A stretch of 64,000 bases of DNA, taken from positions 124,001 to 188,000 of the forward strand of contig NZ_CANLNH010000003.1 in the NCBI RefSeq assembly GCF_947492535.1, in the 5' to 3' direction. Each line of letters opens with the position of its first letter. Within the stretch, counting starts at the first letter, position 1. Both the position numbers and the translations under genes were made by a program. Origin of the DNA: an uncultured Dokdonia sp. (GTDB taxonomy: Bacteria > Bacteroidota > Bacteroidia > Flavobacteriales > Flavobacteriaceae). Under the pieces are notes generated by a model, which saw nothing but the letters and a program-made list of their open reading frames with translations, did not search any database and was not told the origin of the DNA. Of this stretch, positions 1 to 64,000 are shown one piece after another.

Positions 1-1361
1 TCTTTACTGAATTGAATTTGATTTATGACCACTAATGTGCCAATAATAAGCGCAATAGAAACTGTGAATTGTGTTACAACTAAAACCTTACGAGGTAACG
101 AAGAATAACGCCCAGCTTTAAAGGTGCCTTTTAATACAGATACTGGATTGAAAGATGATAAATACAATGCAGGATAGCTTCCTGATAAAACAGAAGTTAT
201 TAAAATGAATAGGAGAGAAGCTAGCCAGAACATAACATTACTCCAAGGAAATATAATAGCCTTACTAGCAAGGTTATTAAACCCGTTAAGACTTAATAAA
301 ACAATACCAATAGCCACGACAAAAGCCAAAAGAACAATTGAGAATGATTCTGTTAGAAATTGAAAAATAAGTTGTCCTCGATGTGACCCTATAGATTTGC
401 GTATCCCTACTTCTGTAGCACGTTTTTCAGAACGAGCAGTACTTAGGTTTATAAAATTAATACATGCTAGTAATAAGATGAAGATACCAATTACCCCAAA
501 TAACCATACATTTTCTATACGTCCACCAGATTGCACACCATTTTCAAAATCACTTCGCAAATGCCAGTCTTCCATTGGAAATAGAAATAGCTGAGGATTA
601 AATTCAGCTTCCTCTGGAGATGCATTCTTTTTTACATCTATAATTTTTGACGTTACCGCTTCCATGTTTGTATTTTCATTAATCTGAACAAACATCTGAA
701 AGGAGTTATTTCCCCAAGAGTCTTTAGCATTTTCAATCCATTCTTGAGAGCTGATATACTGTTTCCAAGGAATTAAATAATCTACATCACTAAATGAGTT
801 GTTTTCAGGAATATCATTGTAAACTCCTGTTACCACCAGATCATGTTGGTTATTTACTTTAATGATTTTGCCTATAGCCGTTTCAGACCCAAATAGGGAT
901 GCTGAAGTAGACTTAGAAATCATAATAGAGTTTTTTTCTTTTAAACCATCTCTAACACCTTCAATAACATCTAAATTCAACATTTCGGTAGCTCCTTCTT
1001 GTATAGCATGCCCTAATCGATTAATGTTGGTTTCGCCATGCTTGAGATATCTCGGTTGCTCCCAAGATGACATAATAATATGCTTAAAATTATCTGCATG
1101 ATCTTCACGAAGTGCAAACTCTAAAGGTCTTGGAATAGCAGGACCCGTATCTACTATATTATTGGCAGATTCATGTTGGAAAACTTGTGCTATGGTCGCT
1201 TTATCTTTGAAATGACTGTTATAATTAAGTTCGTCAACAATCCAAAGACCAATGAGTATAGTGGCAGCCATACCAATAGCCAAACCAGAGATGTTTATTA
1301 AAGAATACACCTTATTTTTAAGAAGGTTTCTAAATGCTATTTTGAAATAATTTTTAAGCAT
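1..1361 (-). CDS. MacB/FtsX-type ABC transporter permease (3' end outside window)
   Basis: My translation of the minus strand from the ATG at 1361 is open to the left edge, giving about 453 residues of a protein that is usually near 800. It begins MLKNYFKIAFRNLLKNK, followed by a first membrane helix (LINISGLAIGMAATILIGLW), then a large extracytoplasmic MacB_PCD-like domain, then the FtsX helices with the conserved stretch NLSTARSEKRATEVGIRKS. The family forms the membrane part of ABC machines that export peptides, lipoproteins or antibiotics, or that work mechanically. The first residues and the bases around the start codon are nearly identical to the next permease, so the two are tandem paralogues. 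It is the last visible gene of the operon 5970-1. Substrate unknown. Confidence 0.85.
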   Translation of the reverse strand, partial: MLKNYFKIAFRNLLKNKVYSLINISGLAIGMAATILIGLWIVDELNYNSHFKDKATIAQVFQHESANNIVDTGPAIPRPLEFALREDHADNFKHIIMSSWEQPRYLKHGETNINRLGHAIQEGATEMLNLDVIEGVRDGLKEKNSIMISKSTSASLFGSETAIGKIIKVNNQHDLVVTGVYNDIPENNSFSDVDYLIPWKQYISSQEWIENAKDSWGNNSFQMFVQINENTNMEAVTSKIIDVKKNASPEEAEFNPQLFLFPMEDWHLRSDFENGVQSGGRIENVWLFGVIGIFILLLACINFINLSTARSEKRATEVGIRKSIGSHRGQLIFQFLTESFSIVLLAFVVAIGIVLLSLNGFNNLASKAIIFPWSNVMFWLASLLFILITSVLSGSYPALYLSSFNPVSVLKGTFKAGRYSSLPRKVLVVTQFTVSIALIIGTLVVINQIQFSK

Positions 1362-1388
1362 GATTGAAAAGAATTACTGTTCGTTTTT
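1315..1388. repeat. 74-bp direct repeat around the permease start, copy A
   Basis: This segment covers the first codons, the start codon and about 27 bases upstream of the left permease. It matches 3812-3885 with one visible mismatch (AATGCT against AACGCT). Identity extending into the non-coding leader points to recent duplication or gene conversion rather than protein-level conservation alone. Confidence 0.85.
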
Positions 1389-1422
1389 GATTGTTTGCTA
1401 GACGCTAGTATTGATTGATGAC

Positions 1423-3858
1423 TTATTCTGATCGTAATACCTTTGCAGGACTGACTAAAGCTGATTTCATGGCATGATAACTAATAGTTGCTAGTGCAAT
1501 AATTAAAACCATAATTCCTGCAGATAGAAATACAGTCCAAGACATTTCGATTCTGTATTCATAATCTTGTAACCATGTATTCATTAAATAATACGCTATA
1601 GGAATAGCGATAACTAGGGCCACCAAGATTAGACTTAAAAACTTTCTTGTTAATAATTTAAAAATGGTTTGTATCGAGGCGCCTAAAACTTTTCTAACAC
1701 TCATTTCTTTATTGCGTTGTTCAACCATATAAGCAGATAGTGCAAGTAAGCCTAGACAAGCAACTAATATGGCTAAGATGGCAAAGGCTGTAAATATGGT
1801 TTTTATTCTACTTACATTATCATACATTTTTGCAAAGGAAGCGTCCATAAACTCGTAGCGAAAAGCCATATTGGGAACAAATTCTGTCCATTTGTTTTCC
1901 ATAGAAGCTAAGACTGAAGAAACATCATTCGTATTAATTTTAACAGAAGTAATAGAAGGGCTTATACCGCTAAAAAAACAAAGAGGTCTCACAGTTGTTT
2001 TCATGGTGTCAAAATTGAAATCTTCTACAACTCCAATAATCTCCCATAGCTCTCCGTATCTTGATACTCGTTTTCCTAAAGGATCTTCTAATCTTAGCGC
2101 TTTTACCATTGCTTGGTTCATAATAACGGCTTGTTCATCTGAAGTTCGACCCTTCATGAAATTACGCCCATTCACTAAGGTCATACCCATAGTTTCAATA
2201 TAATCTTCATCAATAACCCACGCTTGTCCAGGAATCGTTTCATCTAGACCATCCCTTCCTTCATTTACAAAGCTATTCCCGTTTCGTTTTGTTCCATTAA
2301 TGGGTAAATAATCACTAATACTAACATTGTTAACTCCCGGTAGTTTCTTAAGTTCTTCTTTGAATGTTTCTACCTGTTCATTTAATGCATTGGTACTATA
2401 GATTTGAACGACCTGATCTTTTTCAAAACCAATTTTTGAAGTTAGAATATGATTCATTTGTTGGTTAACAATGAGTGTCCCAACTATTAAAATAATGGAT
2501 ACTGTAAATTGAAATACCACCAAGCTACTTCTTAATCCGCCAGATTTACTTTTTGAACTAAGCTTTCCCTTAAGAACATTTATAGGATTAAAGCTTGAGA
2601 GATAAAAAGATGGATACAAACCTGCAAGAATACCAACAATAATAGATACTCCTAAAACACTAGGTATGAAGCCAATATTTGACCATGGCATTACGAGATC
2701 TATACCAGACATTGTTCTGAAAATAGGCATTAATAGTGCAGATAAAAGTATGCCTATAATAAAAGCTATTAATGAAATTAATATAGATTCTACCAGAAAC
2801 TGACTTATAAGTTGTGAACGTGAAGAACCAACTACTTTTCTTAGTCCTACTTCTTTTGCACGATTAGTAGATTTTGCAGTAGATAGGTTTACAAAATTAA
2901 TACTGGCAATAATGAGAATGAATAATGCTACGATACCAAAAATCCAAATAATCTTTATATCATTTCGAGAATTTGATTCATAATCTACATGTGTTGAATA
3001 GAGGTTAATAGCAGTTAATGGTTGTAAGTTTGTAATCTCTTTTTCTTCTGCATTTTCCCATCCAGCAAATCCTGCTAACTTATACGATGGTTTTATATAT
3101 TTTTCCATCAAGATAGAATTCATCTTAGCTTCAAAAGCGATAAGATCTACTCCCGATTTCAGAGTCACATAGGTAAAATAATTGTTTTGAAACCATCGTG
3201 TTTGTTCTCCTTCTCCAAACTCGACATCTTTTAATGTTATAAAGAAGTCATAATCTAAATGCGAATTACTTTTAAAATCTTCCATAACTCCAGTAATTTT
3301 AAATGGTCTTTCATTGTTTCCATTTAAATACATACTGCGCCCAATAGGGTTTTGATTTCTAAAGTATTTTTCTGCTATAGTTTCAGAAATAACAATCGTA
3401 TTGGGTTTTGAAAGCGCTGTTTTTCTTTCCCCATAGACCATTTGAACATCCATAATATCAATGATAGCTTGATCAGCATAGGTGAAATTTTCCTCATAGT
3501 ATTGGGTGTTTTCTCCATCAAAACGAATCTCATTACTTCCTGCCCCCCAAAACAAACCATTAGACATGAGTCTTCCTGCATTTTCTACTTCTTCAAAATC
3601 TGTTATGAGTGTAGGTGCCGTATTGGCTGAAAAATGTATGCCCGTATCAACACGTTCTCCGTCAATATAATCACGGTTTAGTCTATATATGTTTTCAGAA
3701 TTTGCAACGTGTTTATCATAATTACTTTCGTGAAAAATATAAATAGAAATTAAAATACAGGCAGCTACACCTATGCTCAATCCAAAAATGTTAATAAATG
3801 AGAACCCTTTGTTTTTAAGAAGGTTTCTAAACGCTATTTTGAAATAATTTTTAAGCAT
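1423..3858 (-). CDS. MacB/FtsX-type ABC transporter permease
   Basis: 811 residues, full length for the Bacteroidota FtsX-type permeases. Visible parts: an N-terminal helix near residues 18-41, a long extracytoplasmic MacB_PCD-like domain, FtsX helices near 300-420 with the motif NLSTAKSTNRAKEVGLRKVV, a second periplasmic domain, and C-terminal helices with the motif EQRNKEMSVRKVLGAS. Such duplicated FtsX modules are usual for the family. It lies between the paralogue to its left and the ATPase to its right, about 110 bases from the ATPase, so all three probably form one transporter. The start is set by the MLKNYFKIAFRNLLKNK sequence shared with the paralogue. Substrate cannot be read from sequence. 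Confidence 0.92.
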   Translation of the reverse strand: MLKNYFKIAFRNLLKNKGFSFINIFGLSIGVAACILISIYIFHESNYDKHVANSENIYRLNRDYIDGERVDTGIHFSANTAPTLITDFEEVENAGRLMSNGLFWGAGSNEIRFDGENTQYYEENFTYADQAIIDIMDVQMVYGERKTALSKPNTIVISETIAEKYFRNQNPIGRSMYLNGNNERPFKITGVMEDFKSNSHLDYDFFITLKDVEFGEGEQTRWFQNNYFTYVTLKSGVDLIAFEAKMNSILMEKYIKPSYKLAGFAGWENAEEKEITNLQPLTAINLYSTHVDYESNSRNDIKIIWIFGIVALFILIIASINFVNLSTAKSTNRAKEVGLRKVVGSSRSQLISQFLVESILISLIAFIIGILLSALLMPIFRTMSGIDLVMPWSNIGFIPSVLGVSIIVGILAGLYPSFYLSSFNPINVLKGKLSSKSKSGGLRSSLVVFQFTVSIILIVGTLIVNQQMNHILTSKIGFEKDQVVQIYSTNALNEQVETFKEELKKLPGVNNVSISDYLPINGTKRNGNSFVNEGRDGLDETIPGQAWVIDEDYIETMGMTLVNGRNFMKGRTSDEQAVIMNQAMVKALRLEDPLGKRVSRYGELWEIIGVVEDFNFDTMKTTVRPLCFFSGISPSITSVKINTNDVSSVLASMENKWTEFVPNMAFRYEFMDASFAKMYDNVSRIKTIFTAFAILAILVACLGLLALSAYMVEQRNKEMSVRKVLGASIQTIFKLLTRKFLSLILVALVIAIPIAYYLMNTWLQDYEYRIEMSWTVFLSAGIMVLIIALATISYHAMKSALVSPAKVLRSE

Positions 3859-3885
3859 GATTGAAAAGAATTACTGTTCGTTTTT
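3812..3885. repeat. 74-bp direct repeat around the permease start, copy B
   Basis: Partner of 1315-1388. It covers the same part of the second permease (first codons, ATG and upstream leader). Beyond base 3885 the two leaders diverge. Confidence 0.85.
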
Positions 3886-3970
3886 ACTCGTTGAAACATT
3901 ACTATTCAAGTATAGATTGATGAGTTATATACTAAAAATGAATACGACTGTATTATTGATTGATTGATGA

Positions 3971-4648
3971 TTATGCTAGAATATTTTCAGTGACTTTTTG
4001 TCCATCTAGCATTCGTATGATCCTATGGCTATATTTTGCGTCATGTTCACTATGAGTTACCATGATAATAGTGGTACCCGCTTCATTAAGATCTATAAGT
4101 AAATCCATCACTTCATTACCGTTTGTACTATCTAAGTTTCCAGTTGGCTCGTCGGCCAAAATTAATTTTGGATTATTTACAACGGCTCTTGCTACGGCGA
4201 CACGTTGTTGTTGTCCTCCAGATAATTGCTGAGGAAAATGATTACGACGATGCATAATTTGCATTTTTTCTAAAACAGCTTCTACACGTTTTTTGCGCTC
4301 GGCTGGTTTCACGCCAGTGTAAATCAAAGGAAGCTCAACGTTTTCAAAAACGGTTAACTCATCTATTAGATTAAAGCTCTGAAAAACAAAGCCTATATTA
4401 TGTTTTCTCAATTCCGAACGTTTTCGCTCATTATAACCTGAAACTTCTTCACTATTAAATTTAAAGCTACCTCCATCTGGATCGTCTAATAAGCCTATGA
4501 TATTTAATAATGTAGATTTACCGCAGCCAGAAGGCCCCATGATGGCTACAAATTCCCCTTGCTTCACTTCAAAAGATAATTTGTTTAAAGCAATGGTTTG
4601 CACCTCTTCTGTTTTATAAAATTTTTCTAAATCTGTAATCTGTATCAT
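3971..4648 (-). CDS. ABC transporter ATP-binding protein, MacB/LolD type
   Basis: 225 residues, the usual length of a stand-alone MacB/LolD ATPase. Motifs in order: Walker A GPSGCGKST at 38-46, Q-loop glutamine near 90, signature LSGGQQQR at 142-149, Walker B LILADEPTG from 162, and the switch histidine at 199. It hydrolyses ATP in the cytoplasm to drive the adjacent FtsX-type permeases. It sits between the adaptor gene (upstream, 4720-5970) and the permease genes (downstream) on the same strand, the classic order adaptor-ATPase-permease. No substrate is indicated. Confidence 0.95.
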   Translation of the reverse strand: MIQITDLEKFYKTEEVQTIALNKLSFEVKQGEFVAIMGPSGCGKSTLLNIIGLLDDPDGGSFKFNSEEVSGYNERKRSELRKHNIGFVFQSFNLIDELTVFENVELPLIYTGVKPAERKKRVEAVLEKMQIMHRRNHFPQQLSGGQQQRVAVARAVVNNPKLILADEPTGNLDSTNGNEVMDLLIDLNEAGTTIIMVTHSEHDAKYSHRIIRMLDGQKVTENILA

Positions 4649-4719
4649 TGTATTTAGTTTTATTAGCTATTGTTGTTTTCTATATTGTAGTATTACTTCT
4701 ATGTGATCGTATTTGTGAA

Positions 4720-5970
4720 CTACTTCAAAATCAATTCATCGATATCTCCATATGAATCGTAACTTGATGTGATTACTTTATCTCCAGGGTTTAGACCTTC
4801 GACAACTTCATAATATTCTGTATTTTGACTTCCTAACCGTATATCAATTTTGTAGGCGCTATTTCCATTTTCACTCACTTTAAAAATCCAATTCCCACCT
4901 GTTTTTTGGAAGAACCCACCTTTAGGGACAAGTACGGCTTGTTTTTCAGCACTCAAGGCTACTCTAATCTGTAGATTTTGTCCTCTTCGTATTCCTTCTG
5001 GAACTTCGTTTTCAAAGGTCATATCTACCTGAAAACGTCCATTAGTTACTTGTGTAAAAACCTTTTTTATAGTGAGCGTATATAATTTTCCATTAAGCGT
5101 AAATGTTCCCGTTTGTCCAGTATATATTCTTGAGATATAATGCTCATCAATATCTACTCTTACCTTATATCCAGTAGTGACATCTACTTGTCCTAATCGA
5201 GTCCCTTTGTTTATAGATTGCCCAATCTCTGCATCTAATGAAGTTAATTGTCCATCTATTGGTGCGCGTACTACCAAATCGCCTACTTTTTTACGCATTA
5301 GTTCTAAGGCGCTTTGTGTTCTCGCATACGAATCTCTTGCTTGATTAATTTCAAGCTTTGAAGAAATCGAGTCTTCAGAAAGTACTTGCTTTGCTAGCTT
5401 CATACGTTCCTGTTGGTAGTCATAATTATTTTTAGAAGACTCATAATCCTGGCGACCAATAGCACCTTTCTCATATAAACGCTTATTAAGATCATAAACA
5501 CGCTGTGCTTCAACAAGATTATTTTCCACATCGGTGAATTGATTTTGTCTATTAATCGTATTTTGACGTGCTGCATTTTGAGAAATTTGCATTTGTGTCA
5601 ATAGATTGTATACTGAAGTCTCTTGATTGATAAGACTTAACTCCAAATCTGTATTTGATAATCTTAAGATAGGTTCTCCCTTTTTAAGCATAGCACCATC
5701 TTCAACAAATTTTTCTTCTACACGTCCACCTTCTAATGCATCTAAATAAATCGTTGTGATAGGAAGTACAATACCATTTACAGGAATATTTTCTTGAAAT
5801 ACATCTTTTGATATCGTACTAATAGATATACGTTCTTTTTCTACATTGAGTTTAGAACCTCCAGAAGTTTGAAAAATAACATAAGCTATTAAGGCAATGA
5901 TTGCTATAACACCTCCGATAGTAAGGAGTTTTTGTTGAGAGAATTTTTTCTTTTGAATGGGTACGTCCAT
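4720..5970 (-). CDS. HlyD/MacA-like periplasmic adaptor of an ABC export system
   Basis: 416 residues. One N-terminal membrane anchor (about residues 15-34) is followed by a barrel-sandwich (lipoyl-like) half, a long helical hairpin rich in Q, N and E (about 110-220), the returning lipoyl half (VVRAPIDGQLTSLDAEIGQ) and beta-barrel and membrane-proximal domains. This is the membrane-fusion architecture linking an inner-membrane ABC permease to an outer-membrane channel. It is the first gene of the minus-strand operon and faces the divergent NtrC-type regulator across a 197-base region, which suggests control by that regulator. No TolC homologue is encoded nearby. Confidence 0.93.
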   Translation of the reverse strand: MDVPIQKKKFSQQKLLTIGGVIAIIALIAYVIFQTSGGSKLNVEKERISISTISKDVFQENIPVNGIVLPITTIYLDALEGGRVEEKFVEDGAMLKKGEPILRLSNTDLELSLINQETSVYNLLTQMQISQNAARQNTINRQNQFTDVENNLVEAQRVYDLNKRLYEKGAIGRQDYESSKNNYDYQQERMKLAKQVLSEDSISSKLEINQARDSYARTQSALELMRKKVGDLVVRAPIDGQLTSLDAEIGQSINKGTRLGQVDVTTGYKVRVDIDEHYISRIYTGQTGTFTLNGKLYTLTIKKVFTQVTNGRFQVDMTFENEVPEGIRRGQNLQIRVALSAEKQAVLVPKGGFFQKTGGNWIFKVSENGNSAYKIDIRLGSQNTEYYEVVEGLNPGDKVITSSYDSYGDIDELILK

Positions 5971-6067
5971 TTTTATTTTTTTAGTTGCACTTTATATCTA
6001 GTGAATATAATGCCAAAACTTTAAAATATTGTATTTCAGTAATTTATGTGTTTTTATGAAAATAAAA

Positions 6068-6110
6068 GTGTCCGTTTTTGATACACTTTATGTCCGAAAG
6101 TGTACACTTT
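6068..6110. promoter_or_regulatory. Candidate upstream activating sites for the NtrC-type regulator
   Basis: The divergent region 5971-6167 holds two TGTCCG words, at 6069-6074 and 6091-6096, exactly 22 bases apart (about two helical turns). Each is followed by an ACAC half, giving dyads GTGT...ACAC at 6068-6086 and a second one with the perfect palindrome AAGTGTACACTT at 6098-6109. Paired phased sites between an NtrC-type gene and its probable target operon fit enhancer sites. On the minus strand a weak sigma-54-like sequence, TTGGCATTATATTCACT, lies between these sites and the adaptor gene: the -24 half is good, the -12 half poor. Binding is inferred. Confidence 0.45.
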
Positions 6111-6167
6111 TGCAAACGATTATTTTTTTGTTTTTACAAGCTGATATAAAATCGTAATATTGTAGTG

Positions 6168-7520
6168 ATGGTATTAAAAAACGCTTCAATATTAGCAATA
6201 GATGACGATGCAGATGTGCTTACAGCTTTACGTCTCCTTCTTAAGCCATTAGTAAAAAGTATCGTTACAGAAAAAAATCCAAGTAATATTACATCTCAAA
6301 TAGAAAAGGCAGACTATGATGTTATTATACTGGATATGAATTTTAATGGACTTGTTAATACAGGGAATGAAGGTATATTTTGGCTAAATAAGATTAAAAA
6401 ACAAAAACCAGAAACATCGGTAGTTTTAATGACTGCATATGCCGATATTGATTTAGCTATTCGTGGTCTCAAAGAAGGGGCATCAGACTTTTTAATGAAA
6501 CCTTGGAAGAACGAGAAGATTATAGAGACTATTACAACTATTTTAAGTAAAAAGAAATCTAATGGTACTAAGTCTACGTCTTTAAATGCATTGAGTGTAG
6601 AAATCATTGGAGAAAGTGAGGCTATGCAGGATGTCTTTATGAAGCTTAAAAAAGTAGCACCTACCGATGCAAATGTGCTAATTCTTGGAGAGAATGGTAC
6701 AGGAAAAGATTTAATAGCCAGAGCGCTTCACGATAGTTCTCATCGAAGAAACAAACCTTTTATTAAAGTCGACGTTGGTGCATTGACATCTTCACTTTTC
6801 GAAAGTGAGTTGTTTGGATATAAAAAAGGAGCATTTACAGATGCAAGAGAAGATAGAATAGGACGTTTTGAGGCAGCAAATGGCGGAACCCTTTTTCTTG
6901 ATGAAATAGGGAATATTACCTTAGGACAACAAGTGCGATTACTAACGGCATTACAAAATAGACAAATAACTCCTTTAGGCTCTAATGAGTCTGTTAACAT
7001 AGATATCAGATTGCTATGCGCTACTAATGTTGAACCAAAAACACTAGCAGATGAAAGTAAGTTTCGAAAAGATTTAATTTATAGAATAAATACGGTCGAT
7101 ATTATTGTTCCTCCATTACGAGATCGAGGTACCGATATAACAGAACTCTCACGGCATTTTGTATCAGTATACGCCGAAAAGTATAATAAAAACACATTTA
7201 CATTTGATGCAGGCTTTATTTCTAAATTAAAAAAACATGATTTTCCAGGAAATGTAAGAGAACTTCAATATGTATTAGAGCGTGCCGTCATTATGACTGA
7301 TGGATCTGTTTTAAAACCTGAAGATCTCGTTTTCTCATCTATAGAACGATCTGTTACAAAAAAGACTATTGAGACTGCAAGCCTCAATCTTGATGATATC
7401 GAAAAAAATGCCATCCTTACCGTATTAGAAAAACATAAAGGCAATGTGTCAAAATCTGCAAAGGAACTAGGAATTACAAGAGCAGCACTCTATAGACGAT
7501 TAGAAAAGTATGAACTATAG
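6168..7520 (+). CDS. NtrC-family sigma-54-dependent response regulator
   Basis: 450 residues from the ATG at 6168; a GTG lies just before it at 6165, but the ATG gives the usual start. A receiver domain comes first (acidic pocket IDDDADV, phospho-acceptor Asp56 in DVIILDMNF). Then an AAA+ sigma-54 activation domain with Walker A GENGTGKD, the sigma-54 contact loop and Walker B LFLDEIGN, and last a Fis-type helix-turn-helix (NVSKSAKELGITRAALYRRL). The contact loop reads GAFTDA where the textbook motif is GAFTGA; that change recurs in Bacteroidota relatives and need not mean loss of function. The kinase gene overlaps its 3' end by 11 bases. Divergence from the ABC export operon suggests it activates that operon. 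Confidence 0.95.
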   Translation: MVLKNASILAIDDDADVLTALRLLLKPLVKSIVTEKNPSNITSQIEKADYDVIILDMNFNGLVNTGNEGIFWLNKIKKQKPETSVVLMTAYADIDLAIRGLKEGASDFLMKPWKNEKIIETITTILSKKKSNGTKSTSLNALSVEIIGESEAMQDVFMKLKKVAPTDANVLILGENGTGKDLIARALHDSSHRRNKPFIKVDVGALTSSLFESELFGYKKGAFTDAREDRIGRFEAANGGTLFLDEIGNITLGQQVRLLTALQNRQITPLGSNESVNIDIRLLCATNVEPKTLADESKFRKDLIYRINTVDIIVPPLRDRGTDITELSRHFVSVYAEKYNKNTFTFDAGFISKLKKHDFPGNVRELQYVLERAVIMTDGSVLKPEDLVFSSIERSVTKKTIETASLNLDDIEKNAILTVLEKHKGNVSKSAKELGITRAALYRRLEKYEL

Positions 7521-8853
7521 AGGCTACATCCTTAAACTCTTTTTTAGAATTGCACTTAGTATGGGATTGATTCAAGGTGTGATCTATGCACTAGAAGTCA
7601 ATAACAATACGTATGCTATTATCGCGAGTATCCTATTATTATATGTGTTTATAAATACGTATGGCTTTATAAAAAGACGTTTTGTCGCAATGGACGACTT
7701 TTTTGAAGCTGCTAAGTATCGTGATTTTTCAAGATGGTTTCCAGAAGATAGAGGCCCCAAAGATATTCGGTTTTTGTATACAGGTTTTAATGAAATCAAT
7801 AGAACTATAAAAGAAATAAACTCCAAAAACCAAGCACAATACGTATATCTTCAGAAGATTTTGGAAATGGTAGATATAGGTATCATTGCGTATAATATAG
7901 AAACAGGAGACGTGCTTTGGAGCAATGATTCCTTTGGTGAAATTTTAGATGTACCTTCTTTTAAGAATATTCGATTTGTTGAAAGTAGAAAACCAGAACT
8001 GTTTACTACCATTTTTGAAACCTATCATAGAGAACCCGATTCTATCTCAATTGCATTACGTAATGAGAGCTTGAAGATTTTAATTTCTGATACAGTCTTT
8101 CAAGTAGAAGAAGACGCGTTTAAACTTGTCGTAATTCAAAACATTGATGATACATTAAATAAAAATGAATCAGAGTCTTGGAAGAAACTTCTAAGTGTCA
8201 TGACTCATGAAATCATGAATAGTATTGCTCCCATTTCTTCGTTGGCAGATACGCTTCATCAAAATATACAAATGGCACTTAAGGAACCTGAAAATACACA
8301 GTTAGAATTAGAAGATCTTAACTCCGGTATTAAGACGATTAAAAATCGAAGCGAAGGACTTTTACAATTTGCAAAAACGTATCGTAGTTTAAATAAAGTG
8401 ACACATCTAAACCTTGAAAGAGTTCGGATTTCAGAATTGTTTAGTAACATTCAACTTCTGATGGAGCCGTCTATTACAGCAAAAAATATAGCTGTAACAT
8501 TCAATGTAACTACACCAAAATTAGAATTAGATATAGACATACATCTTATCGAGCAAGTCTTAATTAACCTTCTGTTAAACGCAGTCGATGCCTGTAAAGA
8601 AATTGAAAATGCAAAAATAAAAGTGGAAGCCTCTCAAAATACAAACCGAGATATTGTGATTAGAGTATTTGATAATGGAGCTGGGATTCCAAAAGATATT
8701 TTAGAAAATGTATTTGTGCCTTTCTTTACAAGTAAAGCTACGGGTAGTGGTATTGGTTTAAGTTTATGTAAACAGATTATGTTACTTCATAAAGGAAAAA
8801 TCATCGTTAAAAGTATTGAAGGCGAAGGTTCGGTGTTTAGTTTAGTGTTTTAA
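7510..8853 (+). CDS. Membrane sensor histidine kinase, NtrY-like
   Basis: 447 residues. Two N-terminal membrane helices (about 10-28 and 34-54) with almost no periplasmic loop are followed by a PAS-like region (about 115-215). The catalytic core has the H-box [15 protein letters not shown] with His233, an N-box ([17 protein letters not shown]), a G1 box DNGAGIP and a G2 box [12 protein letters not shown]. It should autophosphorylate on His233 and pass phosphate to the upstream regulator. The 11-base overlap indicates translational coupling. The short loop suggests sensing within or near the membrane, which suits an envelope-stress or export system. Confidence 0.93.
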
Positions 8854-8902
8854 AGGAATACTATAGATATTATAAATTCTTAATACCATAATAATCTGGT
8901 GG

Positions 8903-8926
8903 TATACGCTTTCGCGAAAGCGTATA
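8903..8926. repeat. GCTTTCGCGAAAGC palindrome, intergenic
   Basis: Perfect 24-bp palindrome with core TACGCTTTCGCGAAAGCGTA, 50 bases after the kinase stop codon. It is the longest of the 11 copies in the window. There is no T-tract beside it, so it does not look like a simple terminator. Confidence 0.95.
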
Positions 8927-8985
8927 AAACAATATTCAAAATTATAAGTGTAGTTTTTGTTTAAAAGAACTTTTGTAAGTTTCTT

Positions 8986-9166
8986 AAAACAGAAAGTCCT
9001 TAAAAAAGCGCACAAAAAATTACGTGTTTCGGTATTCGAGCAACGGAAAATCATAAAAAAAGAGTACTAAAAAAATGTACTCTTTTTTTATGATAACTAC
9101 CCATCATTACAGTTTTGGTAATGGTATATACTATTTTAATTCTTACTTCGTTTTCGGTTGGAATAC
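8986..9166 (-). pseudogene. fahA 3'-end/terminator repeat, copy A (diverged, longer)
   Basis: This segment starts with AAAACAGAAAGT and ends in a copy of the last codons of fumarylacetoacetase (reverse strand KLLPVFQPKTK then stop; the copy of the gene tail runs to about 9183). Its middle differs from copies B and C and carries another hairpin. Only the gene tail is present, with no start, so it is a non-functional fragment. Confidence 0.85.
9050..9094. terminator. Bidirectional terminator-like hairpin
   Basis: Inverted repeat ATCATAAAAAAAGAGTAC ... GTACTCTTTTTTTATGAT with an 9-base A-rich loop, between the plus-strand kinase gene and minus-strand fahA. A and T runs on both arms suit termination from both sides. 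Confidence 0.75.
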
Positions 9167-9190
9167 TGGTAATAGTTTTGTAGGTTCCTT

Positions 9191-9314
9191 AAAACAGAAA
9201 GTTCTCATAAAAACGTATTGAAAAAATTACGCTTTTATGAGAACAACTACCCAATTACGGTTTTGGTAATGGTATATACTATTTTAATTCTTACTTCGTT
9301 TTCGGTTGGAATAC
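9191..9314 (-). pseudogene. fahA 3'-end/terminator repeat, copy B
   Basis: 124 bp matching 9339-9462 at all but about one position. It contains a 17-bp-stem hairpin (9201-9244, GTTCTCATAAAA paired with TTTTATGAGAAC), the spacer, the fahA stop codon at 9291-9293 and the last seven codons or so of fahA. Beyond 9314 the match ends. It is a partial tandem duplicate of the gene tail. Confidence 0.9.
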
Positions 9315-9338
9315 ATGAAGTAGCTTACGTCTAGCTAT

Positions 9339-9462
9339 AAAACAGAAAGTTCTCATAAAAACGTATTGAAAAAATTACGCTTTTATGAGAACAACTACCC
9401 AATTACGGTTTTGGTAATGGTATATGCTATTTTAATTCTTACTTCGTTTTCGGTTGGAATAC
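9339..9462 (-). repeat. fahA 3'-end/terminator repeat, copy C (the resident copy)
   Basis: This copy includes the true end of fahA (stop at 9439) and the hairpin 9349-9392 that probably terminates fahA. The unit matches copy B over 124 bp. Having three terminator units in a row downstream of one gene is unusual. Confidence 0.9.
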
Positions 9463-10731
9463 TGGTAATAGTTTTGTAGAAACTTCACCAAAACCGATAC
9501 GAGGAGAATCTTTTGTTTTACAATGTCCACGTATGATCACCGTATCATTATCTTCTATAAACTTACGATCACCACCTTCATCCAAACGTACAGGACGTTC
9601 TCCACGCCAAGAAAGTTCTAACATAGATCCATAGGAATCTGGCGTAGGGCCAGAAAGCGTTCCGCTACCCATCATATCTCCTGCATTTACAGGACATCCA
9701 TTTACGGTATGATGTGCCAACTGCTGACTCATATTCCAGTACATGTACTTAAAGTTTGATTTGGCTACGATCGTTTCCTTTTTACCTTCAGGTTGTAGTG
9801 CTACTTCTAATTTGATATCAAAACTCTTCTTTCCTTCATATTGTAAATAGGGAAGGAGTTCCTTTTTAGGTTTTGGACTCTCTACTCTAAAGGGTTCTAA
9901 GGCATCTAGTGTCACGATCCACGGAGAGATAGACGAAGCAAAATTCTTTGCTAAGAAAGGGCCTAATGGTACATATTCCCATTTCTGAATATCACGCGCA
10001 CTCCAGTCATTAAAGAGTACCAATCCAAATATATGTTCTTCGGCACAACTCACATCGATAGATTCTCCTAAGTGATTTGCTGCGGTTGTTATAAATGCCA
10101 TTTCTAATTCAAAATCTACCAAACGTGAAGGACCAAAAATTGGCTCTGTAGCGCCATTTGGTAATTTTTGTCCTTGTGGTCTGTGTACAGGAATTCCTGA
10201 AGGAATAATAGAAGAACTTCTACCATGATAGGCTACAGGTAAGTGTAACCAGTTAGGCATCAGTGCATTTTCTTCTCCTCTAAACATCGTTCCTACATTG
10301 GTTGCATGCTCGATACTAGAATAAAAATCGGTATAATCGCCTATTTGTACAGGAAGTTGCATCTCCACCTCACTCATATCAAAAATAACGGTATCACGGT
10401 GTTTTTCATTTTCGCGTAAAGCGGTATTATTTTCTTCAAAAATTTCAGAAATACGATTACGTACCAATCGCCATGTCTTACGACCATCGGCTATAAAGTC
10501 ATTTAATGTATCCTGTAAAAAGATATCATCTGTAAGAGGAATCCCTTCAAAATAACCTAGTTGGTGTAGTGCGCCTAGATCAATGGCATAGTCACCTATA
10601 CGCGTACCGATGGTAATTACATCGTCACGGGTAAGGAATACACCAAAGGGAATGTTCTGAATAGGGAAATCAGTGTTCTTGGCCGTTTTTAGCCAAGTTT
10701 TTCTCGTGGGGTCGTTAGCAGATAGTGGCAT
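9439..10731 (-). CDS. fahA: Fumarylacetoacetase (tyrosine catabolism)
   Basis: 430 residues, the normal length for fumarylacetoacetate hydrolase, which splits fumarylacetoacetate into fumarate and acetoacetate in the last step of tyrosine degradation. Family metal and catalytic motifs are present in order: DYTDFYSSIEHATNVG (metal Asp and catalytic His), DFELEMAF (two metal Glu), and LFNDWSARDIQKWEYVPLG (metal Asp), then the conserved MGSGTLSGP. It stands alone on the minus strand, divergent from glyA. No homogentisate dioxygenase gene is adjacent. Its 3' end has been copied twice downstream. Confidence 0.97.
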   Translation of the reverse strand: MPLSANDPTRKTWLKTAKNTDFPIQNIPFGVFLTRDDVITIGTRIGDYAIDLGALHQLGYFEGIPLTDDIFLQDTLNDFIADGRKTWRLVRNRISEIFEENNTALRENEKHRDTVIFDMSEVEMQLPVQIGDYTDFYSSIEHATNVGTMFRGEENALMPNWLHLPVAYHGRSSSIIPSGIPVHRPQGQKLPNGATEPIFGPSRLVDFELEMAFITTAANHLGESIDVSCAEEHIFGLVLFNDWSARDIQKWEYVPLGPFLAKNFASSISPWIVTLDALEPFRVESPKPKKELLPYLQYEGKKSFDIKLEVALQPEGKKETIVAKSNFKYMYWNMSQQLAHHTVNGCPVNAGDMMGSGTLSGPTPDSYGSMLELSWRGERPVRLDEGGDRKFIEDNDTVIIRGHCKTKDSPRIGFGEVSTKLLPVFQPKTK

Positions 10732-10769
10732 ATATGGTTCTTAATAAGGTGTTAGTAAATTTTGCTATC

Positions 10770-10795
10770 CAAATATAGGATTTTATAGTACTGCA
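10770..10795 (-). promoter_or_regulatory. Candidate Bacteroidota-type promoter of fahA
   Basis: On the minus strand TATATTTG (complement of 10770-10777) matches the -7 consensus TAnnTTTG about 40 bases before the fahA ATG. A TTG lies 16 bases farther upstream, a little short of the usual spacing to the -33 box. Confidence 0.5.
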
Positions 10796-10844
10796 ATAAA
10801 GACTTTATGTTATTTTTACAACTCTTTTTAACATAAGATATATT

Positions 10845-12119
10845 ATGCAACGCGACACAGCTATTTTTGATTTAATACAAGAAGAAAAAGAACGCCAATT
10901 AGATGGCTTAGAATTAATTGCTTCAGAAAACTTTGTGAGCGACCAAGTCATGGAAGCTGCAGGATCTGTACTCACAAATAAGTATGCAGAAGGATATCCA
11001 GGAAAACGTTATTATGGTGGGTGTCAAGTGGTAGATGAAGTAGAAACCATTGCTATAGAGCGTGCTAAAGAGCTTTTTGGTGCTGAGTACGCAAATGTAC
11101 AACCCCATTCCGGTTCTCAGGCTAATACAGCAGTTTTTCATGCCTGTTTAAAACCTGGAGATACGTTTTTAGGATTTGATCTTTCTCATGGTGGTCATTT
11201 AACACATGGATCTCCTGTTAACTTTTCAGGACGTTTATATAATCCTGTTTTTTATGGAGTAGAGAAGGAGACTGGGCGTTTAAATTATGATAAAATTCAA
11301 GAGATCGCTTTGCGCGAAAAACCAAAAATGATCATTGCCGGTGCGAGTGCGTATTCTCGTGAAATTGATTATGCACGCTTTCGCGAAATAGCAGACAGCG
11401 TCAATGCAATTCTTATGGCAGATATAGCGCATCCAGCTGGTTTGATCGCTAAAGGAATTATTTCTGATCCTATACCGCACTGTCATGTGGTTACAACTAC
11501 AACACATAAAACCCTTCGTGGTCCAAGAGGAGGACTTATCTTAATGGGGAAAGATTTTGAAAACCCATTTGGAATCACACTAAAAAGCGGAAAACCACGT
11601 ATGATGTCATCATTACTAGATAGTGGTATCTTCCCAGGAAATCAAGGGGGGCCTTTAGAGCATATCATTGCCGCCAAAGCAATTGCTTTTGGAGAAGCGC
11701 TTACAGATGAGTTCTTACATTATATGGTTCAAGTAAAGAAAAATGCTGAAGTAATGGCTGCTGGATTTGTAGCCAAAGGCTATGATATCATTTCTGGAGG
11801 AACCGATAATCATATGATGCTTATTGATCTTCGTAATAAAGATATCACAGGAAAAGCAGCAGAAGCAGCACTTGGAAAAGCAGATATTACAGTAAATAAA
11901 AATATGGTGCCTTTTGATGATAAATCGCCATTTGTTACTTCAGGAATTCGTATTGGTACTGCTGCAATCACGACCAGAGGATTGAAAGAAAATGATATGC
12001 AGACAATCGTAGACTTTATAGATGAAGCAATAATGAATCATGAGGATGATGCAGCACTTGAAGCTATTGCTAGTAAAGTAAATGCAATGATGGGTGATAA
12101 ACCGTTATTTGTAGCTTAA
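10845..12119 (+). CDS. glyA: Serine hydroxymethyltransferase
   Basis: 424 residues, typical length. It converts serine and tetrahydrofolate to glycine and 5,10-methylene-tetrahydrofolate, using pyridoxal phosphate. The PLP lysine is Lys222 in [16 protein letters not shown]; other family signatures are [24 protein letters not shown] and HSGSQAN. It is a single gene with a clear terminator 25 bases after the stop. Codons for ARFREIA at 11375-11388 contain a near match to the window-wide palindrome. That residue stretch is normal for the enzyme, so the match may be coincidental. Confidence 0.98.
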
Positions 12120-12141
12120 GTCTCATTACTATTTATAAAAT

Positions 12142-12166
12142 AAAAGCCCCTTTTTGGGGCTTTTTT
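12142..12166 (+). terminator. Rho-independent terminator of glyA
   Basis: AAAAGCCCC, a TTTTT loop, then GGGGCTTTTTT: a strong hairpin with a T-tract, 22 bases after the glyA stop. The remaining space to 12307 shows nothing else. Confidence 0.93.
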
Positions 12167-12307
12167 AGTGTTGTGTTTTACTTACTGATAAAGAGAAGTC
12201 AATCTTTATTAAAACATAGGTAACCGTAATATTAATAGCAAATTCTATCTCCATAGTAATATAGTATGTAAACTATCTAAAAGTAACGATACTATACCCT
12301 TCAAAAC

Positions 12308-12325
12308 ATACCCTCTTTAGGGTAT
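12308..12325. promoter_or_regulatory. ATACCC-N6-GGGTAT dyad, copy 1
   Basis: ATACCCTCTTTAGGGTAT, the most symmetrical of four related 18-bp dyads. As heptamers it reads TACCCTC-TT-TAGGGTA, the 7-2-7 layout of NarL-type operators. It abuts the stop codon of the solo LuxR gene, so here it could equally be a short 3' hairpin. Confidence 0.5.
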
Positions 12326-12709
12326 TTATTTCTCCTCTTTTTTATGGAGGTATTGATAGGCTATTTTTTGTAAAGTACCTGCACCCGAGATTTGTAATTT
12401 TTTAATTATGTTTTTACGATGTGTACTTACAGTGGCTTCGCTAATGGCGAGCATATCTGCAATTTCTTTGGAAGAAAAGTCAAGTCCAATCAAATTGAAG
12501 ATTTGGTTTTGTCTAGGAGATAAGGTTTTAGAATAATGCTCTTGTTTACTATATAACCTAATAAGATGAATCACTTTATCTATAAGTTCAGGATCATTAG
12601 AAATAGCTCTGTAGGCAGTAATGATTCTTAATGTTTGGTGGATATTTAATTTCTGATGTTGAGAGCAAGCTTGTTCGATACTTGCTATGATTTCTTGGGT
12701 TACATTCAT
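12326..12709 (-). CDS. Small LuxR-type HTH protein without receiver domain
   Basis: 127 residues. The N-terminal 55 residues match nothing I recognise. The C-terminal half is a GerE/LuxR DNA-binding domain: LSPRQNQIFNLI, then SKEIADMLAISEATVSTHRKNIIKKL. No phospho-acceptor domain is present. Its recognition helix (TVSTHRKNIIKKLQISGAGTL) closely resembles that of the regulator at 13485-14114 (TVEKHRKNMMRKLGLSGKGEL), so both may read the same dyads. One such dyad lies 35 bases upstream of its start and another touches its stop codon. It could be a co-regulator or an antagonist; not determinable here. Confidence 0.85.
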   Translation of the reverse strand: MNVTQEIIASIEQACSQHQKLNIHQTLRIITAYRAISNDPELIDKVIHLIRLYSKQEHYSKTLSPRQNQIFNLIGLDFSSKEIADMLAISEATVSTHRKNIIKKLQISGAGTLQKIAYQYLHKKEEK

Positions 12710-12743
12710 AGTTTAAAACTAGAGAGAATAAAGAGAAGATAAA

Positions 12744-12761
12744 ATACCCATCACTAGGTAT
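12744..12761. promoter_or_regulatory. ATACCC-N6-GGGTAT dyad, copy 2
   Basis: ATACCCATCACTAGGTAT, one base off symmetry in the right half. Heptamers TACCCAT-CA-CTAGGTA. It lies 35 bases upstream of the solo LuxR gene start on the minus strand, a position fit for an operator. Confidence 0.6.
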
Positions 12762-12783
12762 TTGTGAAAAATACTTGTAAAAT

Positions 12784-12819
12784 AAAAGGCGAATTATTTA
12801 TATAAATAACCCGCCTTTT
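12784..12819 (-). terminator. Terminator of the 138-aa secreted protein gene
   Basis: AAAAGGCG ... CGCCTTTT with a long central ATTATTTATATAAATAA stem. Read on the minus strand it ends in TTTTATTTT, 25 bases past the stop at 12844. Confidence 0.8.
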
Positions 12820-12843
12820 CCACTGATGATATTGTGTCCTTTT

Positions 12844-13260
12844 TTACTTAAGTGTACCCTTTGCAAAGTATCCCCAATCAGTATTCCCATCTATTTCATC
12901 AGACTTATTAGAAACATGTCTTGTATGAAAAACAGACAACTCAGAGTCAGATGACCAAGAAAGTGAAAACATTTGTGTTTCTGTCCAAACTCCCCCTTTG
13001 TTGATCCAGAAAAAATTAAGATGTTCCCCATACCCTTTGCTTATCTGTACTTCAAATTGCCTGTCTTTTACTAAATCATCATCCTCATCTGTTGTGACAC
13101 CGTATACGTTATTATCTTCTATAAATAAGGTGAGTTTATATTGTTCTCCATTTTCTTTTTCTAGAACTCCTTCCCAAAGGCCATCAAAATCTCGATCTTG
13201 AGAAAATCCTTGAAAGATAGATAACATAAGAAATGCGGCAACTAAAATTATTTTTTTCAT
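12844..13260 (-). CDS. Secreted 138-aa protein of unknown function
   Basis: Signal peptide MKKIILVAAFLMLSIFQGFSQ, with likely cleavage after the FSQ. The mature part is about 117 residues, acidic, with alternating hydrophobic strands (LWEGVLEKENGEQYKLTLFIEDNNVYGVT ... LNFFWINKGGVWTETQMFSLSW) that suggest a small beta barrel or sandwich. I do not recognise a named family. A dyad of the ATACCC-N6-GGGTAT type lies 53 bases upstream, linking it to the neighbouring two-component system. A terminator follows, so it forms its own transcript. It may be an exported output or a periplasmic signal partner of the TPR kinase; that is inference. Confidence 0.8.
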   Translation of the reverse strand: MKKIILVAAFLMLSIFQGFSQDRDFDGLWEGVLEKENGEQYKLTLFIEDNNVYGVTTDEDDDLVKDRQFEVQISKGYGEHLNFFWINKGGVWTETQMFSLSWSSDSELSVFHTRHVSNKSDEIDGNTDWGYFAKGTLK

Positions 13261-13313
13261 TGTGTTAGTGATTTTTTACTTGTTAAAAGTACTTATAATG
13301 GTTATTAAAAAAA

Positions 13314-13331
13314 ATACCTAGTATAGGGTAT
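13314..13331. promoter_or_regulatory. ATACCC-N6-GGGTAT dyad, copy 3
   Basis: ATACCTAGTATAGGGTAT, heptamers TACCTAG-TA-TAGGGTA, 53 bases upstream of the 138-aa secreted protein gene. Downstream on the minus strand TACTTTTA resembles the -7 box TAnnTTTG, so the dyad sits where an activator would. Confidence 0.65.
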
Positions 13332-13484
13332 TTTGAGTGTTTAATATACTATTTTTATGGTAAAATCATAATTTAGTAACAAATTATATGCAGAATGTGT
13401 CCAATAGCTATTGAATGATAACTAGAGCTTTTTTCTTAAAATACTAATTATGAATAGTCTATAAAGACTTAAAGGGATACATCT

Positions 13485-14114
13485 TTAGAAATCGTATTTT
13501 TTTTCTACTGCGTATTTGAGTAGTTCGCCTTTTCCACTAAGACCTAGTTTTCGCATCATATTTTTACGATGTTTTTCTACGGTAGAAACGGCAGTAAATC
13601 GTACATCAGCGATTTCAGAAGAGGTTTTGTTTTGAGCGATGAGACGTAAGATTTCTCGTTCGCTTTTGGATAATACAGATTTAGGTGTTTTTGCTTTCGC
13701 GAAAGCGTTATTAAACAAACTTTGATCGATACCAGTATCATAGTATACGTTGCCTTTCATGACTGCATGTATGGCTTTTAGAAGTTCTTCTAGCGGACTA
13801 TTTTTAAGGATATACCCTTTGGCTCCAGCATCCCGCATTTGTATCACAGCTTGGTCCTGATCAAACATAGAAAACGCAATAACTTTGGTATGCGGATATT
13901 CTTTCATAATGATTTTGGTAGCCTCAATACCATCTAATTTTGGCATTCGAATGTCCATAATCACAACCTTAGGTTGCTTTAGCCGAACAATATCTAATAG
14001 ATCTCTACCATCATTTGAAGTGCCTATAATAGAAATTCCCTCTTCATATTTAAGAAGTAAGGCGATTCCATCTATAAGGGATTGATGATCTTCGGCAATG
14101 GCTACTGTAATCAT
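13485..14114 (-). CDS. NarL/FixJ-type response regulator
   Basis: 209 residues. The receiver domain has the acidic pair AEDH, phospho-acceptor Asp54 in VVIMDIRMP and Lys104 in YILKNS. The C-terminal LuxR helix-turn-helix starts near residue 147 (VLSKSEREILRLIAQNKTSSEIADVRFTAVSTVEKHRKNM). Between them the linker carries the residues AFAKA at 137-141, coded by a copy of the window-wide palindrome. It lies downstream of the TPR kinase gene (115 bases away), its probable partner, and is the best candidate to bind the nearby 7-2-7 dyads. Confidence 0.95.
   Translation of the reverse strand: MITVAIAEDHQSLIDGIALLLKYEEGISIIGTSNDGRDLLDIVRLKQPKVVIMDIRMPKLDGIEATKIIMKEYPHTKVIAFSMFDQDQAVIQMRDAGAKGYILKNSPLEELLKAIHAVMKGNVYYDTGIDQSLFNNAFAKAKTPKSVLSKSEREILRLIAQNKTSSEIADVRFTAVSTVEKHRKNMMRKLGLSGKGELLKYAVEKKYDF
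13693..13706. repeat. GCTTTCGCGAAAGC palindrome inside the NarL-type regulator gene
   Basis: Perfect 14-bp core within the linker between the receiver and HTH domains; read in the frame giving AFAKA. Confidence 0.95.
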
Positions 14115-14149
14115 AATAAGTCTATTGTTTTGTATACTGAAAGGAGATT

Positions 14150-14188
14150 GAGTGATTTGCTAGAAGCAAATTGTATCGAAATCACCGA
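14150..14188. repeat. Intergenic repeat GAGTGATT...AAATTGTATCGAAATCAC, copy 1
   Basis: About 38 bp in the gap between regulator and kinase genes. It shares GAGTGATT-GCT, then AAATTGTATCGAAATCAC, with 19365-19402. GTGATTT and AAATCAC ends are inverted, so it can fold. No coding potential. Confidence 0.75.
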
Positions 14189-14229
14189 GTTTGAAATCTA
14201 TATTTTATGTTATAAATATACTAGTATTC

Positions 14230-16119
14230 TTATAAAGGGATATCTATGCTTATACTTGTACCTCTTCCTATGGCACTATCTACTTCCATGGTTCCTTCTA
14301 AGTGTTCTACACGTCTTTCTATACTACCTAAGCCCATACCGTCTTTTTCTTTGAGTATCCCTACTTTAAAGCCTTTACCATCGTCTTCTACCATAATATT
14401 GAGTTCGTTGTCATGTTGTGTAAGGGAGATATTAGCTTCCGTGGCTTGAGCATGTTTTATAATGTTAGTTATGAGTTCTTGTATGATTCTAAAAATGGTA
14501 ATTTCTAGCTCGTTGGCGATTCTATTTTCTAATCCAAAATCTTGTACGTCTACTTGAAGGTTATTATTGGAAGAAACAGTACGTGCTAGTTTTTGAATAG
14601 CAGGTAAGAGTCCGTCTTTGGCTAAGACACCGCTATTACGCTCATGAGAGATGGAACGAACTTTGGTATAGGCTTCATTGACGAGGGCATTGGTTTTTTG
14701 TAGTAATGCCTTTGGATCATCTACTTTATCAAGGTTACGTTCTAGATTTTCGACTTGCATACGAACTGTGGCAAGGGTACTGCCTAGATTATCGTGTAAC
14801 TCACTGGCAAGGCGTAAGCGTTCTTTTTCTTGTCCTGAAACCATAGCATTGATAGTCTCTAGTTCCTTCTCTTTCAGAATCGTTTCTGTTTTCTGTATTT
14901 GGAGTTCGCGGTCTTGTTCTGCAATACGTTGTTTTCGTTTGGTATTGCGGTAGATAAGAATGGCGATGATGGAGCCTAGGAGGAGGGTAGCAGTAAGACC
15001 TATAGTTATTTGTCTTTTTTGTTCTTGCTCTTCTTTTCTTTTTACTTGTTCTTCAAGAAGTTGTTTTTCTTTTTCGGCAGTATCTAATTCAATATTTAAT
15101 TGAGCTAACTGTTCTTGATTTTTTGCAACTCCGTTTTTAGCTTCGTATAGCATCGAAGATTCTAAATAGTAAAAGGCACTGTCATACTCTTTTAAGGGCT
15201 GGTGTACATAATAAGCTTTCCACCTATTTAATGAATAAATTGATTTTTGAAGATGCGATAAATTATGGTAATTTTTTGCAGAATCTATGTTTCTTCTTGC
15301 CTCGTTAGCTTTGTTTTTTTCAGCATTTAATGCAGCGAGTTCCATGTAAGCTCTTTTTTTCTTTGATCTTAAAAATGGAGAATTCTTTAAACTTAAAGTT
15401 TTTGTTATGTAATAATAAATACTATCATATTTTTTTTTCTGTGGAGAACGATAGTAGATTACTGATGAGTAATACACTTTACTTTTAATATTTTCATTTA
15501 ATTTATTATCAAAGGAGTGAGCTACTATCTTTTTGGCTGATGGATAGAATTTTTGAGGAGAAAAAACAGAATTGGCATAATAGTCATTTAAGTATAAGTC
15601 AGCTAAAACTTTTTCACTTTTAGAATGACTAAGTTTTTTAAATCGTTGAATATATTTAATATATGATTCTGACTTTTGGATGATTTGGTTATTATATAAT
15701 TCGATTATACCACAAATACTAATTTTTTCAAGGTTACTCAAATTTTGATCTACAGCATATATTTCTACTTCTTTAAAATAATGAATAGCTTTCCAGTTTG
15801 CCAGTGAATTATTGGAATGGTAGAACCCTTTTGTTAAAGAATGTAAAGAATTTACAATTGGGTTAGTTGAGGTTTTGATGTTCAACACTACAATAGAATC
15901 TTTTATCTTTCTTTGGCCATTATTTTCTCTTATTTGTATTAAATGTTGAAAGGCTTTTTTTAGCTCATGATCTAATAGGTTATTAGATTGTTGCTTTGCA
16001 GAAGTAAAATCTAAAATAGTAATAGAATTAATAATTTCAGATACGGCATCATTCTTATCTTGCCCACTCACATTGAGTAGGCAAAAAATAAGAAAGAAAG
16101 TTAAAATTGATATTCTCAA
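14230..16119 (-). CDS. TPR-type sensor histidine kinase (HisKA_3)
   Basis: 629 residues. A signal peptide (MRISILTFFLIFCLLNVSGQ) is followed by a helical periplasmic sensor region of about 340 residues with TPR-like repeats, one membrane helix at 371-390 (ITIGLTATLLLGSIIAILIY), then a coiled linker. The catalytic core has HisKA_3 histidine His442 in LASELHDNLGSTLATVRMQ and an ATPase domain (ELITNIIKHAQA, VEDDGKGF, GLGSIERRVEHLEG). It pairs with NarL-type regulators such as its downstream neighbour. Its ATG overlaps the stop of the 212-aa gene by four bases, so sensor and unknown protein are translationally coupled. The sensor half is more AT-rich than the kinase half. Confidence 0.95.
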   Translation of the reverse strand: MRISILTFFLIFCLLNVSGQDKNDAVSEIINSITILDFTSAKQQSNNLLDHELKKAFQHLIQIRENNGQRKIKDSIVVLNIKTSTNPIVNSLHSLTKGFYHSNNSLANWKAIHYFKEVEIYAVDQNLSNLEKISICGIIELYNNQIIQKSESYIKYIQRFKKLSHSKSEKVLADLYLNDYYANSVFSPQKFYPSAKKIVAHSFDNKLNENIKSKVYYSSVIYYRSPQKKKYDSIYYYITKTLSLKNSPFLRSKKKRAYMELAALNAEKNKANEARRNIDSAKNYHNLSHLQKSIYSLNRWKAYYVHQPLKEYDSAFYYLESSMLYEAKNGVAKNQEQLAQLNIELDTAEKEKQLLEEQVKRKEEQEQKRQITIGLTATLLLGSIIAILIYRNTKRKQRIAEQDRELQIQKTETILKEKELETINAMVSGQEKERLRLASELHDNLGSTLATVRMQVENLERNLDKVDDPKALLQKTNALVNEAYTKVRSISHERNSGVLAKDGLLPAIQKLARTVSSNNNLQVDVQDFGLENRIANELEITIFRIIQELITNIIKHAQATEANISLTQHDNELNIMVEDDGKGFKVGILKEKDGMGLGSIERRVEHLEGTMEVDSAIGRGTSISIDIPL

Positions 16120-16754
16120 TATCTTATTATTTTATTGTTTCCGATACCACAATTGAAACCTGGTTTTTGGAGAAAATCAATTTGTGGGTATACTCTATTT
16201 GTATGAGTTTGATATAACTCTTCTGGAACTTTAGTGACCATTCTTCTTTTAAAATGTGTGCCATCTCTATAGAAAAATTCTTCATCAAAAATTCCTTTAT
16301 CCATTGATTTATCTCCTTCAGATTGATCCCAAATTTCATTAAAACCTCTATGTACTTGAAAATATAAGTCTTCATTTTGATTAATTTCTGATAAAATAGC
16401 TAAATTTTCATCTATATCTACAGGTCTCATATAATCAGTGCTGCCTCCAACTACTGCTTTTAGAGTTAAATTAAGAACAATGACATGATGTTTTATATTA
16501 CCTTCATCATCTTTAATAGGCTGATATTTACATGTTACAGGTTCGTTTCTGTCAAAACCTAGATCAATGATTCCTTTATAATTTAAGATCTGTAAGTCAA
16601 TAGATGCGATGGTACCATCATTGTTTATTGAAAAGTTGCCATATATATTAAAGCTAGTTTTATAAAGGTTACTACTGTAAATGGATTGATTTTTATTGTT
16701 CATATTACTTTTTAGAACAACAACTCCAAAGTTTTTTTCATCAATTGTAGACAT
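16116..16754 (-). CDS. 212-aa protein of unknown function, between subtilase and kinase
   Basis: I do not recognise the family. No signal peptide or membrane helix is visible. It is mostly predicted beta-strand in the first half (FNIYGNFSINNDGTIASIDLQILNYKG), with an acidic middle (EINQNEDLYFQVHRGFNEIWDQSEGD) and a Gly-rich, Asn-rich end (GFNCGIGNNKIIRY). It starts nine bases after the subtilase stop and overlaps the kinase start by four bases, so it belongs to one transcript with both. It could be the protease's partner, inhibitor or substrate, or a cytoplasmic adaptor of the kinase. Its AT-rich codon use is similar to the subtilase gene, which suggests they came in together. Confidence 0.75.
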   Translation of the reverse strand: MSTIDEKNFGVVVLKSNMNNKNQSIYSSNLYKTSFNIYGNFSINNDGTIASIDLQILNYKGIIDLGFDRNEPVTCKYQPIKDDEGNIKHHVIVLNLTLKAVVGGSTDYMRPVDIDENLAILSEINQNEDLYFQVHRGFNEIWDQSEGDKSMDKGIFDEEFFYRDGTHFKRRMVTKVPEELYQTHTNRVYPQIDFLQKPGFNCGIGNNKIIRY

Positions 16755-16763
16755 AATTTTGAA

Positions 16764-18272
16764 TTAAAGATTATTAATTTTAATTTTAAGTTTATTGTAG
16801 TTTATAATTCCAGAACCAAAGTTTCTGTCATCATATGTATTTGATTCGTAAGGAATTACACTGTTAGTAATTATATTTTTAATGTCATCTAACTCTAAAT
16901 CAGGATGATTTATTAAAATTTTAGCAATAAAACCTGCAATAATAGGCGCAGCTGCAGATGTTCCTTTAAATAAGCTATGATTAGGGTATTCATCTTCATT
17001 AATGATTATTGGAGTTTCTCCTAAACCATCAACAAGATCTGTAGTATATAGTTTTATTCCTGGCGCTCCAACTAAAATATTATCGCCAAAGTTACTACTC
17101 CATCCATCATCAGAATATTCTTTATCAAAGGGTCTTTTGTTGAGATCTGATGCACTCACTACGATCACTTCTGGAATGATAGCTGGAAATGAAATTTCTT
17201 TCCCTGCATTACCAGCAGCAAAAACAACTGGAAGCCCTTTACCTTCTCTACCTTCTTTTATTGTTTTTATAATAACTTTATGTAAAAATGTTGATTTATA
17301 TGGTAATGACCAACTACAGTTAATGACATCGCATTGGTCTGCTAAAGCTTTATGGAAAGCTTGAATTATATAAAAAATAGAAATTTGACTATCATTGTAA
17401 TTATCGCCTTCTCCTTTTGCTATTTTATAACTGACTAAAGTACTGCCGGCACCAGTTCCAACAACTCCTTTTTTGTTTTTTGCAAAACCAGCAAGAATTC
17501 CGGCACAATGCGTACCATGTTTTTCTCTATTGTTAGGTGTTTGATCTGTTTGGTTTTTAAAAAAATTATAACTTTTTACTTCATCAAAAATTTCAGCTAA
17601 GTCTGGATGTTTTCCTTGAACACCATTATCCATTAAACCTATGATAATGTCTTCGTTTCTTAACATACTTTGCCTGTCAGTATCATAATTAATAAATTCA
17701 TAAGCAGGACTTAACGGTAATTCTTTATCCTCAATATAGCTGTTTATATTTGCAATATTTCTAGGGTATACATACTTAATTGTTTGAAAATTTTCTTCGT
17801 AAGAAACATTTTCCCTATCAAATTTCTTTTTAATCTTTTTTAAATTACCTGGATATATTTGAACTAGTATATATTCATTTTCAACATATCTATCATCTAT
17901 AAATCCTTTCACTCCTATAAAATCGTCTATATCTTCAATATGAATATCATTAGTTAATAAAATGATTATTTCATAATTACCACATTGATTTTGAATTCTA
18001 TATTCAAAATTTTTGTGTGTATACTTATCTATTAAGATAATATCAGATAACTTATTTTTATATCTTTTTTTAAACGCTTTGTAATCTATTTCTACTAAAG
18101 AATCGTCTATAAAGTTTTTTATAAAATTATTTTTCTTTTTAGCATCATTGATAACTTCTTTATATACATCATCTGGCACTACTGATAAGTCTAATAGTAA
18201 GCCAGATCTTTCAAAGATTACCTTCTCTTTTATATTTTGATTTTCATATTCTAAAATTATTTTATCTGGCAT
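16764..18272 (-). CDS. Leaderless subtilisin-family (S8) serine protease
   Basis: 502 residues. The S8 catalytic set is complete: Asp215 (IGLMDNGVQGKHPDL), His252 (KHGTHCAGILAG), oxyanion Asn355 (FAAGNAG) and Ser439 (FKGTSAAAPIIAGF). About 200 residues precede the catalytic domain; they hold no signal peptide and include a Lys-rich helical part (about 35-75) and a second small domain ending near YPRN. The enzyme therefore seems cytoplasmic, which is unusual for subtilases and known mainly for intracellular or conflict-system members. It heads the operon protease, 212-aa unknown, TPR kinase, with a 7-2-7 dyad 57 bases upstream. Substrate unknown. Confidence 0.93.
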   Translation of the reverse strand: MPDKIILEYENQNIKEKVIFERSGLLLDLSVVPDDVYKEVINDAKKKNNFIKNFIDDSLVEIDYKAFKKRYKNKLSDIILIDKYTHKNFEYRIQNQCGNYEIIILLTNDIHIEDIDDFIGVKGFIDDRYVENEYILVQIYPGNLKKIKKKFDRENVSYEENFQTIKYVYPRNIANINSYIEDKELPLSPAYEFINYDTDRQSMLRNEDIIIGLMDNGVQGKHPDLAEIFDEVKSYNFFKNQTDQTPNNREKHGTHCAGILAGFAKNKKGVVGTGAGSTLVSYKIAKGEGDNYNDSQISIFYIIQAFHKALADQCDVINCSWSLPYKSTFLHKVIIKTIKEGREGKGLPVVFAAGNAGKEISFPAIIPEVIVVSASDLNKRPFDKEYSDDGWSSNFGDNILVGAPGIKLYTTDLVDGLGETPIIINEDEYPNHSLFKGTSAAAPIIAGFIAKILINHPDLELDDIKNIITNSVIPYESNTYDDRNFGSGIINYNKLKIKINNL

Positions 18273-18328
18273 AATGGATAGTTGAAGAATTTATTATTCA
18301 AATAAAAAAAATAATTAAAACGCCTAGA

Positions 18329-18346
18329 ATACCCACTACAGGGTAT
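18329..18346. promoter_or_regulatory. ATACCC-N6-GGGTAT dyad, copy 4
   Basis: ATACCCACTACAGGGTAT, heptamers TACCCAC-TA-CAGGGTA, 57 bases upstream of the subtilase start. A -7-like TTTATTTG follows on the minus strand, so the spacing resembles copy 3 and suits an activator site. Confidence 0.65.
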
Positions 18347-18423
18347 ATTTTCTCAACAAGCTATGAGAAATTTACAAGTACAAAAAATAAAATCGATAAG
18401 AAGCTATAAAAAACGGTAAAGGG

Positions 18424-18612
18424 TTATCCTTTTAAAGTATACTTTATCACAAAGAGTAAAGCAACAAAACCAATGAAACCTAAAAGTATCCAGCGAGATC
18501 CTTTGTATTCTTTTTTGTGAAGCTTTGCATCCTTACGATAAGAATACGTGATAAAGGCTATAAAAGCGACCACAAAGAAAATAACAAAAATCAGTTGACC
18601 TGTACTAAACAT
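18424..18612 (-). CDS. Small two-helix membrane protein
   Basis: 62 residues with two clear membrane helices (about 7-24 and 43-58) and a basic loop between them (YRKDAKLHKKEYKGSR). No enzymatic motif. It stands alone between the subtilase operon and the repeat-rich region. Similar short membrane proteins are widespread in flavobacteria without assigned role; I give none. Confidence 0.7.
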   Translation of the reverse strand: MFSTGQLIFVIFFVVAFIAFITYSYRKDAKLHKKEYKGSRWILLGFIGFVALLFVIKYTLKG

Positions 18613-18732
18613 TTTGTATGTATTTTAGAGACTTCAAAAATACGACATAACACGTATATTTACGAACGAATTATTAGTGAAACGCTATTTTGAAAAGTCT
18701 AAAGGACGAATTCAAAATAGTTAGTTGAACTA

Positions 18733-18835
18733 ATCCCGCTTTTTCAGCGGGATCAGGACTTGTTCTGTGATTTATTTTTATTAATAAGATGCCCGCCTTC
18801 GCGGGCATAAAAAGAATACCCGTTGTCACGGGCAT
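18733..18835. repeat. Three consecutive CCCG-type intergenic hairpins
   Basis: Hairpins with stems ATCCCGCT/AGCGGGAT (18733-18753), ATGCCCGC/GCGGGCAT (18789-18808) and ATACCCGT/ACGGGCAT (18816-18835), loops of 4-5 bases. The last two form the immediate leader of the MazG-like gene. They are related in sequence and look like a small dispersed repeat rather than a terminator, since no T-tract follows. Confidence 0.75.
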
Positions 18836-18839
18836 CAAT

Positions 18840-19226
18840 ATGAAAAACAAAATAGCTGCTGTACACGAATTTCATAGTGCTTTTGGGTTAGGAATAGAAG
18901 AAACACCTACCGCACAATTAACTAAAGAAAAAAATCTCCTTCGTTTTAACTTGATGAAAGAAGAAAATGAAGAATACTTAGAAGCTGCCAATGAAGGTGA
19001 TCTGGTTGAAGTAGCCGATGCATTAGGGGATATGCTTTATATCTTATGTGGTACGATTATAGAACATGGAATGCAAGACAAGATCGAAGAAGTCTTTAAT
19101 GAGATACAACGCAGTAATATGAGTAAGTTAGGCGCCGATGGAAAACCAATCTACCGTGAAGATGGAAAAGTATTGAAAGGCCCTAATTACTTTAAACCAA
19201 ATATCAAGGAAATTCTTGAGAGGTAG
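18840..19226 (+). CDS. MazG-like nucleoside triphosphate pyrophosphohydrolase
   Basis: 128 residues from the ATG at 18840. An in-frame ATG at 18789 exists, but it and its following codons lie in the hairpin repeats, and homology-like sequence starts at MKNKIAAVHEFHSAFGL. The all-alpha NTP-PPase features are present: a helix with EENEEYLEAA and a second metal-binding helix with EVADALGDMLYILCGTI, the E-E..E-D pattern that binds magnesium. Such proteins hydrolyse non-canonical or excess nucleoside triphosphates to monophosphates. It is a single gene with no evident operon partner. Confidence 0.85.
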   Translation: MKNKIAAVHEFHSAFGLGIEETPTAQLTKEKNLLRFNLMKEENEEYLEAANEGDLVEVADALGDMLYILCGTIIEHGMQDKIEEVFNEIQRSNMSKLGADGKPIYREDGKVLKGPNYFKPNIKEILER

Positions 19227-19443
19227 CTGTTGGCTTATAGTCGGTTAGTCGTTAGCTGTTAGTATATCTTTTCGCTGGCGCGAAATAGCTTGTAGTCTAA
19301 AGTGTATTCATTTTGCTGTCGCAAAATAGCTTGACCTTTAGTATTTATAAAATCTAAGGCGGCTGAGTGATTCGCTGTAAGGAAATTGTATCGAAATCAC
19401 TGTATAGCTATCCAACATAAAAATAGAGTAGAAATGGCATTAT
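19227..19443. other. Non-coding repeat-rich stretch after the MazG-like gene
   Basis: No gene seen. It holds two related hairpins, TTTCGC-TGGC-GCGAAA (19270-19285) and TTTTGC-TGTC-GCAAAA (19311-19326), each followed by TAGCTTG, and the second copy of the GAGTGATT repeat (19365-19402). Confidence 0.7.
19365..19402. repeat. Intergenic repeat GAGTGATT...AAATTGTATCGAAATCAC, copy 2
   Basis: Partner of 14150-14188. The shared part ends in AAATTGTATCGAAATCAC; the inner bases differ. Confidence 0.75.
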
Positions 19444-19590
19444 GACGTCATTCCGAATTTATTTCGGAATCTCACAAGGTGTCCGTATTCAATCCTAATT
19501 ATGAGAACCGGCAATACTGAAACACGTTCAGTACAGGCAAGTTCATTTTTGATGAAGTTATAGTATTTAAGAATATTCAATAAAAAGAGG
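19444..19590. repeat. Composite GTCATTC-type repeat, copy 1
   Basis: GTCATTCCGAATTTATTTCGGAATCTCAC (at 19447-19475, shown in part by its stem ATTCCGAA/TTCGGAAT), followed by a TACTGAA/TTCAGTA hairpin at 19515-19533 and the end GAAGTTATAGTAT. This matches the layout of copy 2. Such paired hairpins are common between flavobacterial genes. Confidence 0.7.
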
Positions 19591-19610
19591 GGTGTAAAAA
19601 GTAACTTAAA

Positions 19611-19705
19611 GCGTCATTCTGAATTTAGTTCAGAATCTCACAGTATTAATTATTAATGTTATAAGAAGCTGAAACAAGTTCAGCTTGACGAAATTATAGT
19701 ATCTA
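19611..19705. repeat. Composite GTCATTC-type repeat, copy 2
   Basis: Hairpin ATTCTGAA/TTCAGAAT at 19611-19641, then AAGCTGAA/TTCAGCTT at 19666-19686, then GAAATTATAGTAT. The order is the same as in copy 1, 160 bases away. Confidence 0.7.
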
Positions 19706-19717
19706 AATACGTTCCAT

Positions 19718-19750
19718 AAAAAATGCCATTAAAAACGAATGGCATTTTTT
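19718..19750 (-). terminator. Terminator of the OmpH/Skp gene
   Basis: AAAAATGCCATT and AATGGCATTTTTT arms with a short loop, 26 bases past the stop of the minus-strand gene; a T-tract follows on the minus strand. Confidence 0.85.
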
Positions 19751-19775
19751 ATAAGATAGTAAGTATGCTAAGGGA

Positions 19776-20294
19776 TTAATTTTGTTTTACAGTAATTCCC
19801 ATTTTAGCAAGTACTTTTAGTGTAATATCGTGTGCAGGATCTATATATGCTAAGTTGTTGTTATTTCCAATGTTTAGGATTTGTGTATACCCTAATTCTT
19901 TAGCAACAACAGCAACATTTTCACCAATCTTTTTATAAAGAGGACGAAGTAATTCATCTTGTTTTAATTGTACCAACTGTGTTCCGTTATTACGGAATTT
20001 TGAAATATCATTTTCTAAACCAGCAAGTTCTTGTTGTTTAGCTGTTTTTTCAGCGTCTGTCATTGTTGGAAAGGCAGCTTCGGCAGTCTTATATATAGCG
20101 TCATAATTGTCTAGCTTTTCTTTTAATTGCTTTTCAAGATCTGCATTATACTCTTTCAAAGCATCTTGTGCTGTCACCAATTCTGGCATTTGAGCTAACG
20201 TATAATCAGCATCTACTGTACCTACTTTTGTCGTTTGTGCAAATGTTGTTGCTGTAAATAGGGCAACAAATGCAATAAGTATCATTTTCTTCAT
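19776..20294 (-). CDS. OmpH/Skp-family periplasmic chaperone
   Basis: 172 residues from the ATG at 20294; a longer reading frame to 20354 exists, but MKKMILIAFVALFTATTFAQ is a clean signal peptide and starts here. The mature protein has the Skp pattern: a short strand (KVGTVDADYTLAQMPE), a long charged coiled-coil hairpin (about 40-125) and a returning strand segment (YTQILNIGNNNNLAYIDPAHD). Skp-like chaperones hold outer-membrane proteins in the periplasm. A -7 box TATATTTG lies 38 bases upstream. It has its own terminator. Confidence 0.9.
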   Translation of the reverse strand: MKKMILIAFVALFTATTFAQTTKVGTVDADYTLAQMPELVTAQDALKEYNADLEKQLKEKLDNYDAIYKTAEAAFPTMTDAEKTAKQQELAGLENDISKFRNNGTQLVQLKQDELLRPLYKKIGENVAVVAKELGYTQILNIGNNNNLAYIDPAHDITLKVLAKMGITVKQN

Positions 20295-20331
20295 TGTGTA
20301 TAATTTATTAGTTTTTTTAGCTTCGCGCGTG

Positions 20332-20339
20332 CAAATATA
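20332..20339 (-). promoter_or_regulatory. -7 box of the OmpH/Skp gene
   Basis: TATATTTG on the minus strand matches TAnnTTTG, 38 bases before the chosen ATG. Its position inside the longer reading frame supports the shorter start. No convincing -33 box. Confidence 0.5.
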
Positions 20340-20370
20340 TGAGATAGAAACCAATATCTATGCCGAACTT

Positions 20371-20610
20371 TTATTTTTCAGTGTATACTTGCCCTCTGTG
20401 AGGTTTTAGGGCATCTCTTACGGGACGCATTTCATTTTCTTGGACTACGAGATAGGCAATACTGTGAAGTTCGCTAAGATTCTCTACTCCTGTGATTTGA
20501 GTTGTTAACGCTTTCGCGAAAGCGTACTCTTTCAAATGTATTTCATGATGCACAGCGGTTTTTGCACCTGCAGGCCCTCTAAAATCCCAAATGAGTTTTA
20601 AAAGTCTCAT
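20371..20610 (-). CDS. 79-aa protein coupled to purB
   Basis: No family recognised with certainty. The residues include LKLIWDFRGPAGAKTAVHHEIHL and a C-terminal EMRPVRDALKPHRGQVY; no signal peptide or membrane helix. Its ATG overlaps the purB stop by one base (TAATG), so it should be co-translated. Residues 30-34 are AFAKA, coded by the window-wide palindrome, so 5 of its 79 residues come from the repeat. It may be a small accessory protein of unknown role. Confidence 0.75.
   Translation of the reverse strand: MRLLKLIWDFRGPAGAKTAVHHEIHLKEYAFAKALTTQITGVENLSELHSIAYLVVQENEMRPVRDALKPHRGQVYTEK
20510..20523. repeat. GCTTTCGCGAAAGC palindrome inside the 79-aa gene
   Basis: 18-bp palindrome ACGCTTTCGCGAAAGCGT at 20508-20525, with the 14-bp core at the given positions; reading frame AFAKA. 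Confidence 0.95.
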
Positions 20611-21953
20611 TAAATTCCTGTATAGTTATCTGGTGTAATGGCTTTCAACTCTCCTTTGATGGCTTCGCTTACATCTAGAGTATCAATAAATGTAGCAATA
20701 GATTCTTGTGTGATAGCTTCGTTTACACGCGTCAATTCTTTTAATGCTTCATAGGGATTTGGATACGCCTCACGACGTAATATCGTCTGAATTGCTTCTG
20801 CAACAACCGCCCAGTTATTTTCTAAGTCTGCAGCAATCTTCTGCTCGTTGAGGAGTAGCTTATTTAATCCTTTTAAGGTAGACTGTAATCCTATAATTGT
20901 ATGTCCAATAGGAACTCCCACATTACGTAACACAGTACTATCTGTAAGGTCACGCTGTAATCTTGAGATAGGAAGCTTTGCAGCTAAGTGCTCAAAAACA
21001 GCATTTGCAATACCTAAATTCCCTTCACTATTTTCAAAGTCAATTGGGTTTACTTTATGTGGCATTGCGCTTGACCCAACTTCTCCTGCTTTAATTTTCT
21101 GCTTGAAATACTCCATAGAGATATAGGTCCAGAAATCACGATTAAGATCAATAATGATCGTATTGATACGTTTTAATCCATCAAATAATGCCGCCATATG
21201 ATCATAGTGCTCTATTTGTGTAGTAGGGAAGGAGTGATGTAATTTTAAGGTGTCATGTACAAAGTCATGTCCAAATTGCTTCCAATCGATCATTGGATAG
21301 GCTACTTTATGCGCATTGAAGTTTCCGGTAGCGCCTCCAAACTTTGCAGCACTTGGAATATCATTTAATAGATTTAGTTGTTCTTCGATACGTACAACAA
21401 ATACTTCAATTTCTTTTCCTAAGCGAGTAGGGGAAGCAGGTTGCCCGTGTGTACGTGCTAATAACGAAATAGAACTCCACTCATCTACTAGTTGTTTTAA
21501 ATGGTCTACGACTTCTAGTAATTGCGGAATGTATACTTGATTTACAGCATCCTTCAAACTCATGGGGATGGCTGTATTATTAATATCTTGTGAGGTAAGT
21601 CCGAAGTGAATGAACTCTTTATATTCGGTAAGTTCTAATGCGTCAAATTTTTCTTTGATAAAATACTCGACTGCTTTTACATCATGATTGGTAATCTTTT
21701 CGATGTCTTTGATTGCCTGCGCATCTTGGGTCGTGAAGTCTGAGTATATTTCGCGCAAAGCGATATAACTGTGTTTATCAATACCTTCTAATTGTGGTAA
21801 TGGTAATTCACAAAGCGCAATAAAGTATTCTATTTCTACTTTAACACGATATTTTATAAGAGCTTCTTCAGAAAAGAAAGGTACAAGCGATTCCGTTTTT
21901 GAGGCATAACGACCATCAACTGGAGAGATGGCTTGTAAATGTGACAACGACAT
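20610..21953 (-). CDS. purB: Adenylosuccinate lyase
   Basis: 447 residues, usual length for the fumarase/aspartase superfamily member that cleaves SAICAR to AICAR and adenylosuccinate to AMP plus fumarate. The superfamily signature GSSAMPHKVNPIDFEN is present, with upstream HDVKAVEYF, TSQDINNTA and RTHGQPASPT, typical of PurB. It is expressed from a TTG-N19-TATCTTTG promoter and followed, with a one-base overlap, by the 79-aa gene. Confidence 0.98.
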   Translation of the reverse strand: MSLSHLQAISPVDGRYASKTESLVPFFSEEALIKYRVKVEIEYFIALCELPLPQLEGIDKHSYIALREIYSDFTTQDAQAIKDIEKITNHDVKAVEYFIKEKFDALELTEYKEFIHFGLTSQDINNTAIPMSLKDAVNQVYIPQLLEVVDHLKQLVDEWSSISLLARTHGQPASPTRLGKEIEVFVVRIEEQLNLLNDIPSAAKFGGATGNFNAHKVAYPMIDWKQFGHDFVHDTLKLHHSFPTTQIEHYDHMAALFDGLKRINTIIIDLNRDFWTYISMEYFKQKIKAGEVGSSAMPHKVNPIDFENSEGNLGIANAVFEHLAAKLPISRLQRDLTDSTVLRNVGVPIGHTIIGLQSTLKGLNKLLLNEQKIAADLENNWAVVAEAIQTILRREAYPNPYEALKELTRVNEAITQESIATFIDTLDVSEAIKGELKAITPDNYTGI

Positions 21954-21975
21954 AGATGTAGTTTTAAATAAGGGG

Positions 21976-22005
21976 CAAAGATAAAAAAACCCTATGGTAG
22001 CACAA
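21976..22005 (-). promoter_or_regulatory. Bacteroidota-type promoter of purB
   Basis: On the minus strand TTG, 19 bases, then TATCTTTG: a good match to the -33/-7 arrangement with TAnnTTTG. The start of transcription would fall about 15-20 bases before the ATG at 21953. Confidence 0.7.
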
Positions 22006-22006
22006 T

Positions 22007-22040
22007 AAAAAAGGATGTTATATTACAAACATCCTTTTTA
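22007..22040 (-). terminator. Terminator of the 479-aa lipoprotein gene
   Basis: AAAAAAGGATGTT and AACATCCTTTTT arms. It lies past the stop at 22087 and just ahead of the purB promoter. Confidence 0.85.
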
Positions 22041-22086
22041 AAATGTATTTATGGCTAATCTATTATACTCTAAGAAAAGTGAATGG

Positions 22087-23526
22087 TTAGTTTATCGTAG
22101 CTTCATACACCCTATTTATATATCCATTAGGGGCTCCCAGATTTTCTGAGGTTACTAGAAATGCTGTGTTTCCTACTACTTGTAAGTGAACCAAACGTCT
22201 GTTGTCTAGAATGTCGCCTACGTTTAATGCTATTTCTTGAAAACTATTATCTATTGTGTTAAATGCTCCTAAGTAGGGATTTAAATCATCTGGTTGTCCA
22301 TCATTATCTGTATCTATAGGTTGTAATCCTCCTACATAAATAATATTTTCTACAATAGAGGTGTACGTTTCTCGAAGGTTAACAGGAATTGTTATTTGGT
22401 TTTGTGCTCCCGTGTCTATCTGATAGGTATATACGATATTTGATCCTGTATCTGTTGAAGAAGGCGTGTCCCAACCACCAAACATGTATAACGTTTGATT
22501 TACGATCTCACCATCCATATCATGTAATGATACAGGTAATGTAGCGATATCTTGAAAATCAGCATTTCCAATATTCCATGTAGTAATTGCGGTTTCACTG
22601 CCATTTACTAGACCAGAAAAAAGATAGGCAGTGTTATCGAGTGCAGCCGTTCCATTACTTACAGCAGCATTAATTATAGGTGTATATGGATTAACTCCTA
22701 AAAATTCATAATCCATATTTTCAAAGGCATTACCGCCAATACTCACTACTTTATTTTCTAAAAACTCAATGTTTTTTGTAGCAAAATCTTGTAAAAAATA
22801 TGTAAAAGACGATAGTGTATTTGTAGCCAAATCATATTTAAAAGCTTGTTGCATCCCTATACCGTCTAAATCATTTCTATTGGTAAGATAGAGACTGTTT
22901 TGTGATTGCGATACTTTAAATCCTACTCTAAAGATCCCTGTATCAAAACTAAATACCTCTTGTGGATTTGAAACAGCGTTTGGTATTTGGATGTAATCTG
23001 CAGCATTTTTAGGAACTATGTTTACACTTAAATCTGTTTGTCCGTCAGGTTGTATGAGATTGATGATGCTTACATCTACATTTGCTGCGAGTTGTAATGT
23101 GATACCACTCTGGCCAAGACTTAAGACTCCTGTGTCAGGATTTATGGTGACTTGATAGGTTACGGATGCTTCATTTTTATCAGAAAAGAATTCTTCAAAT
23201 GTATCAATACCGATATTCATTCCAAATCCTTTTTTCCATTGTAATATCACAGTATCATTTTCTAAAGAGAAAGTAAACTCGTCATCCTGTACATTGTATT
23301 CGTCCATAAAATCTACAGAAGTTTGATTATTTATAATAACAAATCCTTCTCGTATTTTCCAAGTTTTGGAATTCCCGCCTGTAAGTCGTTCAACAATAGC
23401 TTCTACATCGATAGTTTCACCTGTAGGCGATGGCGGTGTAATTGTGTTATCATCATCATTCTGACAGCTATTAAGAGCAAGTGTAATTACTAAAAGAGTA
23501 GCAACGTATACCAATATTTTTTTCAT
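22087..23526 (-). CDS. Surface or periplasmic lipoprotein with Kelch-like C-terminal half
   Basis: 479 residues. The signal ends in a lipobox (LALNSC, Cys21) followed by acidic QNDDDNTITPP, typical of Bacteroidota lipoproteins, possibly exported to the surface. Residues about 40-170 look like a lipocalin-type or similar beta domain (SKTWKIREGFVIIN). The rest has repeats of the form TLYMFGG-WD, NTAYLFSGL and IIYVGGL that suggest a Kelch-type propeller. Exact family not identified. Single gene with its own terminator. Confidence 0.8.
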   Translation of the reverse strand: MKKILVYVATLLVITLALNSCQNDDDNTITPPSPTGETIDVEAIVERLTGGNSKTWKIREGFVIINNQTSVDFMDEYNVQDDEFTFSLENDTVILQWKKGFGMNIGIDTFEEFFSDKNEASVTYQVTINPDTGVLSLGQSGITLQLAANVDVSIINLIQPDGQTDLSVNIVPKNAADYIQIPNAVSNPQEVFSFDTGIFRVGFKVSQSQNSLYLTNRNDLDGIGMQQAFKYDLATNTLSSFTYFLQDFATKNIEFLENKVVSIGGNAFENMDYEFLGVNPYTPIINAAVSNGTAALDNTAYLFSGLVNGSETAITTWNIGNADFQDIATLPVSLHDMDGEIVNQTLYMFGGWDTPSSTDTGSNIVYTYQIDTGAQNQITIPVNLRETYTSIVENIIYVGGLQPIDTDNDGQPDDLNPYLGAFNTIDNSFQEIALNVGDILDNRRLVHLQVVGNTAFLVTSENLGAPNGYINRVYEATIN

Positions 23527-23626
23527 AGTTTATTTTATAAGTTGTTATACCTACTTATCTGAACTATGGTAAAAAGGTTGCGTGTTTTTTATAAATACTT
23601 TTATAAAAATGAAGTGTTGTCGTAAC

Positions 23627-24967
23627 TTAAATAAGTCCTTTTGCTTTGATTTCTAAATACTTATTGATAGTATTTACTGTAAGGTCTTCAGGCTTGGTTA
23701 AAATGGTTTGAATACCGTATTTGGCAAGTGTTTTGGCCATTACCTTTTTATCATAATCTGCTTTTTGAGCGATGGTTTTATGATATACTTCTTCGAGATT
23801 TTCTGCATGGGTCGTTAATAACGCGTCTAATTCTGTATTCTGAAAAAAGATGACCACCAATACATGCTTTCGCGAAAGCGCTTTTAAATAAATAAGCTGC
23901 CTTTCTAAAGCAGAGATATGTTCAAAATTTGTGTATAGCAACAGCAAACTACGCTGCGTCACTTTACGTTTAATTTGTGTATACAAGGTACCAAAATCAT
24001 TATCCAAAAACTTAGTATTGATATTATATAATACCTCTAGAATGGTATCCAGATGTGTTTTCTTACTACTGGCGGGTACATGATTTTTTATTGTCTCGGC
24101 AAACGTAAGGAGTCCTACCTTATCCTTTTTCTTTAAAGCAATGTTTGAAAAAGCCAATGTGCTATTAATAGCATAATCTAGTAATGTAAGTCCATTAAAA
24201 GGCATTTTCATGGTTCTACTAGCATCTATAATCGTATAGATAGGTTGTGCTTTTTCATCCTGAAACTGATTAACCATCAAGCTTGCTCGCTTTGCAGTTG
24301 CCTTCCAATTTATGGTACGTACATCATCGCCTATCACATAGTCTTTAATTTGTTCAAACTCCATCGTATGTCCAATACGACGTATTTTTTTCATACCGTA
24401 TAATGTCAATCTATTATCTAATGCAAGGAAAGCGTATTTTTTCATCTGGATAAAAGACGGGTATACTTTTACCATCTGATCTTTTTCAAAACGATAGCGA
24501 CGCTTTACAATGCCAATAGGGCTACTTACATATATGTTAAGGTGTCCAAATATATATTCGCCTCGTTCTACAGGGCGTAAGTTGTAGGCGTACTCTTGAA
24601 TTGATTTAGCAGGAATCGGGAATGTTTTTTTAAAATCTCTCTTTTGAAACTGAATAGGAATTTCATCGATGATGGTGACCGTAATTTCAAATGGATATTT
24701 ATTTTGAATTTTTACAATAAGTTCATTTAGATCACTATTTGAAAATTTTTCAGGAAGTAAGCGTTGTGCTTTTAGTTGTTCGCTTCCGCGAAAAAGTACT
24801 AAGCAGTCTACAAAGAAGACCACAGCCAATCCTAAACACAGGAGGTTTGCTATTGGAAATAGTCCATGATACCAATTTGAAATTAAGTATATAATTCCAA
24901 GAAAAGTAATTGCATAGAAAATTCTATTTCTTACAAATAAAGATTTTATGAAACGGATAAGTGCCAA
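23627..24967 (-). CDS. DUF58 protein (MoxR-associated)
   Basis: 446 residues. Two N-terminal membrane helices (about 14-32 and 37-54), a beta-rich region, then the DUF58 core with GDDVRTINWKATAKRASLMVNQF near 213-235 and a vWA-like fold (IYTIIDASRTM). DUF58 proteins accompany MoxR AAA+ ATPases in membrane-linked chaperone or assembly modules. It starts one base after the MoxR gene ends and is the last gene of the operon 29973-23627. A copy of the palindrome lies inside, here read as ALSRK rather than AFAKA. Confidence 0.92.
   Translation of the reverse strand: MALIRFIKSLFVRNRIFYAITFLGIIYLISNWYHGLFPIANLLCLGLAVVFFVDCLVLFRGSEQLKAQRLLPEKFSNSDLNELIVKIQNKYPFEITVTIIDEIPIQFQKRDFKKTFPIPAKSIQEYAYNLRPVERGEYIFGHLNIYVSSPIGIVKRRYRFEKDQMVKVYPSFIQMKKYAFLALDNRLTLYGMKKIRRIGHTMEFEQIKDYVIGDDVRTINWKATAKRASLMVNQFQDEKAQPIYTIIDASRTMKMPFNGLTLLDYAINSTLAFSNIALKKKDKVGLLTFAETIKNHVPASSKKTHLDTILEVLYNINTKFLDNDFGTLYTQIKRKVTQRSLLLLYTNFEHISALERQLIYLKALSRKHVLVVIFFQNTELDALLTTHAENLEEVYHKTIAQKADYDKKVMAKTLAKYGIQTILTKPEDLTVNTINKYLEIKAKGLI
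23866..23879. repeat. GCTTTCGCGAAAGC palindrome inside the DUF58 gene
   Basis: Perfect core, the only coding copy not read in the AFAKA frame: codons give A-L-S-R-K in KALSRKHVLVV. Confidence 0.95.
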
Positions 24968-24968
24968 T

Positions 24969-26060
24969 CTATCTAGGGATTTCTACAGATTGTACAATCA
25001 TATCAATAACTTGTTCTGGTGTCATTCCTTCCATTTCTCTTTCTGGAGATAAGATAATACGATGGCGCATTACAGGTACGACAGCACGTTTTACATCTTC
25101 TGGAATCACAAAGTCACGACCAGCAATAGCTGCAAATGCTTTTGCGGCATTCATAATAGCCAGGGATGCACGTGGAGAACCTCCTAAATACAAATGTGGA
25201 TGTTTACGAGAGTTCATCACAATTTCTGCGATATAATTGAGGATTTTTTCTTCAATCATAACGGCTTGCGTTTGAGCTCTGAAAGTGGCTAGTTTTTTAG
25301 GATTTACTACAGCCGTAATCGTATCTTTTGCAATCACTCCTTTACGCTCATGATGGCTTTTTAAGATCGTTACTTCTTCTTCTAAAGAAGGATAATCTAC
25401 TTTAATTTTAAATAAGAAACGATCTAGTTGTGCTTCTGGTAATGCGTATGTACCTTCTTGTTCTACAGGATTTTGCGTTGCTAACACCATAAATGGCGGA
25501 TCCATAGGATAGCGTACACCATCTATAGTGATTTGACGCTCTTCCATTACTTCAAACAAGGCTGCTTGTGTTTTGGCAGGTGCACGGTTAATCTCATCTA
25601 TAAGTACAACATTAGAGAAGATAGGTCCTTTTTTGAACTCAAAATCACTGGTTTTCATATTCAGAACAGAGGTTCCTAATACATCACTAGGCATTAAATC
25701 TGGTGTAAATTGTAAACGACTAAATTGCGTATCTAATGTCTTTGCAAATAGCTTTGCGGTTACGGTTTTTGCAATTCCAGGAACCCCTTCTATGAGTACA
25801 TGACCATCAGAAAGCAATGCAACAATAAGAAGTTCTATAAATTCAGATTGACCTACAATGATTTTGGCAAGCTCTTCTCGTATATGATCTGCAGCGTTGC
25901 GTAACTCTTCTAACGGAATCCTATTTGTAAACGTAAGATTCTCTTGAGAGTTTGTAGTATCGTCTATAATTTCTTCTGGAGTTGCCGAAGGAGTATCTTG
26001 TGATAATGGCGTATTTTCTTTTCCATCTTCTGGTAGTCCAGTTCCTGTTACGTCGTCCAT
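24969..26060 (-). CDS. MoxR-family AAA+ ATPase
   Basis: 363 residues. An acidic, Thr-rich N-terminal tail of about 45 residues precedes the AAA_3 core: Walker A GVPGIAKT at 92-99, Walker B VVLIDEINRAP from 151, sensor region LATQNPVEQEGTYALPEAQLDRF, and the C-terminal lid domain (GGSPRASLAIMNAAKAFA). MoxR ATPases remodel or load partner proteins, usually with a DUF58 and vWA partner. It is followed immediately by DUF58 and preceded by DUF4350 with one base between. Confidence 0.96.
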   Translation of the reverse strand: MDDVTGTGLPEDGKENTPLSQDTPSATPEEIIDDTTNSQENLTFTNRIPLEELRNAADHIREELAKIIVGQSEFIELLIVALLSDGHVLIEGVPGIAKTVTAKLFAKTLDTQFSRLQFTPDLMPSDVLGTSVLNMKTSDFEFKKGPIFSNVVLIDEINRAPAKTQAALFEVMEERQITIDGVRYPMDPPFMVLATQNPVEQEGTYALPEAQLDRFLFKIKVDYPSLEEEVTILKSHHERKGVIAKDTITAVVNPKKLATFRAQTQAVMIEEKILNYIAEIVMNSRKHPHLYLGGSPRASLAIMNAAKAFAAIAGRDFVIPEDVKRAVVPVMRHRIILSPEREMEGMTPEQVIDMIVQSVEIPR

Positions 26061-26061
26061 A

Positions 26062-27276
26062 TTATATAGTTTTAAAAGCTTCTATAAGCTTATTTAATTT
26101 TAATAATTCTTCTTTAGTGATTGGATATTTCTGACTAATGGATGTGATATAGTCCATGAGTCGTTTTGTATCTTCTTGTGTGTTATTTGATTTTGATGCA
26201 AGTCTTTCAATAAAATTAAGTCCTCTATCTGATGTTTGTAAGAGATACTGTTCTCGTATATGCTCCATAAAGTGATTGATTTGATGTAAAGCAATACTTT
26301 TATGATCTTGCTTTTCATAATACATACCAGCTATTGTTTTTGTAAACGCAAGGGTTTGATTGGGTAATGGTTTTATAATTGGGATGGCTCTTTGCTTGCG
26401 TTTTCCTTCAAAAAATACCCAAAGAATGACACCAATAATAAGCATATAATAGGCCCATTTGAGGTATCTATTTGAAAGGATCATTCGTAAAGGAGACGTT
26501 TGTATCACTTTTCCATTTTTATAATGGTTATCCCAATAAATAGGACCGTCTTCAGGAATATACTTTAATGCACCTTCTGTATAGGCATAATTTGAATTGT
26601 GTAGCATAAAGTAATTTGTAAACGATTCTGGCATCAAATGGATAATGATCGTTCCTTCCTCAAATGCTTGTTTTATAAAATGTACTTTCGGTTCTTTTAT
26701 CGTTAGTGTATCTTCCTCTTGTATATAATCATAGGTTCCTAAAACAACAGTGTTTAAGGTATCTACTTTGTCAAAATAGGAAGTTTGTATATCTCGATCT
26801 AATATATAGGGGTCTTTTGTTTTAAGATCTGGATGCGCTAGTTCTAGTAAAGGTTTTCTTTCTAAATTATTGAGTTGATAATAGGAGTCCGTTTCTAAAG
26901 AAAGGGTATCTAAAATTGTTGTTCCTACACCGCGTCCTGCTATATAAAGTGTATTACCACGCGCTACCCAGTCTAGTAATTGCAAAGCTTCAGCTTCATC
27001 AAAACCAATATACTCATTTACAAAAAAATAGGTGCCACTTTGATGGTTACTATCTGCTAGAAACTCATAGGGTGGGCGTGAGATTTCTTTAAAATTATCG
27101 GGATTTCTTGTTTCTTTAAGGGTATTATACAGCACAAAGGTACCGTACGGAATTTTATCTTTTACCGCATAACTGCTATACCAATTTATAGGATCTTTTT
27201 TACTAGATTCTAAAAAGATAAGAGAAGCGATTAACACTAATAACACACCGGCAAGTATTTTAAACCTCGTACTCAT
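26062..27276 (-). CDS. DUF4350 membrane protein
   Basis: 404 residues. One N-terminal helix (about 5-22), a periplasmic or external domain of about 230 residues with a GATase-like Rossmann appearance (GTYFFVNEYIGFDEAEALQLLDWVARGNTLYIAGRG), a second helix near 278-296 (WAYYMLIIGVILWVFF), then a cytoplasmic helical tail. This matches the DUF4350 family of the MoxR/DUF58 operon. Overlap of four bases with the preceding gene indicates coupled translation. Confidence 0.85.
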   Translation of the reverse strand: MSTRFKILAGVLLVLIASLIFLESSKKDPINWYSSYAVKDKIPYGTFVLYNTLKETRNPDNFKEISRPPYEFLADSNHQSGTYFFVNEYIGFDEAEALQLLDWVARGNTLYIAGRGVGTTILDTLSLETDSYYQLNNLERKPLLELAHPDLKTKDPYILDRDIQTSYFDKVDTLNTVVLGTYDYIQEEDTLTIKEPKVHFIKQAFEEGTIIIHLMPESFTNYFMLHNSNYAYTEGALKYIPEDGPIYWDNHYKNGKVIQTSPLRMILSNRYLKWAYYMLIIGVILWVFFEGKRKQRAIPIIKPLPNQTLAFTKTIAGMYYEKQDHKSIALHQINHFMEHIREQYLLQTSDRGLNFIERLASKSNNTQEDTKRLMDYITSISQKYPITKEELLKLNKLIEAFKTI

Positions 27277-28049
27277 ACTATATTTGTTAATGTTAAGAAT
27301 GAAGATTGCGCTTTCTTAAATGATTGTGCATCTACTTCAAAGTTACCATACCATATATAATCATAGAGATCTGTGACATGTCTAAATTGCTTGCGTATCT
27401 GTTGGTCTTTTACTTCATAGATATATTCGTGATTTGTTTTTTGTGCTTGCCAGTCTATTAATTCTTTTCCACTCATTTTTTGAAGTGCGAGTAAGTAATA
27501 AAATCGTATGGCAAGTCTATGATTTCCAGATGCGATGGCTTCATCTATAAGCGATTGTATGTCTTGATGATTGATAAGTTCTTCATCATCAGACATAAAT
27601 ACTTGAGAGGTAGGCTTTTTATTAAACAATAACTCTCCGCTATCCATTTTTAAAAATGCCCATATAGTTAAAATCAGTAGTAAGCCTCCAACAATATACG
27701 GGAGTGATTTAATAAAAGTAGCGAGCGCTCCTACGGCTTCTTCTCCATCAAAAATCCATTCAAAAATGGTGCTAAGTACATCATAAATCCATTGTTTAAA
27801 ATTGTTCCAGAACTCATTTTCTTCAAAAACTTCGACGTAATTAAAATCGTCATCATTTTGATATTCTTGTATTTTTTCTCTATCAAGAGTGTTAGGAGAT
27901 AGGGGAGATGTATCTTTTTGCAATTCCTGTGATAGCTCAGTCTCAATATCTTCTTGCATACGCAACATTGCATGCGGGGAAGTTGCATAGGTAGTTTTCG
28001 CGCAAAGCGAAAAGAAAAAAATAAAAAGGCATACAAGGCGATGCTTCAT
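27273..28049 (-). CDS. DUF4129 membrane protein
   Basis: 258 residues. Signal-like N-terminus (VCLFIFFFSLCAKTTYA), an acidic external region, one membrane helix near 114-131 (LPYIVGGLLLILTIWAFL), then a helical cytoplasmic domain with YYLLALQKMSGKELIDW, characteristic of DUF4129. It overlaps its neighbours by four and one bases. Near base 28000 there is a degenerate palindrome-like sequence (TTTCGCGCAAAGCG) within the signal peptide codons. Confidence 0.85.
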   Translation of the reverse strand: MKHRLVCLFIFFFSLCAKTTYATSPHAMLRMQEDIETELSQELQKDTSPLSPNTLDREKIQEYQNDDDFNYVEVFEENEFWNNFKQWIYDVLSTIFEWIFDGEEAVGALATFIKSLPYIVGGLLLILTIWAFLKMDSGELLFNKKPTSQVFMSDDEELINHQDIQSLIDEAIASGNHRLAIRFYYLLALQKMSGKELIDWQAQKTNHEYIYEVKDQQIRKQFRHVTDLYDYIWYGNFEVDAQSFKKAQSSFLTLTNIV

Positions 28050-28978
28050 TATAATCTGCTGAAGTTATTATTAGAATTTATCTCTTCGTCATCATCGTCA
28101 TCAGAGGCGCCGATAGAATCTATGCGTTCTAAGGTACCTGTTTGATGTTTACGCTCATTAAGATTGTAATACACAAAAGAAGCACCTATAGGTACAATAA
28201 TATATAGAAGATATTGAAGAGATGCAGATACTGTAGTAAAGACAATAGCTAAAATATCATATGATCCTCCTATATCTGAATATGACACTTCTTGTATGGT
28301 TGTAAATGTTTTAATCCAAACATAGATGGTTGTAGGTAAATTAAGAACAAGACTTGCTACATACCATAAAAGCCCGATAAGAAACATAGTAAAAAATGTG
28401 ATCCACCATTCTTCTTTAACAATATCAAATGCGCTACCGATTGCATCAGACACATTTTTATTTTCAAAAATAAGAACCGCAAATAGTAAGTATAAAGGGA
28501 CAGAAAAATAAATAACAGGTATAAAACAAACGACAAAAGCGAGTGCTAAAATGAAAAATTTTGCAGTACCGGCTAATAATGTGGCTCCTATTTTTGTTCG
28601 TATATGATCAATAACTTCTGTTTCTTTAATAATTCCTTTATTATCTACGTATGATTTTATAGTACAGGTAATTGCTGTAAACATGAACGAGAAATACAGA
28701 AATAAAAATAAGTACATAAATAGTGCACTTACAAGAATAGATGTGGTTTCAAAAATTCCAAATGGATTATTAGTTTGCGCAAATACAGAAGAGAAAGAGA
28801 TTGCTGTATAATACGCTTGTGCGACGATAAATAACGCAAAAGGGATTCCCGCAGTTTTAGCAAGAATTTTAAAAATCATCTTGAAGTTTTGACGCAAAAA
28901 TTTAAATGCATCAGTAATAATATCTCCAAGCTCTCTTTTACGCTTGAATTCTATATATGTAGTAGTAGATGGCATCAT
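28049..28978 (-). CDS. Polytopic membrane protein of the SpoIIM/MoxR operon
   Basis: 309 residues with about six membrane helices (near 35-60, 75-110, 135-175, 185-215 and 240-270). The start is the first of two ATG codons, which overlaps the SpoIIM stop as ATGA. The acidic C-terminus (GASDDDDDEEINSNNN) is cytoplasmic by inference. Similar glycerophosphodiester-membrane-domain-like proteins sit at this operon position in related bacteria; the biochemical role is unknown. Confidence 0.8.
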   Translation of the reverse strand: MMPSTTTYIEFKRKRELGDIITDAFKFLRQNFKMIFKILAKTAGIPFALFIVAQAYYTAISFSSVFAQTNNPFGIFETTSILVSALFMYLFLFLYFSFMFTAITCTIKSYVDNKGIIKETEVIDHIRTKIGATLLAGTAKFFILALAFVVCFIPVIYFSVPLYLLFAVLIFENKNVSDAIGSAFDIVKEEWWITFFTMFLIGLLWYVASLVLNLPTTIYVWIKTFTTIQEVSYSDIGGSYDILAIVFTTVSASLQYLLYIIVPIGASFVYYNLNERKHQTGTLERIDSIGASDDDDDEEINSNNNFSRL

Positions 28979-29973
28979 TCGGTTGGTGTCGGAATTTTTG
29001 GTGTATGTACTTGGGTATTTTGCTGTTTTTTATATAATTGTCTAGGATAGATCACATAATAAAAAACAATAAGAGATAGTGACCCTCCAATGATTGTTAT
29101 TGCTAACCAATCTGGCATTTCTGTGTGTCGTGTTACAAACCCTTCTAAAAAACCTGCAATAATAAAAAACGGAATAGTACTCAGTATAATTTTTAAACTA
29201 TTTTTCACACCTTTAACAAAGGAGTCTAAACGTGTATATGTTTTTGGAAACATCATACTATTTCCTACGACCATCCCTGCGCATCCCGCAATAATGATCA
29301 CAGATATTTCTATTGTACCATGAATCCATATGGTACGTACAGATTCCCATCCTACTCCTTGCTCAAAAAAGAAATATTGAAAACTCCCTACCATAACCGC
29401 ATTTTGCATAATAACCATTAAAGAACCTATAGAAAATAAAAGTCCTAAAATATATGCGTACAAGCCTACTTTTATATTATTAATCGTAATCCCTAAAAAC
29501 ATATTGAGTTCTCCTTGTTCTTTATAGACTCCCATAGGATCTCCTTTTTCTATATTTTCTAAGGTCATGTTTACATAGTTGTCACCAAGAATGGTTCTAA
29601 CAAAAGCGCCATCATTTGCAGCGCTATAGGCTCCTATAAGGGCAAATAGCATAAAGGTTAGAAAAGCAATAAGGAGTTGTTTTTGATATTGATACATCAA
29701 AAGCGGAAACTCTTTGGTATAAAAAGTAATAAATCGTTTACTGGATTCTTTTTTACTTTTATAAATGATTTGATGTGATTGTGATGCGATGTAATTAAGG
29801 TACTCTAACGTCTTGCTACCAGGGTAAAACGTTTGCGCATAACTAAGATGGTCTGTCACTTCTATATAGAGATTTGAGAGCTCATCAGGATGTATTTGAC
29901 TTTTGTTACTGATAACATTTTCAAACTTCAACCATTTATCCTTATTTTGCTTGACAAAAGCCGCTTCACGCAT
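28975..29973 (-). CDS. SpoIIM-type (stage II sporulation protein M) membrane protein
   Basis: 332 residues. A cytoplasmic helical N-terminus of about 100 residues is followed by about six membrane helices, with the SpoIIM motifs GVGWESVRTIWIHGTIEISVIIIAG and PKTYTRLDSFVKGVKNSLKI. In non-sporulating Bacteroidota this family belongs to the RDD/MoxR operon and is thought to act in the envelope. It is the first gene of the minus-strand operon, divergent from the RDD gene across 35 bases. Confidence 0.92.
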   Translation of the reverse strand: MREAAFVKQNKDKWLKFENVISNKSQIHPDELSNLYIEVTDHLSYAQTFYPGSKTLEYLNYIASQSHQIIYKSKKESSKRFITFYTKEFPLLMYQYQKQLLIAFLTFMLFALIGAYSAANDGAFVRTILGDNYVNMTLENIEKGDPMGVYKEQGELNMFLGITINNIKVGLYAYILGLLFSIGSLMVIMQNAVMVGSFQYFFFEQGVGWESVRTIWIHGTIEISVIIIAGCAGMVVGNSMMFPKTYTRLDSFVKGVKNSLKIILSTIPFFIIAGFLEGFVTRHTEMPDWLAITIIGGSLSLIVFYYVIYPRQLYKKQQNTQVHTPKIPTPTE

Positions 29974-30008
29974 TTAATAAAAAATTAGAAAGTAAAGAAA
30001 GAGAATAA

Positions 30009-30731
30009 ATGGATAATTTTCAAATAGAAACAGCTCAAAATGTAAGTATTTTTCAAAATGTAGCAGGAATAGGAGACCGAATACTCGCTTTTCTAATTGA
30101 TTTTTTAATTATAGTTGCCTATTATATTCTTGTCGTTCTCATTTTTTCAAGTTTAGGTCTAGAGAATTTAGACGCTGGAGATGTGTGGTCGTATTATCTA
30201 CTTATTGGATTACCTCCTTTCTTGTACCATTTATTTTTTGAAACCTTTTGGGACGGAAGATCACCAGGTAAAGCCGCTATGAAATTAAGAGTGGTAAAAC
30301 TAGACGGATCAAAACCAGGATTTGGAAGTTTTCTTATCCGTTGGGTTATCCGTGTGGTTGACATTTCTATTGTGAGTGGTGGTATTGCAATTGTAAGTAT
30401 ATTATTGAGTGAAAAAGGACAGCGTATTGGTGATAGAGCTGCGCAAACTACCGTTATAAGTGAGAAAAAAAGAGTGAACCTATCGCAGAGTTTATTAGTT
30501 ACCATTCCAGAAAATTATGTTCCTACATATCCACAGGTAACCGTATTTACAGATCAAGATGTACAGACGATTAAAACGTTGTTTACAGACGCAAAGCGTA
30601 ATAGAAGCCACAATGTTATTATAAAACTAGCCGAACGTTTAAAACAAAAAATGGGCGTCACTCCAGAAGAAGAGAATATTGAATTTGTAGATCGTGTCAT
30701 TTCTGACTACAATTATTATACCCAGCAATAA
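30009..30731 (+). CDS. RDD-family membrane protein
   Basis: 240 residues. The RDD domain is clear: AGIGDRILAFLIDFLIIVAYY with conserved Arg and Asp, then WDGRSPGKAAMKLRVVKLDG and GQRIGDRAAQTTVI, with three to four membrane helices. A cytoplasmic tail of about 80 residues (VQTIKTLFTDAKRNRSHNVIIKLAERLKQKMG) follows. It is divergent from the SpoIIM gene and has the TRIC-type gene immediately downstream (one-base overlap). Confidence 0.92.
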   Translation: MDNFQIETAQNVSIFQNVAGIGDRILAFLIDFLIIVAYYILVVLIFSSLGLENLDAGDVWSYYLLIGLPPFLYHLFFETFWDGRSPGKAAMKLRVVKLDGSKPGFGSFLIRWVIRVVDISIVSGGIAIVSILLSEKGQRIGDRAAQTTVISEKKRVNLSQSLLVTIPENYVPTYPQVTVFTDQDVQTIKTLFTDAKRNRSHNVIIKLAERLKQKMGVTPEEENIEFVDRVISDYNYYTQQ

Positions 30732-31354
30732 TGGATGTAATCACGCTTATTGATATTCTAGGTACCATTGCTTTTGCTATTTCGGGAGTTTTAACAGCAA
30801 TGAATAAGCGTATGGATGCGTTTGGAATTCTGATCATTGCTTTAATCACCTCGATAGGAGGAGGTACTTTACGTGATGTATTGATAGGCAAAACCCCAGT
30901 TACTTGGATGCAAGATCAAGTGTTTCCTACGGTGATCTTTATAACGGCTGTATTTGCTGTACTCTTTAGAAGTAAACTCAAATACTTTAGGCGCTCGTTG
31001 TTTTTATTTGATACCATTGGTATTGGATTATATACGATCACCGGAGTGCAAGTAAGTCTGGCTTTTGGATTAGATCCGCTTATATGTGTTATCCTTGGGA
31101 CAATATCGGCATGTTTTGGCGGGGTATTACGTGATATCTTATGTAATGAAATCCCTATTATTTTTCATAAAGAAATCTATGCCACTGCTTGTATTGTTGG
31201 TGCTGTTGCCTATTTAGTACTTATCCGGTTTGAATTTTCTCAAACAGTCGCTATGATTATTTCTGGATCTGTGATTATTACGATACGTATTCTAGCGGTT
31301 GTCTTTAAATGGAAATTACCAAGATTGTATAAAAAAGAAATACCTTCTTCGTAA
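30731..31354 (+). CDS. TRIC-type (UPF0126) membrane protein
   Basis: 207 residues with about seven membrane helices made of two homologous halves. Each half carries the family's glycine-rich motif: GGGTLRDVLIGKTPVTWM and FGGVLRDILCNEIPIIF. Prokaryotic TRIC proteins form trimeric monovalent-cation channels. The one-base overlap with the RDD gene suggests co-translation. A 31449-31483 terminator follows. Confidence 0.93.
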   Translation: MDVITLIDILGTIAFAISGVLTAMNKRMDAFGILIIALITSIGGGTLRDVLIGKTPVTWMQDQVFPTVIFITAVFAVLFRSKLKYFRRSLFLFDTIGIGLYTITGVQVSLAFGLDPLICVILGTISACFGGVLRDILCNEIPIIFHKEIYATACIVGAVAYLVLIRFEFSQTVAMIISGSVIITIRILAVVFKWKLPRLYKKEIPSS

Positions 31355-31389
31355 ATACGAATTCCAATATATAAAAGAATTGATATAAG

Positions 31390-31409
31390 TACGCTTTCGC
31401 GAAAGCGTA
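31390..31409. repeat. GCTTTCGCGAAAGC palindrome, intergenic
   Basis: Perfect 20-mer TACGCTTTCGCGAAAGCGTA, 35 bases after the TRIC-type gene and before its terminator. Confidence 0.95.
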
Positions 31410-31448
31410 TATAGCATCTTCTAAAAGGTCTAAAAGAAATTATTCCAT

Positions 31449-31483
31449 AAAAAAAGCTCTCTTAGTGTAGAGAGCTTTTTTTT
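31449..31483. terminator. Bidirectional terminator
   Basis: AAAAAAGCTCTCT and AGAGAGCTTTTTTTT arms with a GTGT-type loop. It serves the plus-strand TRIC gene and could also end a minus-strand transcript from the 31.6 kb region. Confidence 0.9.
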
Positions 31484-31586
31484 CGCTTAATTCAATCAAG
31501 TATATTTTGAGTAGTTTTTATAAGTTTAAGAAGGCTAATTCAAATAATTTATAAAAATCGATTTCAGCATCTTTGATTGTTACTAT

Positions 31587-31647
31587 TATAGACGCAATTA
31601 CTCCGCCAAAATTTCAGTTGGTTTATAAGATTAACAATTATTTAACC
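31587..31647. repeat. TATAGACG-N35-ATTAACAATTATTTAACC element, copy 1
   Basis: TATAGACG at 31587-31594 and ATTAACAATTATTTAACC at 31630-31647, the same two words at the same 43-base start-to-start distance as in 31834-31894. Read on the minus strand it presents CGTCTATA, an ECF-sigma-like -10 word. The interval 31355-32007 otherwise holds no gene I can support. Confidence 0.55.
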
Positions 31648-31682
31648 TATAAAACAGCTTGCTCCCCTGTAATCATGTCGTT

Positions 31683-31826
31683 TTAAAAATAAAATCCCAG
31701 AGTTAAGAACTCTGGGATTTTTTGGTAGACAGTACTTCTAATTAACACTAACCATCAAAACAAATTAAAAGGCGTCTACCTGTCTCTAACTCATTTATAA
31801 ATCTCTTTTTATGAAATTTGAATCTA
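31683..31826 (-). ncRNA. Candidate small RNA, copy 1
   Basis: The 3' 96 bases (31683-31778) match 33697-33792 at about 92%. On the minus strand they form TAGAC...GTCTA pairing around GTTTTGATGGTTAGTG, then a terminator hairpin CCCAGAGTT/AACTCTGGG with a T-rich end (ATTTTATTTTT). The changes in copy 2 keep pairing on the minus strand through two G-U wobbles, but would create two A-C mismatches on the plus strand. CGTCTATA at 31841-31834 is a possible -10, so the 5' end near 31826 is only a guess. No open reading frame. Confidence 0.6.
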
Positions 31827-31833
31827 TTACTTA

Positions 31834-31894
31834 TATAGACGTTATTATTTGCTTAACGTTTTATTTCCAAAGGAGGATTAACAATTATTTAACC
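31834..31894. repeat. TATAGACG-N35-ATTAACAATTATTTAACC element, copy 2
   Basis: TATAGACG at 31834-31841 and ATTAACAATTATTTAACC at 31877-31894. It lies directly upstream of small RNA copy 1 on the minus strand. The bases between the two words differ from the first copy. Confidence 0.55.
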
Positions 31895-32007
31895 CGAATA
31901 CTATTTTTTATTATATAGCTACAGTATAACATGGCTTTAAAAAGGAACGGTCTTAATTTTTTGTTAAAACAAAATAAAAGCATTTTATTATTTCTGATCT
32001 TGCATCA

Positions 32008-32313
32008 ATGCGTCAACAAGTAGTTACACATATTATTACTTTACTATTTACTTTAGTATTCCTTGTTCCAAGGGTTGCAAGCATGCATGCAATTAGTCAC
32101 TTATCTGAAGATGATGAGTTGATTTCTTGTGAAATTTGTGATACTATATCTGTTTCTAACCAATTTGATCTTATTACGGGTGATACATTTCACTTTGAAA
32201 ATGAGTTACAGAATGTTCCAAGTTCATTTGTAGTATATACCGAATATACTACTCCATTAGAGAAAATTGCGTCGCCAATTTCTTTTTATAATAAGCCTCC
32301 ACCTATTCTCTAG
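32008..32313 (+). CDS. 101-aa secreted protein with CEIC motif
   Basis: A signal peptide of about 25 residues (HIITLLFTLVFLVPRVASM) precedes HAISHLSEDDELISCEICDTISVSNQ. The HxxSH and CEIC cluster could bind a metal. The rest is short, soluble and without a recognised fold, ending SFYNKPPPIL. It is the first gene of a plus-strand group with the MerC-like gene and the His/Met-rich lipoprotein gene, but 306 bases separate it from the next. Family unknown to me; the metal link is inferred from residues and neighbours. Confidence 0.65.
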   Translation: MRQQVVTHIITLLFTLVFLVPRVASMHAISHLSEDDELISCEICDTISVSNQFDLITGDTFHFENELQNVPSSFVVYTEYTTPLEKIASPISFYNKPPPIL

Positions 32314-32571
32314 ACTACTATATCTACTTACCATGGTTGTCAAAAAGAATTGATTTTATGTCAGCATAATTTCTTCTTCTTTTAATTTTTCTTAGTTTCT
32401 ATATCTATATTTTATAGTACAACCATTGAAATTATAATTGTAATGTTTTCTGAAAATCCTACTTTGATCATTAAAGTATAAAACATTCATTTTAGTAATT
32501 GTTCCTATTGAATTTATTTAATAGACCCCTACAAGTAGATTACTATTTCACTCTCATATAATTAAACGTAA
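32314..32571. other. AT-rich gap with no visible gene
   Basis: I see no coding frame, repeat or terminator in this stretch between the CEIC protein gene and the hairpin ahead of the MerC-like gene. Confidence 0.6.
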
Positions 32572-32602
32572 ACTTATAGTTAGTAAGGCGCTGACTATAA
32601 GT
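32572..32602 (+). promoter_or_regulatory. Hairpin or dyad upstream of the MerC-like gene
   Basis: ACTTATAGTTAG at 32572-32583 pairs with CTGACTATAAGT at 32591-32602: a 12-bp stem with one G-U wobble on the plus-strand RNA and a 7-base loop TAAGGCG, 17 bases before the ATG. It could be a leader hairpin controlling translation. As DNA, the ACTATAAG halves resemble MerR-type operators. No T-tract, so not a terminator. Confidence 0.5.
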
Positions 32603-32619
32603 AGTTAAAAAATATTTTA

Positions 32620-33030
32620 ATGGATAAAGCATTCAACCTTAAACCAAAGGCTAATATTCTAGGAATCGCTGCTAGTTCTTTTTGCTTAGTACATTGTTTG
32701 GCAACCCCTTTCTTATTTGTTACACATGCAGGACATGTACACGGGCATCATTCGCATCCCTTTTGGTGGGGAATTTTAGATAGCTTATTTATTGTGATTT
32801 CTTTATTTGCTGTGTATTGGTCTGCAAAGAATACTTCAAAAAACTGGATGAAATATGCATTATGGATAAGTTGGGTACTTCTTTCTTTTGTTATTCTTAA
32901 TGAAAAAGTTGGATTGATTCATCTTATGGAAGAAGCTATATATGTTCCATCTTTGTTATTAATTCTATTGCATTTATATAATAGAAAATACTGTCAATGT
33001 GCTAATGATCAATGTTGTACAGTGCCTTAG
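32620..33030 (+). CDS. MerC-family membrane protein
   Basis: 136 residues with four membrane helices. The MerC pattern is present: LGIAASSFCLVHCLATPFLF with the paired cysteines in the first helix. A His-rich loop (HAGHVHGHHSHPFWW) and a Cys-rich tail (CQCANDQCC) add likely metal ligands. MerC proteins take up mercury in mer operons; flavobacterial relatives are mostly outside mer operons and their metal is unknown. No merA or merR is seen nearby. A 12-bp hairpin sits in its leader. Confidence 0.85.
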   Translation: MDKAFNLKPKANILGIAASSFCLVHCLATPFLFVTHAGHVHGHHSHPFWWGILDSLFIVISLFAVYWSAKNTSKNWMKYALWISWVLLSFVILNEKVGLIHLMEEAIYVPSLLLILLHLYNRKYCQCANDQCCTVP

Positions 33031-33102
33031 TATTCTATTTTTAGTAGAATACTATATTATGAGTAATTTTACAGCCACTTAAAAACTAAAATAAAAACCA
33101 TC

Positions 33103-33600
33103 ATGAAAACACTATCCAAATTAATTCTTATTGTATTTGTCTTATGTTGTTTTGCTTGTAAGCAAAATCCAGCAGAAGCTCCTGAACACATTGCTATGGT
33201 AAATAACCATAAAGAAATGGAAAAATCTCATGAGAAAATGTCTGATGCTCATAAAATCATGAAAGATGATCATCAACAAATGACAGATACTCATAAAAAT
33301 ATTGAAGATGATTCAGTACATGTGGTTATTGAGAAAAATCATATGCAACTTTTAGCAAAACACGGAGAGCTTATTAAAGCACATAAGGCGTTAATAGATA
33401 AACATGCTGAATTAGAGACAAAACATGTTTCTGGTGAAATCACTTTAGAGCAAATGACAAAAGAACATGAATCTATGAAAACCGAACATGAAGACATGGA
33501 AAAAGAACACTTTAGTATTTCTGAGGAGCACGTACGTATTAAAACTGAAGATGAAAAAATGCTAAATGAAGATAAAAGTAAGTCTTCAAATCAAGAATAA
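33103..33600 (+). CDS. Lipoprotein made of His/Met heptad repeats
   Basis: 165 residues: signal peptide with lipobox ending at Cys19 (VLCCFAC), then an almost pure coiled coil. His recurs every seven residues at 29, 36, 43, 50, 57, 64, again at 80, 87, 94, 101, 108, and at 122, 129, 136, 143. The residue three positions later is Met (32, 39, 46, 53, 60, 125, 132) or Leu (83, 90, 97, 104). His at one core position and Met at the other would line a bundle with soft-metal ligands, so copper or a similar ion is likely; this is inference. It follows the MerC-like gene by 72 bases, with a terminator after it. Confidence 0.85.
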   Translation: MKTLSKLILIVFVLCCFACKQNPAEAPEHIAMVNNHKEMEKSHEKMSDAHKIMKDDHQQMTDTHKNIEDDSVHVVIEKNHMQLLAKHGELIKAHKALIDKHAELETKHVSGEITLEQMTKEHESMKTEHEDMEKEHFSISEEHVRIKTEDEKMLNEDKSKSSNQE

Positions 33601-33622
33601 GTAATTATTTTATAGTCAGTCT

Positions 33623-33657
33623 AAACCTCATTAGGATATATTCTTAATGAGGTTTTT
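33623..33657 (+). terminator. Terminator of the His/Met lipoprotein gene
   Basis: AAACCTCATTA and TAATGAGGTTTTT arms, 23 bases after the stop codon. Confidence 0.85.
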
Positions 33658-33696
33658 GCTTATTTTTATATGTATATATAGCTTTTAATCCTATTC

Positions 33697-33809
33697 TTAA
33701 AAATAAAATCCCAGAGTCCGGAACCCTGGGATTTTGTGGTAGACAGTACTTCTAATTAACACTAACCATCAAAACGAATTAAAAGATGTCTAACCAATAA
33801 AGTTAACTT
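33697..33809 (-). ncRNA. Candidate small RNA, copy 2
   Basis: 96 bases (33697-33792) match copy 1 at 88 of 96 positions. On the minus strand: a self-complementary ATAAAGTTAACTTTAT near the 5' end, TAGAC...GTCTA pairing, then terminator CCCAGGGTT/GACTCTGGG with T-rich end. The better of the two promoters: TGTAACA, 15 bases, CGTCTATA (complement of 33846-33817), giving an RNA of about 110 bases. It lies between the lipoprotein terminator and the CoA-binding gene. Confidence 0.6.
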
Positions 33810-33816
33810 TATACTC

Positions 33817-33846
33817 TATAGACGACTAATTTTGTATACTGTTACA
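33817..33846 (-). promoter_or_regulatory. ECF-sigma-like promoter of small RNA copy 2
   Basis: On the minus strand TGTAACA, 15 bases, CGTCTATA. The CGTCT-type -10 and AAC-containing -35 resemble ECF sigma promoters. Copy 1 has the -10 word but a poor -35. Confidence 0.4.
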
Positions 33847-33872
33847 GTGTTTTAATTTTTTAACTTTGTTTT

Positions 33873-34259
33873 ATGATACTAAAGCCTACGCTCGTTCTTG
33901 GAGCTTCCTTAAAATCCATCAGATATTCACACCTAGCGGTGCAACGATTACAAAAATATAATCATCCTGTTATTGCGGTAGGACTGCGTGCAGGGACTAT
34001 AGATGGTGTGGAGGTGATTACGTTTGAGTCCGCTTTCGCGAAAGCGGAAACAGATAGAAACACTATAGATACTGTTACTTTATACATTGGACCGAAGCAC
34101 CAACATCAATACATGGACTATGTGGTATCATTACAACCGAAACGTGTAATTTTTAATCCAGGCACAGAAAATCTTGAATTTTATACACTTCTGAAAGAAA
34201 ACAATATTGCTTTTGAAGTGGCGTGTACGTTAGTTCTTTTGGGTACGAATCAATACTAA
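33873..34259 (+). CDS. CoA-binding domain protein (YccU-like)
   Basis: 128 residues forming one Rossmann-like CoA-binding domain: TLVLGASLKSIRYSHLAVQRL at the nucleotide loop, HPVIAVGLRAGTIDGVEVI, TVTLYIGPKHQHQYMDYV and PKRVIFNPGTENLEF. Function in cells is not established. Residues 54-58 are AFAKA from the palindrome, placed in the loop between the third strand and the next, where family members usually have a shorter connection. Its 3' end overlaps the convergent symporter gene by 30 bases. Confidence 0.88.
   Translation: MILKPTLVLGASLKSIRYSHLAVQRLQKYNHPVIAVGLRAGTIDGVEVITFESAFAKAETDRNTIDTVTLYIGPKHQHQYMDYVVSLQPKRVIFNPGTENLEFYTLLKENNIAFEVACTLVLLGTNQY
34029..34048. repeat. GCTTTCGCGAAAGC palindrome inside the CoA-binding gene
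   Basis: Perfect 20-bp palindrome TCCGCTTTCGCGAAAGCGGA with CC/GG flanks instead of the TA...TA of the intergenic copies. Reading frame AFAKA. Confidence 0.95.
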
Positions 34260-35693
34260 ACCTAAAAAGGTAAGCGCTCCATTAAGAATAAGGATAAAGA
34301 ATCCAAAATCGAATCCTGCATATTCTTTACAGAGATAACTAATTACATAGGCTAGGATAGGAGAGGCGATGGCAATTGCAGGAACAATCGCATCTTTTAC
34401 TTTCCATGAGGTAAAGAGTCCAAAGGCATATAAACCAAGTAATGGGCCATACGTGTATCCTGCAAAGGTGAAAAGTTTTGCAATGACACTATCATCTGCG
34501 ATGACATATTTGAAAATGATAATCACTAGAATAAGCACCAATGACATATAAATATGAATACGTTTACGAATGCGTACTTGTTCTTTTGGTTCGTATTTCT
34601 TTTCAATATCTAGGATATCAATACTAAATGAGGTGGTAAGTGATGTTAACGCACTATCTGCACTAGAATAGGCAGCTGCAATAAGACCTAATAAGAATAC
34701 AATCGCTAGTCCCACTCCTAAACCGCTTTCGACCGCAATAGTTGGAAACAACTGATCTTTATGTGCATCAATACCATTTTGTGCAGCAAATACCGTAAGT
34801 AACACACCTAATACTAAGAATACCATATTTACAATGGTCAATACAATTGTAAACCAAAACACATTCTTTTGAGCATCTTTGAGGTTGCGACAGGTTAAAT
34901 TTTTCTGCATCATATCTTGATCCAATCCTGTCATTACAATGGCAATAAAGGCTCCAGAAAAAAACTGTTTAAAGAAGTAATCGCCACTTTTCCAATCATC
35001 AAAAAAGAAGACTTGCGATAGATCACTATCAGACACAAAACTCATAATCGCTCCACCAGATAATCCCATTTGCTCAGATACATAATAGATGGCTACACCT
35101 ACAGCAATTAGCATGAATAGAGTTTGAAGCGTATCTGTCCAGACAATGGTTTTAATTCCTGCCTTAAAAGTGTATAACCAAATTAATAAGATTGTAATCG
35201 TCACGGTTACCCAAAAAGGAACCCCTTCCTGACCAAAAAATGACATCTTATCAAAAACTAAGAGTTGTAATACATTAGCAACCAAATACAGTCTAAAACT
35301 AGCGCCTACAATACGACTTAATAAAAAGAAAGAAGCGCCTGTTTTATAGGATGCATTTCCAAACCTAGTTTCTAAATACGTATAAATAGACGTTAAATTC
35401 AGTTTGTAATAGAGTGGGAGTAAGACCAATCCTATGACGGCATATCCCACGGTATATCCTAATACAACCTGAAAGTAACTAAAACTCGATGCTTCTATCC
35501 ATCCTGGCACCGATATAAAGGTCACTCCAGATAAAGAAGCGCCTATCATTCCAAAGGCCACCAAATACCAAGGCGACTGTTTTCCTGCCTTAAAGAAATC
35601 GGCATTAGAGCCACTTTTTCCTGTGAGATAACTAATGAGCATCAGTACACCAAAGTAACCAGCTATAAGGAGTAAGATTTGATACGGTTGCAT
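34230..35693 (-). CDS. Sodium:solute symporter (SSS family)
   Basis: 487 residues with about 13 membrane helices, the usual SSS length. Family motifs: FGMIGASLSGVTFISVPGW in helix 1-2 with the sodium-site region, TLGYTVGYAVIGLVLLPLYYKL, and a GLIAAAYSSADSALTSLTTSF helix 8 with conserved Ser residues for sodium. It moves a small organic solute with sodium across the inner membrane; the substrate cannot be inferred. Its 3' end overlaps the CoA-binding gene tail by 30 bases. Confidence 0.93.
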   Translation of the reverse strand: MQPYQILLLIAGYFGVLMLISYLTGKSGSNADFFKAGKQSPWYLVAFGMIGASLSGVTFISVPGWIEASSFSYFQVVLGYTVGYAVIGLVLLPLYYKLNLTSIYTYLETRFGNASYKTGASFFLLSRIVGASFRLYLVANVLQLLVFDKMSFFGQEGVPFWVTVTITILLIWLYTFKAGIKTIVWTDTLQTLFMLIAVGVAIYYVSEQMGLSGGAIMSFVSDSDLSQVFFFDDWKSGDYFFKQFFSGAFIAIVMTGLDQDMMQKNLTCRNLKDAQKNVFWFTIVLTIVNMVFLVLGVLLTVFAAQNGIDAHKDQLFPTIAVESGLGVGLAIVFLLGLIAAAYSSADSALTSLTTSFSIDILDIEKKYEPKEQVRIRKRIHIYMSLVLILVIIIFKYVIADDSVIAKLFTFAGYTYGPLLGLYAFGLFTSWKVKDAIVPAIAIASPILAYVISYLCKEYAGFDFGFFILILNGALTFLGLVLIRTQKN

Positions 35694-35788
35694 AAAGTAT
35701 GATTTGTTCTATGCTAATATAGGGTTTTTGGGTTTTACGATTTAGTTGTAAGCTTGACCGTTTATAGTTTGAAAAAATAGCATTCAAT

Positions 35789-36256
35789 TCATTTTACAGT
35801 TTGTTGCGCATAGTTTATTAATTCTTTCCATACTTCGATAACTTTTTCAGTAGCTATATACGCATCTTGGTGTGTGATTTCCGTTTTGGTTTTTTTCCAA
35901 AATTGTAATGGTAGGGTAAATGTGGTGCCAAAATCTATTGGTTTTTCATCTTTTATTTCAATCTCTACCTTGGTTTTAAAGATCCTAAGACCTTTACTAT
36001 AATTTGTAATTTTCTTTCTTTTAGTTAATATATAGAAAAAGGTGTCAATAGCATCTTCCATAGAATCATACTCAAAATTATAGTGTTTGTGGTTAAACTC
36101 TAATCCGATAGTTAGTTCTCTAACATCAGATGAGATCCAGAATCCTGTACCTACAAGAGTAAGATGATTTCCTTCTTCATATTCTTTTATACCTTCTTGA
36201 AATTCTTCTTTCAAGAGTGTAGTCATTTTATTAAAAAGGTATTGATGAGGTTTCAT
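35789..36256 (-). CDS. 155-aa protein of unknown function
   Basis: Soluble, no signal peptide or membrane helix. A helical start (YLFNKMTTLLKEEFQEGIKEYEE) is followed by strands (NHLTLVGTGFWISSDVRELTIGLEFNHKHYNF) and a C-terminal helix. I do not recognise the family. It is the first of several unrelated small genes on this strand, and its context gives no function. Confidence 0.7.
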   Translation of the reverse strand: MKPHQYLFNKMTTLLKEEFQEGIKEYEEGNHLTLVGTGFWISSDVRELTIGLEFNHKHYNFEYDSMEDAIDTFFYILTKRKKITNYSKGLRIFKTKVEIEIKDEKPIDFGTTFTLPLQFWKKTKTEITHQDAYIATEKVIEVWKELINYAQQTVK

Positions 36257-36297
36257 GTTACTTGTATATAATGTGTTGTGTGTAGTATTTTTCGTAA

Positions 36298-36816
36298 TTA
36301 TTTCGTTTTAGCATAAACGTCAACACTTATAGGTTTTCCATTTTTTATTTCACAATCTTTCATTGTTTTTTCGTGTTGAAAATTTAGTTTAGACATTGCT
36401 TTTTTGCACTTGATATTATCAGTTTCTACAAATCCCTCAATTCGTTTTAAGTTAAGTTGGTTTAACCCATAATCAGATATTAAGGGTAAAACTTCTTTCA
36501 TAATTCCCATTCCCCAAAAATCAGGCAGTAGCCATAGTCCAATTTCCGCTTTACTTTCTTTATAATCAATGTCATTTAAACCGCTTGCACCATAAAAAGT
36601 TTGGTTATCGAGAGAACAAATCGCCCACCACTTTTGTTTCTTATCTGCAAACCAAATCATTTGTTCTTTAGTAGCTTCTATACTGTCAAAGCTAATTCCA
36701 TAATGCTGAATAACATTTGGGTTTGAAAGTCCTTTAAAAATATTCTCAACGTCCAAATCATTAATTTCACGTAATAGAATTCGGTTAGTTTTTATGTTTG
36801 GGAGTTCATTTTTCAT
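36298..36816 (-). CDS. GNAT N-acetyltransferase, RimJ-like
   Basis: 172 residues of the GNAT fold: TNRILLREINDLDVENIF at the start, an acceptor-side strand YGASGLNDIDYKESKAEIGLWL, then the acetyl-CoA loop region WGMGIMKEVLPLISDYGLN in place of the textbook Q/RxxGxG/A, and the closing ETDNIKCKKAMSKLNFQHE. Members acetylate ribosomal proteins or small amines. The substrate is unknown. It is separated from its neighbours by 41 and 126 bases, with no clear operon partner. Confidence 0.85.
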   Translation of the reverse strand: MKNELPNIKTNRILLREINDLDVENIFKGLSNPNVIQHYGISFDSIEATKEQMIWFADKKQKWWAICSLDNQTFYGASGLNDIDYKESKAEIGLWLLPDFWGMGIMKEVLPLISDYGLNQLNLKRIEGFVETDNIKCKKAMSKLNFQHEKTMKDCEIKNGKPISVDVYAKTK

Positions 36817-36942
36817 ACCCTATAATTTCAATTCAGCGAGTTTTTTTGCATTCTGTAAGCATTGGAGCTTACCAAATATACAAGAACCCTTTGACTCATC
36901 CCTTAATTGCTATGAACACATATATAGTACTGTAATGCGTTT

Positions 36943-37572
36943 TTATTGCCCGTATTCACTATAACTTATCCGTTTTTCATTTCCGATTGTGTCAATCTCT
37001 ATTTTCCCATATTTAAATTCGGTTGAGTCAATTTCTACGTTTTTCGGTAAACTATAACTTACATTAAATGAATAATCAGGTAAAAAACCGTCATAAGTGT
37101 AATAGTAAGAAATACTATCCGCATTCTTTTGCAATTTAGGAAACCATTTAATTCGGGTGATCTCTTGATACTCCTGAAAAGTTAAGTTATCAGCTTTTGT
37201 ACCGAAAGCAAGTCTATTTACGGGTTCGATTTTCAAAGCCAATTCTTTTCTTAATTCTCTTTTCTGGATTCGATTTTCGTAAATCCTTTTTGAATAATCA
37301 AAGTAGAGGAATGAAGAAATCAAAACAGTTATCAAGGCAGAAATTTGTATTCTTTTCTTGGATGATGTCTTTCTTTTTCTGAAAACTCCGATTGCAATTC
37401 TTATTCCGATTAGTGATAGAAATGTGAATCCGATTATTTTTAAAAACTGAATTGGTCGAACATAACTATTGAAAGTCAATTCGACAAAATCAGTCCAATA
37501 TGCCAATAACCCTGTCAGAATTATCAGATTTATTAATACAATTACTAAATATTTAATCGATTTTCTAATCAT
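36943..37572 (-). CDS. Membrane protein of unknown function
   Basis: 209 residues. Three membrane helices (about 7-26, 42-60 and 76-90) are followed by a soluble C-terminal domain of about 115 residues (KIEPVNRLAFGTKADNLTFQEYQEITRIKWFPKL, then YYYTYDGFLPDYSFNVSYSLP). The family is not recognised. The spacer upstream of it (37573-37647) contains TGCACATAACGTTTAGTATATGA, listed in part here; similar spacers occur beside other small genes of the window. Confidence 0.7.
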   Translation of the reverse strand: MIRKSIKYLVIVLINLIILTGLLAYWTDFVELTFNSYVRPIQFLKIIGFTFLSLIGIRIAIGVFRKRKTSSKKRIQISALITVLISSFLYFDYSKRIYENRIQKRELRKELALKIEPVNRLAFGTKADNLTFQEYQEITRIKWFPKLQKNADSISYYYTYDGFLPDYSFNVSYSLPKNVEIDSTEFKYGKIEIDTIGNEKRISYSEYGQ

Positions 37573-37647
37573 TTCTCAAATGCACATAACGTTTAGTATA
37601 TGATCCGTATTCAGGAACGAACTATGATCTCAGATACCTTGTTTTGC

Positions 37648-38193
37648 TTATCGATTTAATTTATTCTCAATCTGTTCAATGATAGGTTGAGGCAACAAAT
37701 TAACTTTTGAATTATGATATTTGGCTTGTTTGTAATCAATTAAAGCAGCTTCAATATCTCCACTATTCTCTTTGATATTTCCCCTTTGCCAATAAGCCAA
37801 AGGATAACCAGGTAGTTCGTTTATGAATTCATCCAATGCCAACAAAGCATTTTCAAAATCATTCTCTAAAATGTAGGATGCAGCACGATTAGTTCTGGGG
37901 TCGGGGTTGCGTGGGTTTAGATCTATAGATTTGTCAAACAGCTCTCTACTTAATTCTAAGTTTCCCAATCTCATTTGCGCGTACCCAAGTTCATTATGAA
38001 CTTTACCATTAAATTGTGTGCCGCAATTTCCAAGGGTATCAATACTCAAAGCTTTTTCCAATTTAGACACCGCCTTATCATAATTTCCTTCCGTGATTAA
38101 ACGGTAAGCTTCAGTATAAAGTTTTTTACAAGACGTTTGAGTAAAAGAAATTTGTGTAACACAAATTGAGAGAATTAATAGTATATTTTTCAT
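37648..38193 (-). CDS. Secreted TPR protein
   Basis: 181 residues from the ATG at 38193; a 63-base upstream extension is open but lacks a reason to be used, while MKNILLILSICVTQISFTQ is a good signal peptide. At least three tetratricopeptide repeats follow (YDKAVSKLEKALSIDTLG, VHNELGYAQMRLGNLELSRELFDKSIDLNP, FENALLALDEFINELPGYPLAYWQRGNIKENSGDIEAALIDYKQAKYH; given in pieces). The protein should be a periplasmic scaffold, partner unknown. Confidence 0.8.
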   Translation of the reverse strand: MKNILLILSICVTQISFTQTSCKKLYTEAYRLITEGNYDKAVSKLEKALSIDTLGNCGTQFNGKVHNELGYAQMRLGNLELSRELFDKSIDLNPRNPDPRTNRAASYILENDFENALLALDEFINELPGYPLAYWQRGNIKENSGDIEAALIDYKQAKYHNSKVNLLPQPIIEQIENKLNR

Positions 38194-38570
38194 TTTAATT
38201 AAGAATAACTTATTTACATCATCACCTAAAATACTATAAAAACAAATAACCTTCACGTTTACAGCTATTTTAAAGGTATATTATAATTATTATAAACGTT
38301 TATTTAGGATATAGGAAGTGCATCAATTATAACGAAGTGTAATTACCTCAAGCGCAATAAAGGCGCTAAAGAAAATAACGGATAATCGTACGCTTTCGCG
38401 AAAGCGTAAAAAGGAATAGTATCATTTTTAATTTTAGAATACGTCCCTATGCTAACTTTTGCTCATCCCTGAAATCTTAATTTTGAAATCAGTTAAAATT
38501 TAAAACGCTATCTATTTTCATTTTCCATTTTGACTTCGATTTCAAATTCCTTTTCCCTATTTTTATCACA
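38194..38570. other. Gap between TPR and DUF3810 genes
   Basis: 377 bases without a supported gene. Its one notable item is a perfect copy of the window-wide palindrome at 38389-38408. The AT-rich remainder probably holds the two divergent promoters; none is clear. Confidence 0.6.
38389..38408. repeat. GCTTTCGCGAAAGC palindrome, intergenic
   Basis: Perfect 20-mer TACGCTTTCGCGAAAGCGTA in the divergent region between the TPR gene and the DUF3810 gene. Confidence 0.95.
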
Positions 38571-39647
38571 ATGAAAAAAAACCGCACGCTCCTTATTATA
38601 GGCCTCTTCTTATTTGTCCAGATGGGGATTGTACGTATACTAGCATTATTTCCTGAGTTTATTGAAAATTATTACAGTAATGGTCTGTATCCCGTGATCT
38701 CTAAAGGCTTTCGATATGTCTTTGGATGGTTACCATTTTCGTTTGGCGATATTATGTATACTGTGTTAATCATTATTATACTTCGTGAGATTGTACTCTT
38801 GTTTAAAAGACGTTTTCGTACCTGGAAACCCTTTGCGATTCGTACACTCGCCATTGCATCTATTGTGTATGGAGCGTTTCATTTGTTATGGGGAATGAAT
38901 TATTACAGACTTCCTTTACATGAATCGTTAGATATAGAGAGTGAATATACCACAGAAGAGCTTGTTGCACTCACCCAGAAACTCATCACAAAAAGCAATA
39001 CACTCCATCGTCAGCTCGCGGCTAATGATACTGTAAAAGTAACGGTGCCTTTATCACAATCAGAGATTTTTGATCAGACGGTACAAGGATATAATGCCTT
39101 ACAATCTCAGTTTCCAAAACTAGATTACCCACCTAAGAGTGTAAAAGTCTCTCTATTGAGTTATCCTCTTTCGGTAATGGGATATAGTGGTTATTTAAAT
39201 CCAATTACCAACGAAGCGCAAATCAATGGTCTTGTACCTAATTACAGACATGCGGTAATCAGTTGTCATGAGCAAGCGCATCAGTTAGGATATGCTAAAG
39301 AAAATGAAGCGAATTTTATAGGTGTTTTGGCGAGTGTCAATAATGAGAATACGTATTTTCAATATGCAGGGAGCATCTTTGCTTTACGGTATTGTATCAA
39401 TGATGTTTTTCGCCGCGATAGCGAGCTAGGAGAAGAATTACGAGATCAAATACATCCAGGCATTTTTAAAAATTATAAAGAGTCTCGTGATTTCTGGGAT
39501 GAAATGGATAATCCATTAGAACCTGTGTTTAAATTATTTTATAGTAATTACCTCAAAGCCAATAATCAACCCGCAGGGATTAAAAGCTATAGCTATATGG
39601 TGGCTTTATTAGTAAATTATAATAAGTCTTTTCCTGAGGCTTTTTAG
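38571..39647 (+). CDS. DUF3810 protein, probable membrane metallopeptidase
   Basis: 358 residues. Three membrane helices (about 6-24, 58-78 and 92-110) are followed by a long C-terminal domain with HEQAH at 233-237 and a downstream NEAN glutamate near 246, the HExxH zinc-site pattern of peptidases. Conserved context: SVMGYSGYLNPITNEAQING and SCHEQAHQLGYAKENEAN. This layout is that of DUF3810. Peptidase activity is inferred from the motif. Single gene. Confidence 0.85.
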   Translation: MKKNRTLLIIGLFLFVQMGIVRILALFPEFIENYYSNGLYPVISKGFRYVFGWLPFSFGDIMYTVLIIIILREIVLLFKRRFRTWKPFAIRTLAIASIVYGAFHLLWGMNYYRLPLHESLDIESEYTTEELVALTQKLITKSNTLHRQLAANDTVKVTVPLSQSEIFDQTVQGYNALQSQFPKLDYPPKSVKVSLLSYPLSVMGYSGYLNPITNEAQINGLVPNYRHAVISCHEQAHQLGYAKENEANFIGVLASVNNENTYFQYAGSIFALRYCINDVFRRDSELGEELRDQIHPGIFKNYKESRDFWDEMDNPLEPVFKLFYSNYLKANNQPAGIKSYSYMVALLVNYNKSFPEAF

Positions 39648-39718
39648 TCGGTAACATTTAGTCGGCAGTCAAAATTCATGTTCAGGATCATATCAACTAT
39701 TTTTCGTATCTTAATACA

Positions 39719-39853
39719 ATGAATATACCAAGTGAAGCCTTCGAGATATTGATTATAGTTGCTGTAATTTCTGTTGCAATGACTCTAGTGAGTTATTTGA
39801 CCAAAAGGAGCCGTAATTTTAGAAGCAGAAGAAATACAAAGGCAAGAAGGTAG
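39719..39853 (+). CDS. Possible 44-aa membrane peptide
   Basis: ATG at 39719 to TAG at 39851-39853. It has one membrane helix (about residues 8-28, EILIIVAVISVAMTLVSYL) and a strongly basic tail (TKRSRNFRSRRNTKARR). The codons look ordinary for this genome. No Shine-Dalgarno sequence, but these are rare here. A helix plus basic tail is the layout of many small membrane proteins, but the frame could also be chance. Confidence 0.4.
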   Translation: MNIPSEAFEILIIVAVISVAMTLVSYLTKRSRNFRSRRNTKARR

Positions 39854-40111
39854 TTTTCTTCTTATAAACTATCCTGTTCTGAATTTCCAGCTGACCAACT
39901 GATTTTCTTTTTCAGTAGGTTAGAGGTGATGTTATCATAGTAAGCGATTAATCGTTACTATCATTCAATTTTTCATAATAACATCTTATAGTTTACCACG
40001 GTTTAGTACGATTGATTCATTCGGATGAATTGATGTTAAAAAACTCTTAATTAACACTAGTGAGCCCTATTGATGGGTGTATCTTTAAACACTAAATAAT
40101 CACTAAATACT

Positions 40112-43078
40112 ATGTTTCTAAAAAAAATCCTCTTAGCAGGATTGGTTTTTTGCTCGTTTGTTATGTACGGGCAAGACTATTTCCCTGCGAATGACGGTGT
40201 AAAATCTAAGAATAAAAATTACACAGTCTTCACCAATGCAACCATTCACACATCGCCTACAGAAACCATCAAAAACGGAACATTAGTCGTTCAGGATGGA
40301 AAGGTAGTACGTGTCGGAAAATCCGTTTCAGTTCCAGCAAATGCGATCACTATTGATCTATCTGGAAAGCATATCTATCCTTCTTTTATAGATATGTATA
40401 CCGATTTTGGTATTGAAAAACCAAAACGAGCTGGCGGTGGCGGTCGTGGTTCTCAATATGATAATACCCGCGAAGGCTATTATTGGAATGATCATATTCG
40501 ACCAGAAGTGAATGGAATAGATGATTTTAAGTATAGCGCTAAAGACGCCAAAGCATATATTGAAGCAGGATTTGCAGTTGTGGCGACACACCAGCATGAT
40601 GGAATAGCAAGAGGAACAGGTGCTTTAATCGCCTTAAATTCTGAAGGGAATACAGCACATCGCGTATTAGATGACGAGCTTGCTCAATATTTCTCTTTTG
40701 ATAAGAGTAATACATCAAGACAATCGTATCCAACCTCAAAAATGGGCGCAATGTCTTTAATGCGTCAGTTACACCACGATTTAGATTGGTATGAAAAAGG
40801 AAATATAAATACAAAGGATCTTTCTTTGGAAGCGCTTACGCGAAATAAAACGCTACCTCAATTCTTTGAGGGTGAAGATGTCTATGATGCTATCCGTATA
40901 GATGGGATAGGCGATCAATTTGGATTGAATTATGTAATTGTTGCCGGTGGTGATGAGTACAAACGTATCAAGGATATTAAAGGTCTGAATAGAACATTTA
41001 TTCTACCATTAGATTTTCCAAATGCCTATGATGTTGAAGATCCATATGCTGCTGCTTATATAGATTTAAGTGATATGCGTCACTGGAATCAGGCACCTAC
41101 CAATCCTAAGCAGTTTGAAGCCAACGGAATTCCTTTTGCTCTGACAACGTTTAAGTTGAAATCACCAAAAGAGTTTAAAGGACAATTGATGAAAGCCATC
41201 AAACATGGACTTTCAAAAGAAAAGGCATTAGCGGCACTGACTACTGTTCCTGCACAATTATTAGGAAAGAGTAATGAGATTGGAAGTTTAAAAAGTGGTG
41301 CATGGGCAAACTTTATGATTACCTCTGGGGAGCTTTTTGAAAAGAAAACAACCTTATACGAACATTGGGTTCAAGGACAGAAAACAGTAGTGAAGGATAT
41401 GAATACAGTAAATATAGATGGTACGTATACCATGCGTATGGCTGGCACATCATATACACTCACTGTAAAGAATTCTACAGAAGGAAAAACAGGCTTCACA
41501 CTTAAAGATGGAGATGATGAAATAAAGAGTGAAGGGAAATATGCAAATGCATGGGTAAATCTCACCTTCCCAGGAAGTGATAATAAATTTGTAAGACTTG
41601 TAGGTCAAGTGATCAATGATCGTTTTACAGGAAAGGCAGTCTTATCAAATGGAGATGAGCAATCTGTAACAGCTACTAGAGTTGCAGCTAAGGATGAGAA
41701 AAAGAAAGACAACACCAAAAAAGATAAAGATGAGGCTCCTGTAGTGATGCCAATGACGTATCCTAATATTGCTTTTGGATTTGAGCAACAACCAAGTCAA
41801 GAAGATATCTTAATTAAAAATGCTACCGTTTGGACCAATGAAGCAGATGGTATTTTAGAAAATACAGATGTATTAATTAAAGATGGTAAGATTAGTAAAG
41901 TAGGGAAGAACCTTTCTGCTGGTAGAGCTAAAGTCATTGACGGTACAGGAAAACACGTTACTTCAGGTATTATAGATGAGCACTCACATATTGCTGCATT
42001 TGCTATTAATGAAGCTGGACATAACTCAACCGCTGAGGTTCGTATGTCTGATGTGATTAATCCCGATGATAGTGATATTTACAGAAACTTAGCGGGAGGT
42101 GTTACTTCTATCCAATTATTACACGGATCGGCAAATCCAATAGGAGGACAGTCGGCTGTGATGAAATTAAAATGGGGAGCTTCTATAGATGAAATGCTTC
42201 TTGAAGATAAGAAGTTTATCAAGTTTGCGCTTGGAGAAAACGTAAAGCAATCTAACTGGCAAAGTTTTAGTCGTTTCCCACAAACACGTATGGGAGTAGA
42301 GCAAGTATTTGTAGATTACTTTACAAGAGCCAAAGAATATGAAGCTCTTAAGAAAAGCGGAAAACCATATCGTTTTGATGAAGAAATGGAAACAGTGGTT
42401 GATATTCTCAATGAAGAACGTTATATCTCATGTCATTCATATGTACAAAGTGAGATTAATATGTTGATGAAAGTAGCCGAGCGTTTTGACTTTAAGATCA
42501 ACACCTTTACACATATCTTAGAAGGATACAAAGTAGCCGATAAAATGGCGGCGCATGGAGTAGGAGGATCCACGTTCTCAGATTGGTGGGCGTATAAGTA
42601 TGAGGTAAATGATGCGATTCCATACAATGCAGCTATTATGCACAATGCAGGTGTTGTTGTCGCGATTAATAGTGATGATGGCGAAATGTCTAGACGTTTA
42701 AATCAAGAAGCGGGTAAAATCGTAAAGTATGGAGATATTTCTGAAGAAGATGCTTTGAAAATGGTAACACTAAATCCAGCAAAATTACTTCACCTAGATA
42801 ATCAGACTGGAAGTATCAAAGTAGGAAAAGATGGGGATGTGGTTGTTTGGTCAGATCATCCATTATCAATTAAAGCTAGAGCAGAGCAGACCATTATTGA
42901 AGGAACCATCTATTTTGATATCAATAGAGATTTGCAATTACGTAAAGACGTAAAAGCAGAAAAGAGTAGATTGATTGAAATGATGCTTGCTGAAAAGAAG
43001 AAAGGGTTAAAAACACAACCAGCAAAGAGTAAAGAAAAACAACGTTTACATTGTGACACTACAGAAACAATACATTAA
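40112..43078 (+). CDS. Secreted double-domain amidohydrolase
   Basis: 988 residues with signal peptide MFLKKILLAGLVFCSFVMYGQ. Two amidohydrolase halves are fused. In the first (about 40-470) the metal HxH position reads DMYTDFG, so this half has lost its first ligands. In the second (about 560-950) the motif is intact as IDEHSHIAAF, with later His in CHSY and THILEGY and the Asp in AINSDDGEM, so it is likely the catalytic half. It resembles imidazolonepropionase-like secreted enzymes of Bacteroidota. The substrate may be a peptide or cyclic amide. The next gene starts four bases after its stop. Confidence 0.88.
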   Translation: MFLKKILLAGLVFCSFVMYGQDYFPANDGVKSKNKNYTVFTNATIHTSPTETIKNGTLVVQDGKVVRVGKSVSVPANAITIDLSGKHIYPSFIDMYTDFGIEKPKRAGGGGRGSQYDNTREGYYWNDHIRPEVNGIDDFKYSAKDAKAYIEAGFAVVATHQHDGIARGTGALIALNSEGNTAHRVLDDELAQYFSFDKSNTSRQSYPTSKMGAMSLMRQLHHDLDWYEKGNINTKDLSLEALTRNKTLPQFFEGEDVYDAIRIDGIGDQFGLNYVIVAGGDEYKRIKDIKGLNRTFILPLDFPNAYDVEDPYAAAYIDLSDMRHWNQAPTNPKQFEANGIPFALTTFKLKSPKEFKGQLMKAIKHGLSKEKALAALTTVPAQLLGKSNEIGSLKSGAWANFMITSGELFEKKTTLYEHWVQGQKTVVKDMNTVNIDGTYTMRMAGTSYTLTVKNSTEGKTGFTLKDGDDEIKSEGKYANAWVNLTFPGSDNKFVRLVGQVINDRFTGKAVLSNGDEQSVTATRVAAKDEKKKDNTKKDKDEAPVVMPMTYPNIAFGFEQQPSQEDILIKNATVWTNEADGILENTDVLIKDGKISKVGKNLSAGRAKVIDGTGKHVTSGIIDEHSHIAAFAINEAGHNSTAEVRMSDVINPDDSDIYRNLAGGVTSIQLLHGSANPIGGQSAVMKLKWGASIDEMLLEDKKFIKFALGENVKQSNWQSFSRFPQTRMGVEQVFVDYFTRAKEYEALKKSGKPYRFDEEMETVVDILNEERYISCHSYVQSEINMLMKVAERFDFKINTFTHILEGYKVADKMAAHGVGGSTFSDWWAYKYEVNDAIPYNAAIMHNAGVVVAINSDDGEMSRRLNQEAGKIVKYGDISEEDALKMVTLNPAKLLHLDNQTGSIKVGKDGDVVVWSDHPLSIKARAEQTIIEGTIYFDINRDLQLRKDVKAEKSRLIEMMLAEKKKGLKTQPAKSKEKQRLHCDTTETIH

Positions 43079-43082
43079 TACT

Positions 43083-44381
43083 ATGAGAGCACTAACAAAA
43101 TATATAACGATAGCGTTCGTGTTAATTGCTTCTGTAGCAATAGCACAACAAACGCCAGCACCTGAACAAACAGAAGCATATACAATCGTAGGAGCTACAG
43201 CACATATAGGAAATGGAACTGTAATCGATACTGCTATTTTAATTATAGAAAACGGTAAAATAACCGTGTGCGCAGATGCCACAACAACTAAAATAGCATC
43301 CAGAGGTACTGTGATTAATGCAGAAGGAAAGCATGTCTATCCAGGATTTATTGCTACTAATACTACCTTAGGACTTGTAGAAGTAGGAGCAGTACGCCCA
43401 TCTAATGATGATGATGAAATCGGAAATATGATTCCGCATGTACGTTCTATAATAGCCTATAATGCAGAATCTAAAGTAGTAGAGAGTATGAGACCTAATG
43501 GTGTACTTATGGCACAAATACGCCCGTTAGGAGGTCGAATTTCAGGAACATCATCTGTAGTACAATTAGATGCATGGAATTGGGAAGATGCTGTTGTAAA
43601 AGCAGATGATGGTATTTATGTAAACTGGCCTTCTAGTATGACGAGAGGACGATGGTGGCTAGGAGAAGATCCAGGTTTCAAACCAAACAAGAACTATGCA
43701 AAGGATATAGATGAACTAAAAACCTTTGTAAATAATGCAAAAGCATATGCAAAGGGAAGTAGTGATATAAATCTTCCTTTCGAAGCGATGAAAGGTGTTT
43801 TTAATGGAAACCAACGTTTATTTATAAGTGCTAATGATGAGCGTCAAATACGTGATATTATCGCTTTTAAAAGCGAAATGAATATCCAAAACATTGTTCT
43901 TGTAGGAGGCTATCAATCTTATAAAGTAGCAGCAGAGTTAAAAACAGCGGGTATTCCAGTTGTTTTACAACGTGTTCAGGATTTACCTGCCATGGATGAT
44001 CATGACTACGATTTACCTTATAAACTTCCTAAGTTACTTGCAGACGCAGGAGTTCTTGTTGCATTAGGCTATGATGGGGAATACTGGCAAGTGCGTAATC
44101 TTCCTTTTTATGCAGGACAAGTAACACAGTTTGGAATGAGTGATGCAGATGCATTAAAACTCATTACAGAAAATGCAGCTAAGATCCTAGGTGTAGAAGC
44201 GACAGTGGGGACTTTAGAAGTAGGGAAAGATGCGACATTGTTTATCAGTGAAGGAAACGCACTAGACATGAGAGGTAATCAATTGTCAAGAGCTTTTATT
44301 CAAGGGAGAGCTATTAGTTTAGAAACACATCAAACAAAACTTTGGAAACGTTACGCAGAAAAAGTTGAAATCAAGAAATAA
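43083..44381 (+). CDS. Secreted amidohydrolase-like protein with degenerate metal site
   Basis: 432 residues from the ATG at 43083, which opens a signal peptide (LTKYITIAFVLIASVAIAQ). An open frame upstream to 43053 overlaps the previous gene and is rejected. It has the amidohydrolase layout (GKHVYPGFIATNTTLGLVEVG, ending NAAKILGVEATVGTLEVGKDATLFI), but the HxH position is ATNT, so a binuclear metal site is unlikely. Its similarity to the N-terminal half of the upstream enzyme and the four-base gap suggest that the two proteins form a complex. Confidence 0.85.
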   Translation: MRALTKYITIAFVLIASVAIAQQTPAPEQTEAYTIVGATAHIGNGTVIDTAILIIENGKITVCADATTTKIASRGTVINAEGKHVYPGFIATNTTLGLVEVGAVRPSNDDDEIGNMIPHVRSIIAYNAESKVVESMRPNGVLMAQIRPLGGRISGTSSVVQLDAWNWEDAVVKADDGIYVNWPSSMTRGRWWLGEDPGFKPNKNYAKDIDELKTFVNNAKAYAKGSSDINLPFEAMKGVFNGNQRLFISANDERQIRDIIAFKSEMNIQNIVLVGGYQSYKVAAELKTAGIPVVLQRVQDLPAMDDHDYDLPYKLPKLLADAGVLVALGYDGEYWQVRNLPFYAGQVTQFGMSDADALKLITENAAKILGVEATVGTLEVGKDATLFISEGNALDMRGNQLSRAFIQGRAISLETHQTKLWKRYAEKVEIKK

Positions 44382-44407
44382 CAGCTACATAATAGCCTAA
44401 TTTTAAG

Positions 44408-44437
44408 AGCGATTACTACAACGTAATCGCTTTTTTT
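44408..44437 (+). terminator. Terminator of the amidohydrolase operon
   Basis: AGCGATTAC and GTAATCGCT arms followed by a T-run, 27 bases after the stop. Confidence 0.93.
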
Positions 44438-44537
44438 ATGTATCTGTATATGAGTGGGTTACATAACTTTGTTTAACGACTAGTAAATGCTATTTATTTT
44501 TACGTAATTGCAATGCTTTTAAAACCTAATCTTTTTT

Positions 44538-46049
44538 ATGCGAGATACTCATTACATAAGTAGTGCAATCCTAGATCTGGCTACAATTTCTACGATTCTA
44601 CAAGAAAACAAACTCCTTGCGTTAAGCGAAGAAAGTCGTCATAATATTAATGCATCTAGAGCTTATTTAGATAAGAAGATAGAAGGAAACTCTAAACCCT
44701 TTTATGGTATTAATACGGGTTTTGGTAGTTTATGTAATGTTGCTATAAAAGATGAGCATCTTACGCAGTTACAAGAAAATTTAATGCGTTCTCATGCATG
44801 CGGTACAGGTGACTACGTACCTAAGTCTATTGTAAAGTTGATGATTTTATTAAAAGTACAATCGTTAAGCTATGGTCATAGTGGTGTACATATAGATACG
44901 GTAGAGCGTCTTATTGATTTTTATAATCTAGATATTCTTCCAGTAGTCTATACACAAGGTTCTTTAGGAGCTAGTGGGGATCTTGCACCATTAGCACATT
45001 TATCCTTACCATTAATTGGAGAAGGAATGGTATGGGAGGGCGATGAGCCCGCTTTCGCGAAAGCGGTATTAGAAAGACATCAATTGCGTCCGATACAGTT
45101 GAAATCTAAAGAAGGTTTAGCATTACTAAACGGAACGCAGTTTATGGTTGCATATGGACTAGATGCACTTTTGAAATGCCATAAGCTATCTTATCTGGCA
45201 GATATGATTGGAGCAATCTCTATAGACGCCTTCAATTGTAATCTTTCACCGTTTGATTCATTAGTGCATTATGTACGTCCACATAGAGGACAAATTAAAA
45301 CTGCCGAGCGTATTCAAGAGTTTCTTGCAGATAGTGAAATTGCTAAAACCGAAAAAGAAAACGTACAAGATCCCTATTCATTTAGATGTATACCTCAAGT
45401 GCATGGCGCTACAAAAGATGCTATTTTATATGCATCGAATACATTTAAAACAGAAATGAATAGTGTCACAGATAACCCTAACATTTTTGCGGCAGAAGAT
45501 AAGATCATAAGTGGTGGTAACTTTCATGGACAGCCATTAGCATTAGCATTAGATTTTCTTGCAATAGCCATGGCAGAAATAGGAAGTATTAGTGAACGTC
45601 GTACATATCAACTTATTAGTGGTCTTCGAGATTTACCTCCTTTTTTGGTAGACAATCCTGGACTACATAGTGGTATGATGATTCCACAATATACAGCAGC
45701 TAGTATTGTGAGTCAAAATAAACAATTAGCAACACCAGCAAGTGTAGATTCTATCGTATCATCAAATGGTCAAGAAGATCATGTGAGTATGGGAGCAAAT
45801 GCAGCTACCAAACTCTATAAAGTAGTAGAAAATATAGAAACTATTTTAGCAATAGAACTATTAAATGCATCACAAGCATTACACTTTAGAGCACCTTCAA
45901 AAACCTCTCCTTTTTTAGAGTCAATTATTAGCGCATATAGAACTGAAGTGCCTTTTGCTACTGAAGATAGAATCTTCTCTACAGATATTCATAAAACAAA
46001 AGAGTTTATGAATTCTATTCAAGTAGATACAGATATGATATTTAGGTAG
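44538..46049 (+). CDS. hutH: Histidine ammonia-lyase
   Basis: 503 residues. The MIO prosthetic group arises from Ala145-Ser146-Gly147 in GSLGASGDLAPLAHL; FYGINTGFGSL and NFHGQPLALALDF are further family marks. It removes ammonia from histidine to give urocanate. The rest of the hut pathway is not in the window. Residues 172-176 are AFAKA from the palindrome, in the surface segment EGDEPAFAKAVLERH. It overlaps the tail of the convergent 123-aa gene by eight bases. Confidence 0.92.
   Translation: MRDTHYISSAILDLATISTILQENKLLALSEESRHNINASRAYLDKKIEGNSKPFYGINTGFGSLCNVAIKDEHLTQLQENLMRSHACGTGDYVPKSIVKLMILLKVQSLSYGHSGVHIDTVERLIDFYNLDILPVVYTQGSLGASGDLAPLAHLSLPLIGEGMVWEGDEPAFAKAVLERHQLRPIQLKSKEGLALLNGTQFMVAYGLDALLKCHKLSYLADMIGAISIDAFNCNLSPFDSLVHYVRPHRGQIKTAERIQEFLADSEIAKTEKENVQDPYSFRCIPQVHGATKDAILYASNTFKTEMNSVTDNPNIFAAEDKIISGGNFHGQPLALALDFLAIAMAEIGSISERRTYQLISGLRDLPPFLVDNPGLHSGMMIPQYTAASIVSQNKQLATPASVDSIVSSNGQEDHVSMGANAATKLYKVVENIETILAIELLNASQALHFRAPSKTSPFLESIISAYRTEVPFATEDRIFSTDIHKTKEFMNSIQVDTDMIFR
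45049..45066. repeat. GCTTTCGCGAAAGC palindrome inside hutH
   Basis: 18-bp palindrome CCGCTTTCGCGAAAGCGG; reading frame AFAKA. Confidence 0.95.
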
Positions 46050-46413
46050 AAAGCGTTTTATTCATCCAATCAATAGCTTGATCTAACGTATTAAAAACTT
46101 CAAAAGGGTGCTCAAAGAATTGACGCTCTATATCTGCATTTCCTTTATTGATAGGGTCTGAAGAGACAATAGCAATAGCTTTTATATTTGAGTTTTTTGC
46201 GGTCTCTATATAAACTGTAGGATTTACTGAATATGAGTGAATTCTATTTGAAATATAACCGTAGGTTTTTCCTTTAAAATGATCTTTACAAAATTTTAGA
46301 AATTGCGTATTGTAGTGGATGTCAAATGTGATGCCTTCTTTCATTTCAGCGATCACAATATCATTTTGAATTCTGACTTTTCCAAAGTCAAAATCGGTTT
46401 CGCGAGTATTCAA
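46042..46413 (-). CDS. Small STAS/SpoIIAA-like protein, paralogue 1
   Basis: 123 residues from a TTG start at 46413; a stop lies four codons upstream and the first internal Met is residue 24, inside the conserved part, so TTG is the best start. Alternating strands and helices (KVRIQNDIVIAEMKEGITFD, KTYGYISNRIHSYSVNPTVYIE, KAIAIVSSDP, FEVFNTLDQAIDWMNKTL) resemble the SpoIIAA/STAS-like fold. It is similar to the next gene over its whole length. No function known to me. Confidence 0.7.
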   Translation of the reverse strand: MNTRETDFDFGKVRIQNDIVIAEMKEGITFDIHYNTQFLKFCKDHFKGKTYGYISNRIHSYSVNPTVYIETAKNSNIKAIAIVSSDPINKGNADIERQFFEHPFEVFNTLDQAIDWMNKTLST

Positions 46414-46583
46414 ATTTGTTATTGGTTAGGGGGGTTAACAACTTAATTTATCGCTAATCTCGTGTAAAATAAATTAAAAATCAAATCAATTCTTTAGAAG
46501 ATTAGTATTCAATTGTATAGGTTGTAATTTAAACTAATGAATGTTAGTTTTTATGTGTAGATGTTGCAAAATGGCAACAAGGT

Positions 46584-46964
46584 TTAAACAGGGTTTGTTT
46601 TGTTAAAAAAATTATCAACACAAGAAATGGCTTCCTCAAGACTTTCTACAACGAGTAACTTTTTTTTAGAAAAACGTTTTTCAAATTCAACAATATTTAA
46701 TTTTGCTTTATCATCAGTAATAATGATAAAGGTTTCTAGATTTTTAATCTTATTGATACTAGTATGAACTAAAGGATCAAATGAATACGAATTTTTACGA
46801 TACGAGATGTATACAAAAGGCCGGTGATCAATATGTTTATTTATGAGTTTTTCAAGAGATTCTACATGATCTGTTTCCAAGTGAATACCTTCTTTGATCT
46901 GATTGATCACATAATTCTCATAAATAGACATAGAACATATATCTAAGTCGTAATGCTTCAACAT
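46584..46964 (-). CDS. Small STAS/SpoIIAA-like protein, paralogue 2
   Basis: 126 residues from the ATG at 46964; the open frame continues to a TTG at 46994, but the ATG start gives a length equal to paralogue 1. The same pattern is visible: ENYVINQIKEGIHLETDHVES, FVYISYRKNSYSFDPLVHTSI, LETFIIITDD, and a final helix VESLEEAISCVDNFF. About 170 bases separate the two genes, and both are preceded by a run of C or G (CCCCCC on the coding strand). Presumably a duplication; role unknown. Confidence 0.7.
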   Translation of the reverse strand: MLKHYDLDICSMSIYENYVINQIKEGIHLETDHVESLEKLINKHIDHRPFVYISYRKNSYSFDPLVHTSINKIKNLETFIIITDDKAKLNIVEFEKRFSKKKLLVVESLEEAISCVDNFFNKTNPV

Positions 46965-47048
46965 AAGAGGGGGGCTTATCTTGCAAAGATACAAAAATGA
47001 AAAAATGCAAAAAAATAAACTAGTGTTTTTAAAAAATGAATAAATCTA

Positions 47049-47444
47049 TTATGCTTCTTCAGCAGGAGATAATGGCTCTTTAGGCTCAGGTAGTATTTCC
47101 ATAAAATAATATACAATACCTCCTATACCACTCGCTAATAATATAATTAGAATCCATATAAGCTGGCCATTATTTTGCGTTTTAAGTTTAGGATTTTTAG
47201 TGACGTGTATGATATGTAAAATAAGCGCTGTAAGTCCAGAAATAAGCATTAAGACCATAAATGTCATGGCGAGTCCAAAACCTACAAAAAAGGTATCTGG
47301 AGGTCCTTGAGATTCAAAACCAGAAGGATCACTGAATGATCCAAAAAAGATTGCAAAAAATGAAATGAGGTACCCTATAAAACAAAGAATAGGCATAAAT
47401 GTTACTATGCCTATTCCTATTTTTTGTGATTTTGATAATTTCAT
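47049..47444 (-). CDS. Membrane protein following clpC
   Basis: 131 residues with three membrane helices (about 9-33, 52-74 and 95-114) and an acidic Pro-rich tail (ILPEPKEPLSPAEEA). The helix pair with HIIHVTKNPKLK resembles the phospholipase-D N-terminal membrane module common in Bacteroidota. It starts one base after the clpC stop, so it is probably co-transcribed with clpC. No function assigned. Confidence 0.75.
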   Translation of the reverse strand: MKLSKSQKIGIGIVTFMPILCFIGYLISFFAIFFGSFSDPSGFESQGPPDTFFVGFGLAMTFMVLMLISGLTALILHIIHVTKNPKLKTQNNGQLIWILIILLASGIGGIVYYFMEILPEPKEPLSPAEEA

Positions 47445-47445
47445 A

Positions 47446-49998
47446 TTACGACTCTGTAGTAGTTGCTTTATCTATAGTGATAGTAAGTTCATTACTTTTG
47501 CTATCTAAATCCATAGTTATACTATCTCCTTCTTCTAATTTTGAAGTAATGATTTCTTCAGCAAGAGCATCTTCAATATACTTTTGAATAGCTCGCTTAA
47601 GAGGTCTTGCTCCATAATCTTTATCAAACCCTTTATCACTGATATAATCTTTTGCTTTTTCTGTTAACGTGAGATCATATCCAAGGTCTTTGATACGTAT
47701 AAATAATTTTGCAAGTTCGATATCTATAATCTGATGTATATGCTCTCTTTCTAAAGCATTAAAGACAACGACATCGTCAACACGATTTAAGAATTCTGGA
47801 GCAAATGCTTTTTTCAATGCATTTTGGATCACACTTTTTGCATTCTCATCAACTTGTGTTTTACGAGCAGACGTTCCAAATCCAACACCTTGACCAAAGT
47901 CTTTTAATTTACGAGCACCAATATTAGATGTCATAATAATAATCGTATTTCTAAAATCAATTTTACGACCTAAGGAATCTGTTAAGAAACCATCATCAAG
48001 TACTTGAAGTAGCATATTAAACACATCTGGATGCGCTTTTTCGATTTCATCTAGTAATACAACAGCATAAGGTTTTCTACGTACTTTTTCAGTAAGTTGC
48101 CCTCCTTCTTCATAGCCTACATATCCTGGAGGCGCTCCAACCAATCTTGAGATGGCAAACTTCTCCATATACTCACTCATATCAATACGTATAAGAGAAT
48201 CTTCATTGTCAAACAGCTCTTTTGCAAGAACTTTAGCAAGTTGCGTTTTCCCAACACCGGTTTGTCCTAAGAATATAAAAGAACCAATAGGTTTATTAGG
48301 ATCTTTTAGCCCAGCACGATTACGTTGTATAGCCTTCGCTACTTTTGCAACAGCCTCATCTTGACCTATTACATTATTCTTTATTGTAGCTGGTAGATCA
48401 GCAAGTTTATTGCTTTCTGTTTGTGCGATACGATTTACAGGAATACCTGTCATCATACTTACCACATCCGCTACATTATCTTCAGAAACTACTTCCTTAT
48501 GGAGTTTTGATTCTTCCTCCCAACGTTCTTGAGCAACAGAAAGTTCTTTTTCTAGATTTTTCTCATCGTCACGTAACTTAGCTGCTTCTTCGTACTTCTG
48601 TTTTTTAACAACCGTTGTTTTGAGTTCACGTACTTCTTCTAGTTTACTTTCTAACTCTAGAATCTTTTTAGGAACATCAATATTTGTGATATGTACACGA
48701 GAACCCGCTTCATCTAATGCATCTATAGCTTTGTCTGGTAAGAATCGATCAGTCATATATCGATTTGTTAACTTCACACACGCCTCAATAGCATCATCTG
48801 TGTAGGTGACATTGTGATGCTCTTCATATTTTTCTTTTATATTTTGAAGAATTTCTATTGTTTCCTCTACTGTTGTAGGCTCGACAATTACTTTTTGGAA
48901 ACGACGTTCTAAAGCCCCATCTTTTTCAATATGCTGTCTAAACTCATCTAGGGTTGTAGCTCCTACACATTGTATTTCGCCTCGAGCGAGTGCAGGTTTA
49001 AACATATTAGAAGCATCTAGTGATCCCGTTGCGCCACCAGCACCTACTATGGTATGAATTTCATCTATAAAAAGAATAATATCATCATTCTTTTCAAGTT
49101 CATTCATTACAGCTTTCATACGCTCTTCAAACTGACCTCTATATTTAGTACCTGCAACTAGACTAGCCAGATCAAGTGTAACGACTCTTTTATCAAAAAG
49201 AATACGTGACACTTTGCGTTGTACAATACGTAGTGCAAGCCCTTCTGCAATTGCAGATTTACCTACACCAGGCTCTCCAATAAGTAATGGATTATTTTTC
49301 TTACGTCTACTTAATATTTGAGAAACGCGTTCTATTTCTTTTGTTCTACCAACAACAGGATCTAATTTCCCTTCTTCTGCCATGGCAGTAAGATCTCTTC
49401 CAAAGTTGTCTAAAACTGGAGTTTTACTTTTTTTAGTTCCTTTAGATGAAGAAGCATTTCCAAATGGATTTTCTTTTTCTCCTTCATTGCCTGACTCTTG
49501 GTCATCGCTAAATGATTCTGATTTTATAGGCTCTATATAATCATCCTCTTCATTTGACATCATAAGTTTAAATTGATCTTTTACATTATCATAATCTACC
49601 TTAAGTCTATTTAATAACTTTGTGGTAGGGTCGTTTTCGTTTCTAAGTATACACAGAATCAAATGCGCTGTATTTATAGAAGAACTCTGGAATAGTTTTG
49701 CTTCTAAAAATGTAGTTTTTAATGCACGTTCAGCTTGTCTTGTTAAGTGTAAGTTCTTCTTGTCATTACCTTGTAGACCACTATTTGGGTTTGCAGGACT
49801 TAGGATTTCAACCTTACGGCGTAAATGTTCTAAGTCTATATTTAAAGCACTCAATATATTGATAGCTTTACCACTACCATCTCTTAGTAGTCCAAGCAAT
49901 AAATGTTCTGTTCCTATAAAGTCGTGACCTAATCGCAAAGCTTCTTCTTTGCTATAGGCAATCACGTCTTTTACTCTAGGTGAAAAATTATCATCCAT
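47446..49998 (-). CDS. clpC: ATP-dependent Clp protease ATP-binding subunit ClpC
   Basis: 850 residues. An N-terminal double Clp_N domain ([34 protein letters not shown]) is followed by D1 with Walker A GEPGVGKS, then a UVR-type coiled segment ([21 protein letters not shown]) in the middle domain, D2 with Walker A GQTGVGKT and the ClpB_D2 lid domain. The UVR segment marks ClpC. It unfolds proteins for ClpP in stress response and protein turnover. Monocistronic or with the 131-aa membrane gene. A 20-mer palindrome lies between it and gyrA. Confidence 0.95.
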
Positions 49999-50160
49999 AA
50001 TTTATATCTCCTTTTCGTTCATTGTAAATTTAAGCATTCTCATTCAAAAATCATTCCGCTTAAGATACTTAGTAGCTAATAGACAAAATAACTGACAGTT
50101 TGCCAAGTGTATTGTGAGGTAGTTATTAAAAATTGGTTGTTAAATATTGTTAATAAAAAG

Positions 50161-50180
50161 TACGCTTTCGCGAAAGCGTA
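50161..50180. repeat. GCTTTCGCGAAAGC palindrome, intergenic
   Basis: Perfect TACGCTTTCGCGAAAGCGTA in the divergent clpC/gyrA region, about 75 bases before the gyrA ATG. Its place between two divergent promoters is where a regulator could act on both. Confidence 0.95.
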
Positions 50181-50254
50181 TACCCATAAAAACCTTTTAA
50201 AATAGGTATATTGCTAGCTAGTAAAATTGACATAAAAATTTAATCAATCTATAT

Positions 50255-52801
50255 ATGGCAGGAGGAGAAAAATTGATCCCAATTAATATTGAAGATGAAA
50301 TGAAGTCAGCGTACATCGATTATTCGATGTCGGTCATTGTGTCACGTGCATTACCCGATGTACGCGATGGTCTTAAACCTGTACACCGTAGAGTACTCTA
50401 TGGTATGCACGAGTTAGGTATTCGTGCGAGTGGTGCTCATAAGAAATCTGCAAGAATTGTAGGAGAAGTATTAGGAAAGTATCACCCACATGGAGATACA
50501 TCTGTATACGATGCAATGGTACGTATGGCTCAAGAATGGAGTTTACGTTATATGCTTATAGATGGTCAAGGGAATTTTGGTTCTGTAGATGGTGATAGTC
50601 CAGCTGCAATGCGTTATACAGAAGCACGTATGCGTAAGATATCAGAAGATATGCTTGCAGATATAGAAAAAGATACGGTAGATCATCAACTTAATTTTGA
50701 TGATACACTTTATGAGCCTAAAGTATTACCAACACGAGTACCTGGATTACTTATCAATGGCGCTTCAGGAATTGCGGTAGGAATGGCTACCAATATGCCT
50801 CCTCATAACTTGACAGAAGTTGTTAATGGAACAGTAGCTTATATTGAAAACAACGATATCGATATTGATGAGTTGATGCAACACGTAAAAGCTCCTGATT
50901 TCCCTACGGGAGGAACTATTTATGGATATGATGGCGTACGTGAAGCATTTAAAACTGGTCGTGGTCGTGTAGTGATGCGAGCTAAAGCGACCATAGAAGA
51001 AGTAAAAGGGCGTGAGTGTATAATCGTTACCGAAATACCATATCAGGTAAATAAAGCCGATATGATTAAGAAAACGGCAGATATGATCAACGATAAGAAA
51101 ATCGATGGTATTTCTGCGATACGGGATGAGTCTGATAGAAACGGAATGCGTATTGTATACGTTTTAAAAAGAGACGGTATTCCAAATATTGTTCTCAATA
51201 AATTATATAAGTATACAGCATTACAATCTTCATTTAGTGTAAATAATATAGCACTTGTAAATGGACGACCAGAAATGTTGAACCTTAAGGATATGATTCA
51301 CCATTTTGTGGAGCATCGTCATGTGGTAGTTGTACGTAGAACAAAATACGAACTTAAGAAAGCAGAAGATAGAGCACATATCCTTGAAGGATTAATTATT
51401 GCATCAGATAATATTGATGAAGTAATTGCTATTATACGAGGAAGCTCAAATGCAGATGAGGCTAGAGCAAACCTTATAGAACGTTTCAAACTCTCAGAAA
51501 TACAAGCAAAAGCGATTGTAGAAATGCGATTACGCCAGTTAACAGGTCTAGAACAAGACAAGTTACGTGCAGAGTTTGATGAGATTATGAAAACGATAGA
51601 AGATCTTAAAGATATTCTTGCAAGCAAGGAGCGTCGTATGAATATCATCAAAGAAGAACTGTTAGAAGTACAAAGAAAATATGGTGATGAGCGTCGCTCT
51701 GTTATAGAATATGCAGGAGGGGATGTAAGTATTACAGACCTTATTCCTGATGAAAAGGTAGTGATCACTATTTCTCATGCTGGGTATATTAAGCGTACGT
51801 CACTTACCGAATATAAAACTCAGAATAGAGGAGGTGTAGGACAAAAAGCATCTACAACACGTAATGAAGATTTCTTAGAACATCTTTTTGTAGGAACTAA
51901 TCATCAATATATGTTGTTCTTTACTCAGAAAGGAAAATGTTTCTGGATGCGTGTATTTGAAATTCCTGAAGGAAGTAAAACGTCTAAAGGAAGAGCTATT
52001 CAGAATCTGATTAATATAGAACAAGATGATAAAGTAAAAGCATTTGTTACTACGCAAGATCTCAAAGACGAGGAGTATGTAAATAGTAATTACATTATCA
52101 TGGCGACTAAGAAAGGGCAAGTGAAGAAAACATCACTTGAACAATACTCTCGTCCTAGAACAAATGGTATTAATGCAATTACTATTAAAGAGGGTGATGA
52201 GTTACTAGAAGCAAAACTTACAAATGGAGAGAGTCAAGTAATGCTTGCGGTTAAATCTGGGAAAGCTATTCGCTTTGAAGAAAGCAAGACTAGACCTATG
52301 GGTAGAGGCGCATCTGGTGTTCGTGGCATAACTCTTGCTAATGAGAATGACGAAGTCGTAGGAATGGTTTCTGTAAATGATGTAGAAAGTAATATTCTAG
52401 TGGTTTCAGAAAAAGGATATGGCAAGCGTAGTAGTCTTGAAGATTATCGTATTACGAATCGTGGAGGAAAAGGTGTAAAAACAATTTCTGTAACAGATAA
52501 GACAGGAGAACTCGTTGCCATTAAGAATGTAACAGATGATGATGATCTTATGATTATCAATAAGTCAGGGATCGCGATCCGTATGGAAGTTGCAGATTTA
52601 CGTGTCATGGGTAGAGCCACGCAAGGAGTAAAACTGATCAACTTAAAAGGAAGCGATTCTATTGCAGCTGTAGCCAAAGTAAAACATGATGAAGACGAAA
52701 TAGATGAAGATGATTTAGAAGGTACATCAGAAGCTACACAAGCAACTGAAGGACAAACTGATTCAACTCCAAACACAAATGCTTCTGAAGAAGAAGAATA
52801 A
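50255..52801 (+). CDS. gyrA: DNA gyrase subunit A
   Basis: 848 residues. The catalytic tyrosine is Tyr121 in [10 protein letters not shown]; the quinolone-determining segment reads [19 protein letters not shown]. The C-terminal wrapping domain carries a GyrA box variant, QNRGGVGQ, and six blade-like repeats (GKGVK, MGRGA, etc.). It ends with an acidic tail ([18 protein letters not shown]) as in many Bacteroidota. With GyrB it negatively supercoils DNA. It is followed 60 bases later by the TPR gene. Confidence 0.98.
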
Positions 52802-52861
52802 ATAATGGGGTTGAACAAATTTTAATTAATTTTGTAACCCCTTAATATTAAACAATAGATA

Positions 52862-54136
52862 ATGAAGACTAAATTTTTATTTGTAATAGCCCTAGCTTTA
52901 GGAGTTTCAGCATTTGCTCAAAAGAAAGAAGTAAAAGCCATTCAAAAAGCGATTAAAAGCGGTAGCTATGGAGAAGCAAAAAATCTTGTTGGAGCAGCAG
53001 AAGCTTTAATCGGATCTATGGATGATAAAACAAAAGAAAGCTTTTTACTCGCAAAAGCACAAGCCTTTTTAGGTGTTAATAATAAAAACGCAGAAGATCT
53101 TAAAGTAGCTGCAACTGCTTATAATGACTTGAAAGATACCAAGTATAATGCAGAAGCAGAAGCTGGTATTTCTAATGTAGTTGTTGCAATGGTAAACTCT
53201 GCTATTGAAGATCAGAATACGCAAAATTATACCAGTGCCTCTACAAAACTTGCAGATGCATATAATTATAGTAAAAATGATACTATATATCTGTATTATG
53301 CTGCATCAAACTCTGTAAACGGTAAAGATTATGATACTGCCTTAACGTATTATAATCAACTTAATGAACTTAAGTTCTCAGGAATTGAAACGTTATATTA
53401 CGCCACAGAAGTTGAAACTAATAAAGAAGTTCGAATTCCTTCAAAACAAGAAAGAGATCTTTTGGTTTTAGGTAAGACACATATCAAACCAACTGAAAAG
53501 AAAAGTGAATCTAAAAGAGGCGAGATCGTTAAGAATATAGCATTAATCTATATGTCTCAAGGAAAAAATGAAGAAGCTCTTGCTGCGATGGATGCTGCGC
53601 GTGCAGAAAATCCTGATGATCTTATATTAATTCGTTCTCAAGCAAACATATACTTAGAAATGAATCAAATGGATAAGTATAAGGCAACGATCAAAGAAGT
53701 GATTGAAAAAGATCCTAATAACCCAGAGTTATATTACAACTTAGGAGTTGGAGAAGATAAGTTAGGAAACAATGAAGAGGCTAGAACATATTATGAAAAA
53801 GCAATTTCTTTAAATCCAGAATATTCTGCTGCTTATAATAACATTGGTGCTCTTATTTTAGGTGCTGAAAAAGCTATTGTTGATCAGATGAATAGTCTTG
53901 GTACTTCAAATGCTGATTATAAAAAATATGATGAGCTTAAAGAGAAAAGACAAAACGTATATAGGGAAGCTGCTCCATACTTAGAGAAAGCATTACAATA
54001 CCGCTCTGACGAAAAAGGAACTGCACGCTCATTAGAATTAGCACGTACATTATACGGTATCTACCAGCAATTAGGAGAGACTTCTAAAGCAGATACGATG
54101 AAAGCAAAAATTGAAATACTAGAAGAAGGAAATTAA
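52862..54136 (+). CDS. Secreted TPR protein downstream of gyrA
   Basis: 424 residues with signal peptide MKTKFLFVIALALGVSAFAQ. Several tetratricopeptide repeats are visible, for example NIALIYMSQGKNEEALAAMDAARAENP, then ANIYLEMNQMDKYKATIKEVIEKDP and YYNLGVGEDKLGNNEEARTYYEKAISLNP (given in pieces). Such proteins are periplasmic scaffolds in flavobacteria, and this gene order after gyrA recurs there. It is probably co-transcribed with gyrA; the terminator at 54150 ends the unit. Confidence 0.85.
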   Translation: MKTKFLFVIALALGVSAFAQKKEVKAIQKAIKSGSYGEAKNLVGAAEALIGSMDDKTKESFLLAKAQAFLGVNNKNAEDLKVAATAYNDLKDTKYNAEAEAGISNVVVAMVNSAIEDQNTQNYTSASTKLADAYNYSKNDTIYLYYAASNSVNGKDYDTALTYYNQLNELKFSGIETLYYATEVETNKEVRIPSKQERDLLVLGKTHIKPTEKKSESKRGEIVKNIALIYMSQGKNEEALAAMDAARAENPDDLILIRSQANIYLEMNQMDKYKATIKEVIEKDPNNPELYYNLGVGEDKLGNNEEARTYYEKAISLNPEYSAAYNNIGALILGAEKAIVDQMNSLGTSNADYKKYDELKEKRQNVYREAAPYLEKALQYRSDEKGTARSLELARTLYGIYQQLGETSKADTMKAKIEILEEGN

Positions 54137-54149
54137 TTTTTCTTATTTC

Positions 54150-54196
54150 AAGCATAAAAAAACCAGCAATTAATTATTGCTGGTTTTTTTATGCTT
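54150..54196. terminator. Bidirectional terminator between TPR and M23 genes
   Basis: A long symmetrical stem (AAGCATAAAAAAACCAGCAA, TAATT-type loop, complement) with A- and T-runs on both sides; it serves two convergent genes. Confidence 0.95.
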
Positions 54197-55005
54197 TACT
54201 TTTTGTAAGTACCTTTTTCTTTAAGGAAAAGAACTTTTGTACCATTATTGACTTTAAACTTAGTTTGTAGTGTTTCTCTTTTACGCATTCTTTGTAAAAA
54301 AACTTCTAAGTGTAAATGTGGACCTGTACTCCAACCTGTATTTCCACTGTATCCAATTAATTGTCCTTGTCTTATAGAATCTCCTATAGCTACAGTAGCA
54401 CCATTTTGTTTTAGATGTGTGTATTCTGCAAATGTACCATCTGAGTGGTATATAATAATATGGTTGTTGTATTGTTTACATTCTTTCGTACCGCAATTTT
54501 GATTATGCTGCTTTACGACTTTGACAACAATACCATCTCTTATGGCATGAACCTCAGAGCCTATAGGCATATCAAAATCTAATGCATTTTTTGTGTAATG
54601 TGAAAATGTACCATTATATCCCTGATCTACTTGAAATGATGCTCCTTTTGCAAATGGGAGGTCGTAATGATACTCTTGATCATAGGTGTCTTTAGTAGTA
54701 TCTCCATAATTAGTCAGTGATGTATATGATAATTTATATCCCTTTCTTTTATCGATGACTGTTAGTTGTGTAACTAATTGTTTTTTTTGATGTGGTTGAA
54801 TCACATAAACGCTATTGTTCTGATCGTGTAAACGCAGGTTGGTCACTGTAAATTCTAATTGAATACTGACTGGACAGTATTCATTATTATCAGCATAAAT
54901 GATATAACCGTTATCACTTTTTTCATAATACACTTTCACATCATGATTAGCATGTAATACTAAAGATATAAGGAGTAGGAGTATAGTACAGATTGTTTTC
55001 ATCAT
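54196..55005 (-). CDS. Secreted M23-family endopeptidase
   Basis: 269 residues with a signal peptide (ICTILLLLISLVLHANH). A beta-rich N-terminal domain of about 110 residues precedes the LytM domain. Zinc-site residues lie in FSHYTKNALDFDMPIG (His and Asp), and the catalytic HLH in STGPHLHLEVF. Members cut peptidoglycan cross-links. A second ATG follows the first directly. It is downstream of, and 13 bases from, the DUF1697 gene. Its stop lies in the bidirectional terminator. Confidence 0.92.
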   Translation of the reverse strand: MMKTICTILLLLISLVLHANHDVKVYYEKSDNGYIIYADNNEYCPVSIQLEFTVTNLRLHDQNNSVYVIQPHQKKQLVTQLTVIDKRKGYKLSYTSLTNYGDTTKDTYDQEYHYDLPFAKGASFQVDQGYNGTFSHYTKNALDFDMPIGSEVHAIRDGIVVKVVKQHNQNCGTKECKQYNNHIIIYHSDGTFAEYTHLKQNGATVAIGDSIRQGQLIGYSGNTGWSTGPHLHLEVFLQRMRKRETLQTKFKVNNGTKVLFLKEKGTYKK

Positions 55006-55018
55006 AATGCGTATGACT

Positions 55019-55567
55019 CTATAACTTCTTTATGATACGTTCTATTGTTTTCCAATTACGAGTTGTCATATTTTTTCCATACGTATTTTCTAAAATTTTC
55101 ATAGCTGTGGTTGTTTTAGAAATAGATAGATTCAAGACACTGACAATAGAAGTTCCTCTTTTTTCAATAATTTGATAGGAGGTATCAGAACTTATCCAAG
55201 GTAACTCTATTGAAGAACTCACATCTTCATTTAAAAATGATATATATAACCTAGTATCCTTTGTTATTACAATGCTATCAAAAGGATTGTTTTTATATAA
55301 CTGTTGTATTTGAGTAGCTTCTCGTACACAGGTTGGAACAGGAAATTCGAATGTTTTTTCTAATACGTCTGTTATATTCTTTTCTATGTTTTTGATATGA
55401 TTATTAGTCGTACTAAAAATAACATTTCCAGAATTTAAAACAGTAATGATATTAGTATATCCCAATTGAGTAAATACTACTTTAAGATCTGCCATTGGGA
55501 GTTTATGATGTCCTCCTACATTTATACCTCTTAGAAAAGCAATATATGTTTTAATCTTTGTTGTCAT
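55019..55567 (-). CDS. DUF1697 protein
   Basis: 182 residues. The DUF1697 start is plain: YIAFLRGINVGGHHKLPMADLK, then VLNSGNVIFSTT and a C-terminal RNWKTIERI. The family has an alpha-beta fold and no assigned activity. It lies 13 bases upstream of the M23 gene on the same strand, so both may share a transcript. Confidence 0.9.
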   Translation of the reverse strand: MTTKIKTYIAFLRGINVGGHHKLPMADLKVVFTQLGYTNIITVLNSGNVIFSTTNNHIKNIEKNITDVLEKTFEFPVPTCVREATQIQQLYKNNPFDSIVITKDTRLYISFLNEDVSSSIELPWISSDTSYQIIEKRGTSIVSVLNLSISKTTTAMKILENTYGKNMTTRNWKTIERIIKKL

Positions 55568-55856
55568 TGATGTACCGAATAATTATAAAAATAGTTTTTT
55601 TAAAAACGTTACAAGTACTACTTATATAGAATTTCAGATCCCCTAACTGGATTATCCGTATATATTTTCACGAAAGTGTATTTCTTATCATATCCATGCA
55701 TCTATAAAACAGGTACTTATACGCTTTTTCAGAAAGGGTTTAAAAAATACCTTGCATAAACATTAAAGGCTTAGATAATACCCATATACCCATAGAAATA
55801 AATAGCGGAATCCGAAAAGCTATTTTAATAGAGTAGGAACGTATAAAACCCAAAAA

Positions 55857-57137
55857 ATGAAAAACACCTCACTATCAGAACATGCACATTCAGAAATTGT
55901 AGAAAAGCTAAAAACACTTCTCAATAAAAATGAAGATATGCGCATTGCATTGTTAGCCTCTTTACAAGCGGCTAATAATTCGGCACAAGAAAGTTTAAAT
56001 AAAGACCTTTACAAGGCTATTAATAACGAGTTTAAAGGAAATGGATGGCCAGTTACTATCGAATCTTATTTTGATTATTTAGATCTTTATGTACGACTTG
56101 TACCTAATGAAACAAATGATCCTAATTATCCTAACGCTTGGAAGAGTAATGGAGAAGAAAATGGATATAATCAAAAAGTCTATGATTTACTATGTCAGTT
56201 TTATTGGTTAGTAGATCAGAAAGTACCTAATACAACAATTACATTACAAAGTTTTGACGATTTTGCAGCTTGGTTAGTAGAGTTTGCAAAAGCCTGGGGA
56301 CGTTTCTTAGATACCAAACCGTCGTTAACCAAAGAGAGTTTACATTCTTTTAAATATGATTCTATGTATAATTATCCTTTATATGCAGCAAATGAATCAA
56401 GTTGGAATACCTTTAATACCTTCTTCTATAGAGAGTTTAATAATGCAAATCCTGAAACGGGTATATCACCATTGCGTCCAATTGCGGCCCCTGATACTAA
56501 TGAGACCATTGTTGCTCCAGCAGATTGCACGTTTAAAGAAGACTATCCTATTGATTCAGAAGGAAATGTATTAGACACAGAAGGGCAGAAAACAAAAATC
56601 AAATTTAAGCAAACGCATACCATAGGTACCGTTAATGAGCTGCTAGATAATAGTGAGTATGCCAAAGACTTTTATGGAGGAACCTTTGTACATTATTTCT
56701 TAAGCCCTTTTGACTACCATCGTTTTCATACCCCTGTAAGCGGAAAGATCTTAGAGATTAAAGCACTTCAAGGCAAGGTTTTTCTTAATGTAAACTTGAC
56801 AGAGGATGGACAATGGGATGCACCAGATGGAGCAGAAGATGGTTATGAGTTTAACCAAGCGCGTGGTCTTGTCATTGTAGATGCAGGACCCGTAGTAGGT
56901 AAAGTGGCTATACTGCCTATAGGAATGGCTCAAGTGTCTGGGGTAGAAATGTACACAAAACTTCAAGGGCAAACAGTTGTAAAAGGTCAAGAATTTGGGA
57001 AATTCAAATTTGGAGGATCAGATATTATTATGTTATTTGAGAAAAAACCAAACGATCTCTATATGTTTAAGAAAGATCCTGCGCATAACCCTATTCATTT
57101 TCAATATGGACAGACAGCTGTTTACTGGAATAAATAG
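55857..57137 (+). CDS. Phosphatidylserine decarboxylase-like proenzyme
   Basis: 426 residues. A helical N-terminal domain of about 170 residues, related to those of fungal and some bacterial PSD-like proteins, is followed by the PSD fold: FYGGTFVHYFLSPFDYHRFHTPVSG, the central strands, and the self-cleavage site FKFGGSDIIMLFEKK. The GGS in place of the textbook LGST gives the pyruvoyl serine in many relatives. The substrate may be phosphatidylserine or another amino acid ester. A palindrome lies eight bases after the stop. Confidence 0.88.
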   Translation: MKNTSLSEHAHSEIVEKLKTLLNKNEDMRIALLASLQAANNSAQESLNKDLYKAINNEFKGNGWPVTIESYFDYLDLYVRLVPNETNDPNYPNAWKSNGEENGYNQKVYDLLCQFYWLVDQKVPNTTITLQSFDDFAAWLVEFAKAWGRFLDTKPSLTKESLHSFKYDSMYNYPLYAANESSWNTFNTFFYREFNNANPETGISPLRPIAAPDTNETIVAPADCTFKEDYPIDSEGNVLDTEGQKTKIKFKQTHTIGTVNELLDNSEYAKDFYGGTFVHYFLSPFDYHRFHTPVSGKILEIKALQGKVFLNVNLTEDGQWDAPDGAEDGYEFNQARGLVIVDAGPVVGKVAILPIGMAQVSGVEMYTKLQGQTVVKGQEFGKFKFGGSDIIMLFEKKPNDLYMFKKDPAHNPIHFQYGQTAVYWNK

Positions 57138-57144
57138 TTATGAG

Positions 57145-57164
57145 TACGCTTTCGCGAAAGCGTA
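57145..57164. repeat. GCTTTCGCGAAAGC palindrome, intergenic
   Basis: Perfect TACGCTTTCGCGAAAGCGTA immediately after the PSD-like gene and before its terminator. Confidence 0.95.
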
Positions 57165-57219
57165 AACAGCATCCATTCATATAACTAGTATATCTAGTAA
57201 AAGGTAGATATATGACCAT

Positions 57220-57262
57220 AAAAAGCAACAATTCTAAGAAAGGAATTGTTGCTTTTATTTTT
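57220..57262 (+). terminator. Terminator of the PSD-like gene
   Basis: AAAAGCAACAATTC and GAATTGTTGCTTTT arms followed by ATTTTT. Confidence 0.9.
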
Positions 57263-57357
57263 CCCTGTAAAATTATAAACAGATGTTATGTTATTGTAAT
57301 TTATGTAGCGCTTTTGAAAAGTCACAGCTACTGTAAAAACGATGATGCAATTATGAT

Positions 57358-57744
57358 TTACTTATGTATCTTTCTAATACTATAGTTTCCAATACGTATT
57401 AAAATCAGAAGTATAGTAACTATTGCAGCAAACCAAGCCGTATTATAAACCCCAAAATAAAATTGATCAATTGGAATAAGCTCTGAAAATTGAGCTCCTA
57501 AAACGATACACACTAAAAATATCCGAATTGCAGTTTTAAACCAACTAGGCTTCGTTTGCATTTCATAAAACCCAATGATTAACACAAACAAAAATAAACT
57601 ATCCCCATGAAAAAGGCGACTTATCAATCTATTCATTTCAGGATTTGCTTCCCCCCATGCAACATAACCATAATAACTTATAATAGATAAAATCAGTTGT
57701 ATTACAATGACAATACTAGAAAAAAGAGGTTTGTAGAATTTCAT
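57358..57744 (-). CDS. Small four-helix membrane protein
   Basis: 128 residues with four membrane helices (about 7-27, 47-64, 71-89 and 98-118). It has no charged motif or signature I recognise. It starts the second run of small minus-strand genes, whose products are unrelated. No function can be inferred. Confidence 0.7.
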   Translation of the reverse strand: MKFYKPLFSSIVIVIQLILSIISYYGYVAWGEANPEMNRLISRLFHGDSLFLFVLIIGFYEMQTKPSWFKTAIRIFLVCIVLGAQFSELIPIDQFYFGVYNTAWFAAIVTILLILIRIGNYSIRKIHK

Positions 57745-57838
57745 TAATTAGTGATTATTTTGGCTTCGTATAGATGTTAGTAATTTTAAGTAGATTAAGA
57801 TATTGCCAAGTTTACTGTAATTGCAGGTGTATAGTACA

Positions 57839-58333
57839 TTATTTTCCTTGATATAATGCGTTCACCTTTTTTAATTCAATTGAACTATTTATTTCGTAAA
57901 AATAATTCAATTGCCATTTTTGAGTCTGCTCTGCTTGTTTACTTTGAACACGATCCCATTTTGGATACACTCTGAACCCTCTTTTTCCTTCTTTCTTTTC
58001 TGTTGAGATTATACCTTTTTTAATCAGCACAGATTTTGGAAAAACAAACTGTCCAAACTCATTTTTAGTCCGAACGTTTACTACATAAAAATCAACTTGG
58101 TCAGATTCATGAAAAGGCTCAATGGGTCCATTTCCTTTGCGTTTCCAAAATGTTACAAATTGGCCAACCTTTTTAGGAGTGATTTTAGCGTTTCTGCTTA
58201 AGATATTTAATCCGTTTAGTTTAAATCGACAGGCTTTATATTCTTTACTTTCCGATTCAATTTTGAAATCTGAAATTTGAAGAGAACAGGTATCATATAT
58301 CTTTGTTTTAATTTCGTTAAGGATAGTATCCAT
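57839..58333 (-). CDS. MepB-family protein
   Basis: 164 residues. The MepB pattern is visible: ESKEYKACRFKLNGLNILSRNAKITPKKVGQFVTFWKRKGNGPIEPFHESDQVDFYVV (read in parts), then FGQFVFPKSVLIKKGIIS and GKRGFRVYPKWDRVQSKQAEQTQKWQ. MepB is named from the staphylococcal mepRAB locus, where its role is unknown. No multidrug pump gene is next to it here. Confidence 0.88.
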   Translation of the reverse strand: MDTILNEIKTKIYDTCSLQISDFKIESESKEYKACRFKLNGLNILSRNAKITPKKVGQFVTFWKRKGNGPIEPFHESDQVDFYVVNVRTKNEFGQFVFPKSVLIKKGIISTEKKEGKRGFRVYPKWDRVQSKQAEQTQKWQLNYFYEINSSIELKKVNALYQGK

Positions 58334-58507
58334 TTCTGTTTGATTATAGCTTTTGTTGTGACTAGTTTTCTTTCTATTTCAATATACTCTGATTTTCCAA
58401 AACTAAAACCTTATGTATTGTAAATTAATGAATATTAGAATTTTAAATACATTAATTTTAACTGAAGCTGGAGACAGGTATTAATTATAGAGGTCTCAAG
58501 TTAGCTG

Positions 58508-59353
58508 TTACTTTCTTAACTGTAGTTTCATTTCTAATTGTTCTAGATTTTTTTTCAATCCTATATGTTTAAAAAAACGATGTGTAGATTCCGAACCTTT
58601 ATCGACATTAATAATTGAGAGCGTATTCCCATATTCCTCTAGTAATTTTGAAACCAAAGTCGAAGCGATTTTATTTTTTCTATATTTTTTATCGACAGCT
58701 ATTTGTAGTATTCTTTTAGTATTCGGGTTATATATAATATATCCCACTAATGTGTTTTGAATATAGGCGCCAAATGAGATACTAGTATCTTTTAATCCAT
58801 TAATAACATTATTTGAGTTTTGCCAAGTAGGGGAGATATCCCAAAACGATTCCATTAAGCTCCAGTTATATTTCTTTAATTGCTTGATTTCTATACTACT
58901 GTTTGTTTGTAATGTAGGAACCTCTCCTTTATAGCATAATAAGGTTCTTTCGATTTTATATCCAGCGAATTTATAAGACTTAATTGCTTGAATATTTTCA
59001 GAAATGACTTCAAGGAATAATGTATCAATTCCTTTTTCTTTTAAAATTGGTAAAATGAAGTGATACATCTTTTTTGTTAACCCTAAACCTCTTTTTTTAG
59101 GAATCACTCCAGTCCCTCCATTATATAGTATTTTCTCACCATTTATTTTATCGAATCCATGTAAAATAAAAGCAATTAGATTCCCATTTTCGAATACACC
59201 AACAGATAAGTTCAAGTGTACTTTGTCAGCTAGCATTTTTGAATCTAGCTGTCCTTCTGTTAGCTTAAACGGAATAAAATAGTCAGAAAAGGACTCATTA
59301 AATGTATCTAGAATTTCTTTTGTTTCTATTCCTGTTAGCGTATTAATTATCAT
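58508..59353 (-). CDS. GNAT N-acetyltransferase with two GNAT-like halves
   Basis: 281 residues. The N-terminal half has a GNAT acetyl-CoA loop, KKRGLGLTKKMYHFILP, and the C-terminal half a second, weaker one, KKYRKNKIASTLVSKLLEEYG. The sequence VISENIQAIKSYKFAGYKIERTLLCYKGE is typical of the first. Such double-GNAT proteins acetylate small molecules or antibiotics; no substrate is evident. It stands apart from neighbours by more than 130 bases on both sides. Confidence 0.85.
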   Translation of the reverse strand: MIINTLTGIETKEILDTFNESFSDYFIPFKLTEGQLDSKMLADKVHLNLSVGVFENGNLIAFILHGFDKINGEKILYNGGTGVIPKKRGLGLTKKMYHFILPILKEKGIDTLFLEVISENIQAIKSYKFAGYKIERTLLCYKGEVPTLQTNSSIEIKQLKKYNWSLMESFWDISPTWQNSNNVINGLKDTSISFGAYIQNTLVGYIIYNPNTKRILQIAVDKKYRKNKIASTLVSKLLEEYGNTLSIINVDKGSESTHRFFKHIGLKKNLEQLEMKLQLRK

Positions 59354-59490
59354 CCTAGTGTTTGAATTACTATGTGTTAGTGTATGGTTCTTTGCGTGTC
59401 TTAAACACTAAAGTTAGCAAATACATGCTGAATAGAAAATTCGCGAGAATTTTCAGAAGTAGGTAATAAGAATAAATTAATAGACATAGT

Positions 59491-60180
59491 TTATTTCCTA
59501 AAAATCACTTTATGTATTTTCAATTCAATTTTTGTTCCATCAATTCCTGTTCTTTCCATAAAATGCGTGCCCATTGATTTTCCGATATCAATTTTTTCTA
59601 TTCTCGAAAAATAATATTCGGCATCTCTCTCTGAAAATTTTTTAAATGACACCCATTTTAAATCTCTAATATTTTTAGCGAATTCCTTCCCGGTTATTGG
59701 TTCAATTTCTTTGACGATTCCTATTTCAGAGGGTAATTCTGATTCAGTTCCGTTAAAGAAGTGCATACTTTTTCGAACTCTCTTTTTTGCTTTAAATCCA
59801 TAAGGTGCAGGAATTAACAGCTCTCCATTTTTTGTATAATTATTGTTTCCGTATTCAGAACTTGAAAACAGAGCTTTTGTATAAACTTTATTTTCGATTT
59901 GTTGGAAATTCAAAGGTATTTTGAAAGGATTTTTAGAGTCCATTTGTTTACTTTCTATTTCCAATTCTAAATCACAGTTTTCGGGCAAATTCATTGTTAC
60001 TTCACAATCACAAAACGCACCATTCAATTCTAAAATATCAGTTAAATCGGCTTTATTAATTTCATTTTTTTTAGCCCATTCAAAAGTGTTTTTGTATGAG
60101 TGATCACAACCATTTTTTTTAATTTTATTTTCTATATAAACACAAAGCTTAATGACTTGATTTTCTGTTAATATGGTCAT
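59491..60180 (-). CDS. DUF2695-like N-terminus fused to an unknown domain
   Basis: 229 residues. Residues about 1-65 (LCVYIENKIKKNGCDHSYKNTFEWAK, then LELNGAFCDCEVTMNLPENCDL) match the pattern of DUF2695, a small family with a conserved CDCEV. The remaining 160 residues, including PYGFKAKKRVRKSMHFFNGTESELP, are not familiar. There is no signal peptide or membrane helix. Function unknown; the fusion is the unusual part. Confidence 0.65.
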   Translation of the reverse strand: MTILTENQVIKLCVYIENKIKKNGCDHSYKNTFEWAKKNEINKADLTDILELNGAFCDCEVTMNLPENCDLELEIESKQMDSKNPFKIPLNFQQIENKVYTKALFSSSEYGNNNYTKNGELLIPAPYGFKAKKRVRKSMHFFNGTESELPSEIGIVKEIEPITGKEFAKNIRDLKWVSFKKFSERDAEYYFSRIEKIDIGKSMGTHFMERTGIDGTKIELKIHKVIFRK

Positions 60181-60335
60181 TTTTCAAGTTGTGGTTAATG
60201 GTCTCGGCTATGATTTCGTTTTGGAGTCATCCACAAGATTAATTTGCCGAAATCCAGATGTTTGATTTATAATTTTATTTTAATTGAGCCTATTTGTTTA
60301 TGAATCAATTTTTTAGAGTATAGTGACATTAAATA

Positions 60336-60809
60336 TTAACCTGGGATTTGAGCTCTCAGTATTTTTTCGTAGCCGCTAATTAGTTTACTTAGCCATTCTG
60401 AGGGTTCATGTGGTCTAATAATAATTTCTAATTTTGCGGTAGCTAAGGGTTCGTTTTTTTCCGAAAAAGCGCCGCTTTTCGAAGCAGATGTGCCTGAACT
60501 GAAACTAACCATTAATTCATCGTTTTTAATATCAATGTCTAAGGTTGTTGTAAATTTCAACTCATCAATAGCTGAAGAATTAATAGGCACCATCGTAATT
60601 AAAGGAACTTTTATATCTACGGATTCGACTTTACCGTCTACGGTGGTAGATGGATAATCTATGTTGAAGGTTTTAGCAGTATACTTTTTAGTTTCAGGAT
60701 CGTAATCAAAGAAATCTTTAATAATCTTTCTTTCATTATCCGCTATATTTTGATTGGCCTGTTTGGCTGCTTCATTGATGGATTCTACTAGTTCTTTAAA
60801 CTTAATCAT
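60336..60809 (-). CDS. DUF2589 protein
   Basis: 157 residues. The DUF2589 marks are present: an N-terminal helix FKELVESINEAAKQANQN, then VDIKVPLITMVPINSSAIDELKFTTTLDI and a C-terminal AKLEIIIRPHEPSEWLSKLISGYEKIL. Members form beta-sandwich-like proteins of unknown role, often in small gene groups. No partner gene of the usual DUF2589 clusters is next to it. Confidence 0.85.
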   Translation of the reverse strand: MIKFKELVESINEAAKQANQNIADNERKIIKDFFDYDPETKKYTAKTFNIDYPSTTVDGKVESVDIKVPLITMVPINSSAIDELKFTTTLDIDIKNDELMVSFSSGTSASKSGAFSEKNEPLATAKLEIIIRPHEPSEWLSKLISGYEKILRAQIPG

Positions 60810-60837
60810 GATCTTATTGTTTTTTTTAAAGCGTTTG

Positions 60838-60890
60838 TTTTTAATGTTGCCTAACGGTTTTATACACCGTGTTGTAGCAAGTTATTTTTC
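60838..60890. other. Cassette-like spacer between small genes
   Basis: The spacer holds GCCTAACGGTTTTATACACC, followed by GTGTTGTAGC; AACGGT and ACCGT are inverted. Related but looser words occur at 37577-37600 (GCACATAACGTTTAGTATAT) and 61336-61362. The spacer recalls recombination spacers of gene-cassette arrays, but the match to integron attC sites is weak. Confidence 0.3.
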
Positions 60891-61328
60891 TTTTAACATT
60901 TCTATTTTTCGAATTTCTCTTTCACTATTAAATTTCAACAACCATTTTTTTGGAATATAACTTTCAAAAAACTCCCATTTGTCAGACTTTAATTCCGTCT
61001 TTCTAAGTTTCTTAATAATCATATTCAGATGGTGAATATTCCAAGACCAAAACTCTATATCTCTTATTTTTGTTTTTAGCCATAAATCAAATTCTTTAAG
61101 TTCATCCCAATTTAATTCAGCTCGGAAAGTACAATCCATACAAATGAGGTTCCATTTTTTTTCAAAATCCGAAATATCCATAAAATGCTCAATTTCTTCG
61201 GGAGCATTTTGATTTGTCGCAATTATTTTAGACTTACACTTTTTACATTTAAGTTCAACCGTTTTTGGATAATGCATATGAGCATATTTTATATGTGTTT
61301 TTCCTCCATTATTAATTGAACTATTCAT
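60882..61328 (-). CDS. 148-aa protein with a zinc-ribbon-like Cys cluster
   Basis: Soluble protein. CKKCKSKI near 28-35 and a later CMDC near 63-66 form a CxxC...CxxC pair that probably binds zinc. The rest is helical and aromatic-rich (WNIHHLNMIIKKLRKTELK, EFFESYIPKKWLLKFN). The family is not recognised. Last gene of the second small-gene run. Confidence 0.7.
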   Translation of the reverse strand: MNSSINNGGKTHIKYAHMHYPKTVELKCKKCKSKIIATNQNAPEEIEHFMDISDFEKKWNLICMDCTFRAELNWDELKEFDLWLKTKIRDIEFWSWNIHHLNMIIKKLRKTELKSDKWEFFESYIPKKWLLKFNSEREIRKIEMLKEK

Positions 61329-61732
61329 TTTCTTTGCTTTTTGCCAACATCAGTATAAAGCTAATATACAATTTTATATATGCTACCTATACAGGATCAA
61401 TAGGCTATCAAAAGGTTTTACAATCAATAGAAATAACTAAAAAATGCTAGGGTATCAAAAGGTTTAAAAAAAAATCAAAGATGATCGGCGCCCCGTACAG
61501 CTAATGATAAAAATTGTACTTTAAAATATGAATATTGTATACTCGTCTTACTTCTTGATCCCTTTTCGCGAAAGCGGAATTTTAAAAAGGGAATATTGAA
61601 AATAGCCTATAGAGAAGAGAACAAAGGAAAAGAATCTAATAACTAGCGATTACTAAAGTTTAGCTAAATTATTGTGTGTGTGGAATTCTGAAATAGATTC
61701 GAATTTATTATAGAAATCAGTGTGATAAAAAA
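61329..61732. other. Gap before the NlpC/P60 gene
   Basis: 404 bases without a supported gene. It contains two ATCAAAAGGTTT words about 40 bases apart and an incomplete palindrome copy TTTTCGCGAAAGCGGAA at 61563-61579, with left-hand bases lost. A GTGTGAT/ATCACAC hairpin at 61720-61738 runs into the stop of the next gene and has no T-tract. Confidence 0.6.
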
Positions 61733-62482
61733 TCACACCACCTTCTTAATCACCCGTAGTTTATGGGTGTGTTTCTTTTGGTGTACATTATAGATGCCAG
61801 AATGATCTAAACGATCTATGCGCACTTCGCCGTGCGCGTGGATGATATAGTTATCTTCCATGATGAGACCTACATGAACAATGGCGCCTTCATCATTATC
61901 AAAAAAGGCAAGATCTCCTGGTTCGCTTTCTTCTATAAAACTAAGGGCTTCCCCTTGTGTTGCCTGTTCAGAAGCATCGCGTAGTAATCGGTGACCATTC
62001 AATCTGTATACCATTTGTGTAAATCCAGAACAGTCAATCCCAAAAGGCGTACGGCCGCCCCATAAATATGGCGTGTTTAAATACTGTAATGCGGTTTCAA
62101 TGAGAAGGGTTTTGTCTTTTTTACCAGAGGTAGTAGGTCCTTCATAGGTGCTTTTTAATAGTGAAAGCGTATGAACAGACGTTCCCAAAAGAACGGTTTG
62201 TAATTGCCCGTGAGCATCAGATATGAATTGTACAGGATCTGAGATGAGTGAAGGAGTTTCTGCTTTCGCGAAAGCGTATTCCTCTTCACTGATCTCTTGA
62301 TACTGTTTATTATCGATCCACCCTACATAATTGTCATGTGCCAAACGAATACGACTCCAAGATTTCCTTTTTTCAGGTACCTTAAAGACTTCTCCATATA
62401 GAAGTTGATTCACCATCTCACTACGATCAGAAGGTTCTAATCGCATGGGGATGCTACTTAAATGACATATGCCGTATTTCAT
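61733..62482 (-). CDS. NlpC/P60 endopeptidase with SH3 domains
   Basis: 249 residues. An SH3-like domain (about 1-65) and a second SH3-like part come before the NlpC/P60 domain. The catalytic residues are Cys151 (GIDCSGFTQMVY), His203 (VHVGLI) and a third polar residue in the HAHGEV segment. The usual substrate is the D-glutamyl-diamino acid bond in peptidoglycan. There is no signal peptide, so it is probably cytoplasmic and recycles muropeptides. Residues 70-74 are AFAKA from the palindrome, in the linker between the first and second domains. It starts 18 bases after the thiolase stop. Confidence 0.92.
   Translation of the reverse strand: MKYGICHLSSIPMRLEPSDRSEMVNQLLYGEVFKVPEKRKSWSRIRLAHDNYVGWIDNKQYQEISEEEYAFAKAETPSLISDPVQFISDAHGQLQTVLLGTSVHTLSLLKSTYEGPTTSGKKDKTLLIETALQYLNTPYLWGGRTPFGIDCSGFTQMVYRLNGHRLLRDASEQATQGEALSFIEESEPGDLAFFDNDEGAIVHVGLIMEDNYIIHAHGEVRIDRLDHSGIYNVHQKKHTHKLRVIKKVV
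62262..62275. repeat. GCTTTCGCGAAAGC palindrome inside the NlpC/P60 gene
   Basis: Perfect core in the interdomain linker; reading frame AFAKA (EEYAFAKAETPS). Confidence 0.95.
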
Positions 62483-62500
62483 ATAGGAAAGGAGGTCGTA

Positions 62501-63679
62501 CTATAGGTTTTCTATTACGATGGCAGAAGCACCACCACCACCATTACATATCGCAGCAGCTCCTAGCTTTCCATTGTTTTGTTTTAATACATTGAGTAAT
62601 GTAATCAAGATACGCACACCACTACATCCTAAAGGATGTCCTAATGATACGGCACCACCGTTTACATTTACATTTTTATCGGTAAGACCTAATATTTTCA
62701 TATTGGCAAGACCTACCACAGAAAAGGCTTCGTTGAACTCAAAGAAGTCTACATCATCTTGAGAGACACCAGCTTTTGCAAGTGCTTTTGGTAAAGCTTT
62801 AGAAGGGGCTGTTGTAAACCATTCTGGTTCATGTGCAGCATCTGCAAACCCTTTAATAACACAAAGAGGCGTAAGGCCTAATTCTTTTGCTTTTTCTTCA
62901 CTCATTAAGACCACAGCACCTGCGCCATCATTAATGGTAGAAGCATTGGCAGCAGTTACCGTTCCATCTTTTGTAAAAGCAGGACGTAGGTTAGGAATTT
63001 TATCCATACGTACATTGGTGTACTCTTCATCTTTGCTTACAATCACATCATCTCCACGACGTTGTGGTACGGCTACCGGTACAACTTCATCATCAAATTT
63101 TCCAGCTTCCCAAGCAGCAGCACTACGCTCATATGATTGGATCGCATAGGCATCCTGATCTTCTCTTGAGAATTCATATTCAGTAGCACATTGGTCTGCA
63201 CAAACCCCCATTGCATTGCCATCATAGGCATCTACAAGACCGTCTTTTTGCATGCCGTCTACCATACTTTGCGGTCCAAATTTATGACCGTTACGTAGGT
63301 GTACATAATGTGGAATACGACTCATATTTTCCATTCCGCCTGCAATAACGATATCATTATCACCTAGCATAATAGATTGTGCTCCTAGCATTACGGCTTT
63401 CATTCCTGAAGCACATACTTTATTTACGGTAGTACAAGGTACAGTGTCTGGAATACCAGCACCAATAGCAGCTTGTCTTGCAGGTGCTTGTCCTACGCCA
63501 GCTTGTACTACATTTCCCATTAATACTTCGTTTACAGAAGCTGGGTCTAAATTTATTTTATCCATTGCTCCTTTTATAGCAATGGTTCCTAACTTGCTGG
63601 CAGATACAGAAGAAAGGCTTCCTAAAAAGCTTCCTATTGGGGTACGTGCAGCAGCAACTATAACTACATTCTTACTCAT
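62501..63679 (-). CDS. Acetyl-CoA C-acetyltransferase (thiolase)
   Basis: 392 residues, full length. The acylated cysteine is Cys89 (KVCASGMKAV), the catalytic His lies in NGGAVSLGHPLGCSG and the proton-transfer Cys in AICNGGGGAS. It either condenses two acetyl-CoA or thiolyses acetoacetyl-CoA and longer 3-ketoacyl-CoA. The motifs fit the biosynthetic-like thiolase II group. It is upstream of the NlpC gene on the same strand, 18 bases apart. The chemistry of its neighbour is unrelated. Confidence 0.96.
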   Translation of the reverse strand: MSKNVVIVAAARTPIGSFLGSLSSVSASKLGTIAIKGAMDKINLDPASVNEVLMGNVVQAGVGQAPARQAAIGAGIPDTVPCTTVNKVCASGMKAVMLGAQSIMLGDNDIVIAGGMENMSRIPHYVHLRNGHKFGPQSMVDGMQKDGLVDAYDGNAMGVCADQCATEYEFSREDQDAYAIQSYERSAAAWEAGKFDDEVVPVAVPQRRGDDVIVSKDEEYTNVRMDKIPNLRPAFTKDGTVTAANASTINDGAGAVVLMSEEKAKELGLTPLCVIKGFADAAHEPEWFTTAPSKALPKALAKAGVSQDDVDFFEFNEAFSVVGLANMKILGLTDKNVNVNGGAVSLGHPLGCSGVRILITLLNVLKQNNGKLGAAAICNGGGGASAIVIENL

Positions 63680-64000
63680 ACTAGTTGTGTTTATGATATG
63701 AAAAAATCACTACGCGAAAGTACTAAAATTTAGCATATCTGTTTATCATTTTATGTTTGTTTTGCTAACATTATTTCTGATGAGTTGGTGAGTATTTTAT
63801 CAATGACCTTACACTTAATTTAGCGTTATATACGCTCCTACCTTACGGCAGGCAGGTTCGCGAAAGTATACAATTACGCTCGTGCTAGATAGGAGTTTTG
63901 TTTAAAATAGTGTAGTGCGTTATTTGTGATCTTTTTGTACGAAAATTATGATCTCTCCCTTCCGTCTATATCTCGTGCCTCGATATATCCACCTTCCCTC
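63680..64000. other. Right-edge intergenic region
   Basis: No gene identified in these 321 bases. It holds an incomplete palindrome copy (TTCGCGAAAG at 63857-63866) directly after a CCTACCTTACGGCAGGCAGG word that resembles small flavobacterial intergenic repeats. Confidence 0.5.

What the first reader, a model, noticed from the sequence alone, without database searches (positions are those of the whole stretch)
8903..62275. Eleven copies of a perfect palindrome, core GCTTTCGCGAAAGC, across the window
I count 11 exact 14-bp cores: 8908, 13693, 20510, 23866, 31393, 34032, 38392, 45051, 50164, 57148 and 62262. A chance 14-mer would be expected far less than once in 64 kb of AT-rich DNA. Five copies are intergenic and share the 20-mer TACGCTTTCGCGAAAGCGTA (24 bp at 8903). 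Six are in genes. Degenerate copies (11375, 61563, 63857) suggest turnover. It has no transposase or T-tract. Options: a dispersed palindromic element (as HIP1 in cyanobacteria or Rickettsia palindromic elements), a nucleoid-protein or repair-protein site, or a methylation target.
Basis: seen in the sequence. Interest (0 to 1): 0.75.

Follow-up and report, generated by a model that had tools for sequence, protein, structure and literature searches.

The report
Evenly spaced genome-wide palindrome in Dokdonia
A 14-letter palindrome is kept at hundreds of regularly spaced places around the chromosomes of Dokdonia and two other flavobacterial genera, which points to an undescribed chromosome-wide DNA-handling system whose machinery is still unknown.

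Summary
All 11 cores are exact, and the genome holds 827 copies against 0 of the reversed control. The genus is Dokdonia, identified by exact chromosome lengths of congeners. All 17 congeners searched carry 369-905 copies; of 237 genera sampled in the family only two others do; outside the family no Bacteroidota genome sampled has more than one.

It is not a mobile element or hairpin. Sites stay at orthologous positions (14 of 16 alignable ones kept against 1.0 expected) and change by substitution, in one gene together with amino-acid changes. About 22% of Dokdonia sites lack one outer GC, almost none both.

Around the core lie two roughly 17-bp arms, GT-rich and C-poor on the 5' side of each strand, with 3-bp phasing, whatever the direction of transcription. 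Sites exclude each other: 15 gaps under 1 kb against 65.6 expected. Some temperate phages carry them.

None of four protein families tested as partners tracks them. My best guess is a two-way Chi-like recombination/repair site (about 0.35); a nucleoid-protein site or an uptake-like signal remain possible.

The parts
8903..8926 (.). full site, 24-bp perfect palindrome, core 8908-8921, intergenic
11377..11390 (.). half site (inner TTTCGCGAAA plus one outer GC), inside a serine hydroxymethyltransferase gene (10845-12119 +)
13693..13706 (.). full site, inside a response-regulator gene (13485-14114 -)
20508..20525 (.). full site, 18-bp palindrome, intergenic
23866..23879 (.). full site, inside a DUF58 gene (23627-24967 -); the same place is a full site in 8 and a one-change site in 4 of the 12 Dokdonia genomes compared
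31390..31409 (.). full site, 20-bp palindrome, intergenic
34029..34048 (.). full site, 20-bp palindrome, inside a CoA-binding-domain gene (33873-34259 +)
38389..38408 (.). full site, 20-bp palindrome, intergenic between divergent ORFs
45049..45066 (.). full site, 18-bp palindrome, inside an aromatic amino acid lyase gene (44538-46049 +)
50161..50180 (.). full site, 20-bp palindrome, intergenic; its core ends 77 bp before the 848-aa ORF at 50255 (ClpC-like by recall, no family search)
57145..57164 (.). full site, 20-bp palindrome, intergenic; its core starts 10 bp after the ORF ending at 57137
61562..61575 (.). half site (one outer GC), between ORFs
62262..62275 (.). full site, inside an NlpC/P60 gene (61733-62482 -); 700 bp from the half site at 61562, an exception to the spacing rule

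Best explanation
SHOWN: a genome-wide recognition site in double-stranded DNA. The minimal unit is GCTTTCGCGAAA; the usual form is the overlap of two opposite units (GCTTTCGCGAAAGC), framed by two independent arms of about 17 bp that are GT-rich and C-poor on the 5' side of each strand and phased every 3 bp. The core is held by strong purifying selection; sites are spaced more evenly than chance and rarely lie within 1 kb of each other. INFERRED: a factor common to Dokdonia and two other genera reads the core from either side, and a filament-forming protein with a 3-nucleotide step (RecA is the obvious candidate) engages the arm 5' of the core on the strand that is kept. On this view it is a two-way, Chi-like recombination/repair site: a helicase-nuclease resecting a break meets a site within a few kilobases in either direction and hands over a RecA-favoured 3' end. 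The factor has not been found, and no recombination was measured.
For: Abundance and taxonomic range. Constraint confined to the core: 1.4-1.7% divergence in the central 15 bp against 7.7-15.4% in the next 19 bp (three genome pairs); 14 of 16 alignable cores kept against 1.0 expected. At least one outer GC nearly always present: 307 both, 87 one, 3 neither in Dokdonia; 99, 5, 0 in g11; 67, 21, 1 in g210. Arms: GT 0.663 and C 0.070 in Dokdonia (228 sites), 0.676 and 0.067 in g11 (97 sites), against 0.525-0.553 and 0.120-0.144 further out, and 0.50-0.51 and 0.16-0.18 beside three other palindromes. 3-bp phasing in 168 pooled intergenic sites, p=0.002 for T and 0.009 for GT. Even spacing and mutual exclusion. 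RecA prefers TG-rich trinucleotide repeats and groups DNA in threes (PMC3763553, passages). A RecB-like helicase gene exists in one g11 genome.
Against: Known Chi sites are asymmetric and strand-biased (recalled); the 22 one-GC sites sampled in G016 show no orientation bias (11:11; small sample). PMC3763553 reports that RecA does not nucleate preferentially on Chi or on a TG-rich repeat, and its reference list names papers explaining GT-rich islands round E. coli Chi by codon usage, though here the bias is also intergenic. The 3-bp phasing is weaker in the smaller sets (intergenic G000 T p=0.16; g210 p about 0.1; g11 T p=0.10, GT p=0.04), and in g210 arms are weaker and one-GC sites do not show the stronger arm on the intact side. 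The g11 RecB-like gene scores below NCBIfam's curated cut-offs and was not found in the Dokdonia stretches held, about 10-15% of each main genome. No divergence signal of recombination around sites.
Confidence: 0.35

Rival explanations
1. Binding site of a chromosome-organising (nucleoid) protein: a dimer holds the dyad and contacts both arms, and sites at regular intervals anchor loops or a scaffold.
For: Dyad symmetry independent of transcription; independent arms; 4-8 sites in every one of 25 sampled bins of the D. donghaensis chromosome; mutual exclusion; presence in some temperate phage genomes.
Against: No second ParB-type protein in 9 of 10 carrier genomes, so not a Noc-like case. A 3-bp phased arm is unusual for helix-turn-helix or HU-type proteins (inference).
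Confidence: 0.27
2. A self-DNA uptake signal (like USS/DUS) accumulated by uptake bias and recombination.
For: Origin by substitution in place, reading-frame preference (57:24:22) and intergenic preference, even spacing, extended flanks. Even spacing of Haemophilus and Neisseria uptake sequences is recalled, not looked up.
Against: No T2SSE-family secretion/uptake ATPase over cut-off in 6 of 10 carrier genomes. Known uptake sequences are not palindromic (recalled). Temperate phages can carry several sites, and two phage contigs about 64% identical have one at the same place.
Confidence: 0.17
3. HIP1-like: an orphan methyltransferase modifies the core and methyl-directed mismatch repair creates or keeps sites.
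For: Palindromic and highly iterated. The HIP1 model in PMC4390886 (passages) says that once most nucleotides lie within 1000 nt of a site, a further site would not alter repair, which would fit the exclusion seen here.
Against: C5 methyltransferases (PF00145) are absent from 6 of 10 carriers and present in 8 of 15 other genomes; PF01555 is over cut-off in only 2 of 10 carriers. A 12-14-bp core is long for a methyltransferase (inference). Other methyltransferase classes were not tested.
Confidence: 0.1
4. A mobile or inserted palindromic element (REP, Rickettsia palindromic element).
For: Dispersed copies, intergenic more often than expected (59 of 162 against about 18).
Against: Where orthologues align, those without a site differ by substitutions, not by a clean gap; positions are conserved in the distant pair; 103 of 162 copies lie in genes. 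Sites with unalignable surroundings could not be judged (16 of 34 for G016 against G006).
Confidence: 0.02
5. An RNA or DNA hairpin (terminator, mRNA stabiliser).
For: The 20-mer folds with 8 bp, better than all but 2 of 200 shuffles; some copies lie close after gene ends.
Against: Arms do not pair copy by copy beyond position 3, apart from two marginal pairs at 13 and 15; the pattern is the same in both orientations relative to transcription; the 14-mer folds no better than shuffles.
Confidence: 0.03

Closest known systems
HIP1 (GCGATCGC) of cyanobacteria (PMC4390886, passages read)
   Same: Short palindrome far above chance across a genome, linked by its author to a mutation-driven origin.
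   Different: Sequence, host and length (14-20 bp against 8); extended arms and mutual exclusion here; no matching C5 or PF01555 methyltransferase.
Chi sites (GCTGGTGG and analogues; recalled, plus PMC3763553 passages)
   Same: High density of an exact word (about one per 3-7 kb here); TG-rich context.
   Different: Chi is asymmetric and strand-biased (recalled); this is palindromic, with the GT-rich arm on each strand.
DNA uptake sequences USS/DUS (recalled)
   Same: Over-representation, even spacing, extended flanks, frame preference (for USS/DUS all recalled).
   Different: Palindromic; no T2SSE-family ATPase over cut-off in 6 of 10 carriers; present in some temperate phages.
18-bp palindrome of Caldithrix abyssi (PMC5317091, passages read)
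   Same: Long, rather uniformly distributed palindromic word with 14 conserved positions.
   Different: 38 exact copies, related to REP by its authors, 13 of 38 overlapping CDSs that they judge misannotated, strand-specific centre, no conservation outside 18 bp.
parS/Noc-type palindromes (recalled)
   Same: Similar length and TTTC...GAAA layout.
   Different: Different register and copy number; no regional bias in the bins sampled; no extra ParB in 9 of 10 carriers.

Membership tests
HIP1 | Highly iterated palindrome far above chance | tested here: met
   827 copies; 68 in 400 kb against 0.0006 expected
HIP1 | Sequence GCGATCGC | tested here: not met
   the word is GCTTTCGCGAAAGC
HIP1 | Co-occurring orphan methyltransferase of the inner sequence | tested here: inconclusive
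   PF00145 absent in 6 of 10 carriers, PF01555 over cut-off in 2 of 10; other classes not tested
REP / Rickettsia palindromic element | Extra DNA present relative to empty orthologues | tested here: not met
   for the sites that could be aligned
REP / Rickettsia palindromic element | Long paired stem | tested here: not met
   arms not complementary copy by copy beyond about 20 bp
REP / Rickettsia palindromic element | Associated transposase (RAYT) | not tested
   no search made
Uptake sequence (USS/DUS) | Over-represented, in-place origin, even spacing | tested here: met
Uptake sequence (USS/DUS) | DNA-uptake motor (PilB/ComGA, T2SSE family) | tested here: not met
   over cut-off in 4 of 10 carriers and 1 of 18 others
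Uptake sequence (USS/DUS) | Preferential uptake of site-bearing DNA | not testable with these tools
   needs a transformation assay
Chi site | Over-represented exact word at one per few kb | tested here: met
   one per 3.2-7.5 kb
Chi site | Orientation bias along replichores | tested here: inconclusive
   full sites have no orientation; 22 one-GC sites 11:11; ori and ter were not located
Chi site | Recognition by RecBCD/AddAB/AdnAB | not testable with these tools
   a RecB-like gene seen in one g11 genome, below NCBIfam cut-offs; not found in the partial Dokdonia DNA held
Noc/parS-type | Dedicated ParB-family paralogue | tested here: not met
   one PF02195 match in 9 of 10 carriers, two in the tenth
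Noc/parS-type | Origin- or terminus-biased distribution | tested here: not met
   4-8 sites in each of 25 bins of the D. donghaensis chromosome, 20 of them spread round it; ori and ter not located

The most novel reading that the evidence does not exclude
A new class of chromosome-wide element: two overlapping, oppositely oriented directional sites (GT-rich 3-bp-phased arm + GCTTTCGCGAAA), spaced by selection with mutual exclusion within about 1 kb, serving as two-way loading sites for a recombinase-type filament. It occurs in three flavobacterial genera that did not group together in a one-gene tree, and some temperate phages carry it too.
Probability: 0.28. Interest if true: 0.92.

Novelty: new variant of a known kind. 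Interest (0 to 1): 0.78.

Why it matters
Only a few short words are known to be maintained chromosome-wide in bacteria (Chi, uptake sequences, HIP1), and HIP1's role is still argued over (my recall). This word is longer, has readable arms and a measurable spacing rule, and sits in a cultured, studied marine genus (Dokdonia, used for proteorhodopsin work; two of its strains were sequenced on PacBio). It makes the question of why a genome would keep a signal every few kilobases directly testable. It may also mark DNA that has passed through these hosts, as in the islands seen in other genera.

Tried and rejected
Mobile element and hairpin readings: rejected on alignments, copy-by-copy pairing and transcription-oriented logos. 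Sites without alignable surroundings were left out of the conservation counts: 2 of 24 (G006 to G008), 2 of 24 (G008 to G006), 0 of 24 (G006 to G009), 1 of 24 (G009 to G006), 8 of 24 (G006 to G016), 16 of 34 (G016 to G006).

Four protein families tested as trans-acting partners gave no match: PF00437 (28 genomes), PF00145, PF02195, PF01555.

Other over-represented palindromes in relatives: in 80 named loci (1.66 Mb; the 80 kept of 590 found) five held a 10-bp palindrome three or four times, none a 12- or 14-bp one; four of these five words were counted across the loci and were not frequent elsewhere except the AT-rich AAAAGCTTTT. TTTCGCGAAA occurs 0 times there.

Recombination signal in divergence around sites: none beyond the core; divergence is somewhat lower more than 1.5 kb from sites in parts of the comparison, which I did not explain. 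RecB-like gene in Dokdonia: not found in the stretches held; a 947-aa ORF in L413 first taken for AddB has CarboxypepD_reg-like domains instead.

Literature: the 14-mer is in no held paper; TTTCGCGAAA is in ten whose titles look unrelated (listing only). Topical searches showed nothing on this word in their listings, several of which were cut to the top 15-20. Only openly licensed PubMed Central papers were searched, so a report elsewhere is possible.
Full report
1. Observation. All eleven GCTTTCGCGAAAGC cores are at the stated places. The window is G000:C3:124001-188000 of a 4.86-Mb assembly that holds 827 copies and 0 of the reversed pattern. In a separate 400-kb stretch there are 68, where a third-order Markov model expects 0.0006. 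In the window there are 11 full sites and 2 with a single outer GC.

2. Which organism. Contig lengths of four congeners, 3,623,447, 3,389,993, 3,305,093 and 3,293,944, equal those published for Dokdonia sp. Dokd-P16, 4H-3-7-5, PRO95 (PMC13151707, part 1 of 2 read) and D. donghaensis DSW-1 (PMC4974333, whole text).

3. Range. All 17 congeners searched carry 369-905 copies. Of 397 Flavobacteriaceae genomes, 80 have any copy, but only six, in three genera (g1 = Dokdonia, g11, g210), have hundreds (408-857); the other 74 have 1-19. Of 395 Bacteroidota genomes, the window's own included, 22 have a copy; outside this family eight have one each and none more. In the outside carriers that I fetched (G029, G118, G127, G141, G254, G376) copies often sit close together in stretches that align between genera; in G118, by my reading of the ORF translations, that is a heavy-metal-resistance cluster with sites inside genes. 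Pairs 933 bp apart recur in G118, G127, G141, G200 and G254. I read these as transferred DNA. In a quick ClpC tree g210 falls near Dokdonia and Leeuwenhoekiella, and g11 with Mesonia, Salegentibacter and Christiangramia; the forks have modest support and rest on one gene.

4. Made and lost in place. Between close Dokdonia genomes 19 of 22, 21 of 24 and 20 of 23 aligned cores are identical, where flanking 14-mers of the same alignments predict 4.8, 10.2 and 4.5; against the more distant G016, 14 of 16, 13 of 15 and, in the other direction, 14 of 18, where 1.0, 1.0 and 1.1 are predicted. Sites without alignable surroundings were left out (16 of 34 for G016 to G006). Lost sites mostly show one to a few substitutions. 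Divergence is 1.4-1.7% in the central 15 bp and 7.7-15.4% in the next 19. In the DUF58 gene at 23627-24967, 8 of 12 Dokdonia genomes have the exact site and 4 have one synonymous change that leaves a one-GC site; of 16 genomes of other genera, 12 encode A-I-A/S-K at that place where Dokdonia encodes A-L-S-R. None of those 16, the four g11 and g210 carriers included, has a site there, so the site arose within the Dokdonia line and altered a conserved protein stretch.

5. Anatomy. One-mismatch variants fall almost only on the outer GC (27 of 31). The inner TTTCGCGAAA has both GCs in 307 cases, one in 87 and neither in 3 (Dokdonia, orthologous copies of related genomes included); 99, 5, 0 in g11; 67, 21, 1 in g210. 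The minimal unit is therefore GCTTTCGCGAAA. Outside the core, 257 Dokdonia sites show a C-poor, GT-rich arm on the 5' side of each strand, ending near position -19. After removing look-alikes, arms are 66.3% GT and 7.0% C in Dokdonia (228 sites) and 67.6% and 6.7% in g11 (97 sites); flanks of three other palindromes show no such bias. The two arms of a site are uncorrelated (r = -0.13 and -0.06) and do not pair (exceptions at position 2 and marginally at 3, 13 and 15). The bias is the same when sites are turned by transcription, so it is a property of double-stranded DNA. T peaks at -4, -7, -10, -13, -16. The 3-bp signal is significant in 168 pooled intergenic sites (p = 0.002 for T) and in each whole Dokdonia set, weaker in g11 and not significant in g210. 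In Dokdonia one-GC sites the arm is stronger on the side that kept its GC (C 9.2% against 15.2%; 61 de-duplicated sites); in g210 (21 sites) it is not, GT being slightly higher on the other side.

6. Spacing. In D. donghaensis 25 bins of 20 kb (20 spread round the chromosome, 5 adjacent) hold 4-8 sites each, variance/mean 0.26, lower-tail p = 1e-4; g11 0.22, p = 2e-4; G000 0.45, p = 0.02; g210 0.58, p = 0.05. Counting full and one-GC sites, with positions redrawn within genes and between genes separately, 15 gaps are under 1 kb where 65.6 (sd 6.0) are expected (five blocks). One-GC sites avoid full sites: 6 of 55 within 1 kb against 21.5 expected. The 20-kb variance test on full plus one-GC sites reaches p < 0.05 in only two of the five blocks, both g11.

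7. Phages. The viral-contig scan stopped at 120 stretches. I took 20 records: 16 chosen for several copies have 2-7 (51 in 382 kb by my sum), and 4 chosen singles have 1. Some of the 16 overlap or are near-identical. Pieces with several copies show host-like flanks, whereas GC-rich single matches do not. Among the proteins scanned are terminase, portal, capsid and tape-measure proteins, three integrases and a Mu-type transposase. Two contigs about 64% identical share a site at the same place. A Nonlabens phage (35,000 of 35,700 bases) and a Winogradskyella phage have none; whether Nonlabens itself carries the site is not known.

8. Partners tested. Secretion/uptake ATPases are over cut-off in 4 of 10 carriers, C5 methyltransferases in 4 of 10, PF01555 methyltransferases in 2 of 10, and an extra ParB-type protein in 1 of 10. 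None explains the site.

9. Mechanism. Constraint, dyad form, spacing and transcription-independence are shown. A function with limited reach along DNA is the natural reading, since a second site nearby is rarely kept. GT-rich arms in steps of three recall RecA, which prefers TG-rich trinucleotide repeats and groups DNA in threes; the same paper finds no preferred nucleation at Chi (PMC3763553, passages). The arm lies 5' of the core on each strand, the segment a Chi-type enzyme would keep (recalled). I commit to a two-way Chi-like site at about 0.35. A nucleoid-protein site is close behind; an uptake signal is weakened by the missing motor, and a HIP1-like methyl site by the two missing families. 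No recombination, binding or methylation data were available.

10. Known kinds. HIP1 (PMC4390886, passages) and the C. abyssi palindrome (PMC5317091, passages) are the nearest published analogues that I saw; the passages mention neither arms nor an exclusion rule of this kind for them. No held paper contains the 14-mer.

Noticed in passing
L116:2735, L134:10350, L187:10000: In three related phage contigs a full or one-GC site lies 0-7 bp after the stop codon of the integrase gene; it could be part of an attP site or just a favoured gene end.
   Followed up: partly
L290-L300 (other Flavobacteriaceae genera): Stretches that align between genera carry the sites; in L290 they look like a metal-resistance cluster by my reading of the ORFs, and a pair 933 bp apart recurs in five genomes, so the palindrome may mark transferred DNA.
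   Followed up: partly
L413:15090-18245 (g11 genome G281): A RecB-like helicase of about 1050 aa with no AddB- or RecC-like protein among the four neighbouring ORFs scanned.
   Followed up: partly
G116, G326, G091: Three genomes of two other genera have 16-19 copies, more than other non-host genera; not examined for islands.
   Followed up: no
G000:C1:244066-269721: A 25.7-kb gap without any full site, the largest in that 400-kb stretch; may be recently acquired DNA.
   Followed up: no
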